This document shows, piece after piece, positions 1 through 51,600 of a stretch of 51,600 bases of DNA. A program made the translations under genes and the position numbers. Location: positions 1-51,600 of the forward strand of contig JAFRUI010000009.1 in the NCBI GenBank assembly GCA_017438945.1, written 5' to 3'. The notes below the pieces were generated by a model. The model had not been told where the DNA came from and made no database searches. It was given only the letters and a program-made list of their open reading frames with translations. Every line of letters begins with the position of its first letter. Within the stretch, counting starts at the first letter, position 1. Source of the stretch: Bacteroidales bacterium. Lineage in GTDB: Bacteria > Bacteroidota > Bacteroidia > Bacteroidales > WCHB1-69.

Positions 1-1
1 A

Positions 2-676
2 TTCACCAACTCGGTTGAGGCGGGCTGGACGAAGTACATCAACAAGTTCGGCAACGTGGGCGTCAATGCGTGGTTCAAGAACACGAAAGACGAGTTCTCC
101 AGCCTTGCGGATGTCTGCTACGACCCGTTTTTCGGAAGGATTGTCTATTTTTCGCAGCCCATCAACGCAGGCAAAACGCTGAACACGGGCGCGGAGGTGA
201 ATGTCAACTACCAGCTCAAGAGCTTCATGAATATCCGGTTTTACGGCAATGTCTATTACACAAAGTCGGCGTTCCAGTTCCGCGACGAGGATCAGCCCTA
301 CGAGACGGAGAATTTGGGGTACAGTTTCCGGTTGAACTTTTGGGCAAAGCTGTGGAAGTTCTTGGAGGTGAATGCTGCTGCCAACTATCAGTCGCGGAAC
401 GTGTTCCTGTTCACCACGGTTCGGCCGAGCTACAGCATCGACCTCGGGTTACGGGCGGAGTTCTGGAAGCGGCGCATCGCGGTGTGGGTGAATGTGGACG
501 ACCTCTTCGACTGGAACCGCAGCGCGACCGTAAACGCCAATCCTTATTACAGTTACAGCGACTCCACACGTGTGAGCTATCGGGCGCGGACGGTGCGGTT
601 CGGGCTGTCGTTCAAGTTCGGAAAGATGGAGTTGGAGGGTTCGCAGGCCGGTCAGGGCCAGGGGGAGCGGAGGTAG
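2..676 (+). CDS. Outer-membrane beta-barrel protein, C-terminal part (TonB-dependent receptor type)
   Basis: The frame is already open at the left edge, so the start lies outside the window; about 224 residues are visible. The sequence is a run of amphipathic, aromatic-rich beta strands separated by short polar turns, for example strands around NVNYQLKSFMNIRFYGNVYY and VRFGLSFKFGK. This is the pattern of the C-terminal barrel of Bacteroidota TonB-dependent receptor-like proteins (outer membrane beta-barrel family). The last strand is followed by an unusual hydrophilic Gly/Gln/Glu/Arg tail of about 15 residues before the TAG stop, so the barrel does not end on the usual terminal aromatic residue. 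The substrate cannot be judged without the plug domain. A tract of 7-base repeats starts five bases after the stop. The neighbouring genes on the minus strand are convergent. Confidence 0.75.
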   Translation, partial: FTNSVEAGWTKYINKFGNVGVNAWFKNTKDEFSSLADVCYDPFFGRIVYFSQPINAGKTLNTGAEVNVNYQLKSFMNIRFYGNVYYTKSAFQFRDEDQPYETENLGYSFRLNFWAKLWKFLEVNAAANYQSRNVFLFTTVRPSYSIDLGLRAEFWKRRIAVWVNVDDLFDWNRSATVNANPYYSYSDSTRVSYRARTVRFGLSFKFGKMELEGSQAGQGQGERR

Positions 677-680
677 GAAT

Positions 681-732
681 AAGGCAAAAGGCAAAAGGCA
701 ATAGGCAATAGGGCCGAGGGTCAAGGGTCAAG
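681..732. repeat. Intergenic 7-base tandem repeat tract
   Basis: Units of the form GGCAAAA / GGCAATA are followed by TCAAGGG-type units, all with a 7-base period. The tract sits directly after the stop of the beta-barrel gene and overlaps the 3' end of a truncated Smr-like reading frame on the other strand. It belongs to the dispersed heptad family described in the findings. Confidence 0.8.
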
Positions 733-816
733 CACCCGCTCGCGAAGGAGTTCCATCGCGTCCTCCACGTACATGCCGTGAAGGTCAATGCGTATAGTAT
801 GGCTGGTTGTAGGCAT
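721..816 (-). pseudogene. Smr-domain fragment (31 codons)
   Basis: A 31-codon ATG-to-TGA frame contains TIRIDLHGMYVEDAMELL, which matches the opening motif of Smr domains (LDLHG followed by a helix beginning with a V-E-A-like pattern). A complete Smr domain needs about 75-85 residues, so only the first strand and helix are present and the catalytic/nucleic-acid-binding remainder is missing. The frame ends where the heptad repeat tract begins, suggesting that the 3' end was replaced or lost. It lies nine bases after the stop of the 345-residue secreted protein on the same strand. It may be a remnant, or a tiny translated ORF. The family call rests on one motif. Confidence 0.5.
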
Positions 817-825
817 GGTTTTGGG

Positions 826-1863
826 TTACTGTTTTCTCCACTCTCCTTCCGCAAAATAGTATTGTCCTGGCGGGAGTTGCACGGAAGGGAGAATCACCTC
901 ACGACGCCAGAATCGGCTGGATAAAGTGATTGTTCGTACTGCGCGGTCGTAGTATGTCCTTGCTTCGCAGAAAGCAGTGTCACGGGTGCTATCGATGACC
1001 ACGGTCGGAAATTCTGGTAGATCGTACATCAGGAAAAGCTCGCGCGACCAAGCCGAGAGGCTGTCCGAATATATGGCGGCAACCACGTCACAAGTGTCAT
1101 TGTTTGACGTGTTGCCGTAGGGAACCTTAAGGCGTATGCAATCGGTGCAGTACAATTCACAATATAAGCCGTTCGAGTGTCGTGTCACACCTTGAATCGG
1201 CTTGAAAAATCTTGCGGGCCACTCTTTTTTGAACTCTTGAATTAAGTTGCTGCACTTCTTCATCTGCTGGTTCAGCACGGTCGTGTCTTTGTGCTCTACG
1301 GCGTAACAGAGACTATCAGCCATCTGCACCAATCGGGCGGTGCGCCCAGATTCCGGCATCCAGGCGGAGGCCAATTTTCTCCAGTGGTTGAAATAGTAGG
1401 TTGTGCCGTCCAAACCAGAATGTTTACTCTCAATATGCGTGGCTGTCATCGTGGCGAGATTGAAAAGCGCGGACAATCTTTTGCAAACCTCTTCAGAAAC
1501 AGACATTTTCTTGACATCCACGGAAACCACCTTCAACGGGTTGGGTTGTCGATCCTGTAGATGTCTGCTCAGAGCCATATAAATGTTCTGGTCCGCTTTT
1601 GTCAAAATCAATTGGTTCTTGCCGATTTCCAGTGCATATTCCGCTGAAAAGGAGGGCGCACAAAGAAAAAATGTCTTATATTCCACGTTCCAAATGACAT
1701 TTCCGCTTTTATCTTCCGGAAACATTAGCTGGAACAGGGTCTCGTCGCCGTGTTTGTTGCTGCTGTATATCCCATACGACTCCGGAGTGAGGAAATCTTG
1801 TGCCCTGCCGCACAATACTGCGGCCAACAACGCGAGAATCAAGGTGGATTTACGCATATTCAT
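826..1863 (-). CDS. Secreted protein of unknown function, 345 aa
   Basis: I do not recognise a family. The protein starts MNMRKST followed by a hydrophobic stretch and a probable signal peptidase I site near GRAQ (residue about 21), so it is exported. The mature part has mixed alpha/beta character with several Cys residues, including a CTDC pair around the middle and a D-x-C-D-V segment. The C-terminal region (LPSVQLPPGQYYFAEGEWRKQ) resembles a beta-rich end. There are two in-frame ATG codons (1863 and 1857); either could be used. An imperfect -7 element (TATCTTCG) lies about 20-30 bases upstream. It is transcribed alone or with the small Smr fragment that follows. Confidence 0.6.
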   Translation of the reverse strand: MNMRKSTLILALLAAVLCGRAQDFLTPESYGIYSSNKHGDETLFQLMFPEDKSGNVIWNVEYKTFFLCAPSFSAEYALEIGKNQLILTKADQNIYMALSRHLQDRQPNPLKVVSVDVKKMSVSEEVCKRLSALFNLATMTATHIESKHSGLDGTTYYFNHWRKLASAWMPESGRTARLVQMADSLCYAVEHKDTTVLNQQMKKCSNLIQEFKKEWPARFFKPIQGVTRHSNGLYCELYCTDCIRLKVPYGNTSNNDTCDVVAAIYSDSLSAWSRELFLMYDLPEFPTVVIDSTRDTAFCEARTYYDRAVRTITLSSRFWRREVILPSVQLPPGQYYFAEGEWRKQ

Positions 1864-1884
1864 AGCGGTTTTCGCTTTGTGCCG

Positions 1885-1892
1885 CGAAGATA
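1885..1892 (-). promoter_or_regulatory. Possible Bacteroidota -7 promoter element
   Basis: TATCTTCG on the minus strand deviates by one base from TAnnTTTG and lies just upstream of the 345-aa secreted protein gene. Confidence 0.4.
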
Positions 1893-1941
1893 CACTTTTT
1901 TAGGACATGTCTTCCTCGTGATCCGTGGAAACATAACCAAA

Positions 1942-1973
1942 ACAGGGTGCGATTTCATTTCACCGCACCCTGT
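1942..1973 (-). terminator. Hairpin downstream of kamA
   Basis: Ten-base perfect stem (ACAGGGTGCG with CGCACCCTGT) around a 12-base loop, between the kamA stop and the start of the next gene. The following T-run is only three bases, so it may be Rho-independent only weakly. Confidence 0.6.
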
Positions 1974-2005
1974 AACTACTAACTGCTAACTACTAACTGC
2001 CAACT
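1974..2005. repeat. Intergenic 7-base tandem repeat tract (AACTACT/AACTGCT units)
   Basis: Four and a half units with 7-base period run directly into the kamA stop codon at 2004-2006. Member of the dispersed heptad family. Confidence 0.85.
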
Positions 2006-3242
2006 ATTTTTTGTGGCGTTTCTTTCTCGCCAACTCGTTGGGCTCCAGTGCCATCTGTTCGCCGTGGAGCAGGGAGGCCACGCCCTCGACGTGCTTCTTG
2101 TCGGGCAGCGGACTGCAGGTGTTCTCCTGATAGTCCTCGGGTTCGGTGTAGGTGGTGATGACGCCTTCATAGTTGCGGAGGATCACCTTGTGCGGGCTCT
2201 GGGAGATGACGTACTGAGGCATCACGGGAATCTTGCCGCCGCCGCCAGGAGCGTCCACCACGAAGGTCGGCACGCAGTAGCCGGAGGTGTGTCCGCGCAA
2301 GTTCTCGATGATCTCGATGCCCTTGGAGACGGGCGTGCGGAAATGCTCCAGACCCATGGAGAGGTCGCATTGGTAGATGTAGTACGGACGCACGCGCATG
2401 CGCACGAGGTCGTGCACGAGCTGCTTCATGATTTCGGTGTCGTCGTTCACGCCGCGCAACAGCACGGTCTGGTTGCCGAGCGGAACACCGGCATCCGCCA
2501 GTTTGGCGCAAGCGGCCATCGCCTCTTCGGTCACCTCGTTCGGGTGGTTGAAGTGCGTGTTGAGCCAAATCGGGTGGTATTTCTTGAGCATGTTGACGAG
2601 ATCGTCAGTGATGCGCTGCGGGCAGACCACAGGGGTGCGGGAGCCCAAGCGGATGATCTCCACATGCGGGATGGCGCGCAGACGTTGGATGATGGACTCG
2701 AGCATCTTGTCGCCCACCATCAAAGCGTCACCGCCGGAAAGCAGGACGTCGCGCACTTGCGGGGTGCGGGCGATGTAGTCGATGGCGGCCTGGATGCGGT
2801 CCTGCGTGGACTCGCAGTCGTGCTGGCCGGCGAAACGTCTGCGAGTGCAGTGACGGCAGTACATCGAGCACATGTCGGTGATAAGGAACAACACTCTGTC
2901 GGGGTAGCGGTGGGTGAGGCCGGGAACCGGGGAGTCCTCATCCTCGTGCAGCGGGTCGAGAAGGTCAGCGGGCGACTGGTGCACCTCCGCGCCGGTCGGG
3001 ATGGCCTGGCGGCGAATCGGGCACTTCGGGTTGTTGGGATCAATCAAGCTCAAGTAGTACGGCGTGATGGCCATACGGAGCGTCTGCAGCGACTTCTTCA
3101 CGCCTTCCTCCTCTTCAGGAGTTAGTTCAATATATTTCTTCAGTTCTTCGAGGGTCTCGATTCTATTGCGGACCTGCCATCTCCAATCGTTCCATTCGGC
3201 GTCGGTAACGTTGGGGAAAAGTTCTTTTCTTCTGCTTGCCAT
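2004..3242 (-). CDS. kamA: Lysine 2,3-aminomutase
   Basis: This radical-SAM, PLP-dependent enzyme converts L-lysine to L-beta-lysine, the first step of the anaerobic lysine fermentation route to butyrate and acetate. At 412 residues it has the usual length. The radical-SAM cluster motif CSMYCRHC places the three cysteines at 125, 129 and 132, and the PLP lysine lies in PGGGGK at residue 337, the same number as in the clostridial enzyme as I recall it. It lies 32 bases behind the threonine dehydrogenase gene with no promoter-like sequence between, so the two are probably co-transcribed. No lysine 5,6-aminomutase or beta-lysine acetyltransferase is visible in the window, so fermentation versus another use of beta-lysine cannot be decided here. 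Confidence 0.95.
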   Translation of the reverse strand: MASRRKELFPNVTDAEWNDWRWQVRNRIETLEELKKYIELTPEEEEGVKKSLQTLRMAITPYYLSLIDPNNPKCPIRRQAIPTGAEVHQSPADLLDPLHEDEDSPVPGLTHRYPDRVLFLITDMCSMYCRHCTRRRFAGQHDCESTQDRIQAAIDYIARTPQVRDVLLSGGDALMVGDKMLESIIQRLRAIPHVEIIRLGSRTPVVCPQRITDDLVNMLKKYHPIWLNTHFNHPNEVTEEAMAACAKLADAGVPLGNQTVLLRGVNDDTEIMKQLVHDLVRMRVRPYYIYQCDLSMGLEHFRTPVSKGIEIIENLRGHTSGYCVPTFVVDAPGGGGKIPVMPQYVISQSPHKVILRNYEGVITTYTEPEDYQENTCSPLPDKKHVEGVASLLHGEQMALEPNELARKKRHKK

Positions 3243-3274
3243 ATTGATTATGAATTGATTTTATCTAAAAATTT

Positions 3275-4228
3275 CTATTTCTGATATTTCGCTTTGAGTA
3301 CCTTGATCATATCAACGGTCATGGAAGCGAGGTCGTATTGCGGTTTGAAACCCCATTCCTCGCGGGCGCAGTGATCGTCCATCTGGTTCGGCCAGGAATC
3401 GGCGATGGTCTGGCGCAGCTCGTCGTATTGGTACTCCATCTGGAAGTCGGGGATATGCTTCTTGATTTCGTTGAAAATCATCTCTGGCTCGAAGCTCATA
3501 GCCGTGATGTTGAAGGAGTTGCGGTGTACCAGCTTGCTCGGGTCGGCTTCCATAAGATCCATGGCGGCTTTCAAGGCGTCGGGCATGTACATCATGTCCA
3601 TGAAGGTGCCTTTCGCGATGGGGCAGATGAATTTCTCACCCTTCACGGCGGCGTAGTAGATTTCCACAGCGTAGTCGGTGGTGCCGCCGCCGGGGAGCGT
3701 CACGTTGGAGATGAGGCCAGGGAAGCGTACTGAACGGGTGTCGACACCGAAGCGTTTGAAGTAGTAGTCGCTAAGCAGCTCGCCAGTGACCTTGGTGACA
3801 CCGTAGATCGTCTTAGGACGCTGGATAGTGTCCTGCGGGGTCATGTCGTGCGGTGTGTCGGGACCGAAAGCGCCGATGGAGCTGGGGGTGAAGAGAGAGC
3901 AGCCAAATTCACGGGAAACCTCCAAGCAGTTGATGAGCGCGCCCACGCCTACGTTCCAGCCCAACATCGGGTTGGCCTCTGCCTTTGCGGAGAGGATGGC
4001 GGCGAGGTTGTAAATCGCGTCGATGTTGTATTTTTTCACCGCGTCGGCGATGTCTTGCGCGTTGGTGGCGTCAATTTTGCAGGATGGACCGGCATCGGCC
4101 AAATCGCCCTTCAGGGGGTAAACCATATCTGCGGCAACCACGTTGTCCGTACCATAAACTGCACGCAATGCGGGGGTTAACTCGGAACCAATCTGTCCGC
4201 ATGCTCCAATGACCAAAATCTTCTTCAT
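3275..4228 (-). CDS. NAD-dependent L-threonine 3-dehydrogenase (SDR/epimerase type)
   Basis: Short-chain-dehydrogenase-fold enzyme predicted to oxidise L-threonine to 2-amino-3-ketobutyrate with NAD+. The protein opens MKKILVIGACGQIGSEL, containing the GxxGxxG nucleotide-binding motif, and has the catalytic YGVTK (Y-x3-K) near the middle. The segment around TRSVRFPGLIS and the FDMMYMP-like region are typical of the short-chain Tdh enzymes rather than of UDP-sugar epimerases. The open frame extends 31 codons further upstream, but that extension runs over the -7 promoter element at about 4267-4274, so I chose the ATG at 4228 (317 aa, normal for the family). kamA follows in the same direction. 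A 2-amino-3-ketobutyrate CoA ligase (kbl) is not present in the window. Confidence 0.88.
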   Translation of the reverse strand: MKKILVIGACGQIGSELTPALRAVYGTDNVVAADMVYPLKGDLADAGPSCKIDATNAQDIADAVKKYNIDAIYNLAAILSAKAEANPMLGWNVGVGALINCLEVSREFGCSLFTPSSIGAFGPDTPHDMTPQDTIQRPKTIYGVTKVTGELLSDYYFKRFGVDTRSVRFPGLISNVTLPGGGTTDYAVEIYYAAVKGEKFICPIAKGTFMDMMYMPDALKAAMDLMEADPSKLVHRNSFNITAMSFEPEMIFNEIKKHIPDFQMEYQYDELRQTIADSWPNQMDDHCAREEWGFKPQYDLASMTVDMIKVLKAKYQK

Positions 4229-4266
4229 TGTTATCTTATTTTTTTGTGAATACAATTTTTGAGGGT

Positions 4267-4274
4267 GCAAAAGT
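4267..4274 (-). promoter_or_regulatory. -7 promoter element of the tdh-kamA operon
   Basis: TACTTTTG on the minus strand matches TAnnTTTG and lies about 40 bases upstream of the chosen tdh start, which supports that start. Confidence 0.65.
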
Positions 4275-4340
4275 ACACAATATTCTAAAATAACAGGCAA
4301 CAAAAGTTTGTTTTTTGTCACTTTATATCGAAAGACAAAG

Positions 4341-4380
4341 ACTAATGACTATAACTATATCTATAACTATAACTATAACT
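4341..4380. repeat. Intergenic 6-base tandem repeat (ATAACT)
   Basis: A run of ATAACT / ATATCT units lies between tdh and tRNA-Pro. It resembles the heptad tracts elsewhere but has a 6-base period. Confidence 0.75.
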
Positions 4381-4427
4381 TTTGACCAATAGCCTTCTAA
4401 CCTTGAACCCTTGAAATTTTGAACAAA

Positions 4428-4459
4428 AAAACGGACGTGACTTTCATCACATCCGTTTT
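4428..4459 (-). terminator. Terminator after tRNA-Pro
   Basis: Thirteen-base stem (AAAACGGACGTGA with TCACATCCGTTTT, one wobble pair) and a six-base loop. On the minus strand the right arm ends in a run of T, so it fits an intrinsic terminator for the tRNA gene just upstream. The A/T flanks would also allow it to work in the other direction. Confidence 0.75.
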
Positions 4460-4471
4460 CTGTTTGATTCG

Positions 4472-4545
4472 TCGGGGTGAGAAGACTCGAACTTCCGACC
4501 CCTTGCACCCCATGCAAGTGCGCTAGCCAACTGCGCCACACCCCG
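4472..4545 (-). tRNA. tRNA-Pro (anticodon GGG)
   Basis: A complete 74-base cloverleaf can be folded. It has acceptor arm CGGGGTG/CACCCCG, D-arm GCGC/GCGC, anticodon stem CTTGC/GCAAG with loop ATGGGGT giving GGG, five-base variable loop, and T-arm with TTCGAGT loop. The discriminator base is A; the CCA end is not encoded. The D-arm and variable regions match bacterial tRNA-Pro. A TATCTTTG element lies 16-23 bases upstream and a strong terminator lies downstream, so it is a single-gene transcript. Confidence 0.95.
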
Positions 4546-4560
4546 AGTCATTTACGGCGG

Positions 4561-4568
4561 CAAAGATA
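4561..4568 (-). promoter_or_regulatory. -7 promoter element of tRNA-Pro
   Basis: TATCTTTG on the minus strand, an exact TAnnTTTG match, 16 bases upstream of the mature tRNA 5' end. Confidence 0.65.
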
Positions 4569-4734
4569 CTATTTTTTTTGTTGTGTCGGCAATGATGCAA
4601 AATTATTTATTTTTATTTTAATTTATTAATTTTCAGTTTATTATGAAAAGTTGTATCATGTGTTGAAAGATTGGAACCGTCATTTTTGGGAAATATGTCG
4701 GAATATTTTTCCGTTTTATTTCCTTAGAAATGAA

Positions 4735-4762
4735 ATAAGGACGGCCTTCTGACCGTCCTTAT
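4735..4762 (-). terminator. Hairpin downstream of the ketoacid oxidoreductase operon
   Basis: Ten-base perfect stem (ATAAGGACGG with CCGTCCTTAT) around an eight-base loop, beyond the stop of the gamma subunit gene. No long T-run follows on the minus strand. Confidence 0.55.
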
Positions 4763-4770
4763 ATAATATT

Positions 4771-4798
4771 GTAGAGACGCACCATGGCACGTCTCTAC
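4771..4798. repeat. 28-bp palindromic intergenic repeat, copy 1
   Basis: Arms GTAGAGACG and CGTCTCTAC enclose a CCATGG core with two mismatched positions between arm and core. It is the same length and has the same arms as copies at 21059, 21142 (diverged arms) and 23433. It lies between the gamma-subunit stop and the operon hairpin. Confidence 0.85.
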
Positions 4799-4804
4799 GG
4801 CAGA

Positions 4805-5356
4805 TTACAACGTGTGGTACGGAGTCAACAGACCCTTGCCGATTTCCACAGCTTCCTCGTTCTTGGGGATGAGGTGGTGGTGGCGCTCAGGCAGGGATTT
4901 CTCCAGACCTTTGTGCAACATTTCAGGGGTGACGAGGGGTTTCACCTTCAGGAAACCGCCCAGCACGATCATGTTGAACAGCTTGGAGATACCGAGTTCG
5001 CTGGCCTTGTCGGCGGCGGCGACTTGGTAGATGTTGATGTCCTTGCGGGTAGGATGGTGCGTGATACCGTTCGGGTCATAAATCAGAAGACCTCCGGGTT
5101 TCACGGCGGATTCGAACTTGTCCATCGACTGTTGGTTCAGGATGATGGCCGTGTCGAACTGGTTCAGATAGGGGGAGCAGATGCGCTCGTCGCTGAGGAT
5201 GACGGTGACGTTGGAGGTACCACCGCGCATTTCAGGACCGTAGGAAGGCAACCAGCTCACTTCTTTGTCTTGCATGATGCCGGCGTATGCGAGGATCTTG
5301 CCCATGGAGAGCACACCTTGTCCGCCGAAGCCTGCTATAATGATTTCTTCAGTCAT
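4805..5356 (-). CDS. 2-oxoacid:ferredoxin oxidoreductase, gamma subunit
   Basis: 183-residue subunit of a four-subunit CoA-acylating ketoacid:ferredoxin oxidoreductase. It begins MTEEIIIAGFGGQGVLSMGK, the conserved G-x-GGQG start of the gamma family, and has SYGPEMRGGTSN, which is also characteristic of the group. It is the last gene of the ferredoxin-alpha-beta-gamma cluster, 19 bases after the beta subunit stop, so translation is probably linked. The complex oxidises a 2-oxoacid (2-oxoglutarate or a branched-chain 2-oxoacid) to acyl-CoA and reduces ferredoxin in the cytoplasm. The subunit itself does not settle the substrate. Confidence 0.9.
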   Translation of the reverse strand: MTEEIIIAGFGGQGVLSMGKILAYAGIMQDKEVSWLPSYGPEMRGGTSNVTVILSDERICSPYLNQFDTAIILNQQSMDKFESAVKPGGLLIYDPNGITHHPTRKDINIYQVAAADKASELGISKLFNMIVLGGFLKVKPLVTPEMLHKGLEKSLPERHHHLIPKNEEAVEIGKGLLTPYHTL

Positions 5357-5375
5357 GTCTTTTGGATTTTAATGA

Positions 5376-6218
5376 TTATTTTTTTCTCAGTGAAAAGATG
5401 GTTTCGTTGGGCTGGTCGAAGGTGCCGACGCGCTCGATGAACTTGGGATCGAACTTGCCGTCAACTTTCATGTCGCCGAGCGGGAAGTATTTGAGGGTGT
5501 TCTCTTCCATCCACTTGTTGGCTTGGACAGGAGTCATCTTCCAACCGGAGTTGCAGTTGGAGGTCACTTCCACGAAGGAGACGCCCTTGTTCAGTTTCTG
5601 ATTCTCGAAGGCCTGACGGATGGCTTTCTTGCACTTGCGGGCAGCTGCCGGGGTGTAAACGGCCTGACGGGTGACATAGTACGTGCCAGGGAGTTGAGCC
5701 AGCATTTCGGTCAGACGCATGGTGTGACCCATGATCTTGGGATCACGGCCGTAAGGACAGGTCACGGTCTCCATACCCTCGAGGGTGGTGGGAGCCATCT
5801 GACCGCCGGTCATACCGTAGATACCGTTGTTGATGAAGATCATGGTGATGTTCTCACCGCGGTTGCAGGCGTGGACAACCTCGCCGCAGCCGATGGAGGC
5901 CAAGTCGCCGTCTCCCTGATAGGAGAACACGAAGGTCTCGGGACGGAGACGTTTGATGGCGGAGGCGCAGGCCGGGGCACGACCGTGGGCGGCTTCCACG
6001 AAGTCAACGTCGAAATAGTTGTATGCCAGCACGGAACAACCCACGGGGGAGATACCGATGACATTGTCTTGAATGCCCATTTCCTCGATCACCTCGGCGA
6101 TGATTCTGTGCACGACGCCGTGACCGCAACCAGGACAATAGTGCATTGTAGCATCCGTGAGAACCGGAGTGCGTTTGTACACCAAATTTTCGGGTTTGAT
6201 TATATCTTCTCTTGTCAT
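5376..6218 (-). CDS. 2-oxoacid:ferredoxin oxidoreductase, beta (TPP-binding) subunit
   Basis: 280-residue thiamine-diphosphate subunit. YCPGCGHG near residue 30 supplies cluster-proximal cysteines, and GDGDLASIGCGE followed about 25 residues later by NNGIYGMTGGQ is the TPP/Mg motif (GDG...N). The open frame allows a TTG start three codons upstream, but the ATG of MTREDI at 6218 is more likely. It is 18 bases downstream of the alpha gene. The protein is closest in character to the KorB/VorA group found in anaerobic Bacteroidota, where electrons reach ferredoxin rather than NAD. Confidence 0.92.
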   Translation of the reverse strand: MTREDIIKPENLVYKRTPVLTDATMHYCPGCGHGVVHRIIAEVIEEMGIQDNVIGISPVGCSVLAYNYFDVDFVEAAHGRAPACASAIKRLRPETFVFSYQGDGDLASIGCGEVVHACNRGENITMIFINNGIYGMTGGQMAPTTLEGMETVTCPYGRDPKIMGHTMRLTEMLAQLPGTYYVTRQAVYTPAAARKCKKAIRQAFENQKLNKGVSFVEVTSNCNSGWKMTPVQANKWMEENTLKYFPLGDMKVDGKFDPKFIERVGTFDQPNETIFSLRKK

Positions 6219-6236
6219 AATTTTCAAGTGCTTAAA

Positions 6237-7316
6237 TTATTTAATCATTTTTTTCAACGCATCGAGAATCTCAACAGGGGTGGGGATGACACCGCCGTAA
6301 CGGCCGTAATGCTCCACGGGGATGTTGCAATCGACAGCGAGTTTCACGTCTTCGATCATCTGACCGGCGTTCATTTCCACGCTGAGGATCTTCTTCATGC
6401 GGCTGCCGATTTCCTTGACGGCTTTCGTCGGGAAGGGCCACAGGGTGATCGGACGGATCAAACCGACCTTGATGCCTTCTGCGCGGGCGAGTTCGACGGA
6501 CTTCATGCAGATACGGGCTGCAGAGCCGTAAGCCACGAAGATGTATTCCGCATCATCGCATTGGATAGCCTCGTAACGGGCGTCTTCCTCTTCACATTTG
6601 CGGTATTTGGCTTGGATGCGGTCGTTGATGGCCTCTTGTTTGAGGGCTTCCAGTTCGAGGGATGTCACGATTCTGTGCTTGCCGGTGGAACGGTGTCCGG
6701 TGGCAGCCCAAGGACAATTTTCCTCGATATATTCGTTGGTCCAGCGCGGTTTGTAGTCGTCAACCATGACTTTCTCCATCACCTGGCCGATGACACCATC
6801 GGAGAGGATGGCGACGGGGTTGCGGTATTTGAAGGCGAGGTCGAAGCCCAGTTCCACGAAGTCATACATTTCCTGCACAGACGCGGGGGCGAGGGTGATC
6901 AGACGGTAGTCGCCGTGACCGCCGCCCTTGGTGGTCTGGAAATAGTCGGACTGAGAGGGTTGGATGGTGCCGAGGCCGGGGCCGCCGCGAACGACGTTCA
7001 CGCACAATGCGGGCAGCTCAGCGCCAGCGATATAGGAAAGGCCTTCCTGCATCAGGGAGAATCCCGGGGAGGAAGATGAGGTCATGACGCGCTTGCCGGC
7101 GGCGGCGCCTGCATACACCATGTTGATGGAAGCCAATTCGCTCTCGGCTTGCAGAACAACCATGCCGGTGGTCAGATATGGTCTCTCCGCCATCAGGTGC
7201 TCCAACACTTCTGACTGCGGGGTAATGGGATAGCCAAAGTAACCGTCACAACCACAACGGATGGCGGCTTCTGCAATGGCTTGGTTTCCCTTCATCAATA
7301 CTAATTGTTTTGCCAT
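6237..7316 (-). CDS. vorB: 2-oxoacid:ferredoxin oxidoreductase, alpha subunit (VorB/KorA type)
   Basis: 359-residue alpha subunit. Recognisable segments are GYPITPQSEVLEHL near the N-terminus (pyrimidine-side motif), TSSSSPGFSLMQEGLSYIAGAELP, and GGGHGDYRLITLAPASVQEMYD. The last is what I associate with the 3-methyl-2-oxobutanoate-type (VorB) subunits of Bacteroidota, but KorA for 2-oxoglutarate is closely related, so the substrate is uncertain. Gene order ferredoxin-alpha-beta-gamma with gaps of 51, 18 and 19 bases indicates one transcript. In an amino-acid fermenter a Vor complex would turn transaminated Val/Leu/Ile into acyl-CoA, while a Kor complex would make succinyl-CoA. Confidence 0.85.
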   Translation of the reverse strand: MAKQLVLMKGNQAIAEAAIRCGCDGYFGYPITPQSEVLEHLMAERPYLTTGMVVLQAESELASINMVYAGAAAGKRVMTSSSSPGFSLMQEGLSYIAGAELPALCVNVVRGGPGLGTIQPSQSDYFQTTKGGGHGDYRLITLAPASVQEMYDFVELGFDLAFKYRNPVAILSDGVIGQVMEKVMVDDYKPRWTNEYIEENCPWAATGHRSTGKHRIVTSLELEALKQEAINDRIQAKYRKCEEEDARYEAIQCDDAEYIFVAYGSAARICMKSVELARAEGIKVGLIRPITLWPFPTKAVKEIGSRMKKILSVEMNAGQMIEDVKLAVDCNIPVEHYGRYGGVIPTPVEILDALKKMIK

Positions 7317-7367
7317 TTTGTAGATGTTTTAATTAATTGTTGTTAAAATTCTTGACTCTCCGTGCGG

Positions 7368-7595
7368 TTAGCATTTCGCACGATACACTTCAATGACCCC
7401 GTCGGGACAGATCACCGCGCAGCTGGCGCAGCCGATACAGGCGTCCTCGTTGACCATTTCCAGATAGTTGTAACCCTTGGCGTTCACCTTCTTGGACAAG
7501 GCGATGCATTTCGGGTCTTGCGGGCAACCGGTTATGCACACTGCACAACCTTTACACTTTTCAGTGTCGATGACTAAAGCTCCTTTAAATGCCAT
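7368..7595 (-). CDS. 2-oxoacid:ferredoxin oxidoreductase, 4Fe-4S ferredoxin-like delta subunit
   Basis: 75 residues with two complete four-cysteine cluster motifs, CKGCAVCITGCP and CIGCASCAVICP. This is the small electron-transfer subunit, first gene of the operon. The promoter element lies about 70 bases upstream. Confidence 0.92.
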   Translation of the reverse strand: MAFKGALVIDTEKCKGCAVCITGCPQDPKCIALSKKVNAKGYNYLEMVNEDACIGCASCAVICPDGVIEVYRAKC

Positions 7596-7902
7596 AATTC
7601 TAATATTTTAGTTTGTTATTGTTTTGAATTATTGTTGATTTCTCATACAATTTATCAAGGGGCAAATGTACACTTTTTTTCGTTATGGCGGGAAAATTAT
7701 TTTCCCACATCCTTTCTTTGCGCGATTGTCTTAGAGAAGCGATATTATTGCTCCTTGCTGCGTTCACGGAGGTTGATGAAAAGACTGTAACGGGCGCAGA
7801 ACTGCGGGGGATTCATTTGGACGTCTTTATATGTCTTTATAGGCCTCCGTCATCAATGAATATATTCAATCGGCGACCGTGCAAAAACACAAAAAACTGT
7901 CC
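7596..7902. other. 307-base gap: operon promoter plus unassigned sequence
   Basis: The left part holds the leader and promoter of the ketoacid oxidoreductase operon. The remaining 230 bases contain no convincing gene. On the minus strand around 7747-7830 there is a short open stretch reading NPPQFCARYSLFINLRERSK and then a stop, and next to it a 10-base near-repeat (ATAAAGACAT/ATAAAGACGT). This looks more like a decayed coding remnant than like regulatory DNA, but I cannot name a family. Confidence 0.4.
7663..7670 (-). promoter_or_regulatory. -7 promoter element of the ketoacid oxidoreductase operon
   Basis: TACATTTG on the minus strand, exact TAnnTTTG match, about 70 bases upstream of the ferredoxin subunit start. 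Confidence 0.65.
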
Positions 7903-8571
7903 TTACTTCAGCAATTTCGTAATCTGACTTTCCGATGCTTCGGGTAGAAAACTCCGGAAATGGGAGAGCATACGCACCAACGACTCTTCGGGAGTGCGCG
8001 GACATGTACAGATCTCTTTTCCGTAGAGTCGCTCGGGAGTCGTAAGCAGCGACCACCCCCAGCCATATTCGCGGCCGTGCTTGTCTCTCGGATAGACGAA
8101 ATCCTCGGTGACGATGCGACAAGACATTTGCAGGCGGGTGACATAGCTGTCGAAGCGACTGCGCATCTTTGGGCCTGTGAAGCCGCAGGCGGCGCGCAAC
8201 TCGCGGGTAATCAGACTGCCCTGTTCACGCAACGTCAGCAGAATGGTCTCCTCAACACTTCCCTCCTCGGGCGCAGGGTATTGGTTGCGGCGATAGTTGC
8301 AGAAATCGGGCCACCACTCACGACTGATGAAGCCCGCCTTGTTGGCAAAGAATTTGCCATACATGCAGCCGCCCTCAGACACAATCGGACCTTTCCACTT
8401 CCACAACGGCCAGTCCCAGCCCCCTTCGGAAAAGGTCACATAACGACAGTCCTCGCTCACGACTTCCTCCGCTGAATAGCCGAAAATGCCACTGTCCAGC
8501 AAAGGCAGGAAACCGATTTGCTGAATCAGCTCCATCAGCAATACAGGGTTGTATATTTCAGGGTGTTTCAT
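7903..8571 (-). CDS. AlkZ-related protein (winged-helix, YcaQ/AlkZ-like)
   Basis: 222 residues. The protein starts MKHPEIYNPVLLMELIQQIGFLPLL and has a Trp/Gly-rich segment (GGWDWPLWKWKGP) followed by a helix-turn-helix-like region (ILLTLREQGSLITRELRAACGFTGPKMRSRFD). This arrangement matches Bacteroidota proteins named AlkZ-related, distant relatives of the AlkZ/YcaQ interstrand-crosslink DNA glycosylases. They are much shorter than true AlkZ (about 400 aa), and I see no basis to assign glycosylase activity. The frame can be extended to a TTG at 8613, but the ATG at 8571 gives the usual N-terminus and leaves room for a promoter-like CATTTTTG at 8623-8630. Confidence 0.7.
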   Translation of the reverse strand: MKHPEIYNPVLLMELIQQIGFLPLLDSGIFGYSAEEVVSEDCRYVTFSEGGWDWPLWKWKGPIVSEGGCMYGKFFANKAGFISREWWPDFCNYRRNQYPAPEEGSVEETILLTLREQGSLITRELRAACGFTGPKMRSRFDSYVTRLQMSCRIVTEDFVYPRDKHGREYGWGWSLLTTPERLYGKEICTCPRTPEESLVRMLSHFRSFLPEASESQITKLLK

Positions 8572-8700
8572 GTTTTCTCTAATACTCCTGTCTCCGAGTT
8601 TTTGTTTTTTCAATTTTTTTGCAAAAATGGAAAAAAATACGACAAAACAAGGTTGTATTAGCTTCTCCTGCGATATTCTGCAACTGCTGTTACATAACGA

Positions 8701-9168
8701 TCATTTGAGGCGATTGAAAGTGGTTGTCCAAATAAACGTGTATTCCGGCCCTGTAAATTTGTATCGCGTGATCAGCTGATCTTCGTTGAGTGTCAGGATT
8801 TTTTCATCGTGGTCTTGATAACCTACCTCAACGCCTTGGTTGTTTCTCCCATTAGTGAAACGGATCGTCTTCCTGTCATCTGACAACTTCCAATCCCACG
8901 TCTCTACATAGTCACCCACATCAATGTAGTTGACCTCAGTGTATTTGGTCATTGTTCCGTTTTTTTTGAACTCTCTGATTTCCATTGTCAGGTTGGTAGG
9001 AGGTTCCTCAATGGTCCACACATCGTTTGGATCAGCATTGCTGATTCTTTCTCTAATGGCCGATTGATATTCCCATTTGCCGACAAGTCCATCTTTATCT
9101 TTGTCGTTACATGCGGGGAATAAGACTATCGTGCATATCGCCACAGCGAATAAAAATACTTTTTTCAT
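8701..9168 (-). CDS. Lipocalin-like lipoprotein
   Basis: 155 residues with a type II signal peptide: MKKV, hydrophobic core and lipobox LFPAC with the lipidated Cys at 20. The mature domain has an early GxWxxQ-like GLVGKWEYQS, a series of beta strands (TMEIREFKKNGTMTKYTEV, ETWDWKLSDDRKTIRF) and ends in W-T-T-T-F-N-R. This is the pattern of small lipocalin-like domains common in Bacteroidota lipoproteins. It is probably anchored in the outer membrane or inner-membrane periplasmic face; no ligand can be inferred. It stands alone between the AlkZ-related gene and the alcohol dehydrogenase. Confidence 0.65.
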   Translation of the reverse strand: MKKVFLFAVAICTIVLFPACNDKDKDGLVGKWEYQSAIRERISNADPNDVWTIEEPPTNLTMEIREFKKNGTMTKYTEVNYIDVGDYVETWDWKLSDDRKTIRFTNGRNNQGVEVGYQDHDEKILTLNEDQLITRYKFTGPEYTFIWTTTFNRLK

Positions 9169-9221
9169 CTTTCTGAAATTTTATGAACTGTCTTTAATTT
9201 TGACGTCACAGGATATCCCTA

Positions 9222-9249
9222 AGCCAATAGCTAACAGCCAACATCCTAC
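9222..9249. repeat. Intergenic 7-base tandem repeat tract (AGCCAAT/AGCTAAC units)
   Basis: Four units with 7-base period run into the stop codon of the alcohol dehydrogenase gene. Member of the dispersed heptad family. Confidence 0.75.
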
Positions 9250-10418
9250 ATACTCTCCTTCAGAATCTCCGTAACATCCTCCGGCTTCAAATCCATATAG
9301 CCTGCAGGATAGCAGATGGTGCCCTCTGTGATGCCGGGAATCATCTCCTCGGTGGCACCGAGCTCACTAATGGTCAGCGGCAGACCGATTTCCAACATCC
9401 AGCTCTTCAAGGCTTCGAGACCGGCTTCGGCAATCTGCTCGTCGGTTTTGCCCTCAGGGCAGACGTTCCAGACATTCTTGGCGAAACGCACAAACTTGGC
9501 CAGACCAGGCTTCATCGCCCGTTTGTAGTAGGCCATGGAGACGGCCGCCAAGCAGAATCCGTGCGGGGCATGTGTCCAAGCACCCACGCTGTGACCGATC
9601 ATGTGTACCATCCAGTCTTGGGTTTTACCGCATTTGAGCAGAGTGTTGAGCGCCCAGGTGGCCGTCCACATGATGTTGGAGCGGGCTTCGTAATCCTGCG
9701 GGTTCTTCACCGCCGTGCGCGAGGAGACGATAAGACTGCGCATCAGCCCTTCGGAGAGGTAGTCGCTGGTGTTGTCGTCGAAATCGGAGAAGTACTGCTC
9801 GAAAATATGGTTCATGATGTCGTAGATGCCCGCTTTCATCTGTTCGTCGGGCACGGTCATCGTGTATTTCGGGTTGAGGATGGAGAATTTCGGCATCAGA
9901 CGGGCGTCGAACACGTGCCCCACCTTGAATTTATGCTCCGCGTCGGTGATTACCGATCCGCCGTTCATCTCCGAGCCGGTGCCCGCCATCGTGAGGATGC
10001 AGCCGATGGGCAGGATGCGTTGGCCAGCGTCGGGATGTTTGCCCTGCAGCCAGAATCTGTCCCAGTAGTCGCCGTCGTAGTACGCCGAAGCGGCCACACC
10101 CTTGGAGTAGTCGCAGACACTGCCGCCGCCGAGGGAGAGGATCATATCGACGTTGTGCTCGCGGGCAATCCTAACACCCTCGTGCAGCTTCTCCAATGTG
10201 GGGTTGCTCATCACGCCCGGGTTCTCCACGATGGTCTTGCCGGCCTCCTTCAGGATGGCCACCACCTCGTCGTAGATGCCGTTTTTCTTCACGCTGCCGC
10301 TGCCGTAGTTCAGCAGCACAACAGGTCCGTAGTTTTTCAATTCGTCCTTGAGATAGTTCAAAGACTCATCACCAAAATAGAGTTTGGTGGGATTATGATA
10401 CGAGAAATTTCCTAACAT
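9246..10418 (-). CDS. Iron-containing alcohol dehydrogenase (BdhA/YqhD type)
   Basis: 390-residue member of the group III metal-dependent alcohol dehydrogenases, which reduce aldehydes to alcohols with NAD(P)H. SLGGGSVCDYSKGVA is the nucleotide-phosphate binding region. The metal ligands are visible as an Asp and His in GIYDIMNHIFEQY and two His in MIGHSVGAWTHAPHG. The start MLGNFSYHNPTKLYFG is typical of the butanol-dehydrogenase/YqhD subgroup. It probably disposes of reducing equivalents during fermentation or detoxifies aldehydes. The gene is monocistronic, with a TATTTTTG element about 20-28 bases upstream. Confidence 0.9.
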   Translation of the reverse strand: MLGNFSYHNPTKLYFGDESLNYLKDELKNYGPVVLLNYGSGSVKKNGIYDEVVAILKEAGKTIVENPGVMSNPTLEKLHEGVRIAREHNVDMILSLGGGSVCDYSKGVAASAYYDGDYWDRFWLQGKHPDAGQRILPIGCILTMAGTGSEMNGGSVITDAEHKFKVGHVFDARLMPKFSILNPKYTMTVPDEQMKAGIYDIMNHIFEQYFSDFDDNTSDYLSEGLMRSLIVSSRTAVKNPQDYEARSNIMWTATWALNTLLKCGKTQDWMVHMIGHSVGAWTHAPHGFCLAAVSMAYYKRAMKPGLAKFVRFAKNVWNVCPEGKTDEQIAEAGLEALKSWMLEIGLPLTISELGATEEMIPGITEGTICYPAGYMDLKPEDVTEILKESM

Positions 10419-10437
10419 ATTCTATAATTTAAGTTTG

Positions 10438-10445
10438 CAAAAATA
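10438..10445 (-). promoter_or_regulatory. -7 promoter element of the Fe-ADH gene
   Basis: TATTTTTG on the minus strand matches TAnnTTTG, 20 bases upstream of the ATG, implying a very short leader. Confidence 0.6.
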
Positions 10446-10574
10446 AGAAAAAAACAAGAATGAACGTCAGTCGTGGGCAATATACCATGGTAAGCCCTGG
10501 CTTTTTAGACCAACATAGATCTGTAGGTTCCTGACGGACACTATATCCGGAAAAACATCCTTTTATGTTTTATC

Positions 10575-12905
10575 TCAATCGCGAAGACAACGGACGGAGA
10601 AACCGAGCCGCTTGTACCAACTCGTTCTTCTCACACCTATATCACTGAAATACAGTTGGCGGTATATTGCGAAGTTTCCGTCCCTCTGTGTTGAAGACCA
10701 AAAATGCGTGTTTTCTCCTGAAGAGAAAAAACCTGCGCCACCCCAGTTGCCAACTGAAACTGCGGAAAATCCCGATGCATTATGCCAAGGATAACCTGCA
10801 TTGCCAGGGGAGTTTTCGTAGGGCGAAGCATTCCAATAGTCTCCTGCCAATCTGCCTGCATGGTCACCGCGCAAACCCAAATTTGTTATGTCCATCTCCG
10901 TTTGCGTGGCCTCCATCACGGTCCATTCCGCATCACTCGGCACATGCCAACCCGTAGGGCAGACACCCTGCACGCCACTTGGAACGCTTGAGCTACTATT
11001 AGCCCCATTCATCACCGCATGCCAGGTGTAGTAGTAACCTCGAACCTCTAATGGAACGTTCGAGGTGCTGTTGTCATAGTAAAAGGATGCGTAATCGTTG
11101 AAGTTCTCTCCGCTGCCAGCAGGTACTGCCGTTCCGTCCGCATAATGTGTGGTGCGGAGATTTTCCCGCATCCAACATTGATCACCAATTTGTACCGTGT
11201 TATAGGTATTGCCATCATAATCGGTCACGAAAGGGGTTTCCGGACATGGGCCCGCAGGCAGCACAGGCTTCACCATTACATCTTCATCAATGTCAAAGAC
11301 CAGTTCCCATTCGGTCACCCAACCATTGTCCGATTGTACGCCGTCAACGATTTCAATGCTCCAAATCCCATTTTTTGGACATCCAACCAAATTGGAGAAA
11401 GAGCCTTCCGGATGGAACACGTTGGTCATCGCCGCCACATTCGAGGAATCCATGCGATTATCACTGTTCACATTGCTTCCAGAATAGACATAACCGTCAG
11501 AATTGTACTGATATCCATTATTTGTATTGTTCGACCAAACATAGTTCCACGGAGTCCCCATCGGATTTGAATCCTGATTACACGGATTGCTCCATAAATC
11601 CTGGGAAGCGCGCATTCCGAAATCGGAACTATTGGATCCCGTTGAAAGCCACCCCCATTCCGATTCTGGAATGGCACTTACGCATCCAGACGTGGATGTA
11701 CTATTATATTTTCGTAAAATGGACGAATATTGTCCATTCGGACAATGAAGTGCAATCCACAAATCCCCTACGTACGAATGCTCGATTTTCAACCGTACAA
11801 ATCCGATGTCGTTAGCGCTCTGTATAATGTCAGAAGCAGAGAAATCTGTAACGTTCACCAATGACACATAAGCGCATCCGTTTCCGCAATCCATGCCATC
11901 GGCTAAGAATACGGTGTCTATTTGCGTATAAGATTGGGATAAGCGAAACCGAAATTCATTGCCATAGGTTGTACCACATTCACCAGTGGCGTAAGATCTT
12001 ACATAATACCATTTTTTGGGGTTTAACTCTTCCAAGATACTAGAAAAACTCCCCGAACCGATTCCTTCCACCGTGTGGTTGTTTGCTACGGTAGGGTGCG
12101 GAAGGGCATCCCAACAGAACCCGCATGCATCCACATCTTCACTTGACGTCAGCGTCCCATAGCAAAGTGCTCTCGAGGAATTGTCTGAAGTCACAGAGTC
12201 TGTTGTGACTGTCATAAGACTTGACGGATCTATGATAAATTGCAGCTGAATATCTTCACTGATGTACTGCTCCTTGGTCATCGCTTCACTCTGCAACATC
12301 ATACTGTTTTTGGAGGCAAATCCGGTGTACCGCATCTTATCACCCAAATCAAAATCATGTGAGGAAATGCTTTTCAAATTCACCCACGCCGCCTTCTCGG
12401 AATTGCCGGCGGCCCGGATTCGGTTGGCACCCGCATGGCCCTTGTTGACCATCTTCAAACTGCGAGTGCCCGATGGGATGGTCACCGACAATACATACAC
12501 CTGCGGGGTGGTCGCGGTAATCTCAAAAAAATTGTTTCCACAGACGATTTTTCCAGTGTACTCCGCACTCTTTTTGCCATTAACATCAACCAAAACAATT
12601 GTTATTGGTCCGTCTTGGGCAGAAAAGATGTTGACGCGTGTCTGTCCATCGAAGGGGGTTGGCATCACTTGCATATCCCCATCCTGGTCAAAACCTCTGA
12701 TTCCCGTACCTATCTCCAACGTATAAACGGTGTCTGGGAAAAAGAGGGTTTCCGACCAACCGCGGGTAATGTTCTCGACAGTGACACTGTCTATCCGTAT
12801 ATAATGGTCACATTGGTCAACGCCCGTGAAAAACAGGTCTATTGTCTCCTGAGCGTGAATAGACAACGAAAACAGCATCATTAATACAAGTCCTACCTTT
12901 TTCAT
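10575..12905 (-). CDS. Secreted FISUMP protein with P-domain, 776 aa
   Basis: Large exported protein. Order: signal peptide (MKKVGLVLMMLFSLSIHAQ); a beta module with VENITRGWSETLFFPDTVYTL; a domain at about residues 78-152 starting MQVMPTPFDGQTRV and ending RSLKMVN, which looks like a T9SS type-A sorting domain but is N-terminal; an FN3-like module (about 233-323, GFCWDALPHPTVANN...YVRSYATGECGTTYGNEF); a proprotein-convertase P-type domain (about 325-540, RLKIEHSYVGDLWIAL... NGIWSIEIVDG); and a C-terminal FISUMP domain (about 557-776, GDQCWMRENLRTTHYADGT ... GFSVRCLRD). The frame opens earlier at a TTG, but that region overlaps the promoter, so I chose ATG 12905. It is a smaller paralogue of the protein at 16849-20982. 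Likely cell-surface or secreted; binding partner unknown. Confidence 0.85.
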   Translation of the reverse strand: MKKVGLVLMMLFSLSIHAQETIDLFFTGVDQCDHYIRIDSVTVENITRGWSETLFFPDTVYTLEIGTGIRGFDQDGDMQVMPTPFDGQTRVNIFSAQDGPITIVLVDVNGKKSAEYTGKIVCGNNFFEITATTPQVYVLSVTIPSGTRSLKMVNKGHAGANRIRAAGNSEKAAWVNLKSISSHDFDLGDKMRYTGFASKNSMMLQSEAMTKEQYISEDIQLQFIIDPSSLMTVTTDSVTSDNSSRALCYGTLTSSEDVDACGFCWDALPHPTVANNHTVEGIGSGSFSSILEELNPKKWYYVRSYATGECGTTYGNEFRFRLSQSYTQIDTVFLADGMDCGNGCAYVSLVNVTDFSASDIIQSANDIGFVRLKIEHSYVGDLWIALHCPNGQYSSILRKYNSTSTSGCVSAIPESEWGWLSTGSNSSDFGMRASQDLWSNPCNQDSNPMGTPWNYVWSNNTNNGYQYNSDGYVYSGSNVNSDNRMDSSNVAAMTNVFHPEGSFSNLVGCPKNGIWSIEIVDGVQSDNGWVTEWELVFDIDEDVMVKPVLPAGPCPETPFVTDYDGNTYNTVQIGDQCWMRENLRTTHYADGTAVPAGSGENFNDYASFYYDNSTSNVPLEVRGYYYTWHAVMNGANSSSSVPSGVQGVCPTGWHVPSDAEWTVMEATQTEMDITNLGLRGDHAGRLAGDYWNASPYENSPGNAGYPWHNASGFSAVSVGNWGGAGFFSSGENTHFWSSTQRDGNFAIYRQLYFSDIGVRRTSWYKRLGFSVRCLRD

Positions 12906-12928
12906 CTTGATGAATGGTTTCAAAGTTG

Positions 12929-12936
12929 CAAATGTA
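12929..12936 (-). promoter_or_regulatory. -7 promoter element of the 776-aa FISUMP gene
   Basis: TACATTTG on the minus strand, exact match, 24 bases upstream of the chosen ATG; decides the start against the upstream TTG. Confidence 0.65.
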
Positions 12937-13071
12937 CAAAATATTCAAACACACTTGAAAAATATCGCTTGCCAAGCAGGGCTTACGCATCAACTATTTT
13001 GTTTGGACGAGCCGGCGCGCCTGCCTTTTCCCTGCTGTCGCATCCACTACAGTTTCAAAGAAAAGAGGCTA

Positions 13072-13950
13072 TTATTCGGAGAAAAGCATCACCTCTTCAT
13101 ACTCTCTTTTGAACCAGGTGAGCTGCCGCTTAGCATATCTCCTCGTGTGTGTCTTGATGTCCGTCACGGCCTGTTCTAACGTGCATTTGCCATCGAAATA
13201 GTCGAACAGCTCTTTATAGCCGACCGTGTTCAGCGGGTTGAGGTGTCGATAAGGCAGCAGTGAACGTGCCTCTTCTAACAGCCCGTCCGCCATCATCTTG
13301 TCAACCCGCCGGTTGATGCGGTCGAAGAGCTCCTCCCGAGGCCGGTTGAGGTAGTACTTTTCGATATTGAAGTCTCTGGTTACCTGTTTTTTATGCAGAT
13401 GTTCAGAATAGGGCTTTCCCGTCTGCAACGATACCTCCAAGGCCCGCATCATCCGTTTGGAATCGTTAGGGTTGATGGTAGCGGCGTATTCAGGATCTAA
13501 AAGTTGCAGCTGCTCGTGTAGTGCTTCCACTCCGTTGTTTTGGAACAGGTTGATGACGAACTGTCTCGTGCTCGGGTCGGGGTCGGGCATTTCATCCACC
13601 CCGTGGCATACCGCATCCAAATACTGTGGACTCCCGCCGGTCATGATGACCACGGGATATTTTTGGAACAGCTCCTTGAGCAGTTTGAGCACGTCCTGCT
13701 CGTACATATAAACATTGTAATAGTCATGGATGGAGAGCATCCCGACAAAAAAATGTTGCGCAGCGGACAGCTCCTCCTCGGTGGGGTATGCTGTTCCGAT
13801 GCGCATCTCTCTGTAAAACTGGCGGGAATCGGCCGAGATAATCGGCACCTGCCAGCGTTGCGCCAGTCCGATAGTGTAGGCGGTCTTGCCCACGCCCGTC
13901 GGACCGGTCACGATGTAAAGGGTCGGACTGTTAAAAGTCGGAGAACTCAT
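13072..13950 (-). CDS. miaA: tRNA dimethylallyltransferase
   Basis: 292-residue enzyme that transfers a dimethylallyl group to N6 of A37 in tRNAs reading codons that start with U. GPTGVGKT at about residues 15-22 is the P-loop, SADSRQFYREMRIGTA contains the conserved DSRQ tRNA-recognition segment, and the C-terminus has TRRYAKRQLTWFKR. The length is normal. The start overlaps the end of the upstream pRiA4b ORF-3-like gene by 20 bases, so the two are translationally coupled. Together with tsaE about 2.5 kb upstream on the same strand, two tRNA-A37 modification genes sit in one run. Confidence 0.95.
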   Translation of the reverse strand: MSSPTFNSPTLYIVTGPTGVGKTAYTIGLAQRWQVPIISADSRQFYREMRIGTAYPTEEELSAAQHFFVGMLSIHDYYNVYMYEQDVLKLLKELFQKYPVVIMTGGSPQYLDAVCHGVDEMPDPDPSTRQFVINLFQNNGVEALHEQLQLLDPEYAATINPNDSKRMMRALEVSLQTGKPYSEHLHKKQVTRDFNIEKYYLNRPREELFDRINRRVDKMMADGLLEEARSLLPYRHLNPLNTVGYKELFDYFDGKCTLEQAVTDIKTHTRRYAKRQLTWFKREYEEVMLFSE

Positions 13951-14536
13951 TCAGGTCGGTGTAGTCCTCCTCGTTGTAACCGTCGTCGAAGCCGTCGTTG
14001 AATTCGTCGTCCTCCAGCTCGTCCAGAAGCAGCGATGCCTCATCGACATCGGGTTGCGGGAGATCCTTTGCGGTGAGTCGCACGGGAAGGGTGCCTTTTT
14101 GGTAGGTGCAGCGCGGGAACTCCTCGGGCTTGTCCGTCTGGGCCACTTTCTGGAACTCGATGTAGAACGTCTTCGGGTCAATGAAGTCGTATTCGTAGAG
14201 GATGTGCTGGTGCGGATCGGTGATGAAATCCTTCAGGATGGCATCCTTCATGACGAATCTCGGCAGCCGCGACTTCGTGCTGAACGAATCTTCGTCGTCA
14301 TACTCCGGTTCCTCCGCCATGTCCTCTTCCTCTGATGTGTCCATCAGCGTGATCTCCTTCTGCTTGTTCCATTTCTGGTCGCAGATGGAAAAGGCGGCGA
14401 ACTCGTTGCCCTGTAATCCAAGACATTGGTACAGGAACATGTGGAAGTCCTCAAAATTGCTGTTCGCGAGCACATCCACGTCGCGCACGAAGTCCTCCAC
14501 CTCGTCGTAAAACACCTTGAATTTGTAATAGTACAT
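13931..14536 (-). CDS. pRiA4b ORF-3-like protein (IS1096 passenger TnpR-like family)
   Basis: 201 residues. The N-terminus MYYYKFKVFYDEVEDFVRDV followed by a helix-rich FEDFHMFLYQCLGLQGNEFAAF segment and a later YEYDF...F-IEF region fits the pRiA4b ORF-3 fold family, often labelled IS1096 passenger TnpR-like. The C-terminal third is very acidic (runs of E and D). Despite the transposon-derived name there is no transposase or inverted repeat around it, and it is embedded in a housekeeping run with a 20-base overlap into miaA. The molecular role is unknown. Confidence 0.7.
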   Translation of the reverse strand: MYYYKFKVFYDEVEDFVRDVDVLANSNFEDFHMFLYQCLGLQGNEFAAFSICDQKWNKQKEITLMDTSEEEDMAEEPEYDDEDSFSTKSRLPRFVMKDAILKDFITDPHQHILYEYDFIDPKTFYIEFQKVAQTDKPEEFPRCTYQKGTLPVRLTAKDLPQPDVDEASLLLDELEDDEFNDGFDDGYNEEDYTDLNEFSDF

Positions 14537-14540
14537 GATT

Positions 14541-14610
14541 TTAATGGTTATAGGTTATTGGTTATAGGTTATTGAAGCAGGTTATAGTTAATGGCCAACA
14601 GCTAATAGCT
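14541..14610. repeat. Intergenic 7-base tandem repeat tract (GGTTATA/GGTTATT units)
   Basis: Fills the whole gap between the pRiA4b-like start and the YebC stop. It changes from GGTTATT-like units to the opposite-sense CCAACAG/CTAATAG-like units at its right end. Confidence 0.85.
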
Positions 14611-15334
14611 ATTCCGCTTCTTCCGGCTCCTCCATATTATGATAGACGTTGGTGACGTCTTCATCTTCGTTGATTTTGTCGAGCAGAAGGTTCACTTCGG
14701 CGCGTTGTTCTTCGGTGAGGGCTTTGAGTTCCTTCGGGATACGATCGAATTTGAAGCTCTTGATCTCGAATTTGTTGTCTTCCAGATATTTCTGGATAGG
14801 TCCGAAGGCCTTGTATTCGGCCATGATGATCACTTCCTCATCGTCGGCGTCGATTTCAGCATCGAAATCCATCATTGCGAGTTCGAATTCTTCGATGTCG
14901 AGTTCAGGGGTGCGGGCGACGGTGAAGATGCTCTTGTGGTCGAACAGGAAATCCAGCATTCCGGAGGTGCCGAGGGAACCGCCGAACTTGTTGAAGTAGC
15001 TGCGGACGTTGGCGACGGTGCGCTGGTTGTTGTCGGTAGCGGCTTCAATGAGGATGGCGATACCGTGAGGTCCGCGTCCTTCATAAACCATTTCCTTGTA
15101 ATCGGACATGTCTTTCTCGAAAGCACGTTTGATGGCGCGATCGATGTTGTCCTTCGGCATGTTCTCGTTTCTGGCCGTCTGGATGAGCAGACGCAGTTTG
15201 GAGTTTTGTTCGGGGTCGGGGCCGCCGGCTTTGGCTGCCATCGTGATTTCCTTGCCCAAACGGGTGAAAGTCTTGGCTAAATATGCGTTTCTCTTGAAAA
15301 TTCTTGCCTTACGGTACTCAAAAGCTCTTCCCAT
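14609..15334 (-). CDS. YebC/PmpR (TACO1) family protein
   Basis: 241 residues, complete. MGRAFEYRKARIFKRNAYLAKTFTRLGKEI is the Bacteroidota form of the conserved N-terminus, followed by NSKLRLLIQTARNENMPKDNIDRAIKRA and YEGRGPHGIAILIEAATDNNQRT. The family is annotated as a DNA-binding regulator, but several members act as translation factors that relieve ribosome stalling. The C-terminus is acidic. A TATATTTG element lies about 60 bases upstream. It is probably the start of a transcript with the two genes that follow, given the short repeat-filled gap. Confidence 0.92.
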   Translation of the reverse strand: MGRAFEYRKARIFKRNAYLAKTFTRLGKEITMAAKAGGPDPEQNSKLRLLIQTARNENMPKDNIDRAIKRAFEKDMSDYKEMVYEGRGPHGIAILIEAATDNNQRTVANVRSYFNKFGGSLGTSGMLDFLFDHKSIFTVARTPELDIEEFELAMMDFDAEIDADDEEVIIMAEYKAFGPIQKYLEDNKFEIKSFKFDRIPKELKALTEEQRAEVNLLLDKINEDEDVTNVYHNMEEPEEAE

Positions 15335-15392
15335 TTTGTCTTGTTAATTTAAAGATGAATTTGTAAAAATGATTAGTCATAAAATAACGCCG

Positions 15393-15400
15393 CAAATATA
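15393..15400 (-). promoter_or_regulatory. -7 promoter element of yebC
   Basis: TATATTTG on the minus strand, exact TAnnTTTG match. Confidence 0.6.
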
Positions 15401-15430
15401 CAATTTTTTGAGATAGGCGTGAGATTTTTT

Positions 15431-15507
15431 TTGGCTGTTAGCTTTTGGCTTTTAGCCTTTGGCCTTGGGTAATGCTAATAGCTAACAGCCAATAGCCAAT
15501 AGCTAAT
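15431..15507. repeat. Intergenic heptad tract folded as an inverted repeat
   Basis: The left end TTGGCTGTTAGC (15431-15442) is perfectly complementary to GCTAACAGCCAA (15481-15492); 7-base GGCTTTT-like units fill the middle and CAATAGC units the right end. The tract runs into the stop codon (15503-15505) of the neighbouring minus-strand gene. Confidence 0.85.
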
Positions 15508-16219
15508 TCAGGTTCCAGCAGAGCGAGATGATGTCGCGCCAGGAGAGATGCAGCTGTTCGGCGGTGGGTTGGTGGCAGAGAGTGCCGGCGTGACAGAGGA
15601 TGGCCGACATGAGCTCGGGAGCACGTTGAAGCGCGTAGGCGATGGAGGGCGCGTGCACGAGCGTGTCGATGAGCGGGAACAGGAAGTTGGAGAGGGCGAT
15701 TTGGAAGCCCGCTTCGGACAGGGTCTCTTTGCGGATTTTGTCGATGACAGGAATCCCTTCGTCGTTTTGCAGCAAATCCAGACAGATCATGGTGATTTTT
15801 TTTTCGTTGACTGCATCGATGTATTCCTGCGAAAGTTCAGCGGGAGTGAGTGCGGAGAATAGAATTTGGTTCTCTTTCGACAGCGCCATTTGGTCAAAAG
15901 TGAAGGCGTCGAATTTGAGGATGAGGTTGCTCAGCATGGCCAAATCGGCGTAGTGGTGGGTGAACTCCGCACCGGCATCGGCGTAGTCGGCGTCGGAGAA
16001 GGGGTTGTGGTTGGCGAAACCGAACTGCGCGAACACCTTGACACTCTGGTCCGTAAAGGAGCGCACGGCATTCGGGGTGAGAAAGCCGCTGTCGGGATGT
16101 GCGGTCTCAGGCTTGGCCAACGCGAGCGTGAGCTTGCGCGTGGGCGTTTCCACGGCGGCCTCCCATGCCTGGGTTTCCACGTGCGGGGTGTCTTGGAGGA
16201 TAATGTATTCGGAGCTCAT
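15503..16219 (-). CDS. Conserved-looking cytoplasmic protein of unknown function, 238 aa
   Basis: I do not recognise a family. There is no signal peptide or membrane segment. The N-terminal part has ETQAWEAAVETPTRKLTLALAKPE, and the remainder is mostly alpha-helical with repeated short hydrophobic helices (LAMLSNLILKFDAF, FQIALSNFLFPLIDTLV, IAYALQRAPELMSAILCH). Both flanks are heptad repeat tracts, so it may have been inserted or kept as a separate unit. It lies between tsaE and yebC on the same strand, which gives only a weak hint of a role in translation or tRNA metabolism. Confidence 0.55.
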   Translation of the reverse strand: MSSEYIILQDTPHVETQAWEAAVETPTRKLTLALAKPETAHPDSGFLTPNAVRSFTDQSVKVFAQFGFANHNPFSDADYADAGAEFTHHYADLAMLSNLILKFDAFTFDQMALSKENQILFSALTPAELSQEYIDAVNEKKITMICLDLLQNDEGIPVIDKIRKETLSEAGFQIALSNFLFPLIDTLVHAPSIAYALQRAPELMSAILCHAGTLCHQPTAEQLHLSWRDIISLCWNLN

Positions 16220-16220
16220 T

Positions 16221-16317
16221 TGTTAATGGTTATTGGTTATGGGTTATTGGTTATTGAGGTTTAATGGTTAATGGTTATTGTTTATTGAGGTTTGGTGGTT
16301 AAGGTTTAAGGTTCAAA
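16221..16317. repeat. Intergenic 7-base tandem repeat tract (GGTTATT/GGTTAAT units)
   Basis: Nearly 100 bases of GGTTATT, GGTTATG, GGTTTAA and related units separate tsaE from the 238-aa gene, starting two bases from its ATG. Member of the dispersed heptad family. Confidence 0.9.
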
Positions 16318-16320
16318 GAG

Positions 16321-16343
16321 GTAGGGGCGTATCGCATACGCCC
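16321..16343. repeat. Short palindromic intergenic repeat
   Basis: GTAGGGGCGTAT, then CGC, then ATACGCCC: an eight-base perfect stem with a three-base loop. It starts with the same GTAG as the 28-bp palindromes and may be a separate subfamily. Confidence 0.6.
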
Positions 16344-16357
16344 TGTCAAGTATAGAG

Positions 16358-16771
16358 TTAAAAAGAGAATTTGCGGGTTTGGTCGTCAACACGTTCAATG
16401 GTTACAGGGGTGTATTCACCGTGGAGGAGCGATTCCACCTTGTCGGTCCATTCGATGAAGCAGTAGTTGCCGCTGTAGAGGTAGTCCTGGAAGCCGATGC
16501 GGGTGGCGTCGTCAGGCTCGTCGATACGGTAGAAGTCGAAATGGTAGAGCGGCTCGCCATCGTGTGTCCAGTATTCGTTGACGATGGCGAAGGTGGGGGA
16601 GGTCATGTCGCTTTCCACGCCGAGCTGCCGGCAAATCTCCTTGATGAGGGTGGTCTTGCCGGTGCCCATCTCGCCGAAAAAGCCGAACACGCGTTCCTGC
16701 GGGTGCGCCTCCAAGAGTTTCTGTGCCACCTCGGGAAGTTGGGATTCATTTGCTACAATATTGTTATTCAT
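16358..16771 (-). CDS. tsaE: tRNA threonylcarbamoyladenosine biosynthesis ATPase
   Basis: 137-residue P-loop ATPase that works with TsaB and TsaD to make t6A at position 37 of ANN-decoding tRNAs. GEMGTGKT at residues 33-40 is the Walker A motif, SPTFAIVNEY and YHFDFYRI are the conserved TsaE switch/base motifs, and CFIEWTDKV follows. Length is normal. A TATGTTTG promoter element lies about 40 bases upstream of the ATG. Confidence 0.95.
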   Translation of the reverse strand: MNNNIVANESQLPEVAQKLLEAHPQERVFGFFGEMGTGKTTLIKEICRQLGVESDMTSPTFAIVNEYWTHDGEPLYHFDFYRIDEPDDATRIGFQDYLYSGNYCFIEWTDKVESLLHGEYTPVTIERVDDQTRKFSF

Positions 16772-16811
16772 ATAGTTAAGGATAAATCATTTTTTGTTCC
16801 TTTAAGATTGG

Positions 16812-16819
16812 CAAACATA
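16812..16819 (-). promoter_or_regulatory. -7 promoter element of tsaE
   Basis: TATGTTTG on the minus strand, exact TAnnTTTG match, 41 bases upstream of the ATG. Confidence 0.6.
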
Positions 16820-16848
16820 CACAAAATTTGAATACACAACATTTCCTA

Positions 16849-19800
16849 TCAGTCCCGCAGGCAGCGGACGGAGAATCCACGGCCCTGTTCTTCATAAGGG
16901 CTAAGTGTTGGATTTGATCCATTGCAGCTCACTCCGCAAGCATCACCATATACGTTGTCAGTCGATGTTGAGGTCCAGAAGTATGCCCATGTGTCAAAGC
17001 CCAGATGGCCATTGTTTCCGGCAAAATATTCACCTGGAAGAATGGTTCCTAAAAAGGATGAACTTCCGCTTTGTTGTATGAGAGTGTTGAACTCGTTTTG
17101 GCTTGGGAGGTGCCACCCTTCGGGACAGATACCTTGAACTCCGCTCGGTGTGCTGTTGCTGGAACTTGCGCCGCCCATTGCGGCACGCCAGTTGTAGAGC
17201 AGACCGTATGTGGAGACATTTGCCGTATCATTGTTTGGATAGTAATAGTAGGCGTTCATGAAACATGCGGTATAGTTGAAGGAGGTAGGGTGACTGAGCG
17301 AGGGCGCGTTGGTGAGGTTCGGGGCGTATGCGGTGGTACGAAGGTTCTCAGCCATCCAACACTGTTGCCCTATCTGAATCGTGTTATAGACGTTACCTTG
17401 GATGTCAGTTACAGGATTTCCGCAGGTGTATGCGGTGGAGAACTCCACTTCGTTACCATAAGCTGTTCCGGAACTGTTGGTGGCGTATGCCCGCACGTAG
17501 TAGTGGAAGCCCGTCGCCAAGCCGGTGAGCTGAACGGAGAAAGTGCCGAACCCCGCGCCGGTCAAGGTGCTGTCAATGCAGTGATTGTCGGCAATGGTCG
17601 GGTTATGCGAGGTACTCCAGCAGAAACCGCGTTCGGAGATGGTTGGCACGCCATTGTCGAGAATCTCACCGCTACATGTGGCCGAGTAGAAATCAATGTT
17701 CGTGACGGAGTCCGTGATTAGCGTCGGGAGGGTGAGTGTGGTGAACGTCACATCGTCGCTGTAGCCGGTGCCGACACCGTTGGTGCCGTAAGCCCGCACG
17801 TGATAGGTGGTGCCGGGGGTGAGGCCAGTGAGTGGCAAAGTGTAGTAGCCGACACCCGTGGTGCTGGCAGCGATATGGTTGTCCGCAATGGTGGGATTGG
17901 GTTGGGTGCTCCAGCAGATACCTCGTTCGATTTGTGCTGAACCGTTGTCTTGAGTGACCCAACCCGTGCACGAGGCGGATATGCTCGTGATGTCTGTGAC
18001 GGGATTCACGATCACCGTGGGTACCCCCTTGGTGGTAAAAGATCGCACGGTTCCGTAAGCCGTGCCGTAGCTGTTGGTGGCGTAAGCCCGTACGCGGTAG
18101 GCGGTGCCGTGTTCCAGTCCGGTGATGTCGCTGCTGAACTCTCCCGTGCCCGCGCCGTCCACGGTGTGGCTGTCGGCGAGGGTCGGGGTGTTCGGGTAGG
18201 TGCACCAGCAGACGCCCCGTGCGGTGACTGGATCGCCGCCGTCTGAGGTGACGTTGCCGCCGCAAGTGGTGAACGTGTCAACCATGTCCAAGATTTGTCC
18301 GGTAATGACAGTCGGGATATCTTTGGTGGTGAATGTCACCTGCGGGCCGTAGGCAGTGCCGATGGCGTTGGTGGCGTATGCCCGGGCGAAGTAAATGGTT
18401 CCGGGCGTGAGATTGGTGAGCACAGACATGAATGAGCCCGCTCCGCTGCCGTCGGACGTATGGTCGTCGTCTATGGTGGGTGTGGCGTCGGAACTCCAGC
18501 ATACGCCTCTTTCCGTCACGGGAAAGTCGCCTTCGTCAACCACGGTGCCTCCACAAAGGACCGAGGTGTTGGTGATGTCGCTGGCGTCTGACGTGGTCAC
18601 ACTCGGGCGTACCGCATCAGGATTATACACGCAACGTACTGACATTCCGGAGGCCTTGTTGCCGTAGCTGTTGCGTTCTATGTGACCATAGTCGTTTCGC
18701 AACGCTCTGTAATAAACGAAGTTGTCATTGTATGGGGTTGCTGTCCAGAAAAGGGCGGCAGTGCCCGCTTCCACCGAAATTCCGTATGCGGTACCGGCTG
18801 GCAGTGCGGAAAAGTTTGTCAGGTTGTTTTGTGCGGGTTCGGCTCCGACGGCACAAGGTACATCTGATGCGTTCCATCCCTCTGTGGCCGCAACAGCTTT
18901 TGCGACATTAGTGGGGTTGTCGCCGCAGACGCAGGTGTCGATCCCGCCGAGAAAGTCGGTGAGACGGGACCAGTCCTCATCCGTGGGCAGCCGCCAGCCG
19001 GGAGGGCAGACGGCTTTCGCTGCTTTCCAGTTGTAGAGGTAGCCATAGTTGTCGCCATCTTCAACATCAGGGAGATAATAGTGCATCGCGTCCGCGTCAA
19101 TGGTGGTGCTCTGCGCGATGGCGGTGCCGTCGGCAGTGTGGGTGGTGCGCAGGTTCTCCCGCATCCAGCACTGTTCCCCAATGGCCACCGTGGCATACAC
19201 GTTGCCGTCGTGGTCAGTGGCGGAAGCGGCCTGCGGACAGGGAGATGCGGATATTACAGGGTCGGCAGGCAATGCAATGCCAGCTCCGTCAAAGGCGAGC
19301 TCCCATTCGTCTAACCAGCCGTTGTCAAGTGCCCAACCATCCACAATCATAAGACTCCATGTCCCGTTTAGCGGGCATCCGACGAGACTCGAAAAGGAAC
19401 CGTCCGGATGGAAAACGTTAGTCATGTCGGTTACGTTGGTGGAGTCCATGACCGTTTGACCATAAACACTGACGATATTGTCGTTGTAATAGACGTAGTT
19501 GCCTGGATTGTAAACGTAGCCGTGTCGGGTGTTATAGGACCACACATAGTTCCAAGGGGTACCTATGGGATTGGTGGCGCTGTCGCATTTGTTGCTGGTA
19601 TTGTCGGAATACCCCTTGATGCCAAAGTCATGACCACTGCTGGAAACCCATCCCGACCAACCCCATTCAGCAACGGGGATGTGAATTGAGCATTCAGAGG
19701 ATGCACCGTTATTGTATTTTCTCAAAATGGAGGCATAACTGCCGTTGGGGCATTGCAGGGCAATCCAAAGGTCGCCCGCCCATGAGTGCTCCAGTTTGAT

Positions 19801-20982
19801 GCGGACATATCGGATGTCCTCCTCGCTCTGAATCACACTTCCGGCCGGTTGATCTGTGATGTTGATATACGAGGCGAGCAGGCAGCCTTCGCCGCAATCC
19901 TGCCCATCGGGAATGAACTTCGTCTGTGAATTGGTGTAATTAGAGTAAAGGTTGATCAAGTATTCGGTGCCATAAAGGGTGGCACTGTCAGTAGTGGCGT
20001 AAGCCCTTGCGTAATAAGTCTGGGAGAGGTCAAGCCCTGCTATCGTGCTGGAAAAGACGCCAGTTCCTGTGCCGTCGAGGGTGCGGTTGTCGGCAATGGT
20101 GGGGTAATGTTCCGTGCCCCAACAGAACCCCCGTGCGGTTACGGGAATGTCGGACTGTACCGTCCCGTAAGCGTAGAAGGCATCGTTACCATTGAATATT
20201 ATGGAGTCGGTGGTCACGATGGTTTCGGCAGATGATGCTGGATTGAAGACTAGGAGAATTTCTTCGCTGTGGAACTGTTGTTGCGTGACCGTGACGCTTG
20301 ACATGGGTGTCCCGAGTATGGAAGTGTGGCCGGTGAATTCCATCATGTCGCCTGGCTGGAAGGCATGTGCGGAGGTGTTGCGGAGGCGCACCTCGACAGG
20401 ACGGGGTGACGTCTCTGCGGCCTCGATGCGACTGACGCCCCCGTGGCCAGTGTTCACCATTTTCAGGCTGCGAACCCCGGAAACCGTCCGCACGGTCAGA
20501 ATGTAGGTCTGCGGCATGGTCAGCGAAATCTCGAAGTAATTGTCACCGGAAAGCAGTGTTCCGGAGTATTCCGCGTGCTGCCGCCCGTTGATGTCCGTCA
20601 AGGTCATCCGGACGTTTTCGGTTTCCACGGAAGAGATGTTCACCCGCGTGTGGCCGTCGAAGGGGTTGGGCATGACCTGCATTTCGCGCTCCTGCGGGTT
20701 TTGCGGCACAACAGTGCCCACCGGAAGCGTATAGACCGTGTCAGGGAAGACGATTGTCTCCGACCAGTTGCGCGACAGGTTTCGAATCTCCACGCTGGAG
20801 AGCTGCACGTAATCACCCTGCGAGTTAGCACCGGTGAACGTCAAGGTCACCTGCTCTTGCGCGAACGCCATTCCTCCGAATGCAATACAGCACACCAAAA
20901 AGAAAAATGCACGGGTTTTGCTGTTGAGACGTTGGATGTTGCCCTCCTTTGCGCAGAACGGGCTGTTTGTTGGGTTAATCAT
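16849..20982 (-). CDS. Giant secreted FISUMP protein with P-domain and FN3-like repeats, 1377 aa
   Basis: Exported protein with a long n-region signal peptide ending CCIAFGGMAFAQ (about residue 42). Order of modules (residues approximate): beta module with VEIRNLSRNWSETIVFPDTVYTL; sorting-domain-like module 97-180 (MQVMPNPFDGHTRV to RSLKMVN); FN3-like 254-346; P-type domain 346-567 (RIKLEHSWAGDLWIAL); FISUMP 584-792 (GEQCWMRENLRTTHTADGT); four FN3-like repeats 790-1184, each with the signature ERGxCWS..PTxxDxH and YxxRAYATNxxGTxYG; second FISUMP 1184-1377 ending GFSVRCLRD. The frame could begin at 21021, but those codons lie on the promoter, so I chose ATG 20982. It shares its whole N-terminal architecture with the 776-aa protein. 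Probably a surface-exposed binding protein. Confidence 0.85.
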   Translation of the reverse strand: MINPTNSPFCAKEGNIQRLNSKTRAFFFLVCCIAFGGMAFAQEQVTLTFTGANSQGDYVQLSSVEIRNLSRNWSETIVFPDTVYTLPVGTVVPQNPQEREMQVMPNPFDGHTRVNISSVETENVRMTLTDINGRQHAEYSGTLLSGDNYFEISLTMPQTYILTVRTVSGVRSLKMVNTGHGGVSRIEAAETSPRPVEVRLRNTSAHAFQPGDMMEFTGHTSILGTPMSSVTVTQQQFHSEEILLVFNPASSAETIVTTDSIIFNGNDAFYAYGTVQSDIPVTARGFCWGTEHYPTIADNRTLDGTGTGVFSSTIAGLDLSQTYYARAYATTDSATLYGTEYLINLYSNYTNSQTKFIPDGQDCGEGCLLASYINITDQPAGSVIQSEEDIRYVRIKLEHSWAGDLWIALQCPNGSYASILRKYNNGASSECSIHIPVAEWGWSGWVSSSGHDFGIKGYSDNTSNKCDSATNPIGTPWNYVWSYNTRHGYVYNPGNYVYYNDNIVSVYGQTVMDSTNVTDMTNVFHPDGSFSSLVGCPLNGTWSLMIVDGWALDNGWLDEWELAFDGAGIALPADPVISASPCPQAASATDHDGNVYATVAIGEQCWMRENLRTTHTADGTAIAQSTTIDADAMHYYLPDVEDGDNYGYLYNWKAAKAVCPPGWRLPTDEDWSRLTDFLGGIDTCVCGDNPTNVAKAVAATEGWNASDVPCAVGAEPAQNNLTNFSALPAGTAYGISVEAGTAALFWTATPYNDNFVYYRALRNDYGHIERNSYGNKASGMSVRCVYNPDAVRPSVTTSDASDITNTSVLCGGTVVDEGDFPVTERGVCWSSDATPTIDDDHTSDGSGAGSFMSVLTNLTPGTIYFARAYATNAIGTAYGPQVTFTTKDIPTVITGQILDMVDTFTTCGGNVTSDGGDPVTARGVCWCTYPNTPTLADSHTVDGAGTGEFSSDITGLEHGTAYRVRAYATNSYGTAYGTVRSFTTKGVPTVIVNPVTDITSISASCTGWVTQDNGSAQIERGICWSTQPNPTIADNHIAASTTGVGYYTLPLTGLTPGTTYHVRAYGTNGVGTGYSDDVTFTTLTLPTLITDSVTNIDFYSATCSGEILDNGVPTISERGFCWSTSHNPTIADNHCIDSTLTGAGFGTFSVQLTGLATGFHYYVRAYATNSSGTAYGNEVEFSTAYTCGNPVTDIQGNVYNTIQIGQQCWMAENLRTTAYAPNLTNAPSLSHPTSFNYTACFMNAYYYYPNNDTANVSTYGLLYNWRAAMGGASSSNSTPSGVQGICPEGWHLPSQNEFNTLIQQSGSSSFLGTILPGEYFAGNNGHLGFDTWAYFWTSTSTDNVYGDACGVSCNGSNPTLSPYEEQGRGFSVRCLRD

Positions 20983-21010
20983 TGCTTCTGCTTTTGTTGA
21001 TTTGATTTGG

Positions 21011-21018
21011 CAAAAGTA
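21011..21018 (-). promoter_or_regulatory. -7 promoter element of the 1377-aa FISUMP gene
   Basis: TACTTTTG on the minus strand, exact match; it overlaps the alternative upstream start and therefore argues for ATG 20982. Confidence 0.65.
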
Positions 21019-21058
21019 CATAAATTACGAATATACACAGACAGATAAAATTGATGCT

Positions 21059-21086
21059 GTAGAGATGTTTCATGAAACGTCTCTAC
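21059..21086. repeat. 28-bp palindromic intergenic repeat, copy 2
   Basis: Arms GTAGAGATG and CGTCTCTAC around a TTTCATGAAA core. Same length as copies at 4771 and 23433 but with a different palindromic core. Confidence 0.85.
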
Positions 21087-21141
21087 AATTTCAGAGGAAA
21101 GATATATAAATTCTGAATACGCTGGCCAATAGGGTTGTACT

Positions 21142-21169
21142 GTAGAAACGTTTCGCGCAACGTTTCTAC
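21142..21169. repeat. 28-bp palindromic intergenic repeat, copy 3
   Basis: Arms GTAGAAACG and CGTTTCTAC around a TTTCGCGCAA core. The G-to-A and C-to-T changes in the two arms compensate each other, keeping the stem. It lies 55 bases from copy 2 and 3 bases from the MATE stop. Confidence 0.85.
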
Positions 21170-21172
21170 TTG

Positions 21173-22522
21173 TCAGAGCGGGTTTCCCGCGTATCCGTAC
21201 CGCTTCCGGTATTTGAGGAGCATGTAGGTGGTGAGAATCAGGGCGGTGGATTCGGCAAAAATGATGGCGTACCAGATACCGTCCACACCGAACAGCAACG
21301 GGATGAGCAGCACGGCGAGGGTCTCGCAGACGAGGGTCCGGTTGACTGAGATGACCGCCGATACCACGCCGTTGTTCAGCGCGGTAAAAAAGGCAGAAGC
21401 ATAGCCGTTAAACCCCATCAATAGGAAAGAGACGCTGTAGATGCGCAGGGCACGGCAGGTGAGGTCGAGCAACTCTGGATCGTAGCTCACAAAAACACGT
21501 GCTAACGGCCGGGCAAGCAGCTCTGCGGTCAAGAACTGCACCAGCCCGATGCCGCCAATCAGAATCATGCTTTTCGTGAAGACATTCTTCAGCTCGGTGC
21601 GGTTGCCAGCCCCGAAATGGTAGCTCACAATTGGCGCGGAGCCCATACTGTACCCAATCATGATGGCCGCGAAAACGAACGCCAGATACATGATGATGCC
21701 ATAGGCCGCCACACCGTTTTCGCCGATATATTTCATCAGCTGATAGTTATAGAGCATGGAAACCACGGTGGCGGAAATGTTGGTAAAAAATTCACTCAGC
21801 CCGTTGAAGCAGGTCTGCCGTAAAGCTGCAAAGTCGAATGTGGGTCGTACGAGATTCAGCCGCGAGCTGTTCGGGAAGGAAAAATAGGCGAACGGGATGA
21901 GACTGCCGGCCATTTGCGAGGCAGCCGTGGCCCATGCAGCACCCTTGAGTCCGAGCCCGAGGATACCGACCAACAGCAAGTCGAGCAGCATGTTCAGGCC
22001 GCCGGCGATGAGCGTTACCGCAAGACTGAGTCGCGGCCGCTCTGCCGTGATCATCAGTGCCTGGAACATGATTTGCAAGATGAAGAAAGGCAGGGCGATG
22101 AGAAGAATGTGCCCGTACATCACGCAGTCGCCGACCATGGCTTCGTCCGCTCCCAAAAGACGGGAGATGTTGTCTAACAGCGGCCACCCGATGATGGCGA
22201 AAAACACGCCGGCGAAGATCCCCGCATAGACCAACATGGAGAAGATGCGGTTGGCTTCTTCGGGCTTGCCTTCGCCTAAGGTTTTGGCTATCAATGCGCT
22301 GCCGCCAGATGAGAAGATAAACCCCACCACGCTGAGGAACATCAGGAACGGGAAGATGAGGTTGAGGGCGGCAAAAGGCGTCGTCCCTGCGAAATTCGAG
22401 ACGAAAAGCCCGTCCACCACGCTGTAAATGGAAGTGAACACCATCATCGCCATGGCGGGAAAGGTGAACCGCAGCAGCCTCCCGTATGAGAAATGGTCGG
22501 AAAGAAGTATCGGGTCAGACAT
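21173..22522 (-). CDS. MATE-family multidrug/metabolite exporter
   Basis: 449-residue integral inner-membrane protein with about 12 hydrophobic segments in two related halves. The N-terminus MSDPILLSDHFSYGRLLRFTFPAMAMMVFTSIYSVVDGLFVSNFAG and the repeated PFLMF / FLLMGFNGYASAFFTALNNG segments fit the MATE (MepA/NorM-like) fold. These exporters use Na+ or H+ gradients to expel cationic compounds; the substrate cannot be told. It is last in a same-strand run ldt - nadE - kinase - MATE, 21 bases after the kinase gene stop, so it is probably co-transcribed with the kinase. Confidence 0.88.
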   Translation of the reverse strand: MSDPILLSDHFSYGRLLRFTFPAMAMMVFTSIYSVVDGLFVSNFAGTTPFAALNLIFPFLMFLSVVGFIFSSGGSALIAKTLGEGKPEEANRIFSMLVYAGIFAGVFFAIIGWPLLDNISRLLGADEAMVGDCVMYGHILLIALPFFILQIMFQALMITAERPRLSLAVTLIAGGLNMLLDLLLVGILGLGLKGAAWATAASQMAGSLIPFAYFSFPNSSRLNLVRPTFDFAALRQTCFNGLSEFFTNISATVVSMLYNYQLMKYIGENGVAAYGIIMYLAFVFAAIMIGYSMGSAPIVSYHFGAGNRTELKNVFTKSMILIGGIGLVQFLTAELLARPLARVFVSYDPELLDLTCRALRIYSVSFLLMGFNGYASAFFTALNNGVVSAVISVNRTLVCETLAVLLIPLLFGVDGIWYAIIFAESTALILTTYMLLKYRKRYGYAGNPL

Positions 22523-22543
22523 GAACGACAGTTCCTATTCTAA

Positions 22544-23407
22544 TTACAAATTACTAATTTCTAATTGAACTATCCGTTCCATCGGATCCCCCGCAATTTC
22601 CCCGATTTTGCATCCTGCCGTTTCCGCCGCCTCACGTAAAATCTCCTCGAAGTGCGCCGCCACGGAACCTGTGAAGTGCCACGGAAGATTATCGCAGTTG
22701 GGATAGTAGCTCTTTTGCTTGGCAAAAAAGGTCTCAAAAGCGTTGATTATCAGCTCTCGGATAGCGGGCTCTTCACGAAATTCATTCAAGAACGGCGCAA
22801 ACTGTGACAAGAATAGGTTGGGCTTCGGCTCCTGATAGAGCTTGTGAAGGATGAGGTCGCGGTTAATGTGGTAGCGTTCCTCGAAAGCCGTGCGGATGGA
22901 GTGGGGGAGTGTTTCCGAAAGGTAGGCAGTGACAAGGCACTTGCCGAGGTGCGTGCCGCTGCCTTCGTCGCCGAGCAGCCAGCCGAGGGAGGGAGCGCGC
23001 CCGATCATCTCGTGACCGTCGTAGTGACAGGAGGCCGCGCCGGTGCCGAGGATGCAGACGATGGCCTCGTGCCCGCCCGCCAAGGCGTGACAAGCGGCCA
23101 TCAGGTCCGACCAGACTCGTATGTCAGCAGTCGGGAAATACATTTGCAGGTAGCTCTCCATGCGGAAGGCGTTCTGCGGGGTAGCGCAACCGGCTCCGTA
23201 ATAGTCTATCTCTCTGATGCTTACCTCTTTCGGAAATTGTGGCGCTGCTTCTCCCAATATGCACAGTATGTCCGCTTCAGACGTGTAGTTGGCGTTGATG
23301 CCGTCGCACTGGCAACGGAATACACCGCCGTCATACAGCAGCGCGAAGGCCGTCTTGGTGCCGCCCGCATCGATGAGGAGATGGGAATGTCGTGATGGTT
23401 GGTTCAT
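22544..23407 (-). CDS. BadF/BadG-type sugar kinase (N-acetylglucosamine kinase-like)
   Basis: 287-residue ASKHA-fold ATPase. LLIDAGGTKTAFAL at residues 10-24 is the phosphate-1 motif, CILGTGAASCHYDG and GWLLGDEGSGTHLGK are the phosphate-2 and sugar-side motifs characteristic of the BadF/BadG/BcrA family members annotated as GlcNAc or MurNAc kinases. It probably phosphorylates amino sugars recovered from peptidoglycan or glycans. The adjacent L,D-transpeptidase gives mild support for a cell-wall link. Length is normal. Confidence 0.8.
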   Translation of the reverse strand: MNQPSRHSHLLIDAGGTKTAFALLYDGGVFRCQCDGINANYTSEADILCILGEAAPQFPKEVSIREIDYYGAGCATPQNAFRMESYLQMYFPTADIRVWSDLMAACHALAGGHEAIVCILGTGAASCHYDGHEMIGRAPSLGWLLGDEGSGTHLGKCLVTAYLSETLPHSIRTAFEERYHINRDLILHKLYQEPKPNLFLSQFAPFLNEFREEPAIRELIINAFETFFAKQKSYYPNCDNLPWHFTGSVAAHFEEILREAAETAGCKIGEIAGDPMERIVQLEISNL

Positions 23408-23432
23408 GCCGTTTTATTTTGACATTGCCGAT

Positions 23433-23460
23433 GTAGAGACGTGCCATGGCGCGTCTCTAC
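23433..23460. repeat. 28-bp palindromic intergenic repeat, copy 4
   Basis: Arms GTAGAGACG and CGTCTCTAC with a TGCCATGGCG core (one wobble pair). It touches the last base of the nadE stop codon and would form a hairpin at the 3' end of the nadE message, so it could serve as terminator or processing stem. Confidence 0.88.
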
Positions 23461-24293
23461 TAACGTTTCAATAACTCTTCCCGACTCAGACAGGCCGGAT
23501 TATGCCGTTTGTATTCGGACCCGTAATACCGTTTGATGAGGGTGTGTTCGCGCAGCGACTCGTCGCCTTGGAAGTAGGCGGCGAAGATGCGGTCGGCCTC
23601 GAAATAGTTCTCCACGCCAAGCTGCTCGCAGTCGCAGGAACTGATGCCAAGACCATCCACGGGGGTGGCGTCAATGCACGACTGCATAGCGGCCTGTTGT
23701 TCTGGATTCTCCTCGCCAAGAAGATAATTGGATAGGTTGTAAATCTCTGTTTTCCAGAGATGTTGCACGGGAGCGTAGTCGCCCACATCGCCGTGCAAGG
23801 TCCAGAAACCGGTGAGGTATTCGGTGTAGTTGTCGGTGGAGATGACCATGCCGCGGTTGAGTTGGGCGAGGTCGAAAAGGACCATCATCCGCATGCGGGC
23901 CTTCATGTTGCCCTGACGCAGCTTCGAGAGTTGCGAGTCATCGAAGCGGATGAGCAGTTTCTTGTTGGCGTAAAAGGTTTCAGTGAGGTCGAGGTGCTCA
24001 AAATCGTGGCAGAAAGCTTTTCCTGCCGCGATAGAGCGGGCGATCTCGTCGGCCTTGTTGGTCTCGATGGTGATGCTGCGGCCGATGAGCGGGATGTTGA
24101 GACGGTCACACACGGGACGCAGCAGCGCGGCGCACAGCGTGCTGTCAATACCGCCGGACATGCCCAGCACCAAAGACTGCAACTTGCTTGTTGATACGTA
24201 ATTGAACATGCGCTCGCGGATTCCTTCCGCCAAACTGCGCATTGCATCCTCTCCCTCTAAAAACGGGAAATAAGATTTATCAGGAATGGTCAT
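23460..24293 (-). CDS. nadE: NAD+ synthetase (ammonia-dependent type)
   Basis: 277 residues. The ATP-pyrophosphatase motif SGGIDS is at about residues 46-51, followed by ISTDNYTEYLTGFWTLHGDVGDYAPVQHLWKTEIYNL, the NaAD-binding and active-site region. There is no N-terminal nitrilase domain, so ammonia rather than glutamine is the expected nitrogen donor. It converts nicotinate adenine dinucleotide to NAD+. nadB (L-aspartate oxidase) is elsewhere in this window, so at least two de novo NAD genes are close together though not in one operon. Confidence 0.93.
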   Translation of the reverse strand: MTIPDKSYFPFLEGEDAMRSLAEGIRERMFNYVSTSKLQSLVLGMSGGIDSTLCAALLRPVCDRLNIPLIGRSITIETNKADEIARSIAAGKAFCHDFEHLDLTETFYANKKLLIRFDDSQLSKLRQGNMKARMRMMVLFDLAQLNRGMVISTDNYTEYLTGFWTLHGDVGDYAPVQHLWKTEIYNLSNYLLGEENPEQQAAMQSCIDATPVDGLGISSCDCEQLGVENYFEADRIFAAYFQGDESLREHTLIKRYYGSEYKRHNPACLSREELLKR

Positions 24294-24303
24294 TTTTATA
24301 TGA

Positions 24304-24423
24304 TTTAAGTTTAATGTTTAATGTTCAAAGTTTAAAGTTTAAGTCTAAGTCATAGTTATACAGTCAACAGTCAACAGTCAACAGTCAACAGCCAACAGCC
24401 AATAGCCAACAGCCAACAGCTAG
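24304..24423. repeat. Intergenic 7-base tandem repeat tract (GTCAACA/GCCAACA units)
   Basis: The clearest member. TTTAAGT / TTAATGT / TTAAAGT units fill the left half; four GTCAACA units and five GCCAACA/GCCAATA-like units fill the right half. It spans the whole gap between nadE and the L,D-transpeptidase stop. Confidence 0.92.
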
Positions 24424-26313
24424 CTAATCATCCGGATTCTTCAATAAATACAGAATGTTTCCGTCTTTGTAATAGACATCGTCGCGGTACTGCACGGTGC
24501 CGTCGTCACCCACGAAGCAGGTGTAGTACTCGATGAAGAGCGGGATGGGCTTGCGCAGGGCGACGCTGGTGGGACGTAACTTCCGGTAGAACTGCTTGTC
24601 CCAGTCGCTGAGATTTTCATAGTAGATGGAGTCCTTCTCGTGCAGCTTTTCGACGAATTCCTCACCTTTTTCGGTGGTGGGCTCCGCACCGGAGATGATG
24701 TGCAACTGTTCGGTATAGATGGTGTCAAAACCGTTGACGGTGTAAATCCACTCAGCCACGCTGTCGGGATGCTGCACCCGCACGCAGCCGTGACTCAACG
24801 CCCGCTTGCGACGCTTGAACGCCCCTTTATTGTTGGTGTCGTGCAAATAGACGGATTCGGAGTTGGCGAACACGAACTTGTAGAGTCCCAGCGCGTTGTA
24901 GCGACCAGAGGTCTGGTGCAGGCGATAGGGGATGTTTCCTTGACTCACTTTGCTCCAGTTGATAGAGTCGGGCACGACATACTTCCCAGTGCGGCTGTCA
25001 CGGATGTAGAGATGCTCGCGGTTGACCACCGCCGTGTTGCTGCGCACGAGTTTGTGGTAGTATTCGTTCTTGATGATGTCGTAAGGGATGTTCCATTCGG
25101 GATTGAGTACAAGTGTCCGTATCTGGCTGTACATCAGCGGGGTTTCGGCCTTGAAAGGAGTGATGATGCCGTTTTTGTGCCGCGCAGGTACCTTTTCGGG
25201 GTTTTGGGTCTTGCCGCAGCAAATCCGGTTCCGCATCACCACCGAGTCCTTCTGCACCACGCAAAGCGTGTAGTCGGGGATGTTGACCGCGATGTGGAGC
25301 GTGTCATCGGATTTCCGATGCTTTTTCTGCCAACGTAGCCGTTCGAGGTTGGCGGCAACCGCGTCTTTGTAGTATTGCAGCGGACGGTTCAGCTTTTCGA
25401 TGGTCTCAGCATCGAGAGAGTCACATTCCGGGATGCCATTCATGCGACGGAAGGCGTTGAGGGCTTGCAGGACAGTGTCGTTCAAGATGTTGCTGCCGTT
25501 CACGGAGATGCCGAGTTGGTTCAGCCGTCCGCAAAGTTTCTGCAGATGCGCACTGTGACCGTCTTTGCGCACACGGAAGTCGGGAACCACGGTCTCCACA
25601 GAATCGGAGAGTGCATGCAGTCGTTTTAATTCTTTCTGAAGAGATTGGTATTCAGAAGATGCTGGCACTGATTCCGAAATTATCTTGGAAAAACGATACA
25701 TGTTTTCGAGTGCGTTTTGGATGAAGGCGGAGTCGGGTGAGAGGGTTGCGTAGTACCATTTGTTGCCATGGACAACCTTGGGTGCCACAGCTCCATATTG
25801 CAACGCACAGGCATAGCGCAAATATTGCTTAGTGAGCTGACGTTCAAGATGATAGAGGTACGGATAAAGTGAATTGTCGTTGGGGACTTGATGTTCTACA
25901 AGCTGTGAGATGCTGTGGCGGAGGCTATCCAGCCCGAAGTATTCGGCCGGGATGCCGTGGAGGGGGTAGGCGTTTTCAAGATTAGAGAGCAACGTGTCGG
26001 TGAGGGTTTCCTGCAATCCTTTTTGCGTCCAGAACGGGTGGTGGTTTCGCATGCGGTAGAACTCCCGGGTCAACGCATTCGTCAATGACGAGTCATTTTC
26101 GTTGTCTATTTGGCTTTCAATATACTCGATGTAATCCTTTTCGTTATAGTGCGTGTAATGCTTGAACCAGTGCGGTTGCGGTTGCACATGCTCCTTCCGC
26201 TGGCATCCGCCGAACAAGACAAGAAAGGCGAGCGAAACCGCCAAGATGCAGCATAAAACGACCATGGCAGCTGGAATCTGATTCCGTAGATGGGATAGTA
26301 TGTTTTTCAACAT
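24424..26313 (-). CDS. L,D-transpeptidase lipoprotein (YcbB type)
   Basis: 629 residues. The N-terminus has a long hydrophobic segment ending in the lipobox LFGGC (Cys 37). An alpha-helical N-terminal region and a peptidoglycan-binding-like segment (CGRLNQLGISVNG...LNAFRRMNGIPE) lead to the YkuD catalytic domain, with SHGCVRV carrying the nucleophilic Cys near residue 508. The arrangement matches YcbB/LdtD enzymes, which make 3-3 crosslinks in peptidoglycan or attach proteins in the periplasm. A TATTTTTG element lies about 42 bases upstream. It heads the run ldt-nadE-kinase-MATE, but the heptad tract separates it from nadE. Confidence 0.9.
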   Translation of the reverse strand: MLKNILSHLRNQIPAAMVVLCCILAVSLAFLVLFGGCQRKEHVQPQPHWFKHYTHYNEKDYIEYIESQIDNENDSSLTNALTREFYRMRNHHPFWTQKGLQETLTDTLLSNLENAYPLHGIPAEYFGLDSLRHSISQLVEHQVPNDNSLYPYLYHLERQLTKQYLRYACALQYGAVAPKVVHGNKWYYATLSPDSAFIQNALENMYRFSKIISESVPASSEYQSLQKELKRLHALSDSVETVVPDFRVRKDGHSAHLQKLCGRLNQLGISVNGSNILNDTVLQALNAFRRMNGIPECDSLDAETIEKLNRPLQYYKDAVAANLERLRWQKKHRKSDDTLHIAVNIPDYTLCVVQKDSVVMRNRICCGKTQNPEKVPARHKNGIITPFKAETPLMYSQIRTLVLNPEWNIPYDIIKNEYYHKLVRSNTAVVNREHLYIRDSRTGKYVVPDSINWSKVSQGNIPYRLHQTSGRYNALGLYKFVFANSESVYLHDTNNKGAFKRRKRALSHGCVRVQHPDSVAEWIYTVNGFDTIYTEQLHIISGAEPTTEKGEEFVEKLHEKDSIYYENLSDWDKQFYRKLRPTSVALRKPIPLFIEYYTCFVGDDGTVQYRDDVYYKDGNILYLLKNPDD

Positions 26314-26354
26314 ATGGGATATACCGCGTATTTTATTTGGAAAAAAACACGTTG

Positions 26355-26362
26355 CAAAAATA
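26355..26362 (-). promoter_or_regulatory. -7 promoter element of the L,D-transpeptidase gene
   Basis: TATTTTTG on the minus strand, exact match; it is divergent from the esterase promoter on the other strand. Confidence 0.6.
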
Positions 26363-26392
26363 GTAATTTTTTATCTGCATCTGAAAATTATG

Positions 26393-26400
26393 TATATTTG
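26393..26400 (+). promoter_or_regulatory. -7 promoter element of the esterase gene
   Basis: TATATTTG on the plus strand, exact match, 40 bases upstream of the ATG. Together with the element at 26355 it defines a compact divergent promoter region. Confidence 0.65.
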
Positions 26401-26439
26401 CACTGTGATAATAAAATCAGGCGCTATTAAACAGACAAA

Positions 26440-27381
26440 ATGAACGGAATAAGGAATATAATGATAGGATCTGCTCTTGTCCTGATGGCGGGCGTGCTGG
26501 CGGCTCAGAGTCCGCAGGTGAATGTGCAATATGGTGTTCCATACGCTTATGCGCAGTATCCGGGGCAGGACAAAGCGGTGAACCTCTGTTTTGACTTCTA
26601 CGAACCCGCCGATTCGTCGGATGCTCTGCGACCGTTGGTGATCACCGCTTTCGGCGGCGGTTTCGTGCTCGGTTCTCGTGATTATGAGGATATGGTCGAA
26701 TGGTGCAGCCGTTTTGCGGAAATCGGGTGTGCTGCCGCCTCCATCGACTATCGCCTTTTGCCTGCCAAGAAGTTCTCTTCCAAGGAGTTGGTACGCGCAG
26801 GCTATATGGCGGCGCAGGATGTGAGCACGGCAGTACGTTTCTTCAAAGCCAATAGTGAGAAATATCGCATCGACACGAACCGCATATTCCTGCTTGGGCA
26901 GTCGGCGGGTGCGGTGGCTATCATCCACGCTCTTTACATGGATGAGGACGAAAGACCATCGGCGACTCGTGAGTATCCTGCGTTGCCGCCACTCCATTCG
27001 CTGGGCAACGCTGAAGAAAAAGCACAATCGTTCAGCGTCGCCGGAGCCATTCTCCTTTGGGGATGTGTCTTTGATCCGGAAATGATGGATGCTGATGAAA
27101 TAACACCGGTGTGCCTCATACATGGCGAGAAGGACAGGATTCTCCCGGTGGATTCAGGTTATGCTTTTTCCATCATGGGAATGCCATACGCGTATGGCTC
27201 TCGCGTGATGGCAAACCGGTTGAAGGAGCTTGGCACTGTGCCGTTCGAGGTGCATCTGAAAGAGAATGAAGCTCATGCGTTCTATTTTAAACACTTGAGT
27301 ATGTTTCAGTTAGATGCGATGAAGTTTGACGAGTGCTTCAAAATAGCCCGTGATTTTATGTTGAGAAACGAGAAAGAATGA
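26440..27381 (+). CDS. Secreted alpha/beta-hydrolase (carboxylesterase-like)
   Basis: 313 residues with a signal peptide (MNGIRNIMIGSALVLMAGVLAAQ). FGGGFVLGS is the oxyanion-hole HGG-type motif, GQSAGA near residue 152-157 carries the nucleophilic serine, and the later HGEKDRILPVD and NEAHAFYF segments supply the probable Asp and His. The general layout is that of bacterial feruloyl/acetyl esterase-like hydrolases acting in the periplasm or outside. Substrate unknown. The superoxide dismutase gene follows after 39 bases, so the two may share a transcript. Confidence 0.82.
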   Translation: MNGIRNIMIGSALVLMAGVLAAQSPQVNVQYGVPYAYAQYPGQDKAVNLCFDFYEPADSSDALRPLVITAFGGGFVLGSRDYEDMVEWCSRFAEIGCAAASIDYRLLPAKKFSSKELVRAGYMAAQDVSTAVRFFKANSEKYRIDTNRIFLLGQSAGAVAIIHALYMDEDERPSATREYPALPPLHSLGNAEEKAQSFSVAGAILLWGCVFDPEMMDADEITPVCLIHGEKDRILPVDSGYAFSIMGMPYAYGSRVMANRLKELGTVPFEVHLKENEAHAFYFKHLSMFQLDAMKFDECFKIARDFMLRNEKE

Positions 27382-27420
27382 ATGTTCATCAGAAATTATA
27401 AACATCAAAAACTTTGCATT

Positions 27421-28011
27421 ATGGGAAAATTTGAATTGATTACGCTGCCGTATGCGGCAAATGCCCTGGAACCTGTTATCTCCGCACAGACCATCGGCTT
27501 TCATCACGGCAAACATCTGCAAGGATATGTCAACAATCTGAATGCGGCCATCGAAGGCACGCCTTTTGCCAATAAGGATTTGGTGGAGATTGTGAAGACG
27601 GCTGCCGGCGGGATGCTTAATAATGCCGGCCAGATTCTGAACCATAACCTCTATTTCCAGCAGTTCCGCAGCCCCGTTGCCGACAACAAACCTTCGGGTA
27701 AACTTGCGGATGCCATTGACGCGCAATTCGGCTCTTTTGAGGAGTTCCAGAAAGCGTTTGTACAGGCCGGTGCCACGTTGTTCGGCTCGGGTTGGGTATG
27801 GCTCTCCGCCGATGCAGACGGTAAACTAGTTGTCACGCAAGAAACCAACGCGGCAAACCCAGTGCAGAAGGATCTACGTCCGCTGCTGACCTTCGATGTG
27901 TGGGAGCACGCCTATTATCTGGATTATCAGAATCGTCGTCCTGACCACCTCAATGCGCTGTGGCAGATTGTGGACTGGAACGTGGTGGAAGGAAGGTATA
28001 TGGGCTATTAG
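27421..28011 (+). CDS. sodB: Superoxide dismutase (Fe/Mn family)
   Basis: 196 residues. Metal ligands are visible as the first His in FHHGKHLQGYVNNLN (about residue 28), His in LNHNLYFQQF, and Asp and His in FDVWEHAYYLDYQNRRPDHL. The open frame begins at 27382, but those 13 extra codons are not family-like, and ATG 27421 gives the normal start MGKFELITLPYAANALEPVIS. The LFGSGWVWL segment is compatible with an iron or cambialistic enzyme, as usual in anaerobic Bacteroidota, where it protects against transient oxygen. Convergent with the DUF4295 gene across a shared hairpin. Confidence 0.95.
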   Translation: MGKFELITLPYAANALEPVISAQTIGFHHGKHLQGYVNNLNAAIEGTPFANKDLVEIVKTAAGGMLNNAGQILNHNLYFQQFRSPVADNKPSGKLADAIDAQFGSFEEFQKAFVQAGATLFGSGWVWLSADADGKLVVTQETNAANPVQKDLRPLLTFDVWEHAYYLDYQNRRPDHLNALWQIVDWNVVEGRYMGY

Positions 28012-28026
28012 CTGTTGGCTGTTGGC
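28011..28026. repeat. Two heptad units after the sodB stop
   Basis: GCTGTTGGCTGTTGG follows directly on the TAG stop of sodB. It is the shortest member of the heptad family and resembles the complement of CCAACAG units elsewhere. Confidence 0.6.
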
Positions 28027-28068
28027 GGCGCCTACATTAGCACAAGTCAGGCGATCTGCCAGTAAAAC

Positions 28069-28100
28069 GAAAAAAGGCGGGCAGGCGCCCACCTTTTTTC
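28069..28100. terminator. Bidirectional terminator between sodB and DUF4295
   Basis: Fourteen-base stem (GAAAAAAGGCGGGC with GCCCACCTTTTTTC, one wobble pair) and four-base loop. The A-run on one side and the T-run on the other allow termination of both convergent transcripts. Confidence 0.85.
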
Positions 28101-28118
28101 AACCATGAAAACAAAATA

Positions 28119-28274
28119 TTACTTTTTAGCCAAAAAGTCTTTTACAGCGGAGGACTCTACAATAGCTTCCTTGAAGGTGTAGGCTCCGGTTTTCGGTGAA
28201 CGCTCCATTCTTACCACGCGGGTGTAGGTAACGCCACCTTCTCTTTTCAATGATGCAACAACTTTCTTTGCCAT
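28119..28274 (-). CDS. DUF4295 family small protein, 51 aa
   Basis: A 51-residue basic protein that starts MAKKVVASLKREGGVTYTRV and ends SAVKDFLAKK. DUF4295 is a Bacteroidota-specific small protein normally encoded directly after rpmG, so the sequence and its position 15 bases downstream of rpmG both support the call. It probably belongs to the ribosome or the translation apparatus, but this is from gene neighbourhood, not from a known activity. Confidence 0.9.
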   Translation of the reverse strand: MAKKVVASLKREGGVTYTRVVRMERSPKTGAYTFKEAIVESSAVKDFLAKK

Positions 28275-28289
28275 CTCTTCTCGTTTTTA

Positions 28290-28478
28290 TTATTTTACTT
28301 CTTTATGAATTGTCATTTTCTTCAAGTACGGATTGTACTTCTTGAGTTCAAGTCTGTCGGGAGTGTTTTTTCTGTTTTTTGTCGTAATATATCTTGACAT
28401 TCCCGGAACTCCGCTTGCCTTTTGCTCTGTGCACTCAAGTATCACTTGTTGACGTGCTTCCTTCGTTTTCTTTGCCAT
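28290..28478 (-). CDS. rpmG: 50S ribosomal protein L33
   Basis: 62 residues; [19 protein letters not shown] and the later [27 protein letters not shown] are diagnostic for L33. It has only one Cys, so it is the zinc-free form. Immediately followed by DUF4295. The usual upstream partner rpmB (L28) is absent here; instead a promoter element lies 26 bases upstream of the start. Confidence 0.96.
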
Positions 28479-28503
28479 TTCTTTCTCTTAATTAATTCAG
28501 CCG

Positions 28504-28511
28504 CAAAAATA
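28504..28511 (-). promoter_or_regulatory. -7 promoter element of rpmG-DUF4295
   Basis: TATTTTTG on the minus strand, exact TAnnTTTG match. Confidence 0.6.
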
Positions 28512-28602
28512 CATTTTTTTTTAATTATTTTATTTGTTTTGCCGTTTTTGTAAATTATTTTTATTAACAGTTGTTAATTATCTGATTATCAAAACTATAT
28601 GA

Positions 28603-29622
28603 TTATTCTTCGGGCTGTAACAAACTCCAAAGTCGGTCTTTTAGTTCTGTTAGGCGCCAATTTGTGACGGCAGAAATGCATAAAACGGGAAAATTTTTCG
28701 CCAATTTAACTTCCAAATTCATCGCTTCTTTTTCAGAGACGAGGTCGCACTTGGTGATGGCGATCATCCATTTTTTGTCCAGCAATTCCGGGTTGAAATT
28801 CTGCAGTTCGTTTTGGAGGATTTTTAGCTCTTTTTTGATTTGGGTAACGGTTTTCACCTTGCCTTCGTCATCGGCGGCGGGAATCATGAAGAGCAGGGCG
28901 GCATTGCGTTCGATGTGCCGTAAAAACCTGAGTCCTATGCCTTTGCCTTCGGAAGCCCCTTCGATGATGCCAGGGATGTCGGCGATGACGAAAGACTGGA
29001 AGTCGCGGTATGCAACCATTCCGAGATTGGGTTTCAAGGTGGTGAAGGGATAGTTGGCGATTTTCGGACGAGCGTTGGAAAGCTGTGAAATCAGGGTGGA
29101 TTTGCCCGCATTGGGGAAGCCCACCAGTCCGATGTCGGCCATCACTTTGAGCTCCAACGAAATCCATCCTTCCGTTCCTTCTTCGCCCGGTTGTGCGAAA
29201 CGCGGGGTCTGGTGCGTGGCGTTCTTGAAGTGCACGTTGCCTAATCCCCCGCGGCCGCCTTTCATGACGACTACCTCCTGACCGTCTTCCAACACCTCGC
29301 CCACATATTCGTCTGTGTCAACGAGCCGGATGATGGTGCCCAACGGTACCTCAATATATGCGTCTTCCCCGTCTTTCCCGAAACACTGGTTTTTCTGTCC
29401 GTTGCCGCCGTGTTCCGCGAAGACATGTTTGGTGTATCGCAAATGCAAGAGCGTCCATAAGTTACGGTTTCCACGTGCGATGACACTGCCTCCTTTACCT
29501 CCATCGCCACCGTCAGGACCTGCCTTGGGATTGTGCGCTGTCCGAGCCAGATGTGCCGAACCCGCCCCGCCGTTCCCCGAACGACCGAATATCTTTACAT
29601 AGTCTATGAATTGTTCTTCCAT
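28603..29622 (-). CDS. obgE: GTPase ObgE/CgtA
   Basis: 339 residues. The Gly-rich Obg fold occupies the N-terminus (FGRSGNGGAGSAHLARTA... GPDGGDGGKGG), and the GTPase domain has GFPNAGKS (G1, about residue 165), DIPGIIEGASEGKGIG (G3) and TKCD (G4). No C-terminal OCT domain is present, giving a short Bacteroidota-type protein. It acts in late assembly of the 50S subunit and in stress control. A heptad tract and a TACTTTTG element are found upstream. Confidence 0.96.
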   Translation of the reverse strand: MEEQFIDYVKIFGRSGNGGAGSAHLARTAHNPKAGPDGGDGGKGGSVIARGNRNLWTLLHLRYTKHVFAEHGGNGQKNQCFGKDGEDAYIEVPLGTIIRLVDTDEYVGEVLEDGQEVVVMKGGRGGLGNVHFKNATHQTPRFAQPGEEGTEGWISLELKVMADIGLVGFPNAGKSTLISQLSNARPKIANYPFTTLKPNLGMVAYRDFQSFVIADIPGIIEGASEGKGIGLRFLRHIERNAALLFMIPAADDEGKVKTVTQIKKELKILQNELQNFNPELLDKKWMIAITKCDLVSEKEAMNLEVKLAKNFPVLCISAVTNWRLTELKDRLWSLLQPEE

Positions 29623-29633
29623 TTTGGTTTGAT

Positions 29634-29670
29634 GTTTAAAGGTTTAAAGGTTAGAGGGATAGAAGGGTTA
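29634..29670. repeat. Intergenic 7/8-base repeat tract (GTTTAAAGG units)
   Basis: Short tract in the obgE leader, GTTTAAAG units followed by GGTTAGAGGG; a weaker member of the heptad family. Confidence 0.55.
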
Positions 29671-29716
29671 ACTTTCATCGGCTCTTTGTTTCATCTTTTC
29701 GTCTTCAAAGATGCCG

Positions 29717-29724
29717 CAAAAGTA
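29717..29724 (-). promoter_or_regulatory. -7 promoter element of obgE
   Basis: TACTTTTG on the minus strand, exact match, about 95 bases upstream of the ATG, leaving a leader that contains the repeat tract. Confidence 0.55.
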
Positions 29725-29739
29725 CGATTTTTTAGGCTA

Positions 29740-32700
29740 CTACCGTATCAGTGTGACATTTCCTTTCAATTCCAGTTCATCGCCGTCTTTGCATTTACCT
29801 TTGAAGTAATAATCATAAGTGGCTCGTGGACAAGGCTTTTGCTTGAAAGTGCCGTCCCATCCGATGGTTTGGTCAAGGGTTTCGAAGAGCTTCTCGCCCC
29901 AACGGTCATAAACCACAAAGTAACATTCGTCAAGGATGTCGCTTCGAACGTATAACACGTCATTTGTTCCATCACCATTGGGGGTGAAACTGTTGGGGAT
30001 GAAGACAAACGGAAGGCCGCAAACCACAGGGGTCACCCGGATAGTGACAGTGTCTGTGCGTGTGCAGCCGAAGGTGTCGGTAACGGTGACCGTGTAGGTT
30101 GTGGTGGTGTCTGGCGAGACTGAGGTGGAAGGGCTGTTCGGGGAATCCATATACTTTGTAGGGGTCCATTGGTAGCTGTAGGATTCCCCATAATCGGTTG
30201 ACATCAAGGTGGTTTCGTGATATGCCACAATTTCGTAGAGGCTGCACCAGGCTTGTAGTGGCTCTGGAAATGTGCCCTCTCTGACCGTGATGTTGCCGCT
30301 TGCGATGTCGGTGCAGCCATTGGCATCGGTGACGGTCACCGTGTAGGTGGTGGAATGCTGCGGGCTCACTTGCGGGTGTTCGCCGTCATAGACGGTTCCG
30401 TCACCCAGCTGCCAGTTATACTGGTATGGCGGTGTACCGCCCATGCATGTGGCATTCAACTCAACATAGTCTTCAAAGCACAGTAGTAAGTTTTGGGAGC
30501 TGTAAACAGTTGGTCCATTGATGGTTATATTGAATGTGTAAATTTTGGTGCAGAAGTCTGTAGAGACACGGGCGTAGTAGGTGGCAGAGGCAGGAGGACT
30601 AAGCTGAATGGAGGAGGTGTTTTCCGCTATGATGTTTTGAAAATCAGCATTTTCAGACCAGTCCACATGATAGGGATCTGAGGTGTTGACGTTGACAGAA
30701 AGGATAGCCTCACTGTTTGGACAGATGATCGTGTCGCCTGAGGTCTGGGCGTCCAAAGTGTGTACGTTGACATGTTGGGTAATCGTGTCCACACAAGCGG
30801 CCGTGGAGGCGATGAGCGTATAGGTGGTGGACTGCTCCGGTGTTGCGATGGGATTTGAGATGGCGGGATTGCTCAGCGAGCTGTCGGGAGTCCAAAGATA
30901 GTTCACCCCAATAGAGGGAGGAAGCCCCAGCTCGGCGAAGTCTCCTTCGCAAATATTGACATCGGGGAGTATGGAAGTGGTGCTGGCAAGAGCTAAAATC
31001 CGTTTTCTTAACGTGTCGCTGATATTGCAGCTGCCCAGATCCTGCACAACCAAGGTGACTTCGTAATAGCCCGTTTGCGTGTAGATGTGGTAGGGTTCCC
31101 ATAGGTTAGAGGTCGTCCCATCCCCGAAATTCCATAAAAAGGAGGTCTGATCGCTGATGAGTTGCGAATAGTTTTCAAGGAAGAGGGTGTCAGGCAGGCA
31201 GATGACGTTGGGCATGAGGAAGTCGGCGACGACCACAGGCATGTTGAAGTCGATTTTGACCGCACCGAGATTGCAGTTGCTGCTCCCGTTGGTGGTGGAG
31301 AATGCGCCTGCTGTCGTTGGAAAACTGCTTTGTCCGCCGCAGCCGGCGCACACAGCCTGGTATATTTTGCCATGCTTGTCGAAGCGGCTGGTGCCTCCAT
31401 CCACGTGTTCGCGCGCAGTGTTGGCCGCACCGCCGAAAAAGGTGGCGTAAATCAGGTTGGAGGCATCATCGCTGATGGCCATGAAATAGAAATCGCTGCC
31501 GTCAGTGGTGGTTTGGAAGGCGTCGTCGGTAATGGGTAATCCCGCGGTGCCGCCGAAACCATTGAGTTGATGCGATCCCCATCCAGAGAGGTAGATGTTG
31601 TTGCAGTAATCGACCATCAAGGCGGTGGGGGAGATGTCAGGGCCGCCGAAGCCGCTGCCGAATGAGGTGGACCAGACCGCTGAATTCAGCGATTTCGACA
31701 GCTTGATCAGAAATTGACCGCCGTCAGGCACGAAGTACCCGGCATTATGCACCCATTGGGTGCCGCTGGCCGAGGTTTGGCCCAGCACATGCGGGAAATC
31801 GTTATCATCGCCTTTGATCAAATAGGCTTGGTCGTAATCGGATTTGCCAAGATAAGTACTGTGCAACAATAAGTTGCCGTTTGAAGAAAGATGAACCACA
31901 TATCCGTCCGTCTGTGCAGTGGTGTCTGCATGTGTTGACTGGTAGGCGATGGACGGAACCGGCAGGTCGGTGGAGGTGGTCCCTCCGCAAAAATAGACGC
32001 TCTTGTCGGAGGAGAGATACATGCTGTATCCGGCGTCATTGCCGGAACCACCGAAATAAGAACTCCAAATCAAGGAGGAAAGATCCTGGCTTAACTTGAA
32101 AACACATGCCTCTTGGCCTCCGGAATTGCTTGATTGAAAACAGTTTGCGGTGACAGGGAAATCAGTCGAATAGGTGGAGGAGACCACATAGACATTACTG
32201 TTTCCATCGATGATGATTTCGCCTCGGTTATCGTCGGCGTAATTTTTGCGCAGTCCCGTGGCCGTGTTTATCCCATCGTTCCCGGTGCCGCCGATAAAAG
32301 TGGAGGCGGGCAGCTGTGTGCCGTCCGCACTCAGCTTGGCAACGAAGATGTCCGTGCCGGCAGAAAACGCCATAGAGGTGGAGAGTGTGACATTCAGTCC
32401 GCCGTTGAAAGAGGTGTCATAGGCGTCGTCGGTAACGGGAAAGTCTGCAGACCCTGTGGTACCGAAGATGTAGAGCTCATCGTTGTCGTTGACATGGAGG
32501 CTGTGCGGGATGTCAGCTGCGGAGCCGCCGAGATAGGTGGAGTAGTGCAGATGACTGCCGGAGGCGTCGAACTTTGAAATCGCGACATCGATCTGACCGG
32601 CAAAGTCAGCCTGGTAGGCGCCAAGGGTCACGGGATACCCTACACCGAAGGCGATGCCTCCGCCGTAGAGATTGCCGTGCGAGTCGTAGGTGGCGGTGTA

Positions 32701-33489
32701 GCCCCAGTTGTCGGCGGTGGAACCTGAGTAGGAGGAAAAAACCACTGTCGGGTCGATCACTAAAGGCAGGGTGCGGTCATAGTTGCCGAGCACAAAGGTG
32801 ACGGTGTTGTCCTGCAATCGGTAGATACAAGAGATGCGGATGGTATCTCCTTTGTTGTCAAGCTGATAAGCGAATGGAGCCAATTCCAGCACACGATCCA
32901 CGGCAGTGTGCAGCAGCAGTTCTTCCCCGGCTTTGGCGATGCTTTTCAACCCGTCGTAATGCAGCCGGATCTGTTGCGGATCGCCACCGGGTGCGATATG
33001 GAATTCATATTTCAGGTAGTCGTGATCATTCAGAAACCGGAGGTCGATGTCATTATATATATGTATGTATTCCAGTGAATGAAACACCTTAACCCGTGAT
33101 ACCCATCTGGAAGGGTCGTTGCCGTGGAAATAGTTGTAGTAATGGGAATAGTGGCCAATGCCTTGCACGGATGGATGGGGGTTGGCGTTGAGGAAGGTGA
33201 CGCGATAGGCAGCGGCGTCGAGGGCGGTGGAGGGGATGGGCTTGCCGGAGTGCTTGGCCTCATAGAAAGCCTCGAGCTGCTTCGGATGCAATTGCGCGAC
33301 AGTGAGACTGTTGTTCCCGAAAAATAGGCATCCACCGTTCATTTGAGCAGCATAGCGTACGGAAGGGTCCCATTGTCCGAGGTTCTGCACAAACTCCCAC
33401 CGTCCTGCCGAAAGGGTGTCTGCAGGTTTGTGCGCCCACAGCGATGCGGCGGACAACAATGCGAACAGTATGGTGATAATTTTCCTCAT
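29740..33489 (-). CDS. T9SS-exported giant surface protein with SBBP repeats, PKD domains and CHU_C end, 1249 aa
   Basis: Signal peptide MRKIITILFALLSAASLWAH; DUF7948-like N-terminal region (WEFVQNLGQWDPSVRYAAQMNGG ... LPLVIDPTVVFSSYSG); a beta-propeller of SBBP-type repeats, each with a STYLGGSxxD / YIFGTTGSADFPVT pattern (roughly residues 260-720); PKD-like modules (FLWNFGDGTTSNLWEPYHIYTQTGYYEVTLVV and SPQHSTTYTVTVTDANGC); and a C-terminal CHU_C/gliding-type sorting domain beginning VFIPNSFTPNGDGTNDVLYV and ending LKGNVTLIR. The last is the type-B T9SS signal, so the protein should cross the outer membrane through the PorU/SprA machinery. I chose ATG 33489, since the longer frame overlaps the TACATTTG promoter element. 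Substrate or ligand unknown. Confidence 0.9.
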   Translation of the reverse strand: MRKIITILFALLSAASLWAHKPADTLSAGRWEFVQNLGQWDPSVRYAAQMNGGCLFFGNNSLTVAQLHPKQLEAFYEAKHSGKPIPSTALDAAAYRVTFLNANPHPSVQGIGHYSHYYNYFHGNDPSRWVSRVKVFHSLEYIHIYNDIDLRFLNDHDYLKYEFHIAPGGDPQQIRLHYDGLKSIAKAGEELLLHTAVDRVLELAPFAYQLDNKGDTIRISCIYRLQDNTVTFVLGNYDRTLPLVIDPTVVFSSYSGSTADNWGYTATYDSHGNLYGGGIAFGVGYPVTLGAYQADFAGQIDVAISKFDASGSHLHYSTYLGGSAADIPHSLHVNDNDELYIFGTTGSADFPVTDDAYDTSFNGGLNVTLSTSMAFSAGTDIFVAKLSADGTQLPASTFIGGTGNDGINTATGLRKNYADDNRGEIIIDGNSNVYVVSSTYSTDFPVTANCFQSSNSGGQEACVFKLSQDLSSLIWSSYFGGSGNDAGYSMYLSSDKSVYFCGGTTSTDLPVPSIAYQSTHADTTAQTDGYVVHLSSNGNLLLHSTYLGKSDYDQAYLIKGDDNDFPHVLGQTSASGTQWVHNAGYFVPDGGQFLIKLSKSLNSAVWSTSFGSGFGGPDISPTALMVDYCNNIYLSGWGSHQLNGFGGTAGLPITDDAFQTTTDGSDFYFMAISDDASNLIYATFFGGAANTAREHVDGGTSRFDKHGKIYQAVCAGCGGQSSFPTTAGAFSTTNGSSNCNLGAVKIDFNMPVVVADFLMPNVICLPDTLFLENYSQLISDQTSFLWNFGDGTTSNLWEPYHIYTQTGYYEVTLVVQDLGSCNISDTLRKRILALASTTSILPDVNICEGDFAELGLPPSIGVNYLWTPDSSLSNPAISNPIATPEQSTTYTLIASTAACVDTITQHVNVHTLDAQTSGDTIICPNSEAILSVNVNTSDPYHVDWSENADFQNIIAENTSSIQLSPPASATYYARVSTDFCTKIYTFNITINGPTVYSSQNLLLCFEDYVELNATCMGGTPPYQYNWQLGDGTVYDGEHPQVSPQHSTTYTVTVTDANGCTDIASGNITVREGTFPEPLQAWCSLYEIVAYHETTLMSTDYGESYSYQWTPTKYMDSPNSPSTSVSPDTTTTYTVTVTDTFGCTRTDTVTIRVTPVVCGLPFVFIPNSFTPNGDGTNDVLYVRSDILDECYFVVYDRWGEKLFETLDQTIGWDGTFKQKPCPRATYDYYFKGKCKDGDELELKGNVTLIR

Positions 33490-33505
33490 TGTAAAAATTC
33501 CGCTG

Positions 33506-33513
33506 CAAATGTA
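33506..33513 (-). promoter_or_regulatory. -7 promoter element of the CHU_C protein gene
   Basis: TACATTTG on the minus strand, exact match, only 17 bases upstream of the chosen ATG, so the leader is very short. Confidence 0.65.
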
Positions 33514-33573
33514 CAATTTTTTGGAAATATGGAGGGGTGTTGGATGAATGATGTGGTCGAGACAAGCGGATCT

Positions 33574-36174
33574 TTAAAATGAGACATGGAAGGTGAAACG
33601 GATTCCGTTCTTTCCCCAGCCTTTGAGATCCTTGGCGTAAGTAAGGCGGCGGACGTAGTCGATGCGGAGGAATTGTAATATGTTTTCAATCCCTGCGGTG
33701 ATTTCCATGTAGGGCAGTTTCCCCATCGCCCCGCAGCCGTCGGGAAGCAGATAAAGACCCGTGGAGGAGGGACTTGGGATGTTCTTGGATGAGAGGCTGC
33801 CGTAAATCCCGCTGAAGGAGAGTACCTCACGGAATTTGAGACGGTTCCAGAGCGGTATTCGGTTGAAAATCCACCCTTTCAGATAGTAAGTGGCGTAAAC
33901 AGCCACATATCGGTCCATGATGAACTCCATGGGCTTCATGAGATTGAAAGTGTTGGGAGTGAGGAACAATGACTGGTTGGCCGGTGGGACATACAGCTTG
34001 GGGAAGGGCACCGCGTCCCAGACGATGCCCGCCTGTACGGTGGCGTCAATGTGCCCGAACGCGGAGAGCCAGAATCTCTTCTCGACGGAAAAATCAGTCT
34101 TGTTAAAGACAAAACGTCGGTCTATGCTGCCGAAAGTGTGTGTTAGGCAGAAGATGGGAGCGTTTTTGGAAAGCTTGAAGAGGTCTTTTTCCCCCATCTG
34201 CTTGTTGTAGGAGAGCTCACCGGGCGACCAGCGGATCTTTATCGCCCATTCAAAGTTGTTGAAATCGTTCACTTGGGAAAAAGACCCGTCGCGATTGATG
34301 CGCCAGTAGGCCAGCGTGCCAGTCGCCTCGTTGTTCTCGTACTGAAGCCAGGTGTCCAAACTGAAACGGTTCTGCCACTCTTTTATATAGCGCAATTTGG
34401 CTCTGCGGACATATTGCGCAGACAAATCCGGACTGCCGGTGTTGTAAGACATCAGCAGGTTGTCGCGATCCATATAGGAGAAACTCTGTCCGGGCATTTC
34501 CATGTCGTAACTATAGGTGCAATAGATGGCGTTTCGCGGGAACTCGTTGATGTGGCGCTCTTTCTTGACAAAACTATGCACGAAGGTGAGATTGTATTTC
34601 AGCCGCAAGTCTTTGCATCCGAAAGCGAGGTATCCATTCATGAACCAGCGGTCATGCATTTTGGCGGTGGTCATTCCTCCGAGTCGTAGCCGAACTCCCT
34701 CCGTAGGGTTATAGCTGATGATGTCATATATCGGCCCGATATCGAAACGGCTGAGCTTCCGCTCTTTGGCGGTGGCGATATAGCCTGTGCTGAAAATCTC
34801 GGCGGTCTTCTCCAGCCCCTTGATAAAAGGCAAGCGCCGCAACTCCGTCGACAAACTGTCGATGAAGGATTCCTTGGCTGTCAGGGGCATAGGCCGCATC
34901 TTTTTCCACCTGCCGCTTTTGTATTTCCAGACATCAGGGGAGACGAGTGCTTCGCCCGATGCCGCATTGGACAGTGAATCAGGCAGATCGACCCCTATCT
35001 CATGATTATACCACAAGGTGGTCTGGTGCGCGTATATTTTCCGCAGTTTCTTGAAAAGAGCAAATTGTGCGTAGGTGTGCGCGATTTTCGGCATCCAAAG
35101 CCCGCTGTCGTTTTGAGTGAACTCTTGTTCGACAAACAGCTGCTTCACGAAATTCATGTTTATGTTGTATGGAGCGCTCATGGCATACTTTTTCAGTGCG
35201 AAAGTTCCGTCATTCACGATGTACATGCGTCCGGTGAAACCGAAAAGACGGCTGTTCACGGGTGAAAAAGTGAGTTCGGTGCAGGAAATCCCGTCTATAT
35301 AGATAGTGTCGGTGATGTAATAATGGTAGTATGTTGTCGCCAATGTGGAAGAAAGCGGGCTCACGAACCGGTTGAGCATCAGTTCAATGTCATTGTCGAA
35401 GATGTTGATTTCCGTGAAGATGGCATCCAGGTTGGTGCCGAGCCCTTCCTTGTCGAACACCTCGTCCACTCCTTGCATCCGCTTGGCTGTTATGTAGGTC
35501 ACATCTTTGCGTGGCGACCGCTGGAAATAACGTTCCATCAAGGTTTCTCGCAATGAGATGGTCAGAACGGGTATCGTGTCCGTCGGCAGTGTGTCGATGT
35601 ACTTCTCCAAAAAAGAGAATTGGCGGACGAACCTGTTTTTCTGAAAGTTCACGTCAAATCTACCAAAAGAGAGAACCAACTTTTTATAGCTGTTGGATTT
35701 ATATTTTTCGGTGGATTCGATACGGTCATCGTCTTTGTGAGCGATCACCTGCTTGACCAGCTCGATGGCGGGGTTCCCTTTGCGCACATATTTCTGCCGT
35801 TTCTTGGAGACCACCACCTCCTGCAGCGACTGTGCGGTGTTAATGAAAATGTCGCGGTGTCGTTCCCCTTTTGGGATGATGAGAGTGTCCGTGTTGTAAA
35901 AGGAGTATTTGACGATGAGGGTGTCGGTGTTCGCAAAGGGGAGCCGGTAGAAACCGTTGGCGTCAGAAAAGGTTCCGACCGAAGTGCCCTTCCATTGTAT
36001 CCTGGCCATATATACCATAGAGGTGTCACCGGACATACCTATGGTGTAAACCTGGCCTGTGAGGGATTGTGCTGCGATTTTTCCGGAAAATACACATAGC
36101 AGGAGCAGGCAGCCCATCCATTTGGATAGAAGAAGCCGTGGTAATCTCCTGAAAATGTTTTTCGTAGAACTCAT
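33574..36174 (-). CDS. DUF5686 outer-membrane protein with carboxypeptidase-regulatory-like domain
   Basis: 866 residues from ATG 36174. Signal peptide (WMGCLLLLCVFSGKIAAQ), a CarboxypepD_reg-like beta-sandwich at about residues 37-115 (LTGQVYTIG ... GTSVGTFSDANGFYRLPF), then the DUF5686 region (KGNPAIELVKQVIAHKDDDRIESTEKYKSN...) and a beta-barrel ending in aromatic FTFHVSF, the usual outer-membrane insertion signal. Function of the family is unknown; the TonB-receptor-like layout suggests an outer-membrane channel or surface-assembly factor. The open frame extends to 36258, but that extension enters the terminator hairpin of the upstream gene. Confidence 0.85.
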   Translation of the reverse strand: MSSTKNIFRRLPRLLLSKWMGCLLLLCVFSGKIAAQSLTGQVYTIGMSGDTSMVYMARIQWKGTSVGTFSDANGFYRLPFANTDTLIVKYSFYNTDTLIIPKGERHRDIFINTAQSLQEVVVSKKRQKYVRKGNPAIELVKQVIAHKDDDRIESTEKYKSNSYKKLVLSFGRFDVNFQKNRFVRQFSFLEKYIDTLPTDTIPVLTISLRETLMERYFQRSPRKDVTYITAKRMQGVDEVFDKEGLGTNLDAIFTEINIFDNDIELMLNRFVSPLSSTLATTYYHYYITDTIYIDGISCTELTFSPVNSRLFGFTGRMYIVNDGTFALKKYAMSAPYNINMNFVKQLFVEQEFTQNDSGLWMPKIAHTYAQFALFKKLRKIYAHQTTLWYNHEIGVDLPDSLSNAASGEALVSPDVWKYKSGRWKKMRPMPLTAKESFIDSLSTELRRLPFIKGLEKTAEIFSTGYIATAKERKLSRFDIGPIYDIISYNPTEGVRLRLGGMTTAKMHDRWFMNGYLAFGCKDLRLKYNLTFVHSFVKKERHINEFPRNAIYCTYSYDMEMPGQSFSYMDRDNLLMSYNTGSPDLSAQYVRRAKLRYIKEWQNRFSLDTWLQYENNEATGTLAYWRINRDGSFSQVNDFNNFEWAIKIRWSPGELSYNKQMGEKDLFKLSKNAPIFCLTHTFGSIDRRFVFNKTDFSVEKRFWLSAFGHIDATVQAGIVWDAVPFPKLYVPPANQSLFLTPNTFNLMKPMEFIMDRYVAVYATYYLKGWIFNRIPLWNRLKFREVLSFSGIYGSLSSKNIPSPSSTGLYLLPDGCGAMGKLPYMEITAGIENILQFLRIDYVRRLTYAKDLKGWGKNGIRFTFHVSF

Positions 36175-36245
36175 TTCGGTTACGGGTATTTTCCTGAACT
36201 TGCAATATTCATGCCGACATGGACAAGTCTCAATGACATAAAAAT

Positions 36246-36275
36246 AACGGGCACGCAATTGCTGACGTGCCCGTT
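36246..36275 (-). terminator. Terminator of the Cys/Met lyase gene
   Basis: Ten-base perfect stem (AACGGGCACG with CGTGCCCGTT), ten-base loop, followed on the minus strand by TATTTTT. A good intrinsic terminator. Confidence 0.8.
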
Positions 36276-36301
36276 TTGTTTAGTCAAAAGCCGACGTCGT
36301 C

Positions 36302-37498
36302 TTATTTCGTGGCGTCGATGGCCTGCTTAATCAGCTGGAAGGTGCGCTCCGGATCGTTGTCCAGGCCCATGGAGAAGCGGATGAGGCCTTCGCTCATGCC
36401 CATCTCGTGCTGGATTTCCTCGGGAACCTCGGAAGAGGTGGATTTGCCGGAGTTGCTGAACAGGGTCTTGAAATAGCCGAGGCTGACGGCGAGGTAGCCC
36501 ACGCCCAGCTCTTGCATCTTCTCCATGATGGCGCTGGCTCTCTCGGCCGTGCCCATGTCGATGGAGATCATGCCGCCGAAGCCGTAACCATCGTTCATCA
36601 TCGATTTGAACAGCTCGTAGTCAGGATGCTCGGGAAGGCCGGGGTAGTTGTACTTGATGCCGGTCTCTTTGAAGCGTTTGGCCAGATACATGGCGTTCTC
36701 GCTGTGTTTCTTCATGCGGATATGCAGGGTGTGCAGGTTCTTCTGGATGCTTGTGGAGCGGAAGGTGTCGAGCACGGGACCCAGCAACATGGCGGTGCCG
36801 GTGTTCACGTCAATCAGGGAGTTGATGTATTCGGCAGAACCGCAGATGGCTCCGGCCACGCAGTCGTTCATGCCGTTCACATATTTGGTCATACTGTAAA
36901 TCACCACGTCAGCGCCCAAACGGTAGGGGGAGAAAATCATCGGGGTGAAGGTGTTGTCAACCAACAGTTTGGCACCAGCGGCGTGTGCTATCTTCGACAG
37001 TTCGGGAAGGTTGGCGATACGCAGCAACGGGTTGTTCATTGTCTCGGTGTAGAGCACCTTGGTGTTCGGACGGATGGCCTTCTTCACGGCGTCAAGGTCT
37101 TGCATGTTCACGAAGGTGACATCGACATTGAACTTTTTGAGGTAGTTGTTCAAGAAAGCGAAGGTGCCGCCGTAGGTGGTCATGCTGGAGACGATATGGT
37201 CGCCGCTCTTCACTTCGTGCAACAGAGCGACGGTGATGGCGGCCATGCCGGAACCAGTTGTCCAAGCTAACTCAGTGCCCTCGATGGCAGCCAATGACTG
37301 TGCCAAAGAGAGGGTGCTGGGGTTCCAGTGACGGGAATAGAGGAAGTAGCCCTCGGTTTCACCATGGAAGGTGTCGGTCATCGTTTTGGCCTGTTCGAAC
37401 ATAAACGTTGCGCTATCACAGATAGCTGGGTTGACACCACGGTAGGCGTCTTTCTTGTCCAATCTTTCAAGGTTGGTTGCGGGATCGAATTTTTCCAT
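36302..37498 (-). CDS. PLP-dependent Cys/Met metabolism enzyme (methionine gamma-lyase-like)
   Basis: 398 residues of the cystathionine gamma-synthase/gamma-lyase fold. YFLYSRHWNPST is the PLP-phosphate tyrosine/arginine motif from the neighbouring subunit, and SMTKYVNGMND supplies the Schiff-base lysine. In most family members this reads SxTKYxxGHSD; the Met-Asn in place of His-Ser is unusual. It may split methionine or homocysteine to a 2-oxoacid, ammonia and thiol, or act as a cystathionine lyase; the sequence does not decide. Single-gene transcript with a TATTTTTG element about 40 bases upstream and a strong terminator. Confidence 0.8.
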   Translation of the reverse strand: MEKFDPATNLERLDKKDAYRGVNPAICDSATFMFEQAKTMTDTFHGETEGYFLYSRHWNPSTLSLAQSLAAIEGTELAWTTGSGMAAITVALLHEVKSGDHIVSSMTTYGGTFAFLNNYLKKFNVDVTFVNMQDLDAVKKAIRPNTKVLYTETMNNPLLRIANLPELSKIAHAAGAKLLVDNTFTPMIFSPYRLGADVVIYSMTKYVNGMNDCVAGAICGSAEYINSLIDVNTGTAMLLGPVLDTFRSTSIQKNLHTLHIRMKKHSENAMYLAKRFKETGIKYNYPGLPEHPDYELFKSMMNDGYGFGGMISIDMGTAERASAIMEKMQELGVGYLAVSLGYFKTLFSNSGKSTSSEVPEEIQHEMGMSEGLIRFSMGLDNDPERTFQLIKQAIDATK

Positions 37499-37535
37499 TT
37501 TTATGTCTTATTTTTGGATGTTAAAATTAATGGGG

Positions 37536-37543
37536 CAAAAATA
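37536..37543 (-). promoter_or_regulatory. -7 promoter element of the Cys/Met lyase gene
   Basis: TATTTTTG on the minus strand, exact match. Confidence 0.6.
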
Positions 37544-37568
37544 CATTTTTTATTGGTAATCTGAAAAA

Positions 37569-38975
37569 CTAATTGTATTCCAGCTTCCGAACCACATATC
37601 CCACTTTCCTTTGCGACATGATATTGATACGGAAGGCGGTGAGCATGAACTGGTTGTCGCCATACCACGGCTCAAAGCGGTCCACAGCAAACCGTTGTTT
37701 CTTGAATGCGATTTTGGGAAGAGGGAAGTTTATGGTGCGCATGGGGTCTTTCGTCTGGTAGGCGGAGTCGATCAGCATGGTGGTCAATTCCTGTGCGTTC
37801 TGATGGTATAATAGAATGTCATTGTTTTGCAACGGGAAGATCTTCAGTTTCTTGATAACGCTTGAATGGAGGGAAGACTCCTCGTCATAAGGAAAAATGA
37901 CATTGGTCTGAAACACCCCGTTGGTGTCGAAGAAATGAACATCAGCACGCTCGTAGCGGTAGCCGTTGAAGCGCGGCTCTAAATACCAACCATTGAAATA
38001 GTTGTAGTATTCTGTATAGTAGAGTTCTGTCACACAGGATATTCCGCCTTTTTTAACGCTTGCTTCACCTGAAAGGAAATTGACGTAGGTGTGGGGGGCA
38101 ATGATGACCGTCTGTTTGTTTTTGACACGGTCGGGAAGGCTTGGGTTGGAAATGTCGGAGCAATAGATGGTTTCCGAAGGTATGACCTTGTGGTTCAAGA
38201 TGTTGACGGGGTGAAAATAGAAGGTCTCTTCGTCTTGGTAATAGAGCATCAGCACGGAGTGGTTGCGCCCGATGGGGAGCCATTGCGCCTGGGTGGCAGG
38301 CTCGTCGAGGATGTTGGCGAAGGAGGATTTCCCGTAAAAATCAGTCTCGAAATACATGGTGCGGTCGCCGGAGCAGAAGCAGATGACGGCCTTCCCCTGA
38401 GCGGTATCAACGGCGGTGGTCAGCACCTGTCCCGGATTGTCCTGTGTGAAGGTGAAAGGGATAGGCTGCGTGGCTGCTTCCGGCAGGAACCAGACTTCCT
38501 TGCCATTACGGGTGTGCACCGTGAAGAAAAAGTTCCCCTTGTAGTGATGCCACCATTCTGCTGAAGCAACTCCGGGTATTCCGGAAATGTCGCGTCTTTC
38601 CAGCCGTCGGCTTTCAGGGTGGTAGAGAAATAGGGTGCCTTCCCCGGTCAGACGGGATTTCACGAACTGTTGACAGATAATCGCCAGTGCCCCGTTCTCA
38701 TAAAAACAGCTGGTCGGCATCAGACCAAATGACAAGGTGAAAGAAGTGTCGAACTGCTTGTGGAACAGCGTGTCGTAATGATAGAGGACCAGTTTCTTGA
38801 TCTTCTTGTCCTTCTTTTCAAGTACCATACAAAGCCCTTTTTCATCGCAGGGTACACATCGCATCTTGGTGACCTTTTTGTCCAAGGCAATATCAAAACC
38901 GTTCGGGTCTTGCGCAAAGCAACCCGAACGGAATAGAGTTGTTAGTACTATTATGGTAAGGAGTACTTTCCTCAT
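37569..38975 (-). CDS. Secreted protein of unknown function, 468 aa
   Basis: No family recognised. The start MRKVLLTIIVLTTLFRSGCFAQ is a signal peptide; the Cys near its end has no proper lipobox spacing, so signal peptidase I is more likely. The mature part is a series of beta-strand-like segments with repeated short motifs of the kind VLYHYDTLFHKQFDT, LFLYHPESRRLERRDI, LMLYYQDEETFYFHPV, which suggests a beta-propeller. It lies 38 bases downstream of the CoA-transferase subunit gene, in the position where the B subunit would be expected. The nine-codon extension to 39002 is not protein-like, so I chose ATG 38975. Confidence 0.6.
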   Translation of the reverse strand: MRKVLLTIIVLTTLFRSGCFAQDPNGFDIALDKKVTKMRCVPCDEKGLCMVLEKKDKKIKKLVLYHYDTLFHKQFDTSFTLSFGLMPTSCFYENGALAIICQQFVKSRLTGEGTLFLYHPESRRLERRDISGIPGVASAEWWHHYKGNFFFTVHTRNGKEVWFLPEAATQPIPFTFTQDNPGQVLTTAVDTAQGKAVICFCSGDRTMYFETDFYGKSSFANILDEPATQAQWLPIGRNHSVLMLYYQDEETFYFHPVNILNHKVIPSETIYCSDISNPSLPDRVKNKQTVIIAPHTYVNFLSGEASVKKGGISCVTELYYTEYYNYFNGWYLEPRFNGYRYERADVHFFDTNGVFQTNVIFPYDEESSLHSSVIKKLKIFPLQNNDILLYHQNAQELTTMLIDSAYQTKDPMRTINFPLPKIAFKKQRFAVDRFEPWYGDNQFMLTAFRINIMSQRKVGYVVRKLEYN

Positions 38976-38989
38976 ATTTTCGATTTTAG

Positions 38990-39014
38990 ACTTAAGTCCC
39001 AAGTCTCAAGTCTT
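38990..39014. repeat. Intergenic 7-base tandem repeat tract (AAGTCCC/AAGTCTC units)
   Basis: Three units running into the CoA-transferase stop codon. Member of the dispersed heptad family. Confidence 0.75.
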
Positions 39015-39657
39015 ACTTCACGATATAATCAACATAAATTCCCGGGGTGTGGATTTGTTCCATCGGGATGGAGCCGGTGGGAACCAGTTCCTTGGTTTCC
39101 AGAATCACCAGGTCGGCGGCGGCGGCCATCATGGGGTTGAAGTTCTGGGTTGTGCCTTTGTAGATGGCGTTGCCCATTTCGTCGCAGATGCTGGCGCCAA
39201 TGATGGCGACGTCGGCGTGGAGAGGCAGTTCCAGCAGGTATTCCTTGCCGTCGACTTCGATTTTGCGTTTGCCGTTCTCCACCACGGTGCCGAGACCGGT
39301 CTGGGTGAGGACACCGCCGAGACCAGCTCCGCCGCAACGGATGCGTTCAGCGAGGGTCCCCTGAGGGCAGAATTCGATTTCGAGAGTTTTCTCGTTCAGC
39401 TGTTGGATGGTGTCCGCATTGGTGCCGATGTGGGAGGCGTAAAGCTTTTTCACCTGCTTGTTGGCAATCAACATGCCGATGAATTTGTTGGGGTATGCGG
39501 TGTCGTTGCAGATCAAGGTGAGATCCTTAACCCCTTTGTTGGCAATGGCTTCCACCATTTTCACACCCGTACCGGCGCCCAAGAAACCACCGATCATCAA
39601 GGTCATTCCGTCTTTCACATGCGCAACTGCGTCTTCAATAGAAATTAATTTGCTCAT
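39013..39657 (-). CDS. CoA-transferase subunit A (acetate/butyrate-acetoacetate type)
   Basis: 214 residues, complete. LISIEDAVAHVKDGMTLMIGGFLGAGTG carries the conserved N-terminal CoA-binding GGF region, and the remainder (CPQGTLAERIRCGGAGLGGVLTQTGLGT, GASICDEMGNAIYKGTTQNFNPMMAAAADLVILE) fits the alpha subunit of acetate/acetoacetate CoA-transferases. The catalytic glutamate is carried by the B subunit, which is not next to it: downstream is an unrelated secreted protein and upstream the promoter region. It must pair with a B subunit encoded elsewhere. Function fits the end of the lysine or butyrate fermentation path. Confidence 0.9.
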   Translation of the reverse strand: MSKLISIEDAVAHVKDGMTLMIGGFLGAGTGVKMVEAIANKGVKDLTLICNDTAYPNKFIGMLIANKQVKKLYASHIGTNADTIQQLNEKTLEIEFCPQGTLAERIRCGGAGLGGVLTQTGLGTVVENGKRKIEVDGKEYLLELPLHADVAIIGASICDEMGNAIYKGTTQNFNPMMAAAADLVILETKELVPTGSIPMEQIHTPGIYVDYIVK

Positions 39658-39698
39658 AATGCTTTATATTTAAATTGTATATACAAATATTGGGATTG

Positions 39699-39706
39699 CA
39701 AAAATA
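39699..39706 (-). promoter_or_regulatory. -7 promoter element of the CoA-transferase gene
   Basis: TATTTTTG on the minus strand, 42 bases upstream of the ATG, divergent from nadB. Confidence 0.55.
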
Positions 39707-39741
39707 CATTTTTTTTATTACGATTTGCAAATAGCGGAGGT

Positions 39742-39753
39742 GAATAATTATTC
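39742..39753. promoter_or_regulatory. Perfect 12-bp palindrome in the nadB/CoA-transferase divergent promoter
   Basis: GAATAATTATTC, flanked by partly complementary GGAG/CTCC. It lies upstream of the nadB -7 element and between the two divergent promoters, a position suited to an operator. No regulator can be named. Confidence 0.4.
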
Positions 39754-39772
39754 GCTCCTACAAAAAAAAATG

Positions 39773-39780
39773 TACCTTTG
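39773..39780 (+). promoter_or_regulatory. -7 promoter element of nadB
   Basis: TACCTTTG on the plus strand, exact TAnnTTTG match, 27 bases upstream of the ATG. Confidence 0.65.
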
Positions 39781-39806
39781 CACCCGAATATTCATTAAGT
39801 GAGATT

Positions 39807-41381
39807 ATGCGTAAAGAAGTAGATTTTTTGGTGATCGGTTCAGGCATTGCCGGACTGTGTTTCGCCCTGAAGGCCGCCAATTTCGGCAAAGTCTGCATGG
39901 TTACAAAGGCGAAGATGGACGACGGCTCCACGCGCTATGCGCAAGGTGGTATCGCGTCTGTCATCTATAAGCCAGATACTTACGAAAAGCATATAGAGGA
40001 CACGATGGTGGCCGGCGACGAGCTTTCCGACCGCCACATCGTGGAGCTGACCATCCGCGAAGCCACCGAACGCGTGATGGAGCTGGTGCAGTGGGGGGTG
40101 GATTTCGACAAGAATCAGGACGGCAGTTTCGCCCTCGGCAAAGAGGGAGGACACTCGATGAACCGTATTCTGCACCACAAGGACATCACCGGCTATGAAA
40201 TTGAGCAGAAGCTGATTTTGGCCGCACGGAAGAACCCGAACATCGAGATTTACGAAGACCGGCTGGCAGTGGAGATCATCACCCAGCACCATCTCGGTGT
40301 GGAGGTGAATCGCCGCACGCCCGATATCACCTGCTACGGCGCATACGTCTATAATCCTGAATCCAAGAAGATACATACCATCCTTGCCAAGGTGACGATG
40401 ATGGCCACCGGCGGTCTTGGAATGGTCTATGAGCACACCACCAACCCGGTGGTGGCCACCGGTGACGGCGTGGCAATGGTCTATCGTGCCAAGGGCGTGG
40501 TGCGTGGCATGGAGTTCATCCAGTTTCACCCGACCTCCTTGTATAACCCCAAAGAGTCGCCCTCGTTCCTCATCACCGAAGCCATGCGCGGCGCTGGCGC
40601 CATCCTGCGCGACGCCAACGGGGTGGCTTTCATGGAGAAATATGACGCGCGCGGATCCCTCGCACCTCGCGACATCGTGGCCCGCGCCATCGACTCCGAG
40701 ATGAAACAGCAGGGCGTGGATCATGTCTTTCTCGACACCTCGCCCATTCCACAAAAAGAGATTTTCGAGCATTTCCCCAATATTTACGCCAAATGTCTGA
40801 GCATCGGTATTGACATTACCAAGGAGATGATTCCGGTGGTGCCGGTGGAGCATTATTCCTGCGGCGGTATTCAGACCGACGAGTGGGGGGCGACCTCCAT
40901 CCGGAACCTATATGCTTCCGGTGAGTGCGCGTCCACAGGACTTCATGGTGCCAACCGTCTGGCATCCAATTCGTTGCTTGAGGCGTTGGTCTTTTCACAC
41001 CGCGCCTGTATCCGTGCGGTGGAGGATCTGCCCAACATCCAGTTCTGCCACGACGTGCCCGACTGGAACAGTGAGGGCACCGTCCTTAACGAGGAAATGG
41101 TGCTCATCACGCAGGAACGCAAGGAGTTGCAGACCATTATGAGTAGCTATGTCGGCATTGTGCGCTCCGACCTGCGCCTGCAGCGCGCTTTCGACCGTCT
41201 CGAAATCCTCTATCGTGAAACGGAGGACCTCTACAAGAAGTCCATCCTCAACCCCGAAATCTGCGAGTTGCGTAACCTTATCAATATCGGCTACCTCATC
41301 GTGCGTCACGCCATGGCCCGCAAGGAAAGCCGCGGCTTGCACTACTCCCTTGACTATCCCCCTCATTCAATTAAGAATTAA
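39807..41381 (+). CDS. nadB: L-aspartate oxidase
   Basis: 524-residue FAD enzyme that oxidises L-aspartate to iminoaspartate, first step of de novo NAD synthesis; in anaerobes fumarate serves as acceptor. GSGIAG at residues 11-16 is the FAD dinucleotide-binding motif; YAQGGIASV, the HSMNRILHHKD segment, TGGLGMVYEHTTNP, EFIQFHPTSLY and the SCGGIQTD..G motif are all family features. The usual partners nadA and nadC are not here. The heptad tract begins two bases after the stop. Confidence 0.95.
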   Translation: MRKEVDFLVIGSGIAGLCFALKAANFGKVCMVTKAKMDDGSTRYAQGGIASVIYKPDTYEKHIEDTMVAGDELSDRHIVELTIREATERVMELVQWGVDFDKNQDGSFALGKEGGHSMNRILHHKDITGYEIEQKLILAARKNPNIEIYEDRLAVEIITQHHLGVEVNRRTPDITCYGAYVYNPESKKIHTILAKVTMMATGGLGMVYEHTTNPVVATGDGVAMVYRAKGVVRGMEFIQFHPTSLYNPKESPSFLITEAMRGAGAILRDANGVAFMEKYDARGSLAPRDIVARAIDSEMKQQGVDHVFLDTSPIPQKEIFEHFPNIYAKCLSIGIDITKEMIPVVPVEHYSCGGIQTDEWGATSIRNLYASGECASTGLHGANRLASNSLLEALVFSHRACIRAVEDLPNIQFCHDVPDWNSEGTVLNEEMVLITQERKELQTIMSSYVGIVRSDLRLQRAFDRLEILYRETEDLYKKSILNPEICELRNLINIGYLIVRHAMARKESRGLHYSLDYPPHSIKN

Positions 41382-41382
41382 C

Positions 41383-41459
41383 AATCACCAATCACCAATC
41401 ACTAATCACTAATCACTATACCCCAGCATCAATAACCCATAACCCCTAACCAATAACCA
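41383..41459. repeat. Intergenic 7-base tandem repeat tract (AATCACC/AATCACT, TAACCAA units)
   Basis: Five ATCACCA/ATCACTA units, then CAATAACCC / ATAACCC / CTAACCA units, filling the gap between nadB and the next ATG. Confidence 0.9.
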
Positions 41460-41464
41460 TTATT

Positions 41465-42322
41465 ATGAATCTAGAAGGAAGAAGAACAAGTTCAAATGTA
41501 GAAGACCGTCGGAGAGTGTCTGGCGGCACCATCGCCGGTGTCGGCGTGGGCGGCACGTTAATAGTGGTGCTGCTTTCCCTGTTTTTAGGTCGTAACCCGC
41601 AAGATGTGCTGCAACAAATCGGGCAGCAGAATGTGACCACCACCGAGAACCAGCGCGAATTTACCCAGGAAGAACAGGAACTGGCGGAGTTCGCCAGCAA
41701 GATTCTGGCCAGCACGGAGGATGTCTGGACGGAAGTGTTCAAGAAGATGGGCAAGACCTACCGAGCCCCGAAGATGGTGCTCTACACCGATGCGGTGCAG
41801 TCGGGTTGTGGCAACGCCACCTCCGCGGTGGGACCGTTCTACTGCTCGGCGGACGAGTGTCTGTACATCGATTTGAGTTTTTTCAGTACAATGAAGAAGC
41901 AGCTTGGTGCTGACGGCGACTTCGCTTACGCGTATGTGATTGCGCACGAGGTGGGGCACCACGTTCAGCATCTGTTAGGCACGTTGGACCAAGCCCATGC
42001 CCAAATGAGTCGAATGAACAAGACGGATGCCAATAAGGTGAGTGTCCGCATCGAGCTACAGGCCGACTTCTACGCCGGTGTCTGGGGCTATTACGAGAAC
42101 AAGACGTTCAAGTCGCTGGATGACGGCGATTTACGAGAAGCTATCGAGTGCGCGGCGGTCATCGGCGACGACTATCTCCAGAAAAAGGCTACAGGCGGCT
42201 TCAATCCCGAGTCATTCACCCATGGTTCCAGCGACCAGCGTATGAAATGGCTTAAGCTGGGTCTGACCACCGGCGATATGAGCCGAGGGAACACATTCAG
42301 CGTGCCGGAGTCACAGTTATAA
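41465..42322 (+). CDS. YpfJ-type neutral zinc metallopeptidase
   Basis: 285 residues. A short basic N-terminus is followed by one membrane segment (TIAGVGVGGTLIVVLLSLFL), then an acidic linker and a metallopeptidase domain with HEVGHHVQ (about residues 161-168). GCGNATSAVGPFYCSADECLYIDLSFF precedes it, and ELQADFYAGVW contains the likely third ligand Glu/Asp region. This is the layout of the YpfJ/KPN_02809 family. The domain should face the periplasm. Substrate unknown. An intrinsic terminator follows the stop. Confidence 0.9.
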   Translation: MNLEGRRTSSNVEDRRRVSGGTIAGVGVGGTLIVVLLSLFLGRNPQDVLQQIGQQNVTTTENQREFTQEEQELAEFASKILASTEDVWTEVFKKMGKTYRAPKMVLYTDAVQSGCGNATSAVGPFYCSADECLYIDLSFFSTMKKQLGADGDFAYAYVIAHEVGHHVQHLLGTLDQAHAQMSRMNKTDANKVSVRIELQADFYAGVWGYYENKTFKSLDDGDLREAIECAAVIGDDYLQKKATGGFNPESFTHGSSDQRMKWLKLGLTTGDMSRGNTFSVPESQL

Positions 42323-42346
42323 AATTTAAAAAAATGACATTCCACG

Positions 42347-42371
42347 GGGAGCTCGAAAGAGTTCCCTTTTT
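42347..42371 (+). terminator. Terminator of the YpfJ-like gene
   Basis: Eight-base stem (GGGAGCTC with GAGTTCCC, one wobble pair), GAAA tetraloop, followed by TTTTT. Confidence 0.85.
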
Positions 42372-42447
42372 GTTTTAAAGCAAATGAAAACGACATCCTG
42401 TTTTTCCGCCTCTTTTTCCCAAGGGAGTTTTTGTTTGAAAAAAAGAG

Positions 42448-42455
42448 TATCTTTG
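42448..42455 (+). promoter_or_regulatory. -7 promoter element upstream of the HTH gene
   Basis: TATCTTTG on the plus strand, exact match. It implies a leader of about 230-265 bases before the HTH start. Confidence 0.6.
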
Positions 42456-42727
42456 TACCATCCAAAGTGTAGAGAAACACTATAGGAGTTTATTGTTAAA
42501 GCATTGCGCTTGTTTTTGAACCGAAAAGCCTTAGAAACTTTTTTTCGAATACAAACAATAATTATATGACGGCCGCTCGCGCTATCGCGTGAAGTTGTGT
42601 TCGTTATAACTGTTTATATCGTCTTTCAAAAGGCATTCGGGTTCTTATAAATCGCTGGGTTTCATGCTTTTATAAAATTAAAACCGTTTGTATGGGAACC
42701 AGCAAACAACAAGTAGGAAGGAGCAAT

Positions 42728-42940
42728 ATGCATATAGGAAAAAAAATACGAGAGGTACTTCGTGAGAAGCGAATTCCGGTGAGCGAATTCGCCCGTATGG
42801 TGCATAGCGACCGCTCCAACATGTATCGTATTTTGAGTCGTGAAAGTATCGACACGTCGCTCTTACATCGCTATTCTCGTGTCTTAAATTACGACTTTTT
42901 CCGTGATCTTTCCGATGAATTTATAGAGAAAAAAGCCTGA
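42728..42940 (+). CDS. XRE-like helix-turn-helix protein, 70 aa
   Basis: 70 residues from ATG 42728: MHIGKKIREVLREKRIPVSEFARMV, then HSDRSNMYRILSRESIDTSLLHRYSRVL, the helix-turn-helix of an XRE/Cro-type fold, with a short helical end. An in-frame ATG at 42692 would add 12 unrelated residues; the later start is preceded by AAGGAG four bases upstream, rare in this phylum and in this window. It is the only recognisable DNA-binding regulator near the two giant genes and lies just upstream of them on the same strand. Whether it controls them is inference. A perfect inverted repeat lies 12 bases after its stop. Confidence 0.85.
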   Translation: MHIGKKIREVLREKRIPVSEFARMVHSDRSNMYRILSRESIDTSLLHRYSRVLNYDFFRDLSDEFIEKKA

Positions 42941-42952
42941 AAAAAGCCAAAT

Positions 42953-43012
42953 TTTGTTGTAAAATCAACTACAAGTTATCGTGTTCTTTACAACAAATCT
43001 CCTTTTTTTTTC
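42953..43012 (+). terminator. Inverted repeat after the HTH gene, with T-run
   Basis: Perfect 11-base arms TTTGTTGTAAA (42953-42963) and TTTACAACAAA (42987-42997) with a 23-base spacer, followed by a run of ten T. It could be an intrinsic terminator with a long loop or a two-fold symmetric binding site for a dimeric regulator. Confidence 0.55.
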
Positions 43013-43261
43013 GGGATTTTTATCCTTTTTTTGCATCTAGAAATGATTTCACCCTTTGCTTTCTTCTTGTTGGTTGACTTTCAGGAAGATGTGTCTTTTT
43101 TATTTTTATGTCAGGAATGTTAACTGACACATAACGGACAAACACCATTAAGACACTAAAGAAAGGGGTAATGTCATTTTTTCGCAACAGGATATGGAGT
43201 AAGAAACACATAATGTTATGCAATAAGCGTGCAAATTAATTTATAATGAAATAAAACAGAA
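43013..43261 (+). other. Long leader of the first giant gene, no gene seen
   Basis: About 250 bases, T-rich at the left end. TGTCAG at 43109-43114 and CTGACA at 43124-43129 form a small dyad, and TCAGGAA occurs twice about 30 bases apart. I see no TAnnTTTG element close to the giant gene start, so its promoter is not identified; it may be transcribed from the HTH promoter. Confidence 0.4.
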
Positions 43262-46200
43262 ATGAGAAAATTTACATTCGTAGTGGTTGCGTTTGTTTTG
43301 CTGGCGTTTTCAAATGCACTTCAAGCGCAAACCTGTGATTTTCAGGTGAAATTCGAGGTGATTCCCGCCACTTGCTACAACAACGGAAAGGTGGCCTACG
43401 CGCTCACCGATGCTTCAGGAAATGTGTTGACATCTTTGCCGGAAGGACTTTCTGAAGTTCGTTCATATTACATAGCCGAGGATGGTACTAAACTCTATTC
43501 AGGACTGTATCTTACGAATTCGGTGATGGCGGCACAGGGCGGCTGGGACACACTGATTGTCGATTATGGCACCTACACTGTGGGGGTGGAGGCAGTCTGC
43601 ACCCACACCTCTTCCTCGATGGGTGGCTACGAACATGTTAAGTTAGACACAAACACGGTACTTACCATTCCTACCATCTACGTGAAACCGTCGGCCTCGT
43701 CTCTCTATGTGACCGCCAACACCGAAGAAGGGTTCGGACGACATCCGTCCCTTCCGTGCAAGAACACTGGTCGCGTACAGCTCAAAATAGAGAACGGAAA
43801 GTTCCCCTATTATATCACCGTAGTCAAGCATGGAACCACCGACACTTTGCAAATCGACACCATTACAGCACCACAATACACTGGTACTTCGGAGTTGCGC
43901 TACGACTACAAAGATTACTACACTTTTGATGAAATGCCCCCTGGTGATTGGGATTTCTACTTGGTTGACGGATGCGACTACGGTTTGCCGCGTATGGGAC
44001 AGGTGGTGGAAGTTGAGGACTATCCGCTTCTTGATCATGTGGAAGTGTATGCTTCTTCAGGCAATATGGCCGACAGTAACGTGGTGAAAATCAAGGCGGT
44101 GTTAGATAAGGATTATTCTTTTCTTCCCGATTCCTTATCTAAATATGTAGAATACCGTTTCACATACGATGGAAATCCTTCCAGCGATTGGAAACCCTTG
44201 ACAGCGACCCTTGACGGGGAACAAGCCCTGCTGACCGACACCGTCGGTGACAAATACTGTGACATTTGGGACAAGGAAATCCAGCTGCAGTACCGTCGCA
44301 AGGTCTGCGAGGACACGACCGTCACCCGGTCATTCCATCTATATAAGCCTAACGAGAACTACTTTGTGCGAGATTTCTCAGACATCCGCGACTCTCTCGA
44401 GAATGTGGACCATACTTGTGACGACCTCCATTGGTGGCACCGAAGGTATCATGAAATATACTATAAATATAATGCTCCCTCGCAAGTGACCATTCATGAA
44501 GATCACACTTATTACCGCCATCACTATACCCATCCGCTGACGTGGGTCTATTATGACACTGAACTCGGCGACACCATCAAGAAAGATGTTGTAAATTCAA
44601 TCTCCAGCATTTCCCGGCTGTATGATACTGATGTGGAGGCCAAATACGGCGATTTCAGTTCGTACACGGCTGCTAACCCACTGAATATTCCCGTCCAAAG
44701 GACGTTGGTGGATGCGCGCGGTTGTGTTGTGTACAGCCGATTCGACTCTTTGTCGTATTGCTACGACCATGGTCCACAACTGGTTGATTGGAAAATATTT
44801 AATACCATTGGAGACCATTGCTGTACTACCCAAGGTGCTGTTGGAGTCTATGAAAACCACCATTCGGAGGTGGATCCCGATGGCACAACAATCATTCTGG
44901 AAGAGAGTCCGTATAACAACCGTTACAATTTCACAGCTGTTTATAGTTCTGCCTCCAATAGGTGGACGGTGAGTCGCGAAAACCTCGAGAATTTTGCTTC
45001 CATTACGGGAAGTAATGGTCTGTCCATTGTTCTTCGCGACTATTGTCTGCCTTCCGGACCCTACCAGTTCAGGGTGATGACCCCTTGTGACACTTTCGTC
45101 TTACGCGATAACATCGCTTTTCCGAATATCTACAGTACCGAGATGGTGGAGGTGCCAGTGTTCGCCCAAAGCCAGCATTGTACCGATAGGTATATCACCT
45201 ATACACAAGGACAGTTCGCCCGCGTGAGCCGCAACACCTCTGTGACGACGGGTTTGCCGCTGGCAGATGAGATCCTCAACTTGCCCACCTATTTTGAGAT
45301 AATAGGCGGTCCGACAGGCGGCTACGATGGAGATCTCCACACCGTGAACGATCCTATCCGCATCTCCATGCCAGGTGACTATGTGGTAAAGGTGGCACCG
45401 AGAACTTCACAACAACTCTGCGACTTGACACCTTATTATGACACCATCCACTACGATGGTGCCACTGTGGAGTTTGAATACGCATACGCCTTTTTGTGCG
45501 ACTCCACCAGTTTGGAAGGCACTGTCTATGTGAAGGGTGTCAACGGCACTCCGCCATATATCTACACTCTTTTCGATGAGGCAGAAAAGCAGGGCAATGT
45601 GGTGGAGACTATCACGATGAGTGACACTACACAACCCGCCATCTTTTCTAACAAAACGATGAATGCCAAACACGAGATGTCGTGCCTGATAGAGGATGCC
45701 TGCGGTGCCTATTTCCACGTGAATTTCTATCCCCGTACTTTGGCCGATGTGCAGAAACTCTGGTTCGATGGCGGACTCACTGCCTCGGAAACCTGCGAAG
45801 GTTCTACCATCCAAGTCCATGCTTTAGAAATAGCCTCAATTCTCAAATACGAATGGTACAATCCTCAGAATCAACTTGTTGATTCGATTTCTTCGCCCAA
45901 CATTTTCATTCCTCGCGGCGCAGAAGATGGCTGGTACAAGGTGGTCATTCGCAACAGCGGATGTCAGGATAGTATTGTCGATAGTGTGAAACTTACTGTG
46001 AAAGAGGCTCCCACTATCTCGATCCACCAAAACGCAGAGATCTGTCCTGGTGAGGTAGTGAACTTGAGTTTTGTCCCTACCAGTCCCAGTGGCGATTCTA
46101 TAACTGTCACTATAGCCTTTGAGAATGCCGATGGCATTGAAACGAGAACTTACTACACCGCATCAGGAGTGGCTCTTGATGAAGAATATATCACGCTTAC

Positions 46201-48058
46201 CGATGCCAAAATCTATCCGTTAAGCCTAAGTGACGGAAATTGCGACTATACGCTGGCCGATGAATATGACACCACATATATAACAACGAAGAAGGACATC
46301 GCAAATGCCTGCAACTTGTTGGGGTCTAACGACACGGTGTGCTACGGAGGGGGTGTCAGTTTTGCGGCACATTCCACGATGGAGAAACCCTACACCATCC
46401 GTTGGTACAGCGACTATGAACTCACTCACCTGCTAAAAGAGGAGACCATGACCGCTACGGGTGCGGATATTTCCTACTATGACACGCTTGGCCTCACGCA
46501 TCACACCGAGGTCTTTGTGTCTATTGAAAAAGAGGGCTATTGCCCCACCGTCTATGGTCTGCCCACTAATACGGTGAACTTGTCCAATGGCAATACAGAG
46601 CTTCCTTGTGGCCGAGTGTTGCGTGTGTACGACGATGGCGGTGCCAACGGGGACTATTCAGTAGGCGCGAACACACGACACACCTATATCACTGCCGACG
46701 GCAAACCGGTGAGCATCCATTTTGAGGAACTTGACCTTTCGGAGACCGCCCATCTGTTGGTGATTACGGGAACAGCGTTAAGCGTTGATTCCGTGCTTTA
46801 TGACCTGACGGCCGGCAGTCCGAATCCAGGCATTATCACCTCGCACGGCAATGCCCTCACCCTCTACTTTATTCCCGGCATGAAGCCCGCTTCCGGTTGG
46901 AACGCCATCGTGGAACATGTTCCCGGCATGGCCGTGGCCGAGGTGTGGAAAAGAAACGATGTGATGATACAGGATGAGGTGTGCCAGAGTCAGACCAACC
47001 CCTACGACGACCCCTTTGGCGTGGTGCCCGATGTGGTGCCCGAGCTCTCCCTATTGAACAGAAACATGCGCAAAGCCGGCACCTACACCTACACACAGAC
47101 CCTCCCTGGGGCTGATGCCCATGGCTGCGACTCCACGGTGACGTTCATCCTGACAGTGCACCCTCCAGCGCGCCACGACACCACGGTGGTGACCACCAAT
47201 CTGATACTTAGCGAGCAGGGACCCTTTGTGTGGCCTGCGGATGGCAGAAGCTACACGGTTTCCGGCCGTTACAGCAAGCACACGGCTAAGTCCGATGGAT
47301 GTGACAGTTTGGACATCATGGATTTTATTGTACTGCAAGTGGATACCACCGACAACGAGATTTGCAAGGACGAAACCACACGGCTGGGAGTGACAGTGAC
47401 GGTTCCTGAACTCAATTTCAGTGACGATATCATCCCGCCTACCGTTGCCATTGGCGATGTGTTGTGCGATGACGGAAGCGTCATAAAGGTGGACTCCTTC
47501 CTTAAAAGCGACAAAATAGCCAAAGGGGTGGTGTTTTATGTGGACAATTCTGACATGCACGGGAAAGCGGTCGCATTGAACAACGCCACCCCCACAACTT
47601 GTTCTTGGTCACCTGTGGAAACGAGCGACCAAGTTCACTCTCTGCGTTCTTGCACCAATGCCACCGAGGCCATACAAGATTTTGACGGACTGAGCAACAC
47701 CTTGGAAATCAAATACACAGCGGAGCAAATAAGTATATTTGACTTCCAACAAAACGCTCCAGCGGCCTACTATTGCTATTACTATGACCACATCAGTCTT
47801 TCCACAGGGAATGTTCCGCTGGGTTGGTATCTCCCTTCTGCTGGTGAGCTTAACCTATTGTATGCGAACAAAGAAAATGTCAATGCTACACTAAAAAAAC
47901 TCCATGACACAAATGCCGCAGCATCGACATTGTGGCAATATTATTGGTCCTCCACCGAACAAAATCCATCCAGAGCATGGAATGTCCAAAATGAAGGAGC
48001 ACTAAGCGTTGCTAACGAAAGCGAGATGCTTTATGTACGGTCAATTATCTCTTTTTGA
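43262..48058 (+). CDS. Giant secreted multidomain protein with C-terminal Lcl-like domain, 1598 aa
   Basis: Signal peptide MRKFTFVVVAFVLLAFSNALQAQ. The N-terminal half is a chain of SprB/PKD-like beta modules, each opening with a Cys-containing strand of the type ATCYNNGKVAYAL, GDHCCTTQGAVGVYENH or FLCDSTSLEGTVYVKGVNGTPPYIYTL. The middle contains an Ig/PKD-like module with AEICPGEVVNLSF, and later modules carry GCDS strands (HGCDSTVTFILTV, DGCDSLDIMDF). The C-terminus (about residues 1410-1598) is Lcl/DUF1566-like: GVVFYVDNSDMHGKAVAL, GWYLPSAGELNLL and YYWSSTEQNPSRAW. There is no T9SS C-terminal signal. The next gene starts 59 bases downstream with a domain of the same kind. Probably a surface adhesin; ligand unknown. 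Confidence 0.8.
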   Translation: MRKFTFVVVAFVLLAFSNALQAQTCDFQVKFEVIPATCYNNGKVAYALTDASGNVLTSLPEGLSEVRSYYIAEDGTKLYSGLYLTNSVMAAQGGWDTLIVDYGTYTVGVEAVCTHTSSSMGGYEHVKLDTNTVLTIPTIYVKPSASSLYVTANTEEGFGRHPSLPCKNTGRVQLKIENGKFPYYITVVKHGTTDTLQIDTITAPQYTGTSELRYDYKDYYTFDEMPPGDWDFYLVDGCDYGLPRMGQVVEVEDYPLLDHVEVYASSGNMADSNVVKIKAVLDKDYSFLPDSLSKYVEYRFTYDGNPSSDWKPLTATLDGEQALLTDTVGDKYCDIWDKEIQLQYRRKVCEDTTVTRSFHLYKPNENYFVRDFSDIRDSLENVDHTCDDLHWWHRRYHEIYYKYNAPSQVTIHEDHTYYRHHYTHPLTWVYYDTELGDTIKKDVVNSISSISRLYDTDVEAKYGDFSSYTAANPLNIPVQRTLVDARGCVVYSRFDSLSYCYDHGPQLVDWKIFNTIGDHCCTTQGAVGVYENHHSEVDPDGTTIILEESPYNNRYNFTAVYSSASNRWTVSRENLENFASITGSNGLSIVLRDYCLPSGPYQFRVMTPCDTFVLRDNIAFPNIYSTEMVEVPVFAQSQHCTDRYITYTQGQFARVSRNTSVTTGLPLADEILNLPTYFEIIGGPTGGYDGDLHTVNDPIRISMPGDYVVKVAPRTSQQLCDLTPYYDTIHYDGATVEFEYAYAFLCDSTSLEGTVYVKGVNGTPPYIYTLFDEAEKQGNVVETITMSDTTQPAIFSNKTMNAKHEMSCLIEDACGAYFHVNFYPRTLADVQKLWFDGGLTASETCEGSTIQVHALEIASILKYEWYNPQNQLVDSISSPNIFIPRGAEDGWYKVVIRNSGCQDSIVDSVKLTVKEAPTISIHQNAEICPGEVVNLSFVPTSPSGDSITVTIAFENADGIETRTYYTASGVALDEEYITLTDAKIYPLSLSDGNCDYTLADEYDTTYITTKKDIANACNLLGSNDTVCYGGGVSFAAHSTMEKPYTIRWYSDYELTHLLKEETMTATGADISYYDTLGLTHHTEVFVSIEKEGYCPTVYGLPTNTVNLSNGNTELPCGRVLRVYDDGGANGDYSVGANTRHTYITADGKPVSIHFEELDLSETAHLLVITGTALSVDSVLYDLTAGSPNPGIITSHGNALTLYFIPGMKPASGWNAIVEHVPGMAVAEVWKRNDVMIQDEVCQSQTNPYDDPFGVVPDVVPELSLLNRNMRKAGTYTYTQTLPGADAHGCDSTVTFILTVHPPARHDTTVVTTNLILSEQGPFVWPADGRSYTVSGRYSKHTAKSDGCDSLDIMDFIVLQVDTTDNEICKDETTRLGVTVTVPELNFSDDIIPPTVAIGDVLCDDGSVIKVDSFLKSDKIAKGVVFYVDNSDMHGKAVALNNATPTTCSWSPVETSDQVHSLRSCTNATEAIQDFDGLSNTLEIKYTAEQISIFDFQQNAPAAYYCYYYDHISLSTGNVPLGWYLPSAGELNLLYANKENVNATLKKLHDTNAAASTLWQYYWSSTEQNPSRAWNVQNEGALSVANESEMLYVRSIISF

Positions 48059-48117
48059 CATCATTATTATAAACCCATACGTAATTGATTATGACATTAA
48101 TATATACAAAAAAGGAA

Positions 48118-51100
48118 ATGGAATTAAAAAGTATCAGTAAAGTCGTACTCGTATTTTTGATGATACAAATGGGGGTGTTTCACATAGCTGCCCAAACATG
48201 GCATGTAGGGGATATTTATACTTTTCCAGACGGTGCGAAAGGGGTGGTCTGTTATGTGGATCCTCAGAATGCGAAAAAAGGATGGGTTGTGGATTTGAAC
48301 GATTTGCCAGGCACATACAGTATGTGGACAGGAACAAGACCAGAAGGACTTTCTGTCTCTAATCTTATGTCTTTTGCCACATCTTCATGGAACTTTGAAG
48401 GCAGACAGCAAACTGAGATATTATTGAAATCAGGTCAATCTCCCGCTGCTGAAGCGGTCGATTTTTACAGCGGTTGGTATATTCCCGACATTGTCCAGCT
48501 TCGTAAAATTTATGGACTCATCCCAATTATTAAAGCGAACATCGAGGCCGCAGGAGGGACAATCACCCAAATGTCAGAGCCGAACAGAAACTATTGGAGT
48601 TCATCTGTTTCAAGCGGTTATGCCGTTTCCGCATTCCGCATAGTCAACACAAACGGCCAATATAATGGACGTGTTGAGACAAGAAATGGAAATGTGTCTT
48701 TAGACATGCACATCCGGAGAGTTCGTGATTTCGGTGACGAGGCTGAGGCCTACTGGATAAACCCTTACTTGGCCGACAGCATCAAAACCGGCAGCATGGA
48801 GGCAAGTCCCGATGTAACCACCACTTACGACGCCGTGGTGGTGTTTGGCACCGACACCTTCCCGGTCACAGGCACTGTGCTTGTGCACGAGAAATACGAC
48901 ACGGACACTCTCCATGAGGTCGTTTGCCAAAGCTCTATCCCGTTCAACTCCGCAAAGAGCAGCTTGTTCACGAACCTTGATGTCTCCACGGCAACGAACG
49001 GTTATGACACCCTCAGCGTGACAACCCAAACCATCTACGGCTGCGACAGCACCGTCACTCTGCTGCTCAAAGTGGTGGGTGACTGCGAACATATCTATCG
49101 CGACTCTATCTGTCCGATTGTGACCCAACATGATTTCGCCCCGTTCGACACCACTTTCCTGCCGGGAACCCATTCGGGCGTGTATGAACATCATGGACAG
49201 AAAATAGTCGATGGTATCGTTTTCGACACGGTGGCCTACTATGATTTGACGATTATGCCTGAGTATCATCATTCCGAGGATCTGCATCTTTGTCTCGAAG
49301 AAGAGACCGCGGCCTTCCTATACGAAGGGAATGAACACGTTACGATTACTATTTCGAATGGAAGAATAATATTGGATTCCGACTCCCCTGATGTGGTGAT
49401 TGATTCCACAGACAACATATACGGCAACTTTGTCTTGCGCATGACCACTGACTTTGGCTGCGACAGTCTTGTGACGCTCCACATCGACACGGCTGAGGTG
49501 CAGTACAACACGGTGCAGCGCGAAGACCTCTTCAACCTCAATACGGTCGAATGCACAGACCGTGTAGTCAGTGAAGAAAACGGTGAAAGTTATTCCATTC
49601 CGACAAACAACCAATACGGTTACTCTTGTTCCCAGCAAATCTTCACTCCTGCCGAGGTCGGGGAGGCTGCCGTGATCAGCACCATCTCATTCAACTATGC
49701 TTCGACTACTGCGATGACGGCGAAAACGAATGTGAAAATCTATTTGGCGCACACCTCCAAAGAGTATTTTTCCAGCACCACGGACTGGGTGTCCCCCTCC
49801 GCCATGACCATGGTTTTCGACGGGGAACTGAATTGCACCAACAAGGGCTGGAACGAGTTTGTCTTAAACCATCCTTTCGAATACAACGGCAGTGACAATC
49901 TGTTAGTGATGGTATTGGACGAGTCGGGCGTTTTTGACGGTACTTCCTATAATTATTATTATACCAACACGCCCTCGTCTTCCTATATGACACTGTATAA
50001 GGGAAGCTCCTCGGCGTGGAGTCCCACCACTTTCGGGACACGCTTAAACTATCGGAGTGATATCCGTTTTTATGGATGCACTTCTGAAAACGTATACTAC
50101 TCCACGGAGCTGGCAGGGAAGACCTTCACGGTGAGCGAGCCTGGCATCTACACCATTTCGGATACGGTTCTCGCCAGCAATGGATGTGACAGTATTATTA
50201 CCCGCATCCTCATTGTGGAAGAACCGTACGATGATGAGATCTGCGACAGCGTTTTCACAGAATCCAATTCATGGGAAGACAATGTGGGATCGTATTGTTG
50301 GCATTATAACAGTAAAGAGTTCTGTGTTGCGGGTAATGAAGTAGGCAGCCACGGCTACTACGAATTTGCCGACAAAGAGGATGTGAATGGTGTGGAAATC
50401 GATGTCACACGATATTTGAAACTTACAATCAATCCGACATACCGAGACACAGATTCTCTTTCTCTCTGTCTCTATGAGGATTCCACGATGGTTAGCTATA
50501 TGGTGAATGGATCGGAGCTGGTTTTCTCCGTTACCGAGTCATCTGTTACGGCCACTAATGTTGTGCCTGATGTGGAGGTGGTGACTTTAGATACCACCGG
50601 GGGTGTCTTTGCACTGAAAATGCAGACTGTTCACGGTTGCGACAGCGTACTCATCTTACAAATCAACCGTGAAGTGGTGAAGCGTGACACGATATACGTT
50701 GACACGCTTCACATCCCTGGTGAGGATTACGACAAGATCGTTTCGGGTCACACCTTCCATGTCATTGGTTCAGGTTTACAAACCTACATGGACACGGTTC
50801 ATGGGAGTAACGGTTGTGACAGCATAGTGGCAATCCTGCTCTACGTTGGAGAACCCTATTACGACACTATCTGCGAACCCGAGCTGGCTAGTTACACATG
50901 GGGCGGCCGTTTGCTGCCGTCAACCACCAACGCGGACGGATTCTACGAGTTTCACGGAACGATGATGGTGGATGGAACCCCACTTGATACGGTTGCCCTC
51001 TTGAAGCTGACGGTGAAACCGACATCTGCGACCGAGCAAAGCGCGCAACTCTGTCTTGCAAGCGAGACCGAATCCAAGACCTTCGCCTATGAGGAGGACA

Positions 51101-51600
51101 GTCGGATTAGCATCACGGTAACTCCGGGCACAGGCGTTGCAGTGGCTTCCTCTACAACCGAAATCGAGGTTATCGTCGTTGATGCCGTCAACGGTGAGTT
51201 CATCCTGAAGACCACCGCCGCCAACGGTTGCGACAGCATCGTGACCCTGCACATTGACTACAATGTTGTGCAACGCGACACTGTCTATAAAGACACGGTG
51301 TATTCTGGCACGCCCTACGACATGGAGCTCGCCGGTAAGACCTTCACAGTGGATCACGCCGGCACCTACACCATCACCGATACGATCCATGGCGGTGCGG
51401 CCAACGGCTGCGATAGCATTACCACACATATCGTCACTGTCGAGGAGCTGAATTTCCCGCCCCTCGTGGTGAAGTCCAACGACTGCGAGTGGATGTACGA
51501 CGGGACCTACCGCACCTGCGAGGACTACACGGTGACCTACGGCGGGGACACGATACCCGAATGCGCGGCCTGCACGCCTCCTCCGGGCGCCCACCAGTAC
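48118..51600 (+). CDS. Giant secreted repeat protein with N-terminal Lcl-like domain, 5' part (runs off the right edge)
   Basis: I read this frame codon by codon to the window end: 1161 codons with no stop, so the C-terminus is missing. Start MELKSISKVVLVFLMIQMGVF is a signal peptide ending near HIAAQ; an in-frame ATG at 48091 is possible. An Lcl/DUF1566-like domain follows (about residues 27-205: KGVVCYVDPQ, GWYIPDIVQLRKIYG, NYWSSSVSSGYAVSAF). Then come at least seven beta modules with a terminal GCDS strand (YGCDSTVTLLL, FGCDSLVTLHI, NGCDSIITRIL, HGCDSVLILQI, NGCDSIVAILL, NGCDSIVTLHI, NGCDSITTHIV). One domain of another type at about 49560-50090 (YGYSCSQQIFTPAEVG ... WNEFVLNHPFEYNGSDNLLVMV) resembles a jelly-roll. 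A T9SS signal would lie outside the window. Confidence 0.85.
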   Translation, partial: MELKSISKVVLVFLMIQMGVFHIAAQTWHVGDIYTFPDGAKGVVCYVDPQNAKKGWVVDLNDLPGTYSMWTGTRPEGLSVSNLMSFATSSWNFEGRQQTEILLKSGQSPAAEAVDFYSGWYIPDIVQLRKIYGLIPIIKANIEAAGGTITQMSEPNRNYWSSSVSSGYAVSAFRIVNTNGQYNGRVETRNGNVSLDMHIRRVRDFGDEAEAYWINPYLADSIKTGSMEASPDVTTTYDAVVVFGTDTFPVTGTVLVHEKYDTDTLHEVVCQSSIPFNSAKSSLFTNLDVSTATNGYDTLSVTTQTIYGCDSTVTLLLKVVGDCEHIYRDSICPIVTQHDFAPFDTTFLPGTHSGVYEHHGQKIVDGIVFDTVAYYDLTIMPEYHHSEDLHLCLEEETAAFLYEGNEHVTITISNGRIILDSDSPDVVIDSTDNIYGNFVLRMTTDFGCDSLVTLHIDTAEVQYNTVQREDLFNLNTVECTDRVVSEENGESYSIPTNNQYGYSCSQQIFTPAEVGEAAVISTISFNYASTTAMTAKTNVKIYLAHTSKEYFSSTTDWVSPSAMTMVFDGELNCTNKGWNEFVLNHPFEYNGSDNLLVMVLDESGVFDGTSYNYYYTNTPSSSYMTLYKGSSSAWSPTTFGTRLNYRSDIRFYGCTSENVYYSTELAGKTFTVSEPGIYTISDTVLASNGCDSIITRILIVEEPYDDEICDSVFTESNSWEDNVGSYCWHYNSKEFCVAGNEVGSHGYYEFADKEDVNGVEIDVTRYLKLTINPTYRDTDSLSLCLYEDSTMVSYMVNGSELVFSVTESSVTATNVVPDVEVVTLDTTGGVFALKMQTVHGCDSVLILQINREVVKRDTIYVDTLHIPGEDYDKIVSGHTFHVIGSGLQTYMDTVHGSNGCDSIVAILLYVGEPYYDTICEPELASYTWGGRLLPSTTNADGFYEFHGTMMVDGTPLDTVALLKLTVKPTSATEQSAQLCLASETESKTFAYEEDSRISITVTPGTGVAVASSTTEIEVIVVDAVNGEFILKTTAANGCDSIVTLHIDYNVVQRDTVYKDTVYSGTPYDMELAGKTFTVDHAGTYTITDTIHGGAANGCDSITTHIVTVEELNFPPLVVKSNDCEWMYDGTYRTCEDYTVTYGGDTIPECAACTPPPGAHQY

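Follow-up and report, generated by a model that had tools for sequence, protein, structure and literature searches.

Dispersed families of seven-base words at gene edges in a rumen Bacteroidales bacterium

Heptad arrays in the window and in the genome

The window, i.e. the whole stretch of 51,600 nucleotides analysed here, belongs to a rumen Bacteroidales bacterium (genome G000), the assembly of which is 63% complete and consists of 44 contigs. Tandem arrays of 7-nt units lie in its gene gaps and at the edges of its genes (Table 1). Tracts in the window were called with Tandem Repeats Finder, and genome arrays were counted by self-match at lag 7; their placement relied on gene calls from a home-made gene finder, and sampling was limited to one genome per species. 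A sequence-only reading of the window had listed eleven gaps with period-7 arrays. Tandem Repeats Finder recovered nine of them (calls at 681, 1973, 14546, 15429, 16218, 24307 with 24360, 28003, 38994 and 41383), while the tract at 9222 remained below the score limit and that at 29634 has a period of 8. The 6-base relative reported at 4341 was found as a tract of period 6 at 4348.

Table 1. Repeat tracts and associated features of the window
Coordinates	Strand	Feature
675..732	+	AGGCAAH-word array, adjoining the stop of gene 2-676 and running into an AGGGTCA tract
1973..2006	-	GTTAGYA-word array (TAACTAC/TAACTGC on the + strand), at the stop of minus-strand gene 2004-3242
9221..9245	-	RGCTNTT tract of about three degenerate units, below array threshold, after the stop of 9246-10418
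14541..14578	-	Sense HATAACC cassette; 6 nt separate its ATT end from the start of gene 13931-14536
14593..14608	-	Short RGCTNTT tract adjoining the stop of yebC (14609-15334)
15429..15466	-	Inverted RGCTNTT array pair, distal arm; reads AAAAGCC in the sense of the gene
15470..15507	-	Same pair, stop-side arm; reads TAGCTATTGGC in the sense of the gene and contains the stop codon of 15503-16219
16220..16287	-	HATAACC cassette plus degenerate copies, shortly upstream of the start of gene 15503-16219
22540..22566	+	AATTACT array over the 3' end of gene 22544-23407
23408..23459		Gap with GTAGAGACG palindrome, present also in L020
24304..24342	-	AAACTTT-type array, start side of gene 23460-24293
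24357..24424	-	RGCTNTT/GACTGTT array adjoining the stop of gene 24424-26313
28003..28028	+	RGCTNTT array that begins in the final codons of gene 27382-28011
38990..39015	-	GACTTGA array downstream of the stop of gene 39013-39657
41376..41421	+	AATCACY array that directly follows the nadB (39807-41381) stop codon
41430..41460	+	Degenerate HATAACC cassette upstream of the ATG at 41465

In 443 kb of the genome we counted 53 lag-7 arrays in 47.4 kb of intergenic DNA and 9 in 396 kb of coding DNA. The same intergenic DNA gave 6 arrays at lag 6 and 9 at lag 8, and 20 shuffles gave a mean of 0.0 at lag 7. The dispersed, mostly intergenic phenomenon seen in the window is thus real, and it extends far beyond it. 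Over 796 kb of G000, 152 of 185 arrays were intergenic; the other 33 overlap predicted coding sequence by at least half, many at gene edges and some well inside. The claim that none occurs inside a gene is therefore nearly, but not strictly, correct, since even in the window one array (22542-22566) lies over the 3' end of a gene and another, at 28003, starts within last codons. Lag 7 was the leading period in all five groups compared, with a lower density in distant Bacteroidales, and it leads also in G013, G020 and G056; G034 had no arrays. Similar seven-base-step repeats are carried by many relatives' gene gaps. The only hint of an assembly artefact is the incomplete and fragmented state of the assembly, and its probability is negligible: arrays with the same words recur in many other assembled genomes and at orthologous gaps, so that misassembly is excluded as a general cause and the arrays are not confined to this contig.

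A vocabulary of words

The sequence-only reading combined a fixed period with a free sequence. The second part does not hold, because the units are recurring words: the 58 distinct units of the 152 intergenic arrays collapse to 26 leaders, the largest of which accounts for 41 arrays, and each word has mostly fixed positions plus one to three variable ones, to which variation is restricted. Three successive HATAACC units had 120 exact matches in the whole genome against 1 for the backward control, and three RGCTNTT units 115 against 0 (overlapping matches counted). We do not rely on a figure of 14 words covering 141/152 and 181/190 arrays, as its distance limit passes most random units, and a purine/pyrimidine grammar, RRYYRYY, was dropped because several words do not fit it. 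Vocabularies differ between genomes. Between 796 kb of G000 and 885 kb of G013, the number of runs changes from 6 to 25 for GRTTTDC, from 11 to 32 for GACKTDR and from 11 to 3 for CATAATK; the ratio of HATAACC to RGCTNTT matches is 71:1 in G007 and 146:7 in G012, and 19:272 in G009 and 36:325 in G062.

Within arrays, the order of the variable letters is random overall (159 same-neighbour pairs vs 159.4 expected, and 171 vs 167.5). Single words deviate: neighbours are alike above chance for DGTGAWY in both genomes (z 2.1 and 2.0), and in G000 units two apart are alike for HATAACC (z 2.1) and GATAATK (z 2.5). Such likeness is what slippage of blocks would give, and random order would equally follow from a saturated, unconstrained variable position. 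Apart from these words, the uniform unit drift and block-wise duplication by which slippage microsatellites are recognized were not seen.

One explanation is that the arrays are neutral slipped-strand microsatellites: DNA polymerase would slip by preference at 7 nt, and arrays would be born locally, drift and be tolerated between genes. The lead of lag 7 in the five groups and the three further genomes, the 7-nt length steps between relatives (see below), the neighbour likeness in single words and the frequent position of the first unit over the stop codon, as if seeded there, are all consistent with it. We nevertheless find this rather unlikely, as the same words occur at tens of loci, variation is limited to particular positions, units overall are not in blocks, orientation is biased and HATAACC mostly comes as four units with fixed ends. 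Shared words, variable-position bias and orientation together mean that slippage alone is not sufficient. A purely length-dependent process is not enough either, since words recur and variation keeps to particular positions.

Position and orientation at gene edges

The proximity to stop codons noticed in the window is general: 76 stop contacts were counted among the 152 arrays, against 41.5 ± 4.7 by chance (maximum 55 in 1000 placements). Lag-7 identity climbs at the stop codon, the first unit often overlaps it, and the C-terminus of YebC is constant while its stop codon changes with the following tract. Start-side position showed no enrichment among the same arrays (35 vs 35.7).

Near starts, the HATAACC class, and this class only, has 18 sense copies and 1 antisense. 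Stops in all three frames are provided by 29 of 35 start-side arrays in sense vs 9 in antisense in G000, and by 28 of 45 vs 15 in G013, and ATG is avoided in sense by start-side arrays (10 vs 52 and 13 vs 52 in the two genomes). Stop-side arrays of other words lean likewise (33 vs 22 of 55, and 27 vs 11 of 53). The stop bias is not significant for start-side arrays without HATAACC (p = 0.51 and 0.26), nor for all stop-side arrays together (p = 0.65 and 0.31), the latter since the HATAACC copies at stops are oriented the opposite way.

Inverted pairs of arrays occur, though not as a rule. Among 133 arrays, strong pairs (score of at least 12) comprised 19 inverted, 8 direct and 3 reversed, and inverted did not differ from direct pairing (Wilcoxon p = 0.75), which led us to reject the hairpin as general form: only a tail of gaps fits. 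Matched pairs numbered 13 inverted vs 5 direct in two genomes (5:3 and 8:2 singly), with 5.5 vs 5.8 expected, and some inverted pairs, judged by eye, have changed in both arms. Palindromes and arrays as mutually exclusive occupants of gaps were not significant (p = 0.35 and 0.18).

The HATAACC cassette

HATAACC (H = A, C or T) occurs as a 38-nt non-coding cassette, GCTTC-(HATAACC)x4-ATTA, of which the copy at 14541..14578 reads GCTTC-AATAACC-TATAACC-AATAACC-TATAACC-ATTA. It is found in two settings: in sense ahead of a start, or in antisense such that its end makes up the TAA stop; at stops, the ATT end lies at position -2 in 13 of 21 cases and within 2 nt in 20 of 21. In two genomes, the unit number is exactly four in 28/35 and 19/24 cassettes, and the first unit has A in 35/35 and 22/24. 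ATT follows 33 of 36 HATAACC runs in G000 and 27 of 32 in G013; GCTTC directly precedes 24 of 36 and 13 of 32, i.e. under half in G013, and a shared flank beyond the unit was found for this word only. The cassette is kept on the same strand in 15 of 20 orthologous gaps. Compared with a relative, its fixed positions diverged in 4/236 cases (1.7%) and its variable positions in 8/40 (20%), and in the same comparison second codon positions diverge by 1.9% and third positions by 20.8%. We therefore favour the view that HATAACC is under constraint, its fixed positions behaving like second codon positions and its variable ones like third. For the other words, fixed positions diverge by 5.3% where the remainder of the gap diverges by 6.6%, a small difference that would not support constraint or homogenization there.

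Another possibility is that all words are functional gene-boundary elements, each being a binding site or RNA element under selection, for example a start-side translation element or a stop-side stem-loop. Besides the divergence pattern and conserved strand of HATAACC, its sense orientation near starts and the inverted pairs changed in both arms would agree with this. As an account of every word it is unlikely, however: in 32 of 69 orthologous gaps the two sides have no word in common or one of them lacks words altogether, arrays are not generally paired in inversion and the cassette-bearing genes are functionally diverse. Indeed, a regulon was rejected after scanning 20 of the 31 distinct cassette-bearing proteins, which range from LepA and TyrRS to peptidases with no functional theme (one had no Pfam match). 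The cassette was also rejected as transposon terminal repeats, being at both ends of no gene in G000 and one in G013, and as phage-derived, the eight matches being weak (E of 0.2 or more).

We may also speculate that, at gene edges, the cassette acts as a translation barrier independent of frame. Each unit contains TAA and 7 = 1 mod 3, so three consecutive units close all three frames; a barrier before the next start would then halt ribosomes running through from the upstream gene. The sense bias of all-frame stops and the avoidance of ATG in start-side arrays, as well as the lean of stop-side arrays of other words, would agree with this. We nevertheless regard it as unlikely: the stop bias is not significant in start-side arrays lacking HATAACC or in the stop-side arrays as a whole, and the rule gives no reason why 7 is better than 5, 8 or 10.

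Turnover between relatives

Changes of copy number, expected by the sequence-only reading, are indeed seen: gaps with arrays often differ between related species by exactly 7 nt (-7 in 7/73 and +7 in 1/73), as compared to 1/128 array-free gaps in either direction; raw gap lengths alone were used here, since unit counts differ by whole units by construction. Words were present in 69 orthologous gaps: the two sides agree in word and strand in 37, have no word in common in 9, and in 23 only one side has words; in this comparison the reference array's fixed positions match by construction, a bias that the divergence figures above avoid. Examples are provided by the window. The inverted RGCTNTT pair of 15429..15507 is absent from L019 and has one 7-mer fewer in each arm in L020, where the site of 16220..16287 shows a 76-nt expansion. 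In place of the palindrome at 23408..23459, L022 has a CAGTTAGCAGTTAG tract and L021 (G013) an AGGCAAT-word array. G013 also has an inverted pair of another, CGATTTT-like word instead of the array of 38990..39015, and at nadB a GAATTAA array at the stop followed by AATCACT units. Arrays other than HATAACC turn over fast, by 7-nt steps or by word swap, and whole arrays are exchanged even between close relatives.

Candidate enzymes

RVT_1 and Y1_Tnp matches were surveyed across 40 genomes of the genus. One candidate is a reverse transcriptase or a telomerase-like enzyme that would add 7-nt units from a template, with the variable position at the template edge. Telomerase-like copying gives a random order of the variable letter and one degenerate position, and the overall random order and the single degenerate position of several words could, by analogy, be read in this way; array-rich G006, G009 and G013 have one RVT_1 match each. 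But RVT_1 was matched in only 9 of the 40 genomes, being absent from the window's incomplete genome and from array-rich G020 (99% complete) and G026 (97%), and many words coexist in one genome. A reverse transcriptase as writer was therefore rejected, and the earlier idea of an enzyme copying 7-base steps is, for this type of enzyme, very improbable.

Mobilization of the arrays, as REP-like cargo, by REP-associated tyrosine transposases (RAYT) is improbable too, if less strikingly so. Y1_Tnp is found in 36 of the 40 genomes, G015, G033 and G034 lack both Y1_Tnp and exact HATAACC or RGCTNTT matches, and word counts are correlated with the number of RAYT (rho 0.41 and 0.37). The correlation with genome size, however, is no weaker (rho 0.66 and 0.39), G060 has 22 RGCTNTT matches without Y1_Tnp, G029 and G035 have Y1_Tnp and zero word matches, and no arrays were present in four RAYT loci (two with 900-bp flanks and two of 3.3 kb), on which grounds RAYT was rejected as mobiliser.

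A combined explanation

The explanation to which we give a little better than an even chance is that of dispersed heptad-word families, spread by copying, resized by slippage and surviving at gene edges, with HATAACC constrained. Arrays and units would be copied between loci, e.g. by template switching or gene conversion between similar arrays, a step that we infer rather than observe directly and that would keep the vocabulary small and make it differ by lineage. Slipped-strand replication, perhaps with a preference for 7 nt, would change the lengths. Within genes, arrays would be purged by coding constraint, so that they accumulate at stop codons, where an array often overlaps the codon and provides it, and orientations with spurious ATGs would be lost upstream of starts. 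The HATAACC cassette may additionally have become, or always have been, a constrained gene-edge element.

A preference for heptamers among the intergenic repeats of bacteria has been on record since 2007, polymerase slippage being the suggested mechanism (PMC4679880, PMC4692102). Since many words with different histories coexist in the 40 genomes, slippage, copying and selection can be separated through orthologous gaps, and a 38-nt cassette, the fixed positions of which are conserved like second codon positions and which is able to supply a stop, offers a concrete, testable gene-edge element.

Comparison with known heptamer repeats

Similar repeats are known in a few other bacteria, and so many words per genome are apparently new. 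Mrazek (2007), as cited in PMC4679880 and PMC4692102, found heptamers over-represented among long simple sequence repeats of 5-11 nt units, and is credited with the hypothesis of polymerase slippage at 7 nt; as cited, that class concerns unit length, whereas here word identity, ends and orientation are structured. RAYT systems, in which the repeat flanks a Y1 transposase gene, differ by the array-free RAYT loci reported above. The words of cyanobacterial STRR are different from ours: GGGGAYT is the Nostoc heptamer word, and two successive units of it are absent from G000 and G013. For Calothrix, three heptamer words have been reported in one genome (Rehm 2015, PMC4692102).

The sequence-only reading knew of no Bacteroidota counterpart. 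This holds only in part, because TAACTGA direct repeats were described in Beggiatoaceae, cyanobacteria and five Bacteroidetes, some of the latter with other heptamers nearby (MacGregor 2015, PMC4679880). Like the present arrays, they are intergenic, often in sense just before starts (here the HATAACC class only), mostly vary by 7-nt indels (there between two Cyanothece strains) and have no functional pattern in the downstream genes. Unlike them, that system has one word, single-base variants of which are rare as direct repeats in the genome studied, and tandem TAACTGA (two units) has 0 runs in 796 kb of G000 and 885 kb of G013.

Of the known systems, the closest is that of the GGGANTN heptamers of Xanthomonas. 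Two genomes of that genus have 186 and 183 dispersed GGGAATC/GGGANTN tracts, of which 89-93% are intergenic, with many inverted pairs, and the word was studied for G-quadruplexes (Rehm et al. 2015, PMC4692102). In our two genomes, GGGANTN has 1 and 3 runs, and GGGAATC and GGGGAYT have 0 in the same 796 and 885 kb; no G-quadruplex motif lies in the window's arrays, the sole one of the window starting at 2901, within gene 2004-3242. The two systems share fixed and variable positions, four units as the commonest number, a location nearer the upstream gene's end and prominent lengths not conserved between species (PMC4692102). In contrast to the one G-tract word of Xanthomonas, many AT-richer words coexist here in one genome, the end of the cassette forms a stop codon and constraint has been measured.

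Abundance of period-7 arrays

The genome to which the window belongs (G000, the window being C11:1-51600; 1.86 Mb in 44 contigs, 63% complete) was surveyed over 796 kb, in which 608 genes were predicted with a simple dicodon gene finder made for this analysis; a stringent lag-7 count was applied to the first 443 kb and a relaxed threshold to the whole 796 kb. By YebC, the nearest named records are metagenome genomes of Bacteroidales; one bears the label sheep rumen and several the label 'RUG', used for rumen genomes. The stringent count gave 53 arrays in 47.4 kb of intergenic sequence and 9 in 396 kb of coding sequence; shuffling the intergenic pieces 20 times gave a mean of 0.0 versus the 53 observed. 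In the same 443 kb, lags 6, 8 and 14 yielded 6, 9 and 16 arrays, and the remaining lags between 3 and 24 yielded 0–4 each. Period 7, claimed for eleven gaps by the sequence-only reading, was recovered in nine by Tandem Repeats Finder; the tract at 9222, built of the same word as several other tracts, was below threshold and that at 29634 has period 8. The further claim that none occurs inside a gene was too strict: at the relaxed threshold 152 of 185 arrays were intergenic, and of the 33 'coding' ones many lay at the margins of genes or in genes with weak predictions, but a few were placed well within genes.

A vocabulary of recurring words

Contrary to the sequence-only reading, the unit is not free in sequence, since the 152 intergenic arrays share recurring units: their 58 distinct consensus units collapse at one mismatch to 26 leaders, the largest comprising 41 arrays. 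Three tandem units of HATAACC (IUPAC code) gave 120 overlapping exact matches genome-wide versus 1 for the backward control, and three of RGCTNTT gave 115 versus 0. Variation within a word is confined to particular positions; HATAACC, for example, opens with A in 55%, C in 34% and T in 11%, its other six bases being 96–99% fixed. At variable positions the order of letters is random overall (same-neighbour pairs 159 versus 159.4 expected in G000, and 171 versus 167.5 in its relative G013), which is not expected from block duplication, but a saturated neutral position would also yield random order. Individual words depart from this: adjacent units are alike too often for DGTGAWY in both genomes (z 2.1, 2.0) and too rarely for GTTCAAD in G000 (z -2.3) and GTTAGYA in G013 (z -2.2). 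Next-but-one units match more often than chance for HATAACC (z 2.1), GATAATK (z 2.5) and GTTCAAD (z 2.1) in G000 and for AGGCAAH (z 2.3) in G013. At 16220-16313 of the window, HATAACC-like units form a 31-nt higher-order repeat, with a 76-nt expansion in a relative's locus (L020).

Clear inverted pairs occur at 15429-15507 of the window, where the L020 copy has one 7-mer fewer in each arm, in another relative's locus (L024), and at C29:12746 and C17:10241 of G000. Matches at a score of at least 12 among 133 arrays were inverted in 19 cases, direct in 8 and reversed in 3; matched-word pairs were inverted or direct in ratios of 5:3 (G000) and 8:2 (G013), about equal numbers being expected and neither ratio significant alone. 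There was no overall shift toward inverted pairing (p = 0.75, 133 arrays), and inverted pairs are statistically a tail of the distribution.

Position and orientation relative to genes

The reported nearness to stop codons was borne out: the 152 arrays made 76 contacts (≤10 nt), versus 41.5 ± 4.7 on random placement within the same gaps (1000 runs, maximum 55). Start codons showed no positional excess (35 versus 35.7 expected; 152 arrays). In the 71 stop-contact genes, lag-7 identity rose from about 0.4 immediately ahead of the stop codon to 0.59 over the codon itself, and reached as much as 0.93 immediately downstream, compared with a background of about 0.3. YebC length is steady at 240–243 residues in the window and the 23 relatives shown; the yebC stop codon is TAG or TAA, varying with the tract downstream of it. 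Likewise, gene 15503-16219 ends AAC-TGA in an array-less relative and AAT-TAG in the others. The stop codon thus changes with the adjoining tract and, therefore, the exchanged piece includes it.

In start-side arrays, ATG is avoided on the sense strand (10 versus 52 in G000, 13 versus 52 in G013), and stops in all three frames are commoner in sense than in antisense (29 versus 9 of 35, and 28 versus 15 of 45, respectively). HATAACC drives this pattern; in start-side arrays without that word the stop bias was not significant. Among stop-side arrays, those of the other words share the tendency (33 versus 22 of 55 in G000, p = 0.058; 27 versus 11 of 53 in G013, p = 0.0026); stop-side HATAACC copies do not, and all stop-side arrays pooled gave no significant bias (p = 0.65 and 0.31). 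The orientation bias may be functional, may come from arrays being seeded at the stop codon, or may arise because harmful orientations are avoided.

The HATAACC cassette

HATAACC runs tend to take the form GCTTC-(HATAACC)x4-ATTA. GCTTC lies immediately upstream of 24/36 runs in G000 and 13/32 in G013, and ATT follows 33/36 and 27/32; among copies preceded by CTTC or CCTC, exactly four units are present in 28/35 and 19/24, with AATAACC leading in 35/35 and 22/24. The cassette faces a start in sense in 23 of 35 elements and a stop in antisense in 10 (G000), these numbers being 18 and 11 of 32 in G013, and 55/62 cases lie between co-directional genes. At stops its ATT end is at position -2 in 13/21 and ≤2 nt away in 20/21, so that the cassette end, read on the opposite strand, typically forms the TAA stop. 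Of 31 distinct genes bearing the cassette, 20 were scanned and showed no common function. The full pattern, two mismatches being allowed, occurs 59 times in G000; among 394 other Bacteroidota genomes sampled, all from outside this genus, it occurs in 2, once each, as plain AATAACC-type arrays.

Turnover and constraint

In 201 orthologous gaps, from the part of G000 sampled, arrays were present in both G000 and G013 in 44, in G000 only in 16, in G013 only in 13 and in neither in 128. The length difference was exactly -7 in 7/73 array gaps, +7 in 1/73 and 0 in 7/73; in array-free gaps it was 0 in 54/128 and 7 nt either way in 1/128. By word (200 gaps, one empty sequence being dropped), 69 gaps held words: 37 shared word and strand, 9 had no common word, and 10 and 13 held words only in G000 and G013, respectively. 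The cassette is steadier than the other arrays (same strand kept in 15 gaps, G000 only 4, G013 only 1). Judged by eye, the two arms of an inverted pair have both changed to another word between the genomes at C25:151308 and C25:8607 of G000, and an array in one genome has an GTAGAGACG palindrome as its counterpart in the other at 23408 of the window and at C25:199974, with flank identity of 84–95% at all four sites.

Differences in 24 alignable array gaps affected 22/578 fixed positions, 30/195 variable positions and 170/2559 positions in the rest of the gap (21/548, 26/157 and 153/2140 in 20 gaps with G013 as reference), counts that favour conserved gaps since those with <75% identity or a length difference >60 were left out. 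For HATAACC, 4/236 fixed (1.7%) and 8/40 variable positions (20%) diverged, where flanking codon positions 1, 2 and 3 diverge by 4.3, 1.9 and 20.8%; by this comparison the cassette evolves as a constrained element would, its variable position as a neutral one. We do not extend this to the other words (fixed 18/342, 5.3%; variable 22/155, 14.2%).

Spread and candidate machinery

The arrays recur in related genomes, lag 7 leading in all five locus groups sampled. Per kb of intergenic sequence, the two nearest groups held 2.0 arrays, the other loci with at least 88% YebC identity 0.54, those at 76–77% 0.68 and those at 63–71% 0.19; a genome of the same genus, G034, had none in 6.6 kb intergenic. 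Among 40 genus genomes, 22 contain three tandem HATAACC units and 5 have no exact match of HATAACC or RGCTNTT. Words rise and fall independently between genomes (HATAACC:RGCTNTT matches 71:1 in G007, 19:272 in G009), though their counts correlate over the 40 (rho 0.55). In G056, from another family of the order, the backward control CGATAACCGATAACCGA had 191 matches with ≤2 mismatches, which suggests a separate heptamer word in that family; the 67 kb read there held other period-7 words.

No dedicated writer of arrays emerged from a survey of reverse transcriptase (RVT_1) and Y1_Tnp domains over the 40 genus genomes. RVT_1 occurs in 9/40, including the array-rich G006, G009 and G013, and was missing from the 63% complete G000 and the array-rich G020 and G026. 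Y1_Tnp, the domain of REP-associated tyrosine transposases (RAYTs), occurs in 36/40; G033, G034 and G015 lack both it and matches of either word, but G060 has 22 matches without it, and G029 and G035 have it with zero matches. Four RAYT loci examined held no arrays. RAYT genes at G000:C29:43260-43604 and G013:C1:270141-270485 lie amid short GC-rich repeats, of AACCCCGTCAGGGGTT type in G000 and AGCTCGGTAGG type in G013, perhaps the RAYTs' own REP elements.

Exact-arm copies of the GTAGAGACG...CGTCTCTAC palindromes number 42 in G000 and reach a maximum of 244, in G012; over 40 genomes their counts correlate with those of HATAACC (rho 0.76); related palindromes lie in gap 20983-21172 of the window. 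Period-6 tracts resembling ATAGTCATAGTT occur in other gaps, some adjoining heptad arrays.

Other repeats and genes of note
Feature	Coordinates	Remarks
GTAGAGACG...CGTCTCTAC palindromes	window, about 4770-4800 and 23408-23459	also genus-wide
Eight heptad arrays, several words	G000:C25:211797-218860 and C2:57878-63366	near contig ends; mostly ~1.7-1.9 kb apart, within or beside weakly predicted genes; identical sequence in C25:213655, C2:57878 and C2:63336
Period-6 ACTATA array	window, 4348-4380 and 4471-4545	near tRNA-Pro (GGG) gene
Large FISUMP-domain proteins	window, 10575-12923 and 16849-21021	second protein with T9SS sorting-domain match below cutoff

Relation to known heptamer repeats

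Among the top-listed papers of searches in a library with few subscription journals, none dealt with these words or described heptamer families of several words in Bacteroidales. Tandem TAACTGA and GGGGAYT were absent from 796 kb of G000 and 885 kb of G013, in which GGGANTN tracts numbered 1 and 3. Paludibacter is a member of the Bacteroidales.

Among known repeats, the GGGANTN heptamers of Xanthomonas come closest: they share with the present arrays dispersal, variable positions, four units as the most common number and nearness to the end of the upstream gene, and they form many inverted pairs, of which some occur here (Rehm et al. 2015, PMC4692102). TAACTGA repeats resemble the present arrays in their start-side sense position, and five Bacteroidetes, Paludibacter among them, are listed as carrying them (MacGregor 2015, PMC4679880). 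The kind of repeat is already known, yet unexplained; the arrays described here are a new and unusually rich form.
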